From positions 1-28,556 of IMG/VR virus record IMGVR_UViG_3300030380_001342: DNA of 28,556 nt; one strand, given 5' to 3'. Under the pieces are notes generated by a model. It saw nothing but the letters and a program-made list of their open reading frames with translations. It made no database searches and was not told the DNA's origin. Position numbers and translations under genes: made by a program. Numbering within the stretch: position 1 is the stretch's first letter; every line of letters starts with the position of its first letter. Positions 1 to 28,556 of the stretch are shown here, in pieces. The DNA comes from a virus.

Positions 1-1
1 T

Positions 2-190
2 GCGTTGGCATGTTATCTTGGTGGCGTGGCGCAGGGAGCTATATATTTTAAATCAGTTGCAGATTGTATATATTATACGAAGTATTTAAATGAACAGCGG
101 TATAAAAATGATACAGGGCAGACAATAACATATGAATGTATATGTAAACTTGTACCACAGGTTAATGAAAAGAAAGTGAGGGTATATTAA
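2..190 (+). CDS. 3' end of an unidentified phage gene (partial)
   Basis: The reading frame is open to the left edge of the window, so only the last 62 or so residues are visible and the true start lies outside. The visible part is rich in Tyr and Lys, has three Cys, and shows no motif I recognise. Its TAA stop shares a base with the holin ATG (TAATG), so the two are probably translationally coupled in the late operon. A TTG at position 5 could act as a start, but it has no upstream context here and a longer gene is more likely. Function unknown. Confidence 0.55.
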   Translation, partial: ALACYLGGVAQGAIYFKSVADCIYYTKYLNEQRYKNDTGQTITYECICKLVPQVNEKKVRVY

Positions 191-585
191 TGTTACAGGC
201 GTTGATAGGACCAGTTACAGGATTATTAGACAAGTTTATACCTGATGCAGATCAAAAGGCTAAGTTGGCACACGAGATAGCTACCATGTCTGAGAAACAT
301 GCTCAGGAGGCTTTACTTGCTCAGTTAGAAATTAATAAGGCAGAGGCTGCAAGTGGCTCTATATTTAAAGGCGGATGGCGCCCAGCCGTTGGGTGGGTCT
401 GTGCGATTGCTTTTGCCTATCATTTTATCTTAAAAGATTTAATTATATTTGGTGCAAGTTTTGCTGGTGCAGAATTACCAGAACTGCCGGAATTTGATAT
501 GGGTACACTTTTAACTGTTCTCGGCGGCATGCTTGGCATCGGAGGACTCAGGACATATGAAAAGCAAAAGGGTCTTACAAAATGA
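190..585 (+). CDS. Holin, three-TM GTA-holin type
   Basis: This 131-residue protein fits the holin family with three transmembrane segments found in gene transfer agents and many phages of Alphaproteobacteria. The first half is an amphipathic, charged helix (about residues 15-55). A family-like stretch KGGWRPAVGWVCA (about 60-72) opens the first membrane segment, which runs on through residues 66-92. A Gly-rich hydrophobic segment (LLTVLGGMLGIGGLRTYEK) follows near residues 107-125. Holins oligomerise in the inner membrane and release the endolysin on schedule. The lysozyme gene lies 0.6 kb downstream in the same operon. The gene ends with a small overlap into the next ATG at 582. The assignment rests on the recognisable WRP...GG(L/M)LG...R(T)YEK pattern. 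Confidence 0.88.
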   Translation: MLQALIGPVTGLLDKFIPDADQKAKLAHEIATMSEKHAQEALLAQLEINKAEAASGSIFKGGWRPAVGWVCAIAFAYHFILKDLIIFGASFAGAELPELPEFDMGTLLTVLGGMLGIGGLRTYEKQKGLTK

Positions 586-722
586 GTTTATATAGAAACA
601 TACAAGCTAAGAGAAGAAGAATAAAAGCTGGTAGTGGTGAGAAGATGCGTAAAGCAGGATCTAAAGGCGCTCCTACTAAGAAAAATTTTGTAAGAGCAAA
701 GCAGACTGTTAAGAAAAAATAA
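582..722 (+). CDS. Small basic conserved phage protein (46 aa)
   Basis: A short gene encoding a 46-residue, strongly basic protein that begins MSLYRNIQAKRRRIKAGSGE and ends in a run of lysines. It overlaps the end of the holin gene by four bases, and its TAA stop overlaps a following ATG (TAATG at 720-724), so it is wedged into the operon exactly. Similar MSLY-N-I small basic proteins recur next to lysis or structural genes of environmental phages, from memory rather than from a search. The charge suggests nucleic-acid or virion-interior binding, but no function is established. Confidence 0.75.
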   Translation: MSLYRNIQAKRRRIKAGSGEKMRKAGSKGAPTKKNFVRAKQTVKKK

Positions 723-754
723 TGTCAGATAGACTTTTTAGGATAAGAAGAAAG

Positions 755-1042
755 ATGGCTAAAAAAAGAGACCCTAAAGTTGGAACAGGAAAAAAACCAA
801 AAGGTTCTGGTAGACGCTTATACACAGATGAGAACCCAAAAGACACAGTCGGTATCAAGTTTGCCACAGAAGCAGACGCCAGAGCTACGGTTGCAAAAGT
901 TAAAAGAGTCAGTAAACCATTTGCGAGAAAGATACAGATCCTTACAGTTGGTGAGCAAAGAGCAAAGGTAATGGGTAAGAATAAAGTAGCTGGTATATTT
1001 AAAAGAGGCAAAGAGAGCATTAGAAAGGCTCAAAAGAAATGA
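755..1042 (+). CDS. Basic conserved phage protein, DUF5872-like
   Basis: A 95-residue very basic protein. Its N-terminal pattern KVGTGKKPKGSGRRLYTDENP is a recognisable signature of a small phage family that I associate, with some doubt, with DUF5872. The ATG at 755 is chosen because relatives begin at MAKKRDPK and a purine stretch (AAGAAG) precedes it. An in-frame ATG at 722, overlapping the previous stop codon, would add 11 residues (MSDRLFRIRRK) and remains possible. No catalytic motif is visible, and the Lys/Arg content suggests binding to nucleic acid. It sits between the small basic gene and the lysozyme. About 100 noncoding AT-rich bases follow, with nothing recognisable except the lysozyme ribosome site. 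Confidence 0.75.
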   Translation: MAKKRDPKVGTGKKPKGSGRRLYTDENPKDTVGIKFATEADARATVAKVKRVSKPFARKIQILTVGEQRAKVMGKNKVAGIFKRGKESIRKAQKK

Positions 1043-1142
1043 AGTGGACTTATTTAAAGATATCTATTTTTTTTAATAAGATAGGTAACTATTTTTATTA
1101 CAAACATGTACAGTGTGTTAAAAGAGATCAAGGGAGATAGTT

Positions 1143-1589
1143 TTGGATATTAATAAACTTAGAGAAGAATTAGAAGCAGATGAGGGGAAAGTACATGCAA
1201 TTTACTTGGATCACCTTAACCTGCCTACTTTTGGGATTGGCCATTTGGTGCTTGATTCTGATCCAGAGTATGGACAACCTGTAGGCACACCTGTTAGTGA
1301 AGAGCGTGTAAATAGCTGTTTTGACAGTGATATACAAGGAACTATAACAGATTGTAAAAACTTATTTGACAACTTTGATGACTTACCAGAAGAGGCTCAA
1401 TTAATTTTATCTAATATGATGTACAATTTGGGGTACACAAGACTAAGTAAATTTAGTAAACTTAGAGCAAGTATATCAATTATGGACTTTACTGAGAGCG
1501 CAAATCAAATGTATGACTCGAAATGGAGAACACAAGTGCCTAATAGAGCAGAGCGTTTAATTAATAGAATGAAAGCACTAGGAGCGTAA
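1143..1589 (+). CDS. Endolysin, T4-type lysozyme (glycoside hydrolase 24)
   Basis: The 148-residue product has the size and fold signature of T4 lysozyme, which cleaves the MurNAc-GlcNAc bond of peptidoglycan. The catalytic triad is present with T4 spacing: Glu14 (in ELEADEG), Asp23 (in IYLDH) and Thr29 (in LPTFGIGH), matching T4 Glu11, Asp20 and Thr26. The C-terminal half has the expected NMMYNLG and W-RTQVPNRAERLI elements. No signal peptide is seen, so export probably depends on the upstream holin. The start is a TTG placed six bases after a clear AGGGAG site (1131-1136). An ATG alternative would remove the catalytic region. A second, unrelated wall hydrolase (SleB type) lies at 22 kb. Confidence 0.92.
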   Translation: MDINKLREELEADEGKVHAIYLDHLNLPTFGIGHLVLDSDPEYGQPVGTPVSEERVNSCFDSDIQGTITDCKNLFDNFDDLPEEAQLILSNMMYNLGYTRLSKFSKLRASISIMDFTESANQMYDSKWRTQVPNRAERLINRMKALGA

Positions 1590-1590
1590 T

Positions 1591-2637
1591 ATGTTATCAG
1601 CAATACTTAGTTTAGCAGCACCAGCAATATTAGGACCAGCAGGACTTGCTATATCTGGTATGACCCCTGCAATAGCTAGCGCTATTGGAGGAGGGTTAGG
1701 TTCTTTATTACAAGGTGGTAACACACAAGATGTTATACAAGGCGCAGCTTTAGGTGGGCTTGGTGGATTTTTAGGTGGTAAGTTAGGTGGCGTAGATCCT
1801 AATATGGCCATGACACCTTCTACTGGCTTTGGAACTGCGAACGCAGCAGGTATGGCGCCTGATATGGGATTAGGGGCTATTACAGATCAGTCAGTAGCTC
1901 AAGTAATGGCTTCTCCTACATCTATAGGATCAGCTTTAACTAGACCTGAAGCTATAGGGGCGGGCATAGGTGGTTTAGCTGCTGACTCAATGGCTTTTAA
2001 ACCAATGCCTTTTGAGGAAAGAGAAAAGAAAATATTTCCTGAAGGAATGGCTCCAAAAAATACTGTAAGATTTCCTACAGATCGTGACAAAGATGATTCA
2101 AGCGAATTTGATTATAGATTTGCACCAAACTACATGGCTGAAGGTGGTCCAGTGGAAGATGATATGGCAGCTATGGATATGGGGCTAGGAGGTATGACAG
2201 AAGAAGGCATGAACGACAAAGAGCTAATAAGTAGCGCTATAGATGTTATACAAGGCGAAATAAGCGACCCTGATGAGCAACAAGTTATTTTAGGTCAATT
2301 TGTAGCGCAATTTGGTCAAGATGCTTTACAGGATCTTGTAGCAAGAGTTCAGTCTGGCGATATTTCTGCTGATCCACAAGAAGGAGATGGTATGGTAAAA
2401 GGCGCTGGAGATGGCATGGCTGATATGATACCTGCTTCAATGGAAGGAGATCAAGACGTATTGCTTTCTGATGGTGAGTTTGTTGTTCCTGCTGACGTTG
2501 TTAGTGGCATAGGAAATGGGTCTTCAGATGCAGGCGCTAATAAATTAGAAGATATGATGGATAGAGTTAGAGAGTTAAGAACTGGTGGTAAAACACAGCC
2601 ACCTGCTATACCTGATGAGATGATGTTGCCTGCATGA
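1591..2637 (+). CDS. Gly/Ala-rich probable virion or ejection protein
   Basis: A 348-residue protein. The N-terminal 70 residues are a Gly/Ala-rich hydrophobic stretch (LAAPAILGPAGLAISGM, then GGGLGSLLQGG and LGGLGGFLGGKLGG) of the kind that inserts into or lies along membranes. The middle is Met/Gly/Asp-rich and includes a MAEGG motif near residue 185. The C-terminal third carries a well-conserved phage segment (DVLLSDGEFVVPADVVSGIGNGSSDAG, about residues 289-315). I recognise this end from environmental phages, where it is encoded near structural genes, but know of no demonstrated function. GGAG precedes the start, and the TGA stop overlaps the next ATG. An internal virion or ejection role is inferred from composition and context. 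Confidence 0.65.
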   Translation: MLSAILSLAAPAILGPAGLAISGMTPAIASAIGGGLGSLLQGGNTQDVIQGAALGGLGGFLGGKLGGVDPNMAMTPSTGFGTANAAGMAPDMGLGAITDQSVAQVMASPTSIGSALTRPEAIGAGIGGLAADSMAFKPMPFEEREKKIFPEGMAPKNTVRFPTDRDKDDSSEFDYRFAPNYMAEGGPVEDDMAAMDMGLGGMTEEGMNDKELISSAIDVIQGEISDPDEQQVILGQFVAQFGQDALQDLVARVQSGDISADPQEGDGMVKGAGDGMADMIPASMEGDQDVLLSDGEFVVPADVVSGIGNGSSDAGANKLEDMMDRVRELRTGGKTQPPAIPDEMMLPA

Positions 2638-3062
2638 TATGCACAGCAGTGCCTCGTGAGGCGATAGACATAGTTTGGGGCGATGTTAGTAGTTTGTTAA
2701 ATAAGGCAATACTAACAAGTGGTGGTAAATATCATATAGATGATATTTATGAAAACTTAACAAAAGGTTATTATAATCTTTGGTTAATAGTAGATGATAA
2801 AGACGGAGAAAAAGTTATAGCAGCTTTAACAACTAGAATAATATGGTATCCAAACAGAAAGGCAATGGCTATGGATTGGATAGGTGGCAAAAGAATGATG
2901 GAATGGCTACCAAAAGCTATGGATATATTAACAGATTTTGCAAAAGATTGCGGATGCAGTCATTTAGAAGGCTATGGCAGAAAAGCATGGTCAAAAGTAT
3001 TAAAAAAATATAACTGGAAACCAGAGTATATTGCATACAGAATGGAGATAGATAATGGGTAA
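2634..3062 (+). CDS. GNAT-like acetyltransferase-fold phage protein
   Basis: A 142-residue protein whose layout fits the GNAT fold. A central strand pair (LWLIVDDKDGEKVIAALTTRI, about 50-70) and a later helix-strand section (LTDFAKDCGCSHLEGYGRKAW followed by LKKYNWKPEYIAYRMEI, about 98-139) resemble the end of GNAT domains. The acetyl-CoA loop (Q/R-x-x-G-x-G/A) is not clearly present, so catalytic activity is uncertain. The start overlaps the previous stop as ATGA and the end overlaps the next gene by eight bases. Such GNAT-like proteins are often embedded among late genes of marine podovirus-like phages. A structural or adaptor role cannot be excluded. Confidence 0.55.
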   Translation: MICTAVPREAIDIVWGDVSSLLNKAILTSGGKYHIDDIYENLTKGYYNLWLIVDDKDGEKVIAALTTRIIWYPNRKAMAMDWIGGKRMMEWLPKAMDILTDFAKDCGCSHLEGYGRKAWSKVLKKYNWKPEYIAYRMEIDNG

Positions 3063-3993
3063 AGGCGGATCAAGACCTCCGAGTCAACCAACAGAACAAA
3101 ATATTACACAAACATCACTGCCTGATTATTATGAGCCGTATGCTACTAGATTAATACAAAGAGCAGAATCTGAGTCTAAGCGTGGTTATCAACCTTTTGA
3201 AGGTCAAAGATTAGCATCAGAAAACACAGATACTGCTGCATCTAGAGCATTAGCAAGGCAAGTTGCAGGATCTCCTATAGCTGGGTTTGATCAAGCTGCA
3301 GCAGGCACAACAACAGCTATGAATAGAGCGTTGCAGGGTATTGGATTTCAATCACAAGATTTTGATTCTGCACAAGCTCAAAAATATATGGACCCATATT
3401 TACAAAATGTTTTAGATGTTCAAAAACAAGCAGCAATTACGGATTTTCAAAGACAACAATCTGGTAGAGACGCTCAGGCTGTACAAGCAGGTGCTTTTGG
3501 CGGTTCAAGAGGCGCTGTGCAGTCTGCTTTAGCATCAGAGGGTCTGCAAGACAAACTTGCGGAAATACAAGCTACAGGTCAACAGAAGGCATTTGAACAG
3601 GCTCAACGTCAATTTGGCGCAGATAGAGATGCCAGAATGGCTGCAGAAAGACTTGGTTTAGGTGCCGCAGATGCACTTACCCAACAGGGCGCGCAACTAG
3701 CACAGCTAGGAGAAAAAGCTAGAGCTGGTGATATTGAGTCTGCACAACTGTTAGAAAAGATAGCAAAGGACAGACAAGCAAGAGAACAAGCAGGATTAGA
3801 TTTATCTTATGAAGACTTTGTAAGACAAAGAGACTTTCCTAAAGAGCAGTTACAGTTTTATTCTTCAATATTAAGAGGTATACCTGTGCAGCCATCTACT
3901 GAAACAACTAAATTTCAACAATACAACCCTATAAAAGATTTATTGGGTACAGGTATAGCTGGATTAGGTTTATATAAAGGGATAACAGGCTGA
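3055..3993 (+). CDS. Gln/Ala-rich helical virion protein, putative internal protein
   Basis: A 312-residue protein dominated by long Ala/Gln/Arg-rich helices. It begins with a short Pro/Gln-rich leader and a YYEPYATRLI segment. A core region reads YMDPYLQNVLDVQKQ, then VQAGAFGGSRGA (about 140-151), then a heptad-like helix (residues 165-255), and ends with a DFPKEQLQFYSSILRG motif and a Gly-rich hydrophobic tail. I recognise the Y-M-P-Y-Q-V and GAFGGSR pattern from many uncultured-phage genomes, where it is encoded beside tail or ejection genes. The helical, low-complexity make-up resembles podovirus internal virion proteins. No enzyme motif is seen. It overlaps both neighbours by one to eight bases, so it is translated as part of one late operon. 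Confidence 0.65.
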   Translation: MGKGGSRPPSQPTEQNITQTSLPDYYEPYATRLIQRAESESKRGYQPFEGQRLASENTDTAASRALARQVAGSPIAGFDQAAAGTTTAMNRALQGIGFQSQDFDSAQAQKYMDPYLQNVLDVQKQAAITDFQRQQSGRDAQAVQAGAFGGSRGAVQSALASEGLQDKLAEIQATGQQKAFEQAQRQFGADRDARMAAERLGLGAADALTQQGAQLAQLGEKARAGDIESAQLLEKIAKDRQAREQAGLDLSYEDFVRQRDFPKEQLQFYSSILRGIPVQPSTETTKFQQYNPIKDLLGTGIAGLGLYKGITG

Positions 3994-5219
3994 TGATGAA
4001 TTTATTAGAAGTTCAAGATGACTTAAAAAACTTTTCACAAGATCAACTTGTAAAAGAAATGCAGCAACCATCAGGTGTTGCTCCTCAGTTTCTTGTATTA
4101 TCAGAGCTAAATAGAAGAAAAAGAGTTAAAGGTGACTTTGAGGCAAGGCAAGCTAAACAGCAACCTACAGTTGCAGAAGAGGCTGTTGCTGCGGCAGGTG
4201 TTCCTCAACAAGGTATGATGGGCATGTCAGAAGCTATGGCACCCGCTAGTGTAGACTCAGGTGGTATTGGTGCAATGATGCCTAAAACTATGAAAATGGG
4301 TGGTGAGGTTGACTCATATGCCGATGGTGGAATTATTAGAGCGCAAGATGGACTACCTAAAAATCCTTATAGACCTTTTGATGAGTTTCCTGAATATCCT
4401 GAAGGATATGAGTATACCCCAGAGGATACTCGTTTAGAGAGAATAGCAAAAGGAACTAGTCAAGTTTTACATGATGTAAAGCCTTATTTACCTTTTTCTC
4501 CAGAATTTATGAAAGTTATTGGTAATGATTTATCTCAATTTTTTAATGAGCCTGTTGGACTAGCTGAACAAGAAAAAGAAGAATCAGAAGATGCCGAAAA
4601 CATGGATCAAGCGTTAAATGATGCTGTAATTCAACAAAAACAAAAAGATCCCGTCCCTCAGCCAAAGTTAAATTTAACTTCTAAAGACTCTCCGTTAAGT
4701 ATTGAGCAAGAACTATTAAAGAGACAAGCAGATTTAAGTAAGTCAAAAGATTTTGATAAATACATGGCATTAGCTCAAGCTGGACTATCTATAATGGGAT
4801 CAACCAAGCCTACTCTTGCAGGCGCTATAGGAGAAGGTGGTACTGCTGGATTAAAAGCATTTAATGAAGCTAGAAAGAGATATGATGAAGGGCTAACAGA
4901 TATATTAAATGCAAGAGCTAAATTACAACAAGCTAAGATAACTGCTGCTGGTAAAGGCAGATTAACAAGATCTGGTGCGTTAACTGCTATATCTTCTTAT
5001 AACAATGCTATAACTGCTATCAGAAAAGAAATAGCTGATATATATCAAAAAAATCCAGCTGCCGATCAAGATGCTGCTGTAATGTCGCAAATAAATGATT
5101 TAAAAAATCAAATAATTGGTCTTGAAACGGAAAAATCACAATTATATAATACTGCGCAGATAAGACCCAGATCTTCAATACTTGTAAAGGATTTACCATC
5201 TTCTCAAAAGGAATCCTAA
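3993..5219 (+). CDS. Probable virion or ejection protein with YADGG motif
   Basis: A 408-residue protein. The N-terminal segment (MMNLLEVQDDLKNFSQDQLVKEMQ, then FLVLSELNRRKR) is a conserved opening I associate with environmental phage late proteins. A Met/Gly-rich linker leads to KMGGEVDSYADGGIIRAQDGL (about residues 103-123). Residues 240-300 include a Gly/Ala-rich hydrophobic stretch (LAQAGLSIMGSTKPTLAGAIGEGGTAGLKAF), followed by coiled-coil-like helices to the end. The start overlaps the previous stop (TGATG). One copy of the genome-wide 16-bp palindrome (4665-4680) lies inside the gene and encodes K-L-N-L-T. Role in the virion interior is inferred from position and composition only. Confidence 0.65.
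   Translation: MMNLLEVQDDLKNFSQDQLVKEMQQPSGVAPQFLVLSELNRRKRVKGDFEARQAKQQPTVAEEAVAAAGVPQQGMMGMSEAMAPASVDSGGIGAMMPKTMKMGGEVDSYADGGIIRAQDGLPKNPYRPFDEFPEYPEGYEYTPEDTRLERIAKGTSQVLHDVKPYLPFSPEFMKVIGNDLSQFFNEPVGLAEQEKEESEDAENMDQALNDAVIQQKQKDPVPQPKLNLTSKDSPLSIEQELLKRQADLSKSKDFDKYMALAQAGLSIMGSTKPTLAGAIGEGGTAGLKAFNEARKRYDEGLTDILNARAKLQQAKITAAGKGRLTRSGALTAISSYNNAITAIRKEIADIYQKNPAADQDAAVMSQINDLKNQIIGLETEKSQLYNTAQIRPRSSILVKDLPSSQKES
4665..4680. repeat. Palindrome copy 1 (AAGTTAA-AT-TTAACTT), intragenic
   Basis: Perfect 7+2+7 inverted repeat inside the 408-residue virion gene, in frame as K-L-N-L-T. It is one of nine identical half-site pairs in the window. Confidence 0.9.
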
Positions 5220-8200
5220 ATGGGAATGTACTCAACTATAAGCCCTGTATCTGGAAAGTTATATGACTTTGAGATAGAGGGTGACACCCCAAATGATGAA
5301 GAATTTGATAAAATACAGAATTTTATAGCCAATGATGGCGTTCTCACTCAAACACCTGCAGCAGACCCAGTGCCTGATGATGAAGGCGGTCTTTTAACAT
5401 TTGGGAAGTCTACTGTTGGTGGGCTTTTATCTAGTTTAGCTCAGGTCCCCGGTGGAGTATCCGCTCTTGGTGAGTATGTAGGTGGCTATGATATAGGGTC
5501 TACTGATTTTGGTAAGGCTGCACAAGATTGGTCTAATGAAAAGACAGAGTCTTTGAGAGAAACATTTGATATGAATGAGAGCGTATCAAGTAAGGCAGGA
5601 CAAGCTGCAGGCTCTCTATTGTCATTCTTTATTCCGGGTACAGCTGTTGCAAAAGGTGCAAGTGCATTAGGTGCTGGGGCTAAATTAGCTGGTGCCAGTG
5701 CTTTAGGAACAATGGCAACACAAGGCGCCGCTCTACAATCTGCTGATCAACTAAATAGAATGGCAAACTACATTGAGAATGGCGGAGAAATAGATGAGGA
5801 TACAAAAAGAAAAGCAGTAGCTTTAAGTGGTCTATTAGGAACTACAGAGGCGTTGCCTTTTGCTCCCATGTTTAGAACACTTGGTACTGCCATGAGGATT
5901 CTTAAAAAAGTTCCTAAAGGTCAAAAAGATGCAGCTTTATTAACTATAGGTGGCAGACTTAAAAGGGCATTTGGAGTTGGTTTAGCAGAGGGTGGCCAAG
6001 AAGTTTTTGCTGGTGTTGTCCAAGATATGATTGAAAAAGGACAATACAATCCTGATTTAGAGGTTGGTCAAAGTGCATACGATGATGCGGTATATGGTGG
6101 TGGTGCAGGTGCTGCCTTAAATTTAATTATTGATAGTGTTAGAGGCAGACAGCTAAATAAATTTTATAAAAAAGAAATGCAGCTTGATGAAGATATTAAA
6201 GATCTAAATAGACAAGCATTAAAGAGGCAAGATAATTATAATAATTATGCAGAATCATTAAAGCCAGTTGGCTTATTGCCTCCACCAACTGAAGCTATCA
6301 CCACAGAAGAACAAAAGAGGTTAATGCCTCCAAGTGAAAAGATACAAAAAGCAGTTACACCTTTGGCAATAGAGGATTTAAGAACTAGAGGGCAAAGAAG
6401 TGCTGCTGACACTCTAGCTGCTGCAAGAGAGACAACTAAGCCATTTACAGGCGTGCCTTTAGCTAGTTTGCCAAAAGAAGAAGCATTAAGAATTGCTCAA
6501 CAAAGACAAATGCTTGGCGAAGATATTAATGCAGATGTGTCTATTAATGAATTAGAAGGGGTTATAGGTGCGGCTGCAGCTAGAAGAGAAATGGCTAAAC
6601 AAAAGCCTATTCTTACTGAGCAGTTAGGCGACACAGTTTATTCTCCAACAGGTAGAGAAGAGCAGTTAACAGATCAGCAGGCTGATGAAATAAATAAAGA
6701 AGCCTCAGCAATAACTGAAGACTTAGTTGTAAAAGGTAAACTTAACAAGAATACATTAAGAAAAGCATTACAGGCTAGTTTTGGTAAAACAGTAAAAATA
6801 ACAAACACAGATGTTGATACATATCTTAAATTATTAGAGCAAGAAGGCGTTGTTACAAGAGATAAAAGAGGAAGATATGTTAAGGCTGATGATAGAGCTT
6901 TGGATCTAAAGGCAAAATCAGAGGCTATAAAACAAAGAGGAAAAGAAATACTTAATATTCAGAACAAAGCTGTATCTGAGGAAGAAATAGACAATCTTGC
7001 AAAAGAATATCTAGCTTTAAAGAATGAAGCAGATATTTTAGAAAGAGCTTCAAACAAAGTTGATGCAAAAGAAGCGGAAAAGGTAGAGGCAGATAATGTT
7101 GTGCCTGATTACACTGCTAAAAGAACATCTGACCAAGCTGCTAAGTCACCGTACACAGAAGAGTATAAGTTAAAATTAACTTCTGTATTAAATAATTTAA
7201 ACAAACAACTTCAAGATATGGGTTTAGGTAGCGTTAAGTTACAAGGTGAATCTATAATAAAAGATCAAAAAGGTGAGATTGATGCAGGAATAGAGGGTTA
7301 TTTTACATCAACACCTGATGGTAAGCGTATCATTGGTTTAGCAATGGATTTGTATGATCCTAATCTTACAGAGGCACAATTAACGAAGAAATTATCAGGC
7401 GTTTTAAACCATGAAATAATACATGCTTTAAGAAATATGGGCGCTATATCAGATGCAGATTATAATATTTTAGTAGTTGCCGCTACAAAGAGAAAATATG
7501 TTGGTGAGAAAAATGGTAAGTTTGTAACTAAAGAATATACATACATGGAAAGAGCAACAGCCTTATACCGAAACCAAGAAGGCATGACAGAAGAGGCCGT
7601 GCAAGAAGAAGCTGTTGCAGAAATGTTTAGAGATTACGCAGATGGCAAATTTAAAATTGTTGGAAAGCCAAAGAGTTTATTTGATAGAATTATTAGAATA
7701 CTTAAAGCAATATTTACAAGTAACTATGATGCAGGATTTACTCAGTCAAATCAAATATTTGCAAATATTCTTTCAACCAAAGCTGAAGTTGAAATTAAGA
7801 AAAGACAGAAAGCAGATAAACAGGCTAGAAGTAGCAAAAAGTACTCTACCGCTGGTATAGCTGCCGGGTATATAAGACCTGAACTAGGTAATATAGAAAG
7901 AATAAAGCAATCGTTTGCAGATGTTACAGTAAGGTTAGATGCTCTTCAAAAGGCCGCCAAAAGATTATCAGAAGGTAAAATTACGTATGAGCAGTATGAC
8001 AAACTAGTAAACAAAGTAAAGCCTATAGTGCCATATGAAACTGTACCAGCGCCTGCAACTATTGAAGAAATGCGTTTTGCGCTAACAGAAAGACAGGCAG
8101 AAAAAATAAATGCTTTAGATAATGTTCCAGAGGGAACTGAAGTCCAGTTAAGATTAGATATACCTGCCTACACAAGAAAAGGTGTTTGGGTTCCTACGAT

Positions 8201-11200
8201 ACATGGATCTGCTGAAACTGTAAGATTGGGATTATCTAAAAATAAAGATGCCCCAATATCACATGACAGTGTTGCAATAATAAATAATGCAAACTTTTTG
8301 ATGGGAACTGCAAAAGAAGAAAAAGGATTAAAGGTAGCTATGGGAGGCGCAAAGAGTCCTTTTGCTACTATAGAGGGTAACCTAGAGAAAACTACACCTG
8401 ATGCAGCGCATGCGGAAGCTGTAGCGGCTATGAACGACCCGTCTTTTATTCAGGTTGGATACGATCCTGAAAGACATTCATATTTTTATGACAGAATGAC
8501 CACGCAGCCTGTTGCTTCTGCGGACCGCGTTATACAAGTCGGACCGTTAGTTATGGCTAAAAATCCTGTATTTGAAGAAAAAGAAACCTTTTTATATTCA
8601 AAAATATCTACAAAGCCAGAGGGTTTTGAAAATAGACTAATAGGTTTTATTAAAGATAACCCTGATGGTTTTACAATAGACCCTGAATCATTCACAATAC
8701 CAAGTAAAGGCAAGGCTGTAGCACCAGTTAAAGCCGCTGAGATTGTAACAAGACCTGAACTAATTACACCTAGCTTGATAAGAGATTTTGCTAGAAATGT
8801 ACAAATTATGACTAAGATAGCTGGTAATGTTAGTTTGGATAACAAGGTTTATGCTGGTGGTTGGTTAAACCAAAAAGATGGATTATTTTATTTAGATGCA
8901 ACTATGGTTATTGAAGACCCAAGAGATGCATTATATACTGCAGAAGCAGGCAATCAGATAGCAATTTTTGACTTAGGAGAGTTTTATGAAACAAACACCG
9001 AAGAAGGAATCCGAAAACTCAAGCAAGATGGTACTTACAGTAGCGACCGCAGAGCAAGAATTGGATCAAATATACGACAATATAGTAAAGAATTTGTTGA
9101 AGCAAGGCGTGAAGATCCATCCCGACAAGAAATAAAATTTTCTAAGATAGGTCAAAACCCTATAGAACTGGCTAGTGAAAAGCGCGGCCCGAATGGCAAG
9201 CCTCTTATAGAGTTTACTACCGCTAATGAATATACAGAGAATATGATTGATCCTTTTACACCAGCAGGTGAGGGTCAAGAAGCAAGCACTGGTGTTTTCA
9301 AAGTGCAGCCTGAATATCAGACCGATCCTGATAAAGCTACCATTGCTAGAAAAAATACTGTAAGAGTTCCTTTTGCCCCTATAAATCATGCTAAGGCTAA
9401 GGGATTTGATGTTTATGCAGGCAATGTTCCTATCTTTGATATATTTTCTGATGATCCTGCAGTAGCAGAAAAAGCACAAGAAGATGTTGCTATTATGATG
9501 GCTGCTGAGGGATTTGCCGCACACAATCAAGATCAAAGCGCTTTAGGTTGGTATGACAGAACATTAAAAGCAGCTAAAGCATTGTTGCAAGATCCTGATG
9601 TTGGTCTTTATAAAGATATATCTAAGAATATAGATAATAGATTAGCGTTTGATTGGGCATTAAGCGTTACATCTAATGGTATAGGGGCTGTGCCTAACTT
9701 TGGATACGCAGGTAAAATATACGATTCTTGGGTTAATTCAAGTGAAGTTGTTGAAGACAGAAGGTTTCCAATACAAGGTTGGGGAGATTCAGCTACATCA
9801 ATGGAAAATGCATTTGCTTTTTATAATGCTTTAAAAAATCAAGGTCAAAATTCTAAGCAGATATATGAGTTGATGAATATGAAGACAACTCCTGCAAAAT
9901 TAAGACAAGATCCAAGAATAAAAGACTTGTTAATGGAGATACCTGAAGATTTAGCAAAGAAAAGATCTACAGTTAAAAATCCAGTTGGTACAGAAATACC
10001 TTACTCAGTGCCTGCAGCTGAATTATCTACTACCGAGGTAACAGGATCGTATGTTATTGGAGCTAAAATAGGAGAGGGATTTTTTCAAAATCTTAGTGGC
10101 AACTATGATGCTTTGACTATGGATATGTGGTTTATGAGAATGTTTAACAGACTTATTGGCAGACCATTTCAACCACCAGTTGATGAAACTACATTAGACG
10201 CAAACTTTGATAGAGTTTTAAATAATTTACAAGGGTTAAGCACTAGAAAAGGTAATGCTAGAACTCTTTATGAAGACCCCTTAACTGAATTTGATATAAA
10301 TGAAATTGAATATGCCATGAAAACTATGGGTATAGACAATGTAACAAGAGGCAATGTATTAGAATTTTCTAGAGTTTTACATAAAGAATTTAAAAGAAAA
10401 TTTGGAAGAGCCTCCAGAAGAAAAGAGCCTAGACCACCTAAATCAGAACTACAATTAGCCGCTGAAAGACTTGTTGCAAACCATGAGAATCAATTACAAG
10501 AAGATCCCACAACTGGCGGTGAAAGAATTATTATAAGAAAAGTAACTAACAGAGCTAGAGAAATATTAAAAGAAGGATCTGGTGGTAAAATAGATTTAAC
10601 TATGGCTGATTTTCAAGCACAGCAATGGTTTGCAGAAAAAAGGTTATGGTTTGCATCTGGTGTAAGAAAAGGTCAGGGAGATGACAATGATTACCTAGAT
10701 GGGGCTATACAATTATTAAGAGAAAGAGGAGTAGATAATGAAAGAATCGCAGAAGCAATCACTAGGATCGCCCCAGCAGAGCGAGGCAGACTCTTTAGTG
10801 TCTCAGGTTCCCTTAGACCAGATGGACAACTTCGCAAAGGTGATGATAGAGATTCTGCAGGAGAGCAAGGAACAAACGAAACAGACATAGAAACTGATCC
10901 GTTTGAGGGTTTACCTAGATCACAAGTCGCAGTATTAGAAGAAGATGCTTTAGACATGAAGTATTCTTTACTTGGTAGACCTGCTTCTATGGATGATCCT
11001 AAGAACTTTGTTATGTTGCCAAGAAGTCAACAGAAAAGAACAACAACAGGTCTTGGTGGATATGACATAAAAGCCTACTATAAGTATGGCAATCCTTTTA
11101 CATATGGTATGGCGCAGTCAATGGATGGCACAAATAACTTTGTAGTTATGCCTAGAGGGGAGCATTTTGAATTACAAAATAGAAAAGGTAAATACGGTGG

Positions 11201-14200
11201 CTATGGCTACGAACATATGTTTGGTGATAGATTTGATGATATTGGCGTAAAAATACCTAGTCACGCAGAGACTATATTAAAATATCACGATGTGAGAAAT
11301 GATGATCCATTAGAATTAGTTTATTCTATGCTTGATGAATACTCTAATTATCTCAGAGACTCTAGAAACACAAATACAATTAAAAGAATTAGAGATTATG
11401 GAATAAGAGTTTTCCCTGATGGTGGTGTTGGTAATAATGATATTAGAATTGAATGGGATAATGCACCATTAAGAAGACCAGAGCCTATGCAACCTGACGC
11501 AAATGGCAAGTTTCCAGATGGATCTACAATGTCAAGAGACAAGTTTGGCAAGCCTTGGACTAGAAATAACCCAAGACCAACAACACCTGCTCCACAAGAA
11601 AGAACTCTTGTTATGTCTCTTAAATATGAGCCACAAGGTTTTAAGGCTGTAAAAAGAGTAAAACCAAAAAGTTTTGCTGCCAATGTAAAGCAAGTATTTG
11701 CACAAAAAGAATTTGAGTGGAGACCTTTATATCAAGTTAGAACTACGTTTTCTAAGCCACAAAACACAGCTGCAAAACAAAGATTTCAATTTTCTACTAT
11801 TAGCTCTAATCCAGCACAGACAACAAGCCCTAATTCAGCAGACATAATACAAGATATAGAAAGAAAAACTCTTAAACTTAAATATGACAACTTATCTAGA
11901 TTTATAGCTAAAGGCTTGGGTGTATTTATGGAGCCAGATCTTGCAAAGGCAAGAGCGCAAAGAATACTTACATACTTTCAGGATGCCATGTTGCCTGTTG
12001 GGGCTATGATGGATGAGTTAAGAAAGAATGGATTTACTATTACTGATGCTATGGATACATACATGCAAGAGGCAGTGTATCAAGGTATAGTTGGAGATAA
12101 GGTAACTAAAGTTCAAGAAGAACTATTTCAACCTATGGTTGATGTTATGGATACTTTAAATATTAGTGATGCTAAAATACAAGAGTTAAGAGATATTAAA
12201 GGTGCAGGAGACTCCCCGGGGTTTTATGAAAGCGTTGAGGGAGATTATATAAGTAAAAAGTTGGCTATGACAGATGCTGTTCTTTACGCCTTCCATGCTA
12301 AACAAAGAAATGACTACTTAAGAAATAAATCAGATGGAGCTATTGACTCTGGCTCAGGTATGACAGATGCACAAGCTGACGAGATTATTTCTTGGTATAA
12401 TAGCTTAGAACAATCAGAGATATCAAAATTTGATGAGTTAAGAGAGTTTGCTAGAAAGATAAACGAAGATACAATAGATAGACGTATAGAGGCTGGTTTA
12501 TTACCGGCTGATGCAAGAGATCCCAATAGAGAGCCACCTATTATTATTTATCAAGATGGATCATATGTTCCATTGCAGGGAGATAGCGATATAGAAGTGG
12601 AGTCTATATTAGAAAGCACCTATGGAAGGAAAAGAATTTATACTAACTTTTTTGGGGCAACTGGTAGAGAGGATAAAAGGGCAACTGGTAGAGCCGCTGT
12701 TAACGATTATGCTGAAAATATAGTAGCATCATTGATGGCACAAAATAATAACTCGATAGATAGAGCAGAAAGAAATAAAGTTGGACAATCGTTTGCTCGT
12801 CTTATTGAGGGCCTAGAAGAACAGCCTGATGGAACTATAGCTACTAACGCCTCTTTGAAAAAAGAAATGTCTAAAATTGCTTTAGATGTAACAGATAAAA
12901 CGCCTGTTCAAAGACGGGATATGGGCATAAAACCTGATAATGAGTTTAAGTATAAAGAAAATGGACAAGAGAGAATCATTTTTATTAAAGATCCAAGAAT
13001 AGCAAAAGCTATGAACGGAGCCTTAACCCCTCAACAAAATAATTTTATTGTTAGGGGAATGGGCAAGTTTAATAGATTTCTATCTGCGGTTAACACAACA
13101 TACAACCCTTCATTTGTTATACCTAACTTCTTTAGAGACTTAGAGACAGCAGGTATAAACATGCAAGAGTATGATGAAAAGGGTATGACAGCAGAGGTTA
13201 TGAAGGGAACTCCTTCTGCTGTTAAAGGAATAGCGCAATTATTGGGAGTGCCATTTTTAGATAAGAATGCACCAAACGAATGGTCAGATATATACAAAGA
13301 GTTTGTATCCGCTGGTGGTAAGAATGCCACTAACCAAATGAGCGATGTTAAAGATCAAATAGATAATATAGGAAGTATATTGGGAGATGTAGCTGATAGT
13401 GGCATTAAACAAAAACTAGGACTAAATAAAAATCAGTTTGCAGGTAAAAATATAAAATCAATAATGTCTGTTCTTGATAATGCTAACACAGCAGTTGAGA
13501 ATGGAGTTAGAGTTGCTTTGTATAAAGCCCTCCGTGATAGAGGCGTGTCTAAGATACAGGCTGCTCAAGCAGCTAGGAACGTAACTGTGAACTTTGCCAA
13601 AGGTGGTGAGAACAAAGCTGTATTTAATTCATTATACTTGTTTTACAACGCATCACTTCAGGGATCAATGGCGCTAGTAAACGCGGCTGTTAAATCACCT
13701 AAAGTTAGAAAAATGTGGGCGGGATTAATAGTATTTGGAATTATGCAGGACATGATGAATGGTCTGTTTGCAGGGGATGAAGACGAGGATGGCATTAATG
13801 ATTATGACGAATTACCGCAGCATATATTAGAACATAATATAATTGTACCGACTTTTGGGCTTACAGGAGAAAAGCATGTAACAATACCTTTAGCCTATGG
13901 TTTAAATATGGCTGTAAATTTTGGTAGAAGTATAAGCAGGCTTGCACGAGGCGAATACACCCCGGGCGAAGCAACAAGCACTATTGTTGGAACAACAGTA
14001 GAAGCTATTAGCCCTATAGGTGCTTTTGATAATTTCTTAAACTTTGCGCTTCCTACAGTGGCGGACCCTTTTGCTGCCGTCTACATGAACGAGGACTATA
14101 AAGGAGATCCTATTTACAAAGAATCGCCTACCTACGCATCTGTAAGTAAATCTAATGCTTCTCAATATTGGTCTAATACTAGTGAGATAACTAAATTCAT

Positions 14201-14765
14201 TGCAAGAGAAGTAAACGCACTTACTGGTGGAGATGATATAAAGGGTGGATTGATAGATATGTCTCCTGATGTAATAGAGTATTGGATTGGAACTTTTACT
14301 GGTGGTGTCGGTAGATTTGCGATGAGAACACTTGAAGCACCTGTAGATATATACAATGCACTTGAGGGAGACTTTGAGGGAAGTTTGGTTAACAGTATTC
14401 CTTTGGTCAGGAAGGTTATAACCACGCCTTCTCCAAGAGCGGATACTGGTAACTATTTAGAAAATAGACAAGACTTGTTTACATTAGTGGCACAACTTGA
14501 TCTGGCAAAGAAATCGGGGGATATTGGTGCGGTCAGGTCTATCTACGAATCTAACAAGAAGCAATTAAGCATTGTTGGTAGAATGAAAGCTATTGATAAC
14601 GCAAGGAATAGAATGCAACGGCAGATTAAAGAAATTGAGAGAAACCCAAGAATACCTGATGAGACAAAGAAAAAGATTATAAGAATTAGAAGACAGAAGA
14701 TTAATGAGCTTCAACAAATGGGGTTAATACTTATGAGATCTGTGGGATACAAAAAGGCGGGTTAA
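5220..14765 (+). CDS. Giant polyvalent virion protein with metallopeptidase motif and LPD38-like C-terminus
   Basis: A 3181-residue protein filling a third of the window. It starts with a short acidic domain (YDFEIEGDTPNDEEFDKI), then Gly/Ala-rich hydrophobic helices (about 55-180 and 235-300), as in ejected internal proteins. A zinc-metallopeptidase signature HEIIH is at 731-735, with a Glu-rich helix (QEEAVAEM, 795-802) that could give the third ligand. Further regions resemble domains common in phage polyvalent proteins (WVPTIHGS...SYFYDR near 990-1090; WYDRTLKAAKALL near 1440). The C-terminal part (about 2600-2900; NPSFVIPNFFRDL, YNASLQGSM at 2809) matches the LPD38-type domain. An EF-hand-like loop D-E-D-E-D-G-x-x-D-x-x-E sits at 2853-2864. 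Such proteins are thought to be packaged and injected to act on the host. The exact activities here are unproven. A palindrome copy lies at 7167-7182. Confidence 0.85.
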   Translation: MGMYSTISPVSGKLYDFEIEGDTPNDEEFDKIQNFIANDGVLTQTPAADPVPDDEGGLLTFGKSTVGGLLSSLAQVPGGVSALGEYVGGYDIGSTDFGKAAQDWSNEKTESLRETFDMNESVSSKAGQAAGSLLSFFIPGTAVAKGASALGAGAKLAGASALGTMATQGAALQSADQLNRMANYIENGGEIDEDTKRKAVALSGLLGTTEALPFAPMFRTLGTAMRILKKVPKGQKDAALLTIGGRLKRAFGVGLAEGGQEVFAGVVQDMIEKGQYNPDLEVGQSAYDDAVYGGGAGAALNLIIDSVRGRQLNKFYKKEMQLDEDIKDLNRQALKRQDNYNNYAESLKPVGLLPPPTEAITTEEQKRLMPPSEKIQKAVTPLAIEDLRTRGQRSAADTLAAARETTKPFTGVPLASLPKEEALRIAQQRQMLGEDINADVSINELEGVIGAAAARREMAKQKPILTEQLGDTVYSPTGREEQLTDQQADEINKEASAITEDLVVKGKLNKNTLRKALQASFGKTVKITNTDVDTYLKLLEQEGVVTRDKRGRYVKADDRALDLKAKSEAIKQRGKEILNIQNKAVSEEEIDNLAKEYLALKNEADILERASNKVDAKEAEKVEADNVVPDYTAKRTSDQAAKSPYTEEYKLKLTSVLNNLNKQLQDMGLGSVKLQGESIIKDQKGEIDAGIEGYFTSTPDGKRIIGLAMDLYDPNLTEAQLTKKLSGVLNHEIIHALRNMGAISDADYNILVVAATKRKYVGEKNGKFVTKEYTYMERATALYRNQEGMTEEAVQEEAVAEMFRDYADGKFKIVGKPKSLFDRIIRILKAIFTSNYDAGFTQSNQIFANILSTKAEVEIKKRQKADKQARSSKKYSTAGIAAGYIRPELGNIERIKQSFADVTVRLDALQKAAKRLSEGKITYEQYDKLVNKVKPIVPYETVPAPATIEEMRFALTERQAEKINALDNVPEGTEVQLRLDIPAYTRKGVWVPTIHGSAETVRLGLSKNKDAPISHDSVAIINNANFLMGTAKEEKGLKVAMGGAKSPFATIEGNLEKTTPDAAHAEAVAAMNDPSFIQVGYDPERHSYFYDRMTTQPVASADRVIQVGPLVMAKNPVFEEKETFLYSKISTKPEGFENRLIGFIKDNPDGFTIDPESFTIPSKGKAVAPVKAAEIVTRPELITPSLIRDFARNVQIMTKIAGNVSLDNKVYAGGWLNQKDGLFYLDATMVIEDPRDALYTAEAGNQIAIFDLGEFYETNTEEGIRKLKQDGTYSSDRRARIGSNIRQYSKEFVEARREDPSRQEIKFSKIGQNPIELASEKRGPNGKPLIEFTTANEYTENMIDPFTPAGEGQEASTGVFKVQPEYQTDPDKATIARKNTVRVPFAPINHAKAKGFDVYAGNVPIFDIFSDDPAVAEKAQEDVAIMMAAEGFAAHNQDQSALGWYDRTLKAAKALLQDPDVGLYKDISKNIDNRLAFDWALSVTSNGIGAVPNFGYAGKIYDSWVNSSEVVEDRRFPIQGWGDSATSMENAFAFYNALKNQGQNSKQIYELMNMKTTPAKLRQDPRIKDLLMEIPEDLAKKRSTVKNPVGTEIPYSVPAAELSTTEVTGSYVIGAKIGEGFFQNLSGNYDALTMDMWFMRMFNRLIGRPFQPPVDETTLDANFDRVLNNLQGLSTRKGNARTLYEDPLTEFDINEIEYAMKTMGIDNVTRGNVLEFSRVLHKEFKRKFGRASRRKEPRPPKSELQLAAERLVANHENQLQEDPTTGGERIIIRKVTNRAREILKEGSGGKIDLTMADFQAQQWFAEKRLWFASGVRKGQGDDNDYLDGAIQLLRERGVDNERIAEAITRIAPAERGRLFSVSGSLRPDGQLRKGDDRDSAGEQGTNETDIETDPFEGLPRSQVAVLEEDALDMKYSLLGRPASMDDPKNFVMLPRSQQKRTTTGLGGYDIKAYYKYGNPFTYGMAQSMDGTNNFVVMPRGEHFELQNRKGKYGGYGYEHMFGDRFDDIGVKIPSHAETILKYHDVRNDDPLELVYSMLDEYSNYLRDSRNTNTIKRIRDYGIRVFPDGGVGNNDIRIEWDNAPLRRPEPMQPDANGKFPDGSTMSRDKFGKPWTRNNPRPTTPAPQERTLVMSLKYEPQGFKAVKRVKPKSFAANVKQVFAQKEFEWRPLYQVRTTFSKPQNTAAKQRFQFSTISSNPAQTTSPNSADIIQDIERKTLKLKYDNLSRFIAKGLGVFMEPDLAKARAQRILTYFQDAMLPVGAMMDELRKNGFTITDAMDTYMQEAVYQGIVGDKVTKVQEELFQPMVDVMDTLNISDAKIQELRDIKGAGDSPGFYESVEGDYISKKLAMTDAVLYAFHAKQRNDYLRNKSDGAIDSGSGMTDAQADEIISWYNSLEQSEISKFDELREFARKINEDTIDRRIEAGLLPADARDPNREPPIIIYQDGSYVPLQGDSDIEVESILESTYGRKRIYTNFFGATGREDKRATGRAAVNDYAENIVASLMAQNNNSIDRAERNKVGQSFARLIEGLEEQPDGTIATNASLKKEMSKIALDVTDKTPVQRRDMGIKPDNEFKYKENGQERIIFIKDPRIAKAMNGALTPQQNNFIVRGMGKFNRFLSAVNTTYNPSFVIPNFFRDLETAGINMQEYDEKGMTAEVMKGTPSAVKGIAQLLGVPFLDKNAPNEWSDIYKEFVSAGGKNATNQMSDVKDQIDNIGSILGDVADSGIKQKLGLNKNQFAGKNIKSIMSVLDNANTAVENGVRVALYKALRDRGVSKIQAAQAARNVTVNFAKGGENKAVFNSLYLFYNASLQGSMALVNAAVKSPKVRKMWAGLIVFGIMQDMMNGLFAGDEDEDGINDYDELPQHILEHNIIVPTFGLTGEKHVTIPLAYGLNMAVNFGRSISRLARGEYTPGEATSTIVGTTVEAISPIGAFDNFLNFALPTVADPFAAVYMNEDYKGDPIYKESPTYASVSKSNASQYWSNTSEITKFIAREVNALTGGDDIKGGLIDMSPDVIEYWIGTFTGGVGRFAMRTLEAPVDIYNALEGDFEGSLVNSIPLVRKVITTPSPRADTGNYLENRQDLFTLVAQLDLAKKSGDIGAVRSIYESNKKQLSIVGRMKAIDNARNRMQRQIKEIERNPRIPDETKKKIIRIRRQKINELQQMGLILMRSVGYKKAG
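7167..7182. repeat. Palindrome copy 2 (AAGTTAA-AA-TTAACTT), intragenic
   Basis: Perfect 7+2+7 inverted repeat inside the giant gene, upstream of its HEIIH motif. It is in the same reading phase as copy 1 and encodes K-L-K-L-T. Confidence 0.9.
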
Positions 14766-14781
14766 AAGTTAATTTTAACTT
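14766..14781. repeat. Palindrome copy 3 (AAGTTAA-TT-TTAACTT) at the end of the late operon
   Basis: Perfect 7+2+7 inverted repeat that starts at the base after the TAA stop of the giant gene. A half site (AAAGTTAA) follows at 14790-14797. It marks the 3' end of the plus-strand late unit. Confidence 0.9.
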
Positions 14782-14817
14782 ATAGCTGAAAGTTAAGTAT
14801 ATCATAGGCAAATTATT

Positions 14818-14847
14818 CTGCAGCGAGCTGATAAATAAGTTCGCAGA
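14818..14847 (+). other. Hairpin element A in the convergent intergenic region
   Basis: GCGAGCT (14823-14829) can pair with AGTTCGC (14838-14844) with one G-U pair, around an eight-base loop. TCTGC/GCAGA offers an alternative outer pairing. The surrounding sequence, from the AAAGTTA half site through TTCTGCAGC, resembles element B further right, suggesting a diverged tandem duplication. No U-run follows, so a simple Rho-independent terminator is unlikely. Confidence 0.45.
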
Positions 14848-14873
14848 CCAAGTATCTAAAAGTTAGGGATTGA

Positions 14874-14920
14874 TAGGGTATTTGTTCTGGCAGCCAGATA
14901 TGGCGGAGACAAATACCCTA
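14874..14920. other. Hairpin element B: 12-bp stem enclosing a second hairpin
   Basis: TAGGGTATTTGT (14874-14885) is perfectly complementary to ACAAATACCCTA (14909-14920). Inside lies a second perfect hairpin, TCTGG-CAG-CCAGA (14886-14898), followed by ten unpaired bases (TATGGCGGAG). The region separates the converging late and recombination units. There is no U-run on either strand and no tRNA-like layout. It could be a structured RNA 3' end, an RNase-processed element or a recombination/attachment site. The rest of 14766-14987 has no gene that I can support. Confidence 0.6.
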
Positions 14921-14987
14921 CTACTAGTGCTTGTCGTAATTAAATAATATTAAGTTGAAATGTATGTAGCTCAAAGAGGTACTACTA

Positions 14988-15218
14988 TCATTTTTTCTTT
15001 TTATTTATTTTGATAAGTTCTTTTAAAAACCATTGTGCTTTTTCTAAGTCTTCCAATGGGTTGTTGCTATTCTTATGCTCGTATCTCCATAGATATTTAA
15101 AGATACTGCCTTGTAGGTAATACTTGTATCCATTACCTAGTGCTGATTTGATCGCATCAATGCACTCAACATTACCTTTACGATAGTGCTTTGGCTTATT
15201 TACTTTGTCTATTATCAT
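14988..15218 (-). CDS. DUF3310 phage protein
   Basis: A 76-residue protein with the hallmark of DUF3310, a small family almost confined to phages and sometimes labelled nucleotide-kinase-like. It has a KPKHYRKGNVECIDAI opening (residues 8-23), a central YYLQGSIFKYLWRYEHK (34-50) and PLEDLEKAQWFL near the end. The biochemical role is not settled; association with nucleotide metabolism is the usual annotation. It is the last gene of the minus-strand recombination unit, one base after the HNH gene. The giant late gene converges on it from the left. Confidence 0.88.
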   Translation of the reverse strand: MIIDKVNKPKHYRKGNVECIDAIKSALGNGYKYYLQGSIFKYLWRYEHKNSNNPLEDLEKAQWFLKELIKINKKKK

Positions 15219-15219
15219 T

Positions 15220-15489
15220 TTACATCTCCAACATTCCGTGACACATTTTACAAACGCACATACATTTTTCTATTTCTGCGTTTATCTTTTTTATACATCT
15301 ATCTTCACTAACTATTTCTGCAACTGCTTTGTATTTAGTTTTTGGCAAAACATGATGCCATTGTAGATTTCTAGGATTTTTATTATATCCGCATCTTTCA
15401 CACCCCCTTTCTACTTTAATTTGATTTACATAATCTCTTAATCTATGTCTAGTTCTCGCCCACTTGCTCATCATCGCTGTCATCTTCAA
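15220..15489 (-). CDS. Small HNH endonuclease
   Basis: An 89-residue protein with a treble-clef HNH pattern: CERCG (first zinc pair, about 30-34), then NLQWHH (46-51, the catalytic His pair) and C-V-C-K-M-C-H-G near the C-terminus (second zinc pair). The N-terminus is basic (KWARTRHRLRDYV), as expected for DNA contact. It is a free-standing small HNH of the kind used in packaging, homing or host-DNA breakdown, and the context does not decide which. The 5' end overlaps the upstream gene by about 40 bases. A start at the second or third Met (MMSKWARTR) would shorten that overlap. Confidence 0.85.
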   Translation of the reverse strand: MKMTAMMSKWARTRHRLRDYVNQIKVERGCERCGYNKNPRNLQWHHVLPKTKYKAVAEIVSEDRCIKKINAEIEKCMCVCKMCHGMLEM

Positions 15490-15727
15490 TGTACTCCTCT
15501 ATATCTTCTATTTTATGTGTATTTATAAATATTGGTGTGTCATCTCCTACCCACGAACCCAAAACATTAAAATGAAACCACTCCATTGCAGTTTCATCAT
15601 CCATTCCATATTTATCAACTAAGATGAATAAGCATTTGTCGTAATCGTATACTGCCACTTGTTTTCTACTGAAGGCACTTATACTACTACCGATGAATGC
15701 GTCTTCATACCCATCTGCTAGTTTCAT
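15449..15727 (-). CDS. Conserved phage protein of unknown function (92 aa)
   Basis: A 92-residue acidic protein. The N-terminal part (MKLADGYEDAFIGSS) and the core (AVYDYDKCLFILVDKYGMDDETAMEWFHFNVLGSWVGDDTP) follow a pattern I recall from several marine phage and cyanophage hypothetical proteins, including the W-F-x-F-N-V-x-G-x-x-V-G-x-x-T-P section. No function is known to me. The C-terminus is very acidic (EDIEEYIEDDSDDEQ). A clear TAGGAG precedes the ATG. It overlaps the upstream nuclease gene by 23 bases and the HNH gene by about 40. Confidence 0.75.
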   Translation of the reverse strand: MKLADGYEDAFIGSSISAFSRKQVAVYDYDKCLFILVDKYGMDDETAMEWFHFNVLGSWVGDDTPIFINTHKIEDIEEYIEDDSDDEQVGEN

Positions 15728-16148
15728 TGTTTTCTCCTATTCGTTTAAAATACTTTAGATCAAAATGGCACATAGGCTCTTGATCTTGCCAATCGTTTCT
15801 GTCTGATCGACCACCATGTTTAACTTGGTGATCACTAAAAAAATCTAAGTAAGCCAACGCACCTAGCCACGACACGATGAGTAATGATTTAGTATTTGTT
15901 TCTCTAGCAAGTCTTCTAGCTTCCATGACCTTTGATAGAGATATTATGTACGTTGGGAATGTACCAAACTTATGACTTCTACATTTAACTTCTGCAAATC
16001 CAATTAAATTTTCATTACGATAAAATGCATAATCAATTTTATAAGATATTGGTAACTTGTAATAAACTACGTTCCAAGATTGTGAAACGTAGTCTATAAT
16101 TTTTTTCTCTGAGGTTAGGTCAGATCTTGACTCGTAAAGCGGTCTCAT
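15705..16148 (-). CDS. PD-(D/E)XK nuclease-fold phage protein
   Basis: A 147-residue protein with a compact PD-(D/E)XK-type core. Residues YKIDYAFYRNENLIGFAEVKCR provide Asp39 and the Glu53-Val-Lys55 pair expected for metal binding and catalysis. A helix rich in Arg (KVMEARRLARETN) follows, then a hydrophobic strand (SLLIVSWLGALAYLDF). This resembles small holdfast nucleases found beside replication genes in phages. The substrate is unknown. The ATG directly follows a palindrome copy (16149-16164) and has no recognisable ribosome site. Translation may rely on termination of the upstream HTH gene, whose stop codon lies within that same palindrome. Confidence 0.65.
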   Translation of the reverse strand: MRPLYESRSDLTSEKKIIDYVSQSWNVVYYKLPISYKIDYAFYRNENLIGFAEVKCRSHKFGTFPTYIISLSKVMEARRLARETNTKSLLIVSWLGALAYLDFFSDHQVKHGGRSDRNDWQDQEPMCHFDLKYFKRIGENNETSRWV

Positions 16149-16164
16149 AAGTTAAACTTAACTT
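16149..16164. repeat. Palindrome copy 4 (AAGTTAA-AC-TTAACTT) between HTH and nuclease genes
   Basis: Perfect 7+2+7 inverted repeat. It contains the TAA stop of the HTH gene (16158-16160, minus strand) and abuts the ATG of the nuclease gene at 16148. Confidence 0.9.
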
Positions 16165-16394
16165 CTAGGAGTCTTGTTTTCTAGCCAATGAACAACCTCA
16201 GACCTTTTGTAAAGTTTAGTAGGTCTGTTTTTATCTGACTTGACTATCACAAAGCCTTTTGGAAACTTTGATTCCTCATCATTCATTATTTTGTATAGTG
16301 TCATCCTACTTATACTGAGTAATCTAGCAACACCATCTAATGTAAGGTAATCAGCATTTATATCAGCTTTGTTCTGTGACTTCTTTATTGTCAT
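16158..16394 (-). CDS. AlpA/excisionase-like helix-turn-helix DNA-binding protein
   Basis: The 78-residue form starts at MTIKKSQNK, chosen because AGGGAAG lies just upstream. A longer frame with an ATG at 16427 lies wholly inside the preceding gene. The core (YLTLDGVARLLSISRMTLYKIMND, then FPKGFVIVK and LYKRSEVVHWLE) is the winged HTH pattern of AlpA/Xis-type proteins. The recognition helix is about SRMTLYKIM, and a final Trp-containing helix contacts the wing. Such proteins act as phage transcription activators or excisionases. No integrase is visible in the window, so a regulator role is favoured. It is the only clear HTH regulator here and a natural candidate to bind the repeated palindrome, one copy of which covers its own stop codon. 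Confidence 0.8.
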   Translation of the reverse strand: MTIKKSQNKADINADYLTLDGVARLLSISRMTLYKIMNDEESKFPKGFVIVKSDKNRPTKLYKRSEVVHWLENKTPRS

Positions 16395-16599
16395 TTTCTT
16401 CCCTTTCGTCAGGTGTTCCGTCTTCATTTAACTTTACCATGACAACCATATACCTAGACCCAACCCAATCTTTATGTAAATCTTGAGGAACATCATTAGG
16501 ATGTATGGTTAGTTTTATATTAGTTCCATTTTTGTCTTGCATCATAGATGTTTTAACTGCCTCAAAACTAATGTTAGGCACTTTCTTTTCTTCTTCCAT
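16363..16599 (-). CDS. Conserved small phage protein of unknown function (78 aa)
   Basis: A 78-residue protein. The central stretch NIKLTIHPNDVPQDLHKDWVGSRYMVVMVKLNEDG (about 27-61) matches a pattern I recall in many phage genomes (K-L-x-(I/V)-H-P-x-D-x-P-x-x-L, then VG-x-RY). It is always a small protein near replication or recombination genes. The likely shape is a small beta-barrel. No function is known. The acidic, polar tail (REENDNKEVTEQS) overlaps the following HTH gene start by about 30 bases. It begins 12 bases after the SSB-like gene and has an AAAGGAG site. Confidence 0.7.
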   Translation of the reverse strand: MEEEKKVPNISFEAVKTSMMQDKNGTNIKLTIHPNDVPQDLHKDWVGSRYMVVMVKLNEDGTPDEREENDNKEVTEQS

Positions 16600-16610
16600 T
16601 TATCTCTCCT

Positions 16611-16964
16611 TTAGAATGGTATTGGATCATCAAAGCTATCGTTTTCTTTAGAATTATCCATCTCTTTGTTGTTTTTTTCTATGTCAGCTTGTCTTTTTTC
16701 AGCCATCTCTTCTTTTGCATCTAATCTTGCCTTTTCAACATTAGATATTATTCTGAGATATGGCAGACCCGTTTTGGCAACTTTCTTCCAACCTACAAGA
16801 TTTACCTTTGGTTGAGATATCCCCTCATTCTTTTGTGCAATGAGATCATCTACAACATCCATTTCAAATTCCATAGACCCTGAGTAGTCAGGACTATTCT
16901 CAGTTCTTTTGCTTTTAGCGGTAAACAATGCCCCCGTTGCAGTAAACTTATTTTCATTTTCCAT
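16611..16964 (-). CDS. Putative single-stranded DNA-binding protein
   Basis: A 117-residue protein. The first 75 residues look like a small beta-rich domain (FTATGALFTAKSKRTENSPDYSGSMEFEMDV, then PKVNLVGWKKVAKTGLPYLRIISN). A charged, disordered tail follows that ends in FDDPIPF. An acidic tail finishing in D-D-x-I-P-F is the hallmark of bacterial SSB, which uses it to recruit other replication proteins. The OB fold itself is not certain by eye, so the call leans on the tail and on the adjacent putative annealing protein and exonuclease. AAAGGAG precedes the ATG, and the start overlaps the annealing gene by 11 bases. Confidence 0.5.
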   Translation of the reverse strand: MENENKFTATGALFTAKSKRTENSPDYSGSMEFEMDVVDDLIAQKNEGISQPKVNLVGWKKVAKTGLPYLRIISNVEKARLDAKEEMAEKRQADIEKNNKEMDNSKENDSFDDPIPF

Positions 16965-17646
16965 CGTTTTCTCCTTTGTTATTTACGATTTCTTCTGCTC
17001 TCTTTTTGAAAGCGGTTTCTACTTCCTCGTAGTCTTTTAAAGAGAGTTCTTTTAACTTCTCTCTCGCATCTTTATTATTTTTCCAAAAACCAACTATGTC
17101 TTGTCTGTTGTTTTGTATTGGTAAAAATGTAATAAAAATTTCTTTTATCATTTCTATGCCCTTAGCTATCTCTTCTTTATCATCTAAGTGCTTGAATGTA
17201 ACTTCGGGAACGTCATCCTTGTCTTCAGTTTTAATAGTGCCACCCTTTATTTCTTTAGGTCTTTCTTCTTTAAAACTGTCAGCCTCGTCTTCCGCATAAA
17301 CATCCCCGTGCAAACCAACGAGTTTAAGTATTACTCTGTCTTTGGCTCGTTTCTCTGCCATAGCATATGGATAACTATTTTTGTTATTTGATGGAGATGC
17401 CTCTCCTATAGACCACTCAGATTTATCTCCCATGTGACCCATAACCATAAGACTAACGATACGTTTACTGCTATCGCTTTCTAATATCTGAGGGGCATCA
17501 AATTTTATATTTCTTTTTACTGCCACCTTTTCTAATGCTTTGTGCAAAAGAACATAAGTTCCGTGACAATTCCAACCCGCCTCTTGATGGGTCATTCCTA
17601 TTTCTTTTAAGGTTTCGACAACCTTATCAGGTATATTGCTTTTCAA
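16954..17646 (-). CDS. Putative single-strand annealing recombinase (Erf/Rad52-like)
   Basis: A 230-residue protein. The N-terminal 120 residues contain a C-HGTYVLLHKALEKVA segment and a conserved GEASPSNNKNSYPYAMAEKRAKDRVILKLVG stretch (about 81-111). The latter resembles the phage annealing-protein pattern in which a Y-x-x-A-x-x-x-R-A-x-x-R helix closes the core. The C-terminal half is charged and helical with a poly-acid linker. Position between an SSB-like gene and a RecB-type nuclease is the classic place for a Red-beta/Erf/Sak function, which pairs complementary single strands. Family assignment is by pattern only. It starts with TTG, six bases after AGGAG, an unusual but well-supported start. 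Confidence 0.5.
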   Translation of the reverse strand: MKSNIPDKVVETLKEIGMTHQEAGWNCHGTYVLLHKALEKVAVKRNIKFDAPQILESDSSKRIVSLMVMGHMGDKSEWSIGEASPSNNKNSYPYAMAEKRAKDRVILKLVGLHGDVYAEDEADSFKEERPKEIKGGTIKTEDKDDVPEVTFKHLDDKEEIAKGIEMIKEIFITFLPIQNNRQDIVGFWKNNKDAREKLKELSLKDYEEVETAFKKRAEEIVNNKGENDGK

Positions 17647-17655
17647 TTCTATCTC

Positions 17656-17892
17656 CTACATACCAAACATATCGTTAATAAATTTATTCCATTTGTTGCC
17701 AATGTACATATATGCCCTGACAAAAATATTTCTTTTTACTTCTTTTGCCTTGCCCGTAGCTTGGGCAATATGATCAGCTATCAAAGAACGATCTGCTTTA
17801 GATTTACTTTCTAATTTAGGTTTAAGTTTCACAACACCACTCCTTTTTACTTTTCTAATTATTTTTTTAGGCTTTGCTTTTTTTTCTTTCAT
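17656..17892 (-). CDS. Small Lys-rich protein of unknown function
   Basis: A 78-residue protein. The first 40 residues are extremely basic (MKEKKAKPKKIIRKVKRSG) and the rest contains a possible amphipathic helix ending in YMYIGNKWNKFINDMFGM. It starts within the stop codon of the nuclease gene (ATGA overlap), which suggests coupled translation and a role linked to that nuclease, perhaps DNA binding. I do not recognise the family. Confidence 0.6.
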   Translation of the reverse strand: MKEKKAKPKKIIRKVKRSGVVKLKPKLESKSKADRSLIADHIAQATGKAKEVKRNIFVRAYMYIGNKWNKFINDMFGM

Positions 17893-18794
17893 ATTGTCCT
17901 CTCTTTATATTGGTTACAAAAATCAGCAACTGAACAATAGTTGCCACATCGTGTGTACTCGCCACCACGAAATTCTAATTCTAATTCTGTTTTTTTGATG
18001 TATGCCTTGTCAGTTTCATTGTGCCAATTCATGTATTTGATAGCTTCTTCCTCGCTATCTAAAACTCTCAAGGCTCTCTTCTGACCTTTTTTCTTTACTG
18101 CCCATGTATCATTTTTCTTCCACATATCTTTGTCGCTACAAAGACCTACGTCTCCATGCAAGTCAGACAAAATCTGTGCCTCTTGGTGTAAAGCCATTCT
18201 TTCTTTAATATAATTTGATATTTTTTCGTGATCCCACAGAGGTATATCAACAAATACTATGGGTGCTTTTGGATAGTCTTCTTTTCTTTCAGCATCTCTT
18301 CTGTTCCAATCTCTCAGGATTGCACATATTTTTAAACTGTTTACGTTTCTCTTAGAAAGACCAATCTTGTTTGCAACTAAAAAAGCATAACAGTTTAATT
18401 GGTTCTCCCACTCAGGTTTCCCGTATATCACAGACCAAACTGATGTAACCTTGTAATCAACTATAGTCACATTGTTATCTTTTATTTCTTGCCTATCAAC
18501 TGCACCTGACAAAACCCAACCATCAATTTCTTGATAAAGTCTTTCCTCAGTTATAACATCGTTAGATTGTTTTGAGTTTTCTAAAACAGAATGAACCGCA
18601 GTACCAAATAATGCCCAAACCATATCAACTGCATCAACCTCTATTTCATGGTCGTGCTTTTCTTTCATTAATCTTATCTTGGGGCTATCTATTAAGGAAG
18701 TGACAGATATGTCAGCTTTACCTTTACTGTATTTATCGTTTATGGCAAAGTCCACAAAAGGTTGTGGCATACCAAACTTATTGGTTATTTTCAT
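17889..18794 (-). CDS. PD-(D/E)XK nuclease, RecB/Cas4-like exonuclease
   Basis: A 301-residue protein with the ordered motifs of the RecB nuclease family: G-T-A-V-H-S (His68), GAVDR (Asp100), IVDYK (Asp113, Lys115) and Q-L-N-C-Y (Gln132, Tyr136). Near the C-terminus Cys residues are spaced C-x3-C-x5-C (RCGNYCSVADFC), as in the C-terminal part of a Cas4/AddB-type iron-sulfur site. The usual fourth, N-terminal Cys is not visible, so a cluster is doubtful. Such phage nucleases resect DNA ends to load the annealing protein encoded just downstream. AAGGAG precedes the ATG. It is the first gene of the minus-strand recombination unit, diverging from the RusA gene over a 47-bp gap. Confidence 0.82.
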   Translation of the reverse strand: MKITNKFGMPQPFVDFAINDKYSKGKADISVTSLIDSPKIRLMKEKHDHEIEVDAVDMVWALFGTAVHSVLENSKQSNDVITEERLYQEIDGWVLSGAVDRQEIKDNNVTIVDYKVTSVWSVIYGKPEWENQLNCYAFLVANKIGLSKRNVNSLKICAILRDWNRRDAERKEDYPKAPIVFVDIPLWDHEKISNYIKERMALHQEAQILSDLHGDVGLCSDKDMWKKNDTWAVKKKGQKRALRVLDSEEEAIKYMNWHNETDKAYIKKTELELEFRGGEYTRCGNYCSVADFCNQYKERTI

Positions 18795-18848
18795 GTAATT
18801 TTCTCCTTACGCATTTTTATAGATAATAGGAAAGCCCAAATATGTCAA
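18795..18848 (-). promoter_or_regulatory. Divergent control region between the nuclease and RusA genes
   Basis: Only 47 bases separate the two divergent starts. On the minus strand a perfect TTGACA (18848-18843) faces the nuclease gene, inside the first codons of rusA. A TATTAT lies 14 bases further and TATCTA 17 bases further, so the exact -10 is unclear. AAGGAG then precedes the nuclease start. For the plus strand I see only a weak AGGAAA ahead of the RusA ATG and no convincing promoter. Confidence 0.4.
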
Positions 18849-19234
18849 CTAAATCCCAAAAAAAAATAAATTTTATTATAGATGGCGAACCAGCGAGTAA
18901 GTCAAACTCTAGGAAAATAGTTACTTTTGGCAAAAGACCCGCCCTAATTAAATCAGAAAAAGCTAGGAATTACGAAAAGATGTTTGCCCAACAATGCCCA
19001 CAATTAGAAAATCTTATTGATAATGACGTAAAAGTAGAGTTAATTATATACTATGCATCTAGGAGACCTGATCTGGATGAGAGTGTGGTGCTAGATTGTA
19101 TGCAAGGAAAAATTTATGTTAATGACAGACAAGTCAAACAAAAGATCGTGTATTGGGGATTGGACAGAGAGAGACCTAGAACTCATGTCAGAGTGTCGCC
19201 TTTGGAAATATGTGATGTGCCAAGCGATTTCTGA
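18842..19234 (+). CDS. rusA: RusA-family Holliday junction resolvase
   Basis: A 130-residue protein with the RusA layout: an N-terminal strand with a Ser/Lys-rich loop (IDGEPASKSNSRKIV), an AL-IKSEKARNYE helix, then the acidic active-site region RRPDLDESVVLDCMQGKIYVNDRQV (Asp77, Asp79, Asp85, Asp95). The end has GLDRERPRTHVRV, equivalent to the terminal strand of RusA. RusA resolves four-way DNA junctions by paired nicking, which fits the adjoining recombination genes and processing of replicative concatemers. The family is usually 110-140 residues long, so this copy is full length. The gene is the first of the plus-strand replication unit and overlaps the next gene. Confidence 0.88.
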   Translation: MSTKSQKKINFIIDGEPASKSNSRKIVTFGKRPALIKSEKARNYEKMFAQQCPQLENLIDNDVKVELIIYYASRRPDLDESVVLDCMQGKIYVNDRQVKQKIVYWGLDRERPRTHVRVSPLEICDVPSDF

Positions 19235-19442
19235 TTTGTATTTAGGTAGCCCAAAGCAAAAGCTATCTGTGGCAGAATGGATTGCCACTCAAGATTTTAT
19301 AGATGTCTGCGACATGGCAGAGTTAAATTCAAGCAAAATAAAACCTCACCTACATAAAATAGCCACTAGCAAACCCGTTGTTGCTAGGTACTTGGGAGAG
19401 AGGTTAAAGAGGGTAATTCAAAACAGAAGTTTGTTCCACTAG
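19185..19442 (+). CDS. Small conserved phage protein next to RusA (85 aa)
   Basis: An 85-residue protein. The start at MSECRLWKYV is preferred because relatives I recall carry an R-L-W-x-x-V-x-x-Q-A-I-x-D opening. The frame stays open to 19116, and a shorter start exists at 19215. The core SVAEWIATQDFIDVCDMAELNSSKIKPHL follows a common phage pattern (A-W-x-x-S-x-D-F-x-x-x-C-x-x-A). It may be a small helical DNA-binding protein, but no function is established. The 5' part overlaps rusA by 50 bases. The TAG stop lies within the first ACTAGT of the repeat region that follows. Confidence 0.65.
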   Translation: MSECRLWKYVMCQAISDLYLGSPKQKLSVAEWIATQDFIDVCDMAELNSSKIKPHLHKIATSKPVVARYLGERLKRVIQNRSLFH

Positions 19443-19505
19443 TTATAACAATACTAGTTATAAATATATAATATATATATACTAGTTATAACTAGTAATA
19501 CTAGT
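19438..19505. repeat. ACTAGTTATAA repeat cluster, candidate replication origin
   Basis: Five ACTAGT hexamers lie in 68 bases (19438, 19453, 19481, 19491, 19500). Three are extended as direct ACTAGTTATAA copies (19438, 19453, 19481). The last forms a perfect 16-bp palindrome ACTAGTTATAACTAGT (19481-19496). Between them is an 18-base A/T-only stretch (19463-19480). Iterons plus an easily melted tract directly upstream of the primase-helicase gene fit a replication origin; an operator array for that gene is the alternative. Confidence 0.55.
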
Positions 19506-19507
19506 GG

Positions 19508-19523
19508 AAGTTAAAATTAACTT
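19508..19523. repeat. Palindrome copy 5 (AAGTTAA-AA-TTAACTT) upstream of the primase-helicase
   Basis: Perfect 7+2+7 inverted repeat, the only intergenic copy upstream of a plus-strand gene rather than at a gene's end. It follows the ACTAGT cluster by two bases. A half site, CTTAACTT, recurs at 19573-19580, and AACAAG/CTTGTT (19541-19546, 19562-19567) forms a further inverted repeat. Confidence 0.9.
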
Positions 19524-19603
19524 TTACAATACATGCTGATAACAAGCGGGGAATTTTCTATCTTGTTGTTTTCTTAACTTATAAAAATAATATTTTTTTT
19601 TCG

Positions 19604-19632
19604 TTGACTAGGATTTTTTATGGCACTATCTT
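19604..19632 (+). promoter_or_regulatory. Possible sigma70-like promoter of the primase-helicase gene
   Basis: TTGACT (19604-19609) and a weak TATCTT (19627-19632) are 17 bases apart, just before the TAGGAG (19645-19650) that serves the start at 19656. If real, the upstream in-frame ATG at 19620 lies inside the promoter and is not the start. A poly-T stretch precedes it. Confidence 0.35.
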
Positions 19633-19655
19633 TTTCGCATTGCGTAGGAGAAAAC

Positions 19656-21494
19656 ATGGAACTTAAATCAAATATTAGGGCAAAAGCCCTCAGACTAGGT
19701 AGTGGTCAGCACAAAATTAACTGCCCTTTTTGTAGTCCAAACAGAAAGAAAAAAGATCAAAAAACATTATCATTAAAAATAGACAATGATGTAATAGTCT
19801 ATAATTGTTGGCATTGTACTGAAAATGGCTCAATACGATTTAATGATAATAATTTTAAGCTAATAAGGAGAGAGCCATTGGTCGCTGTAAACAAGAATTG
19901 GTCAGATTTATCAGCAAATGAAGACAGTATAAAATATTTAAAAAGTAGAGGAATATCCGAGAATACGGCAAAATTGGGGGGTCTAAAATATGTAAAGCAA
20001 TACATAGCTTCTGAGAAAAAAGAGATGCCTTGTATAGTTTTTCCATACACAAATAATGGCAGTACAGAATTTGCAAAGATGAGGTCTTTTCCTAACAAAG
20101 GGTTTTCATCTCAGGGTTCAGCGGTAAACTTTTACAACATAGATAATGTTGAAACTAATGATTGGGTAATAATCTGTGAGGGGGAGATGGATTGTCTTTC
20201 TTTTATGGAAGTTGGATACAAGTCTGTTGTATCTATACCGCATGGGGCAGTTATGAAAGTTGTGGATGGCAAGATAGATGCACATGAGGATGGCAAGTTT
20301 AAATTTATTTGGAATGCCAAAAAGAAATTAGACCTATGTGACAAAGTTGTTATAGCTATGGATAGCGATAAATCAGGTCAGGCTATGGCAGAAGAGATAG
20401 CTAGGAGAGTTGGCAAGGATAGGTGCTACAAGATAGAATATCCTGACGATTGCAAAGATGCCAACGAAGTTTTAGTTAAACATGGTAGACAAAAGTTAGA
20501 TGATTTGGCATCTAATCCAGTTCCGTACCCAGTTTCGGGATTGTATGATGCATCACATTTTTACGATGAAGTTGATGATATTTATGAAAAAGGAATTGGC
20601 TCAGGTGTATCAACTGGATATGAAGAAGTAGATGAATTATACACAGTTGTAGAGGGTCAGTTGTCCGTAGTTACTGGGCATCCATCAAGCGGTAAATCTG
20701 AGTTTGTTGATCAGATTATGGTAAACATAGCACAAGAGAAAGGATGGAAGTTTGGTATATGCTCTTTTGAAAACGAACCTAGAATACACATAGCAAAGTT
20801 AATCAGTAAGTACATAGGCAAACCATTCTTTGATGGCATTACACCAAAGATCAATCAGGAAGATTTGGTTAATGGGAAAAAATTTGTACAAGATCATTTC
20901 TCTTTTTTGTATCAGGCAGATGGTAGCTTATCTTCTTTGGATAGCATTTTAGAGAGAATGAAAGTGGCAGTTATGAGGCACGGGATAAGGGGAGTGGTAA
21001 TAGATCCGTACAATTATATATCAAGAGATGTAACAACATCAGAAACTGATTGGATATCTGACATGCTAACAAAACTTAGGGTTTTTGCTCAGGCACATGG
21101 GATACACATTTGGTTTGTTGCTCATCCAACAAAGATGGTACGAAGAGATGATGGTAGTATACCGCCACCAAAAGGATACGACATATCAGGTAGTGCATCG
21201 TGGTTTGCTAAAGCTGATATAGGTATGACAGTTCATAGACCTAATCCGTCAGGATCAAGCATGAGCCAAATTATGATTTGGAAGTGTAGATTTTCTTGGG
21301 TGGGTTCTATTGGGGATTGTGCCTTGTCTTTTGACAAAATAACATCTAGATATATAAGTGTGGATAAAATGCAGAGTGCAGAAGAAATGATTGCACCTGA
21401 TGGATACGACAGAAACAAATACAAAAATCCACCAAGAACATGGCAAAAGAGTTATTATGAAAAAGATGACGATGACGAAGACTTACCATTTTGA
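19656..21494 (+). CDS. DNA primase-helicase, T7 gp4-like
   Basis: A 612-residue protein that joins primase and replicative helicase. A zinc-ribbon (Cys23-x2-Cys26 and Cys51-x2-Cys54) would read the priming site. The TOPRIM core has Glu175 (IICEGEMD) and Asp236-x-Asp238 (AMDSDKSG). The RecA/DnaB-type helicase follows with Walker A GHPSSGKS at 341-348 and a later FVAHP segment. The acidic C-terminus ends in DEDLPF, like the polymerase-contact tail of T7 gp4. It unwinds and primes phage DNA; the polymerase lies outside the window. The start at 19656 is chosen over the in-frame ATG at 19620 because TAGGAG lies six bases upstream. It overlaps the next gene. Confidence 0.93.
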   Translation: MELKSNIRAKALRLGSGQHKINCPFCSPNRKKKDQKTLSLKIDNDVIVYNCWHCTENGSIRFNDNNFKLIRREPLVAVNKNWSDLSANEDSIKYLKSRGISENTAKLGGLKYVKQYIASEKKEMPCIVFPYTNNGSTEFAKMRSFPNKGFSSQGSAVNFYNIDNVETNDWVIICEGEMDCLSFMEVGYKSVVSIPHGAVMKVVDGKIDAHEDGKFKFIWNAKKKLDLCDKVVIAMDSDKSGQAMAEEIARRVGKDRCYKIEYPDDCKDANEVLVKHGRQKLDDLASNPVPYPVSGLYDASHFYDEVDDIYEKGIGSGVSTGYEEVDELYTVVEGQLSVVTGHPSSGKSEFVDQIMVNIAQEKGWKFGICSFENEPRIHIAKLISKYIGKPFFDGITPKINQEDLVNGKKFVQDHFSFLYQADGSLSSLDSILERMKVAVMRHGIRGVVIDPYNYISRDVTTSETDWISDMLTKLRVFAQAHGIHIWFVAHPTKMVRRDDGSIPPPKGYDISGSASWFAKADIGMTVHRPNPSGSSMSQIMIWKCRFSWVGSIGDCALSFDKITSRYISVDKMQSAEEMIAPDGYDRNKYKNPPRTWQKSYYEKDDDDEDLPF

Positions 21495-21921
21495 CAATAA
21501 AACTGTTAAACCTGAGTTTATAGGCAAAACAAATAAAGTTAGAATGAGGGTTGTCGATCAGACTTGCCTAGATACGTTACTGCTTAATGATAGTATATCG
21601 CTAGATAACTATGTGATCCTAGATAAATTACAAATGGATTACAATAGATCAGGACTAGTTGGGATAAAAGCATCTAACTACAATCCTAGAGTTACCGCTA
21701 GTTACGACTCAATGAATAACGATAACGAAATATTAAAAAGAAAAGTTAGCGAATGCCTAGCCTCGCTAAAATCAGCAGGTGGGACTAAGATTTATGAGGT
21801 GGTAATGAAAATAATAACTGATAAAAATTTAAGTAGAATTGATCTTGAATTTATTAAAAAAAATATTTGGGAAATTGTTAAGCCAATAAAAGAATTTTAT
21901 GAAAGTTGGAGAAATGGTTGA
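21457..21921 (+). CDS. Unknown phage protein following the primase-helicase
   Basis: About 154 residues if started at MKKMTMTKTY; other Met codons at 21466 and 21472 are equally plausible, and the longer frame back to 21391 is probably just the other frame of the helicase gene. The protein has a polar N-terminal half (FDNKTVKPEFIGKTNKVRMRV; LDNYVILDKLQMDY) and a helical C-terminal half (NEILKRKVSECLASLKSA; IDLEFIKKNIWEIVKPIKEFYESW). I do not recognise the family. Overlap with the helicase end by about 40 bases implies co-translation and a replication-related role. A strong terminator follows. Confidence 0.6.
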   Translation: MKKMTMTKTYHFDNKTVKPEFIGKTNKVRMRVVDQTCLDTLLLNDSISLDNYVILDKLQMDYNRSGLVGIKASNYNPRVTASYDSMNNDNEILKRKVSECLASLKSAGGTKIYEVVMKIITDKNLSRIDLEFIKKNIWEIVKPIKEFYESWRNG

Positions 21922-21991
21922 CTTAATATAAAGGTGGGATTATGTATTGATAAAGTGATTGTTTTCTCAGCATCTCACTTCTTACGCAAAA

Positions 21992-22028
21992 GAGGGCGGT
22001 TTTCTCCAACCGCCCTCGATCTTTTTCT
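21992..22028. terminator. Bidirectional Rho-independent terminator
   Basis: GAGGGCGGTT (21992-22001) pairs perfectly with AACCGCCCTC (22008-22017) around a six-base loop. On the plus strand it is followed by GATC and five T residues; on the minus strand by TTTT. It sits between the converging replication unit and the SleB gene, so it can end both. This GC-rich stem is the strongest terminator in the window. Confidence 0.9.
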
Positions 22029-22030
22029 AA

Positions 22031-22046
22031 AAGTTAATTTTAACTT
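22031..22046. repeat. Palindrome copy 6 (AAGTTAA-TT-TTAACTT) at the end of the SleB gene
   Basis: Perfect 7+2+7 inverted repeat that directly abuts the TAG stop of the SleB gene (22047-22049, minus strand), between it and the bidirectional terminator. Confidence 0.9.
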
Positions 22047-22496
22047 CTAGTCATATAAGTAGTCGTTATTAGGTTTAGTTTCCCACTTATAAAATATGTG
22101 GTTATCTATTCTTGTTATGAATGTTTTAGTTTCTGCCCAACTAGGATTAACATAGTCAGCATGATAATGTGTTGCACCCTCGACAAAATCATCTAGGTGT
22201 TGATTATAAACACCATTGGCTATATGCATAGCATCTTCCCATGCTTTGTTGTCTCTAGGTTTGTCGCTTTTACCATCGCAGTACCAACTAAATTGACATC
22301 TGTTTTTTATAGGTAGGGATGGTTTCCATTTGTAGGTTAGTCCTTGTTTGACCACCTCACAAACAGTATTGGGATATCGATTGTCTTTTACTCTATTCAT
22401 AACGACTTGTGCTACTGCCACTTGCCCTATGAAACTTTGGTTTTTTGCCTCGTGATATATATTTAATGCAAGGCATACTAATGATGCAGTTAACAT
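22047..22496 (-). CDS. SleB-type cell wall hydrolase
   Basis: A 149-residue protein of the SleB/Hydrolase_2 family. It has the characteristic NIYHEAKNQS (catalytic-type Glu16), GQVAVAQVVMNRV (24-36), YPNTVCEVV, RCQFSWYCDGK (about 66-76) and ATHYHADYVNPSWA (about 108-121) segments. Members cleave peptidoglycan during spore germination or, in phages, at lysis or entry. There is no obvious signal peptide; the short hydrophobic start is part of the fold. It is the last gene of the minus-strand early-looking unit, although its function looks late, and it complements the T4-type lysozyme in the late operon. AGGAG precedes the start. Confidence 0.88.
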   Translation of the reverse strand: MLTASLVCLALNIYHEAKNQSFIGQVAVAQVVMNRVKDNRYPNTVCEVVKQGLTYKWKPSLPIKNRCQFSWYCDGKSDKPRDNKAWEDAMHIANGVYNQHLDDFVEGATHYHADYVNPSWAETKTFITRIDNHIFYKWETKPNNDYLYD

Positions 22497-22510
22497 AATT
22501 AATCTCCTAT

Positions 22511-22526
22511 AAGTTAAGTTTAACTT
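22511..22526. repeat. Palindrome copy 7 (AAGTTAA-GT-TTAACTT) between the 79-aa gene and SleB
   Basis: Perfect 7+2+7 inverted repeat directly after the TAA stop of the upstream minus-strand gene (22527-22529). ATAGGAG and the SleB start follow immediately. Confidence 0.9.
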
Positions 22527-22766
22527 TTAATCGTCAAAAATACCGCCTCGTTGCATGTGCTGAATGGTTGATGTACTTACACGATTTACTCTGCCATAAT
22601 CTTTTTCACGAATGGCTCTAGGATCGTCTTCAAATCTTTCATCCTCTCCTAATTCTTTTGGTGTCATTTTAGCATTACGTCTATAAAGGTCTCTTTGTAG
22701 GTCAACTATTGAATTTCTGTACCTATGCCCCTTAGATCTGCCTTTAATTTTACTATAAGTTGTCAT
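22527..22766 (-). CDS. Small basic protein of unknown function (79 aa)
   Basis: A 79-residue polar protein with a basic first half (YSKIKGRSKGHRYRNSIVDLQRDLYRRN) and an acidic middle (ELGEDERFEDDPRAIREKDYG), followed by STSTIQHMQRGGIFDD. I do not recognise the family. The AGGAG site and the ATG lie at the end of the preceding open frame, overlapping it by 14 bases. The stop codon is followed at once by a palindrome copy. Confidence 0.65.
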   Translation of the reverse strand: MTTYSKIKGRSKGHRYRNSIVDLQRDLYRRNAKMTPKELGEDERFEDDPRAIREKDYGRVNRVSTSTIQHMQRGGIFDD

Positions 22767-22962
22767 AAATATCTCCTCTTACGTTTAATCGTTGTTTAAG
22801 CCTCGTGCATAGCACAAAGGTGTTTTTGCTAGTATTCGTACAGAGAGGTCTGCCAACCCCTCTGTACAAGGCTCTTAGAGCCTTTTTTTGTGGCTTTCCA
22901 TACATTAACCAATCATACTTTAAAGAAACTATGGTTTTGCCCATGATATACGTCTGTTTCAA
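22753..22962 (-). CDS. Doubtful small ORF (YDWLMYGK-containing)
   Basis: An open frame of about 69 codons from a TTG at 22962 (first ATG at 22944), without a visible ribosome site. The part around SLKYDWLMYGKPQKKALRAL looks protein-like. The rest crosses two hairpins and a plus-strand terminator, and its composition is less convincing. A second minus-strand frame (22913-23020) runs into the same place one frame off. It could be the 3' part of a frameshifted gene, a genuine small gene, or non-coding. Function unknown. Confidence 0.35.
   Translation of the reverse strand: MKQTYIMGKTIVSLKYDWLMYGKPQKKALRALYRGVGRPLCTNTSKNTFVLCTRLKQRLNVRGDIYDNL
22760..22789 (+). promoter_or_regulatory. Candidate promoter for a plus-strand small RNA
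   Basis: TTGTCA (22760-22765) and TTTAAT (22784-22789) each match the sigma70 consensus at five of six bases and are 18 bases apart. No plus-strand gene follows, but a strong terminator does (22868-22889). Confidence 0.4.
22796..22889 (+). ncRNA. Candidate phage small RNA, about 94 nt
   Basis: Between a plausible promoter and a perfect plus-strand terminator lies a short transcript unit with internal structure: GTGC-ATA-GCAC, then a larger hairpin with GTACAGAG (22834-22841) pairing CTCTGTAC (22860-22867 or so), and finally the terminator stem. It has no good ORF and is not a tRNA. It would be antisense to the minus-strand early transcript, covering the region just ahead of the 79-aa gene start. 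Existence and 5' end are inferred; only the hairpins and T-run are seen. Confidence 0.4.
22868..22889 (+). terminator. Rho-independent terminator on the plus strand
   Basis: AAGGCTC (22868-22874), loop TTA, GAGCCTT (22878-22884), with an uninterrupted run of seven T (22883-22889). Direction is plus only; on the minus strand the T-run becomes an A-run. No plus-strand protein gene ends here. Confidence 0.75.
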
Positions 22963-23020
22963 TAACTACTTTGTGAGGGAACGTATATTTAGGGATGTAT
23001 AGCATTGCGGGAAAATTCAT
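22913..23020 (-). CDS. Doubtful 35-aa ORF, possibly the 5' half of a frameshifted gene
   Basis: The frame from an ATG at 23020 encodes about 35 residues (starts MNFPAMLYIPKYTFPH) and stops at TGA 22915-22913. A weak AAGTGG lies before the ATG. Near the end (FFKV), the frame one base further continues as KYDWLMYGKP in the neighbouring doubtful ORF, so the two could be parts of one small protein if a +1 shift occurs. Evidence is limited to reading-frame plausibility. The remaining 23021-23058 bases hold a Gly-rich purine tract (GGGGGGAG on the minus strand) and nothing else recognisable. Confidence 0.3.
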   Translation of the reverse strand: MNFPAMLYIPKYTFPHKVVIETDVYHGQNHSFFKV

Positions 23021-23058
23021 CCACTTTTGAACACCGCTAATGGAGTAGTTTCTCCCCC

Positions 23059-23244
23059 CTATTCTTTAAAAAACATACCATAAAAACTTACGAGTATGAT
23101 TGTAAAACCAACCGCCCCAATGAAACAAGTAAAAACTATACCCTCTAAACTTTGCATATAGTATCCATCAGGATCAGCTAGTGTAACAAAGGACATAAGC
23201 ATGATGCATATGCCAAGTAGAAATAATAATATTCTCTCAATCAT
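23059..23244 (-). CDS. Small two-TM membrane protein
   Basis: A 61-residue protein if started at MIERILLFLL, chosen because GGGAG lies at correct distance. An ATG two codons earlier overlaps the upstream gene slightly more. Two hydrophobic segments (ILLFLLGICIMLMSFVTLA, about 4-22, and GIVFTCFIGAVGFTIILVSF, about 35-54) are separated by a short polar loop (DPDGYYMQSLE). The topology fits a small inner-membrane protein such as an antiholin, superinfection-exclusion or host-takeover factor, but nothing decides between these. It is part of the run of tiny overlapping early genes. Confidence 0.65.
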   Translation of the reverse strand: MIERILLFLLGICIMLMSFVTLADPDGYYMQSLEGIVFTCFIGAVGFTIILVSFYGMFFKE

Positions 23245-23437
23245 TTTCATTCTCCCATTTTTTAATTAAGTTTTTTAATTGCATAGCCATCTCATATCGA
23301 CCATCAAGAATACCTAGTTCTCGACTATCGACATCATCCTCATGGCTATGACCTCTGTAGGTTCTTATCTCTGAAGAGATTTCTTTTTTTATCTTAGTTA
23401 TAAGCTGATTAGATAAATCGTCAGGATTATTTCTCAT
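23237..23437 (-). CDS. Small charged protein of unknown function (66 aa)
   Basis: A 66-residue polar protein (NPDDLSNQLITKIKKEISSEIRTYRGHSHEDDVDSRELGILDGRYEMAMQLKNLIKKW) predicted by eye to form two helices. The His/Asp-rich linker RGHSHEDD could bind metal. It overlaps the gene on each side by one to fourteen bases, which supports coding. The SD is inside the preceding gene. Family not recognised. Confidence 0.6.
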   Translation of the reverse strand: MRNNPDDLSNQLITKIKKEISSEIRTYRGHSHEDDVDSRELGILDGRYEMAMQLKNLIKKWENEND

Positions 23438-23619
23438 TAGTAACCTCGCTTAATTATATTTAAATATTTATCTAATAGATGGGCAGTATGAAAATCCTGA
23501 TCTTTCATTAACTGAAGACGTTTTTCATTTACCAAATCTTCCAAACCTTTTATGGCATCCGCCCAAGTTATTTCATATGTAAACTCAGGCGGTAGGTCTT
23601 TCCATTTTATTTTACTCAT
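23437..23619 (-). CDS. Small protein of unknown function (60 aa)
   Basis: A 60-residue protein starting MSKIKWKDLPPEFTYEITWAD, followed by an amphipathic helix (IKGLEDLVNEKRLQLMKDQDFHTAHLLDKYLNII). GAGGAGT lies just upstream and the start overlaps the preceding stop by four bases (ATGA). The end overlaps the next start by one base. No family is recognised. Confidence 0.6.
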   Translation of the reverse strand: MSKIKWKDLPPEFTYEITWADAIKGLEDLVNEKRLQLMKDQDFHTAHLLDKYLNIIKRGY

Positions 23620-23786
23620 AGATACTCCTCTAAATCTATTTGCTGACTATTAAGTTCAGCTTGATTAAATTGTTTAGCTATCTTTTGTTTTTCAATTTCA
23701 ATGTTCATAGCTATCTCATGCAAACCATCCGCTAATAAATCAGCAATGATATTGTCTAACTTTTGTATGATCTCCAATTCATCCAT
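23616..23786 (-). CDS. Small helical acidic protein of unknown function (56 aa)
   Basis: A 56-residue protein (MDELEIIQKLDNIIADLLADG...). The frame is open further upstream to 23930, but I take the ATG at 23786 because it overlaps the end of the zinc-ribbon gene in the coupled fashion seen throughout this unit, and because the upstream codons run in another frame across that gene's Cys pairs. The sequence suggests two or three amphipathic helices. Function unknown. Confidence 0.6.
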   Translation of the reverse strand: MDELEIIQKLDNIIADLLADGLHEIAMNIEIEKQKIAKQFNQAELNSQQIDLEEYL

Positions 23787-23937
23787 TTGTTTTCTCCATT
23801 TCCATTTGGTATGCATCGTTATCTTCATCTTTCCACATTTCGTAGCAAGACCAACACAGATGCCAATTAGCATCTGTTCTATATATTCCGAATGTGTGGG
23901 CATCGCATCCCACACATTGATGATCTCCATAGTCCAT
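23779..23937 (-). CDS. Small zinc-ribbon protein (52 aa)
   Basis: A short gene hidden beneath a longer open frame. The 52-residue product carries two CxxC knuckles, C-V-G-C (Cys8, Cys11) and C-W-S-C (Cys28, Cys31), 16 residues apart, with aromatic residues typical of a zinc ribbon between them. A charged Met/Glu tail follows. The start overlaps the stop of the upstream membrane peptide (TAATG) and the stop overlaps the next start, exactly as in the rest of the unit. A structural or nucleic-acid-binding zinc site is likely; the partner is unknown. Confidence 0.65.
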   Translation of the reverse strand: MDYGDHQCVGCDAHTFGIYRTDANWHLCWSCYEMWKDEDNDAYQMEMEKTNG

Positions 23938-24062
23938 TATAAAACTCCTATAATTATTACTGAGATTAATACTGAAAATGCAAAGCCAATCTTGATGTAA
24001 AGATTTCTTACATAATTGTCTTCATACATTCTATTTTGGTAGTACTTAAAATTATATTTCAT
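23937..24062 (-). CDS. Single-TM small membrane peptide (41 aa)
   Basis: A 41-residue product: a polar, Tyr/Asn-rich N-terminal half (MKYNFKYYQNRMYEDNYVRN) and one hydrophobic segment (IGFAFSVLISVIIIGVL, about 25-41) that runs to the C-terminus. It is preceded by the unit's stereotyped start region, TTAGGAGATCAAA-ATG, which directly follows a palindrome copy. The size and topology suit a small inner-membrane regulator. Its stop overlaps the zinc-ribbon start. Confidence 0.65.
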   Translation of the reverse strand: MKYNFKYYQNRMYEDNYVRNLYIKIGFAFSVLISVIIIGVL

Positions 24063-24075
24063 TTTGATCTCCTAA

Positions 24076-24091
24076 AAGTTAAAGTTAACTT
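24076..24091. repeat. Palindrome copy 8 (AAGTTAA-AG-TTAACTT), extended to 20 bp
   Basis: Perfect palindrome; symmetry extends to 24074-24093 (AAAAG...CTTTT). It directly follows the TAA stop of the 79-aa gene (24092-24094, minus strand) and is followed by TTAGGAG and the start of the TM peptide. Confidence 0.9.
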
Positions 24092-24331
24092 TTACAGACC
24101 TGACTTTGTTGCATTGATCATGTAATCTACAAAATCAATGAACGTATCTCGATCCATAAATTTTTCAAAACTGCCCTCATAAAAAAATGGCTCTTTGTCA
24201 GGATCAGACATATCAACAATTTCATGGCTGAAAATCTGATCGCCAACTGTAAGAGTAGGGCAATACATATAGCCTTTGTGAACCCAAGCGATTAGATCGC
24301 TTGGATTAACAGTTTGGTTTGTGTTAGGCAT
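24092..24331 (-). CDS. Small acidic protein of unknown function (79 aa)
   Basis: A 79-residue acidic protein (MPNTNQTVNPSDLIAWVHKGYMYCPTL..., ending DTFIDFVDYMINATKSGL). The middle (IVDMSDPDKEPFFYEGSFEKFMDRD) is rich in Asp, Glu and Phe. No family is recognised. The start has the GGAGTTCAAT-ATG form shared with other genes of this unit. The stop is followed at once by palindrome copy 8. Confidence 0.65.
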   Translation of the reverse strand: MPNTNQTVNPSDLIAWVHKGYMYCPTLTVGDQIFSHEIVDMSDPDKEPFFYEGSFEKFMDRDTFIDFVDYMINATKSGL

Positions 24332-24344
24332 ATTGAACTCCTTT

Positions 24345-25163
24345 CTAGTCTAATAGGTTGCCTATGACTTCTTTAGTTATACGTTGTGAAACATTAGTCT
24401 CTGCTCTTCTTAACTCAGGACTAACTGCATTGATTGTCTCAGGCGGTGTCCAACCATCGCCATCAGCATATGGTCTTCCCTCGCTAACCTGATAGGATGC
24501 CAACCACATATCTTCAAATACTGTTAACTCTCCCGCTTTAACAGAAACAATATTACACTTGTAGGCATTGATGCTATCAGCAGATAATCTTGCGATCTCA
24601 ACCTTTTTAACATCCGCAACAAAACAAGGTCTGCCCAAGTATTGAACTGTGTCCAAACCTTTTTTATAAACCTTATGATACCAAAGTGGGGATATAAATA
24701 GCTTTGCCTCTTTCCAATAGCTATCCTTGTTCTGCTCCATCCTCATTTTGCCTAGTGTGGTCTTGTCACATTTAACTTTGCATGATGTTCTAGGATGATT
24801 TTCATTCCACCAAATTTGAGACCACTTCTTTGTATCAGCAATAGCAGATTTCCAAATATCGTACTGATCCATAAATGTGCTACAAATCATAGATCCCTTT
24901 TGCATCTCTTTTCTATGCTTTCGTACCGCCTCATATAGCTTTGGCATACCCTCGAAAAACTGTTGCATACTGTAGTCAAAACAAGATTTAAGTTTATCAA
25001 ACTCTTCTCTCTTTTTCTGATCTCTGTGGGCATAGTTATAATCGCTTGCCCTGATATGCTCGATATCTAAACCAAACTCTTGCATATTAAAATGTAAAAC
25101 ATCATGTGCTTTTAAAAATGCCATGTGCTTTACATATTTTGGATTGTCTAAGTTTTTTATCAT
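24345..25163 (-). CDS. Unknown 272-aa protein downstream of the MoxR/VWA pair
   Basis: The start is taken at MIKNLDNPKYVKHMAF because GGAGATCAAT precedes it exactly; the ATG twelve bases upstream overlaps that ribosome site. The first half is helical and charged (NMQEFGLDIEHIRASDYNYAHRDQKKREEFDKLKSC; FFEGMPKLYEAVRKHRKEMQKG). The second half is beta-like (AKLFISPLWYHKVYKKGLDTVQYLGRPCFVADVKKVEIA) with the ending GDGWTPPETINAVSPELRRAET. I do not recognise a family. It follows the VWA gene across a stem-loop and may belong functionally to that pair. Confidence 0.7.
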   Translation of the reverse strand: MIKNLDNPKYVKHMAFLKAHDVLHFNMQEFGLDIEHIRASDYNYAHRDQKKREEFDKLKSCFDYSMQQFFEGMPKLYEAVRKHRKEMQKGSMICSTFMDQYDIWKSAIADTKKWSQIWWNENHPRTSCKVKCDKTTLGKMRMEQNKDSYWKEAKLFISPLWYHKVYKKGLDTVQYLGRPCFVADVKKVEIARLSADSINAYKCNIVSVKAGELTVFEDMWLASYQVSEGRPYADGDGWTPPETINAVSPELRRAETNVSQRITKEVIGNLLD

Positions 25164-25197
25164 ATTGATCTCCATAATTATGATAGTAGTTAATGTT

Positions 25198-25247
25198 TAG
25201 ACCACAAGCACAACTAAGGTGCTTGTGGATAAAATGGTTTAGGTCTA
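25198..25247 (-). other. Intercistronic stem-loop after the VWA gene
   Basis: CCACAAGCAC (25202-25211) pairs perfectly with GTGCTTGTGG (25219-25228) around a seven-base loop. TAGACC (25198-25203) and GGTCTA (25242-25247, containing the VWA stop codon) give an alternative outer pairing. There is no U-run on the minus strand, so mRNA processing or protection is more likely than termination. Confidence 0.65.
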
Positions 25248-26420
25248 GGCTACTTTTAGATAAGTAGTCTGACCTATTGGTGCATCCTTGCACTTGATAT
25301 CGCTTGATACCCAAAGGATAGGATAGCCAACATCTGACTTGGGATAATCAAATATGCCCATGTCTGTGAAATATATAAAGTTATCTACTTTAATATTTTC
25401 TTTTTCGATGTAGTTAAAGACGGGCATAACTCTTGTACCGCCTCGACCTTTGACCTCGAACTGCTCGATGTCCTCGCCTTTTTCGTATCGTACAACCTTT
25501 TGTACATCCGCATCACATTGAATAACTGTGACACTTTCAGCACCTGAGTTTTTGGTAATCTCGTTCAACTCGCCCAAGAAATAAGATAACTCTCTATTCC
25601 TAACAGATGCTGACGTATCGATTGCTACAACCACATGACCGCATCCAACCATATTTGATGTAGGTGTAATAACCTCGTTCAAGTACCATTGTCTGCGATT
25701 AGGTCTGCGATAACTGTAGTCTTGAGGCTGATCCCCGCCAACAAATCTCCTGAGAACATCCGCCCAATCGATTTGAGATCTTTCCATAGCTTTGATTAGA
25801 TCTTTAATAGCTGATGGTATCTTGCCCCTATTCTTAATAGAACTTACCGCCATCGTAGTCTGAGCATCGATCGTTGCCTCTTCTTGCTTGACCTGATCTT
25901 CAGACATACCGCTTGGTGCATCGACATTGCCCCATGTCTGAGGCTGAGGCTGACCGCTACCGCCATCGCCACCGCCACCATTGGGATCTTTTTGTCTCTC
26001 ATCGCTTTCAGTTTGTAGGATGTCGTAAATCTTTTCTGCTGACATTCCCTTAAACCTATCATCGACTAAAGCACCATCAGGTAAAACCAAGCCACTATCC
26101 AACACGATTGGATTAATGGCATAGTCACAAGCGATATTCCATAGCTGAGGATCTCTCTTGCCCATCCTGAGATGATGTTTGAGAACTCGATGAAATGCCT
26201 CGTGAACTTTGACACCATCAAGCTGAGGCTCAGTTAAGCCATCAGTAAATTCCTCATTGTAGAATATATTTGTGCCATCAGTTGCCATCGTTGGGATCTC
26301 ATTCTTGATTACCATTGGCATCTGATAAAGGATAGAGGCATAAAACCCCCATCCCTTGCCTAGTTTGTCAAGCATTAGCCTGACTTTTGATCTTGCGATC
26401 TTACGTTGTAAATCATGCAT
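25245..26420 (-). CDS. Metallopeptidase-like/VWA protein (DUF2201 type)
   Basis: A 391-residue protein with two parts. The N-terminal region has a HEAFH zinc-metallopeptidase motif (73-77, in VHEAFHRVLKHH) and an AC-DYAINPIV helix, as in the putative peptidase half of DUF2201 proteins. A Gly/Gln-rich linker (GGGGDGG, near 155) follows. The C-terminal half is a VWA-like domain with the metal-ion site Asp268-x-Ser270-x-Ser272 (VAIDTSASV) and a later YFTDMG. Proteins of this type work with MoxR AAA+ ATPases as chaperone- or metal-insertase-like machines; that ATPase is the next gene upstream, 30 bases away across a palindrome. The target in a phage is unknown. Confidence 0.85.
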   Translation of the reverse strand: MHDLQRKIARSKVRLMLDKLGKGWGFYASILYQMPMVIKNEIPTMATDGTNIFYNEEFTDGLTEPQLDGVKVHEAFHRVLKHHLRMGKRDPQLWNIACDYAINPIVLDSGLVLPDGALVDDRFKGMSAEKIYDILQTESDERQKDPNGGGGDGGSGQPQPQTWGNVDAPSGMSEDQVKQEEATIDAQTTMAVSSIKNRGKIPSAIKDLIKAMERSQIDWADVLRRFVGGDQPQDYSYRRPNRRQWYLNEVITPTSNMVGCGHVVVAIDTSASVRNRELSYFLGELNEITKNSGAESVTVIQCDADVQKVVRYEKGEDIEQFEVKGRGGTRVMPVFNYIEKENIKVDNFIYFTDMGIFDYPKSDVGYPILWVSSDIKCKDAPIGQTTYLKVA

Positions 26421-26433
26421 ATTGCACTCCTAA

Positions 26434-26449
26434 AAGTTAAAGTTAACTT
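26434..26449. repeat. Palindrome copy 9 (AAGTTAA-AG-TTAACTT) between ATPase and VWA genes
   Basis: Perfect 7+2+7 inverted repeat abutting the TAG stop of the ATPase (26450-26452, minus strand). TTAGGAG-TGCAAT-ATG of the VWA gene follows directly, so stop, palindrome, ribosome site and start fill about 35 bases. Confidence 0.9.
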
Positions 26450-27499
26450 CTAGGCAACGAGGTATTTCCCGTTGCCCTTAGCTGATGCCCATGCTCTAAC
26501 ATCCTTTGATTGCTTTAGAGAATTATCTCTAGCTAAAGCATCCTTTAGGACAAAGGCTTGGAACTCTTCATTTGGTAGTCTCTGCAAGTATTTAAGAATA
26601 CCACCTATGTTCTTGTCGTTGGCTTTCATTGAAAGCGAACTGCACAAAGCATACATAATCGCAGGTTCTTCAACCACCTGAGCATTATCAGGATCAGCGA
26701 TTAGCTTATCAACATCAGGACACTTAGAGTAAATGTCCAAGAATGTTTTAAAGTTTGCATATGCTGATCTGCCAATCTGACCGCTGATAGCCTCAGCCAT
26801 TGCGACATCATCGAGATCCCAAGACAACATCTGAGAAGATCTCTCATGTGATCTTGGTGTAGGATATGCATTCTCGCCTTGCTTGAACTGATGCAAGAAC
26901 TCAGGCTGAAATCTTAACCATCCAATGTAACGATGATCAACACCAACCTTTGCAAAGTATCTGCAAGTGTCATCGAGGTTTGCCTCAACCTCAACAAATG
27001 TTAATCTATCGATCAAGTGTGATGGCATCTGATTAGTACCCGCCTTGTCTGATAGCTTGTTACCCGCTGACATGATATAGCACTCTGATCTGTCGATCTT
27101 GTACTCTCCAACTCTGTACTCATCGCAAATCTGAGCATAGATATTCATGTTAAGAATTGGACTTTGGGGCAACTCATCGAAGAAATAAAGTACACCTTTG
27201 TAGCCATCCGCTTTGATCTCAGCCATGCGGTCAGCATCCACATACCAATCAGGTTGCAAGACTTTCATCTTGTTGCCATCAGGCATTCTCATACCGCCTA
27301 TGTCTGTAGGATCTAATTGTGCAAGGGAAATATTGACTAGGTAAAAGCCTAGATCCTCTGCAATCTGTTTGGCTAAAGCAGTTTTACCAATGCCCATTGA
27401 TCCCTCAAGATGGAAAGAAATTGGCTTGTGGTTTGGCTTTTGTGCTAGGTTCTTTTTAATACCCTCAAGTATTATTGTTTTAGCTAATGATAGTCTCAT
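26450..27499 (-). CDS. MoxR-family AAA+ ATPase
   Basis: A 349-residue ATPase. Walker A is GSMGIGKT (33-40), Walker B LYFFDELPQ (Asp108-Glu109), followed by a sensor-1-like SAGNK and a LIDRLTFVEV segment, all in MoxR order. The DPTDIGGMRMPDG stretch (63-75) corresponds to the typical pre-Walker-B insert region. MoxR proteins remodel partners that carry VWA domains, and the VWA gene is immediately downstream, so the two are very likely one machine. AAGGAGATCAGC precedes the start, which overlaps the stop of the upstream SH3-like gene (ATGA). The partner or substrate is unknown. Confidence 0.88.
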   Translation of the reverse strand: MRLSLAKTIILEGIKKNLAQKPNHKPISFHLEGSMGIGKTALAKQIAEDLGFYLVNISLAQLDPTDIGGMRMPDGNKMKVLQPDWYVDADRMAEIKADGYKGVLYFFDELPQSPILNMNIYAQICDEYRVGEYKIDRSECYIMSAGNKLSDKAGTNQMPSHLIDRLTFVEVEANLDDTCRYFAKVGVDHRYIGWLRFQPEFLHQFKQGENAYPTPRSHERSSQMLSWDLDDVAMAEAISGQIGRSAYANFKTFLDIYSKCPDVDKLIADPDNAQVVEEPAIMYALCSSLSMKANDKNIGGILKYLQRLPNEEFQAFVLKDALARDNSLKQSKDVRAWASAKGNGKYLVA

Positions 27500-27768
27500 G
27501 CTGATCTCCTTGTTTTAAATGTTACACCTTTGATTTGGTTCTGCCTATACCAACGATCTCCGCTCATTAAAACGATAGATCCCTGATCTAATCTAAATCT
27601 ACGATATGCTTTTTTCTTGAAATCGTAGACAGTTACGAGGTTAGGAACATCCCTTTCCTCATACTTGAGAACTCCCCAAAATCTCCTGAGAGAGCCATCA
27701 ATTTTTTTGAAAGCACCGCAGACGATCCTACCGCCGAAGTGCTTAACAATCTTTTCGTTTTTATTCAT
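27496..27768 (-). CDS. Small SH3-like phage protein (WYL_2/DUF2693 type)
   Basis: A 90-residue protein. The start MNKNEKIVKHFGG is chosen because GGAGTTCAAT lies directly before it; the frame is open a little further. The core CGAFKKIDGSLRRFWGVLKYEERDVPNLVTVYDFKKKAYRRFRLDQGSIVLM has the pattern F-x-K-x-D-G-x-x-R...(V)TVYD-x-x-x-x-x-(W/Y)R-x-F-R-x-D seen in a small phage family with an Sm/SH3-like barrel (WYL_2, formerly DUF2693). It may bind nucleic acid. It overlaps the ATPase start by four bases, so it may be a third part of that cassette. Confidence 0.65.
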   Translation of the reverse strand: MNKNEKIVKHFGGRIVCGAFKKIDGSLRRFWGVLKYEERDVPNLVTVYDFKKKAYRRFRLDQGSIVLMSGDRWYRQNQIKGVTFKTRRSA

Positions 27769-27798
27769 ATTGAACTCCATTGTTGTTATTGTTATTGC

Positions 27799-27851
27799 TC
27801 GAATGAACAAGCAGAGACACGAAATAATCGTGCCTCAATTTGTGCATTCGA
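27799..27851 (-). other. Long intercistronic stem-loop after the 219-aa gene
   Basis: An outer stem TCGAATG (27799-27805) with CATTCGA (27845-27851) and an inner stem GAGACACGA (27814-27822) with TCGTGCCTC (27828-27836); the one A-C mismatch of the plus strand becomes a G-U pair in the minus-strand RNA. Additional pairs (ACAA/TTGT) join the two stems. The stem begins at the base next to the TAA stop of the 219-aa gene. There is no U-run. A processing or stability element is likely. Confidence 0.65.
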
Positions 27852-28511
27852 TTAACCACAAAGTGCATCTAGCACCTCGTTGGTTTCATCGTTGTCTTTT
27901 TTGGTCTCCTCATTTGACTTTGAGTTTGCCTTTTGTGTCGCAATGAAGATCCTCTTAGTGTCTGCCATCAACTCTTCAATTTGGTTGATCTCATCCATTG
28001 TGATATCGTTGGCAACAAATACTGTCTGCTCGACACCATCAACCTTTTTGGTTTTCTCAGCACCATAAACCATCTTGCAGATCTTCTCTCCAAGAGTTAA
28101 TTCTTTTTTGTCATTGGTATGAGCGACCCATTTTGTTTGAGTGTCAATCTCAAGGTCAGTAAGTATTTGCTTGACGAAATCAGGTGTTACCTGAGTTGAC
28201 AGATCATGCTTGTCAGCAAACTTAACTCCATTCTCCTTGAGAATTTTTGCCTGAGCCTTTGGTATTCCCGCATGGTTCATCAGGTCATCATAAACAACCT
28301 TTGTGACCGCCTTGCTGAGGTTACCTGATGCGGTTCTTGGGAACTGTGCAACATGGCAGATTGTAGTTACAATTTGCACCATCTTATTCTCATTGATGGT
28401 CTGAGTGTTTTCTTTGTTGGCATCTTTTAAACCGCCAATTACTTTCTCAGCCTTAGCTAAATCTTTGATTGCATCCGCTGAAAAACCATAGTCTTGAATT
28501 GTATTTGTCAT
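27852..28511 (-). CDS. Unknown 219-aa protein heading the MoxR/VWA cassette
   Basis: A 219-residue mostly helical protein: an N-terminal part with SADAIKDLAKAEKVIGGLKDANKEN, a central section (TASGNLSKAVTKVVYDDLMNHAGIPKAQAKILKENGVKFADKH) and a C-terminal Lys/Glu/Asn-rich disordered tail (ANSKSNEETKKDNDETNEVLDALCG). I do not recognise a family. It is the most upstream gene of the unit within the window, with AAAGGATGAG before the ATG. The spacing suggests it is co-transcribed with the SH3-like protein, ATPase and VWA protein. The 45 bases to the right edge hold only its leader. Confidence 0.7.
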   Translation of the reverse strand: MTNTIQDYGFSADAIKDLAKAEKVIGGLKDANKENTQTINENKMVQIVTTICHVAQFPRTASGNLSKAVTKVVYDDLMNHAGIPKAQAKILKENGVKFADKHDLSTQVTPDFVKQILTDLEIDTQTKWVAHTNDKKELTLGEKICKMVYGAEKTKKVDGVEQTVFVANDITMDEINQIEELMADTKRIFIATQKANSKSNEETKKDNDETNEVLDALCG

Positions 28512-28556
28512 TTTCTCATCCTTTATGATTGGTGTTAAATTATCGAATGTTACTTT

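Follow-up and report, generated by a model that had tools for sequence, protein, structure and literature searches.

Nine copies of a palindrome in a viral contig

The window, that is, the whole stretch of 28,556 bases analysed here, is a viral contig that has every appearance of being part of a larger phage genome. An exact pattern search for AAGTTAA-NN-TTAACTT returned nine mismatch-free copies, and the perfect copies listed in the initial annotation were thereby all found to be exact. Allowing up to 3 mismatches added only weak extra matches in the window. The palindrome was absent from every one of 100 dinucleotide-preserving shuffles of the window, in agreement with the earlier estimate that far fewer than one copy should arise by chance. 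The nine copies (sites A to I), a candidate binding protein and a second palindrome are located as follows.

Site A, 4665..4680: inside the gene at 3993-5219, frame 0, codons AAG TTA AAT TTA ACT
Site B, 7167..7182: inside the giant gene at 5220-14765, frame 0, codons AAG TTA AAA TTA ACT
Site C, 14766..14781: right after the stop of the giant (9.5-kb) gene, between converging operons; same place in relatives
Site D, 16149..16164: includes the AlpA-like gene's stop codon and borders directly on the start codon of the gene at 15705-16148
AlpA-like gene, 16158..16394, minus strand: AlpA-like / HTH_17 winged-helix protein, candidate binder; the open reading frame may start at 16427
Second palindrome, TACTAGTTATAACTAGTA, 19480..19497: single copy in the window, 10 bp before site E
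Site E, 19508..19523: 96 nt before the primase-helicase gene; maintained in relatives
Site F, 22031..22046: right after the stop of the gene at 22047-22496 (minus strand), adjoining a two-way intrinsic terminator
Site G, 22511..22526: right after the stop of the gene at 22527-22766 (minus strand) and before the ribosome-binding site of the gene at 22047-22496
Site H, 24076..24091: right after the stop codon of the gene at 24092-24331 (minus strand)
Site I, 26434..26449: right after the stop of the MoxR-like ATPase gene and ahead of the VWA gene's ribosome-binding site

These positions bore out, copy by copy, the earlier claim that the palindrome mostly marks gene borders. Five of the nine copies start right after a stop codon (14766, 22031, 22511, 24076 and 26434) and, for the last four, this stop codon belongs to a minus-strand gene; site F, like site C, lies between converging operons. 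The two in-gene copies (4665 and 7167) are both in frame 0 and encode K-L-x-L-T. In the leftward operons, the sites set off the MoxR group, the VWA group, the small genes and the hydrolase from one another, and likewise the recombination genes with AlpA from the nuclease group.

The conserved element is longer than the 16-bp core and reads TAn-AAGTTAA-NN-TTAACTT-nTA, a palindrome of about 22 bp in which, averaged over copies, T and A occupy positions 10 and 11 counted from the dyad outward. As this TA is kept outside the 16 bp, the element includes the stop codon. The TAA or TAG stop of the preceding gene forms one outer flank and the TAG preceding GAG forms the other; the zero spacing between stop codon and core thus results from the stop codon being the outer flank of the longer palindrome. 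Four copies in the window continue directly into TTAACTT-nTAGGAG. At 22511, 24076 and 26434, the gene that follows has nTAGGAG as its ribosome-binding site, and at 16149 it lies on the strand opposite to the minus-strand genes.

Gene-border positions are maintained in relatives

Megablast of the window against phage records gave no match. Relatives were gathered by searches with the primase and with MoxR, which yielded about 70 loci. The closest set consists of the window, G001, G002, G003, G008 and similar loci; clade 2 comprises most of L166-L181 (minus L170, L176 and L177), and the distant set comprises G009, L186 and L192. The initial annotation had proposed that related phages be searched for the motif, and this search showed that the gene-border positions are maintained. 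Neither of the two outcomes named there as counting against the observation, a shuffle count near nine or a motif missing or scattered at random in relatives, was thus obtained. The palindrome was found at the same gene borders in dozens of relatives and, in the closest set, sites occupied matching borders at counts above those of shuffled sequences, with 11 sites in G001. A site lies near the terminase small subunit gene in relatives, and a single weak copy was found in the structural operon, which is long (about 16 kb in G002).

At both in-gene sites, all six codons are identical wherever the stretch aligns in a member of the closest set, whereas the codons next to the sites vary synonymously. 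Fixed site codons among neighbours that change synonymously indicate selection on the DNA rather than on the peptide. Site A is an in-frame stretch that is missing in clade 2 (G004, G007), and the clade of G004 and G007 carries a different in-gene copy elsewhere in the giant gene. In G008, the alignment gap was placed at site A, yet the same 16 bp are present in that gene. When all viral contigs were scanned, matches to the bare 16-bp pattern came mostly from single-copy contigs, and a pattern including the ribosome-binding site was more specific. Combined, these results indicate that the element is real, widespread and maintained by selection.

The palindrome changes in concert between lineages

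The word itself varies between lineages. Four sites of G002 and G003 are AAGTTTAATTTAACTT, with AAGTTTA half-sites, and in L170, L176 and L177 the half-site AAGTTGA is present in all listed strong sites except one. Clade 2 shows c/g centres and relaxed outer positions. G009 and L186, whose MoxR identity is 33-40%, carry the diverged word AAAAGTTTACGTAAAGTTTT and close variants at the AlpA stop codon and between the MoxR and VWA genes, and in G009 additionally after the giant gene and beside the terminase small subunit gene; the giant protein is about 44% identical in relatives with a diverged word at the same borders. More distant relatives have replacement words in the same dyad register, mostly at the same borders, with half-sites GTAAAsTTTT, TGAACTT and GTACAAA.

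A wider scan turned up over 500 primase relatives. In the longer loci, de novo motif discovery yielded the families AAGTTAA, AAGTTTAC, AAAGTTC, AGTTCAA, TTTGTAC and TGTACTA; several shorter loci had one or two copies only and yielded no family. Discovery based on exact palindrome arms missed L285, L286 and L289, which carry an asymmetric GTTTACGTAAA form. All half-sites share one dyad register, in which positions 4-6, counted outward, are A/T, A and mostly C. A word that shifts together at all places is expected if a viral protein reads it. Combined with border conservation and with the DNA-level conservation of the in-gene copies, this concerted change supports, on comparative grounds, the earlier suggestion that the palindrome is a binding site for a phage regulator.

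The same organization was observed in a GC-rich phage found via its primase and terminase, Synechococcus phage MinM2 (OQ594354, deposited as an isolate; 69% GC), with the palindrome GGTTCAG-N-CTGAACC. MinM2 has 37 copies of GGTTCAGNCTGAACC at up to 2 mismatches, 17 of them exact, and the reversed pattern gave 0. Its layout is that of the window: late genes with a giant LPD38 protein are followed by a converging operon with the genes for an AlpA family regulator, ERF and PD-(D/E)XK proteins, and beyond it lie the primase, the VWA and MoxR operon, then RusA and terminase. Several copies end 3 bases from a TGA stop within the longer palindrome TGATCCGG...CCGGATCA, one is located directly upstream of the ribosome-binding site of the AlpA gene, and about a third are in-gene. 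MinM2, Pag-Yong1 and Pra-JY27 have equal length and an identical AlpA protein. A repeated palindrome was absent in four terminase relatives (pelagiphages HTVC027P and HTVC023P, phages 023Pt_psg01 and DSL-LC04), as well as in CRP-7, which was retrieved with MoxR and has a different layout; these five phages have nothing but the terminase or MoxR gene in common with the window lineage.

An AlpA-like protein as candidate reader

One HTH_17 protein per genome was present in 15 of 15 relatives, above the profile cut-off in 8 of them; the AlpA-like protein of the window scores 24.9 bits for a cut-off of 27. Every clade of the close set has the stop codon of the AlpA gene within or next to a site, as do most distant lineages; no obvious site was seen at this stop codon in L316, L319, L320 and L322.

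Covariation between motif and proteins was analyzed in two samples. Among 31 close genomes, with the motif distance computed without site D, the correlation with AlpA (0.69) was no better than with other genes, and RusA and p176 correlated better with the motif than AlpA did. Among 30 diverse genomes, AlpA correlated with motif distance at 0.68 and the primase at 0.71 before correction. Corrected for the primase, AlpA retained a partial rho of 0.35 (permutation p 0.002) and the partial correlations of RusA, the Cas4-like protein and SSB were zero or below; given AlpA, the primase retained 0.43. The persistence of the AlpA partial correlation favours AlpA over the three other early proteins without proving its role.

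The structural model of the AlpA-like protein is of moderate confidence (pLDDT 73). Its nearest folds were the RdfS excisionase and BldC, with resemblance also to Xis and to winged helices of the MerR type; no hit fell below E 0.001. Head-to-tail oligomers or binding to direct repeats are described for RdfS and BldC (PMC11963761), and this argues against a simple symmetric dimer; the protein has 78 residues and no evident dimerisation helix. A sequence search for solved relatives returned only weak matches, one to a homing endonuclease and one to a DnaA-related protein, and a search in annotated phages gave nothing at E 0.01. The earlier proposal of this protein as the binder thus gains from its occurrence in every relative, from a stop codon that mostly lies in a site and from the partial correlation, and is weakened by the primase, which tracks the motif too, and by the head-to-tail behaviour of the nearest folds. 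On balance, the winged-helix AlpA-like protein (16158-16394) is a plausible reader and the likeliest candidate.

Proposed regulation and alternative explanations

As a tentative reading, which we prefer to the others, the palindromes would be operators of one phage-encoded, symmetric-binding regulator, most likely AlpA-like, that halts elongation or represses initiation. We infer that the binder is phage-encoded and dimeric and acts on transcription elongation. It would bind the 16-22 bp site as a symmetric pair of subunits, each contacting the half-site T-N-A-A-C-T-T (outward from the dyad). With about ten sites per genome, the operons would be punctuated at the ends of genes, between cistrons and, by two of the sites, inside the late operon, with further sites preceding the primase and terminase operons. 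At borders, the bound protein would probably slow or stop elongating RNA polymerase in the manner of stoperators; at promoter-proximal sites, it would repress initiation. With roadblock and repression together, we propose that the amount of regulator may set how far each operon is read. A tyrosine integrase (PF00589) was not found in ten records, and HTH_3 was detected in G001 only, below the curated cut-off, trace matches otherwise coinciding with AlpA. On these two results, the array would tune or time lytic transcription rather than silence a prophage.

Alternatively, the sites might be loading or activation elements at which the regulator recruits or modifies RNA polymerase as an activator or antiterminator. 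This would suit site E and the terminase-small-subunit site of relatives, both upstream of the primase or terminase operons, as well as site F, which adjoins the two-way terminator. However, most sites lie at the ends of genes and leave too little space for a promoter ahead of the start codon (14 nt at site H), sites C and F are between converging operons, and promoter-like matches were fewer than in shuffles (37 vs 53). Furthermore, the element of the P. aeruginosa AlpA antiterminator, the 6-bp GGGACG between -10 and -35 (PMC9371919), is non-palindromic and differs from the window element in sequence and position. We therefore consider an activating role unlikely.

The sites could also serve the DNA itself, in condensation, partition (parS-like), packaging or replication control, and the in-gene copies, the copies between converging operons, the spread over most of the genome and the copy that relatives have next to their terminase small subunit gene fit such a role. 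It is nevertheless quite unlikely, as an operon of about 16 kb with one weak copy would be left nearly bare, the sites fit exactly between stop codon and ribosome-binding site, which suggests a role at gene borders, and among the proteins covered by a general scan none was ParB-like.

Boundary sequences that promote the exchange of gene modules, as the initial annotation had envisaged, are an improbable explanation. One gene does behave in this way: between sites G and F, the gene at 22047-22496 has been gained or lost and, where it is absent, the upstream gene is joined to a single site with the flank of F. The phage also encodes an ERF-like recombinase, whose counterpart is annotated in MinM2. 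As a general account, the idea did not hold, as homology breakpoints in 12 genomes were not clearly enriched at sites (10.1% within 40 bp of a site vs 7.8% for random gene junctions, 95% limit 10.3%), and it leaves the in-gene copies and the concerted word change unexplained; module exchange was rejected as the main function.

Reading by a host transcription factor such as CtrA has the same slight probability. The half-sites are TTAA, and phages of Alphaproteobacteria do use CtrA sites (PMC9437464), but CtrA requires TTAA-N7-TTAA (PMC9437464) and the spacing here is TTAA-N2-TTAA, on which ground CtrA was rejected. In addition, the words of relatives are GTAAAGTTTT, TGAAC or GTACAAA, and such variation by phage lineage argues against one conserved host regulator, whose sites should stay alike.

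Least probable of all is an RNA hairpin between cistrons acting in processing or stability, also suggested earlier: the extended palindrome, lying between a stop codon and a ribosome-binding site, could form about 10 base pairs as RNA, but of 60 changed arm pairs (56 distinct sites, related sequences entering more than once) 40 were unpaired, 15 G-U and 5 Watson-Crick, and a G-G mismatch is retained in several sites of one clade, so that arm pairing is not conserved, as expected for a site in double-stranded DNA, and the hairpin was rejected.

Comparison with known operator arrays

Distributed phage operators are a known kind of element; a palindromic array fused to stop codons is a new form. 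The nearest analogues of the proposed operators are the stoperators of Cluster A mycobacteriophages (L5, Bxb1; PMC6550527, PMC9283540), at which the bound protein stops elongation (PMC6550527). Both occur in many copies genome-wide (9 in the window, 11 in G001, 37 in MinM2), most sites being away from promoters as judged by position, and in both the word and, for stoperators, the regulator diverge together between related phages, a pattern that looks similar here. In contrast, stoperators are 13-bp asymmetric sites oriented with transcription and are read by the monomeric immunity repressor of temperate phages, whereas the window site is a perfect palindrome fused to stop codons, and the scans for PF00589 (ten records) and HTH_3 revealed neither a tyrosine integrase nor a conserved repressor. 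SPBRE of the Bacillus prophage SPbeta, read by MrpR (PMC10516654), is likewise a repeated intergenic element with one phage regulator, but lies in promoter regions and has a reader of tyrosine-recombinase fold, and no protein with the PF00589 domain was detected in the ten records scanned here. The candidate binder shares its AlpA/HTH_17 winged-helix domain with CP4-57 AlpA, RdfS and BldC; unlike for the AlpA/HTH_17 excisionases, an excision function would not be expected without an integrase. In the open-access literature, we found no report of this array, nor of any palindromic array spread over a genome for proteins of this family.

In temperate phages, operators scattered over the genome and acting on elongation serve to silence the prophage; a similar array where no integrase is detected would reveal another use, for example in operon gene dosage or lytic timing. 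More tentatively still, this may be a large, probably virulent aquatic phage lineage with a stop-codon-welded operator array read by a small AlpA-like protein, in which word and reader co-diversify from lineage to lineage in a fixed register and give each phage a private code without lysogeny, which might also serve in competition during co-infection. The word series TTAAC, TCAAC, TGAAC, GTAAA and GTACA, together with the AlpA-like proteins, provides a set for studying specificity change in winged helices. The overlap of operator and stop codon places two signals on shared bases, and the element offers a handle on regulation in a widespread, mostly uncultured virus group.

The second palindrome, next to site E in the window, precedes the primase and terminase operons in relatives, where two copies 34-57 bp apart are often present.

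Likely joint exchange of AlpA and its adjoining palindrome

In L187, a related locus of 6304 bases, the primase region resembles that of L186, a locus from the distant set, and both the AlpA gene and site D (the main-palindrome copy holding the AlpA stop codon) are of a different type. AlpA and site D were likely swapped together in L187 by natural exchange. In the window, site D occupies the whole gap between the AlpA stop codon and the following gene:

15705-16148, PDDEXK_14 nuclease gene, start codon directly adjoining site D

The cell-wall-hydrolase-like gene at 22047-22496 lies between two main-palindrome copies, and its presence varies among relatives.

A second palindrome near the primase and terminase operons

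Another palindrome lies ahead of the primase and terminase operons in the window, where it is single, and in six related genomes, where it is frequently paired at a spacing of 34-57 bp:

19480-19497, second palindrome TACTAGTTATAACTAGTA; also in G001, G002, G003, G004, G005 and G018

The corresponding place in L186 carries repeats of ~22 bp resembling ATGGTTATAACCAT. The second palindrome is possibly another operator close to the main promoters.

Giant protein and phage records

5220-14765, giant gene, product of 3181 residues with an LPD38 domain close to its end

This giant protein is common to the window and Synechococcus phage MinM2 (OQ594354), and its length differs greatly among relatives. 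The records OQ594354, OL906435 and PP438419 are equal in length (65,014) with identical AlpA proteins, and their names cite different cyanobacterial hosts; the GC content is 69% in the one record examined among them. Their host assignment may be worth checking.
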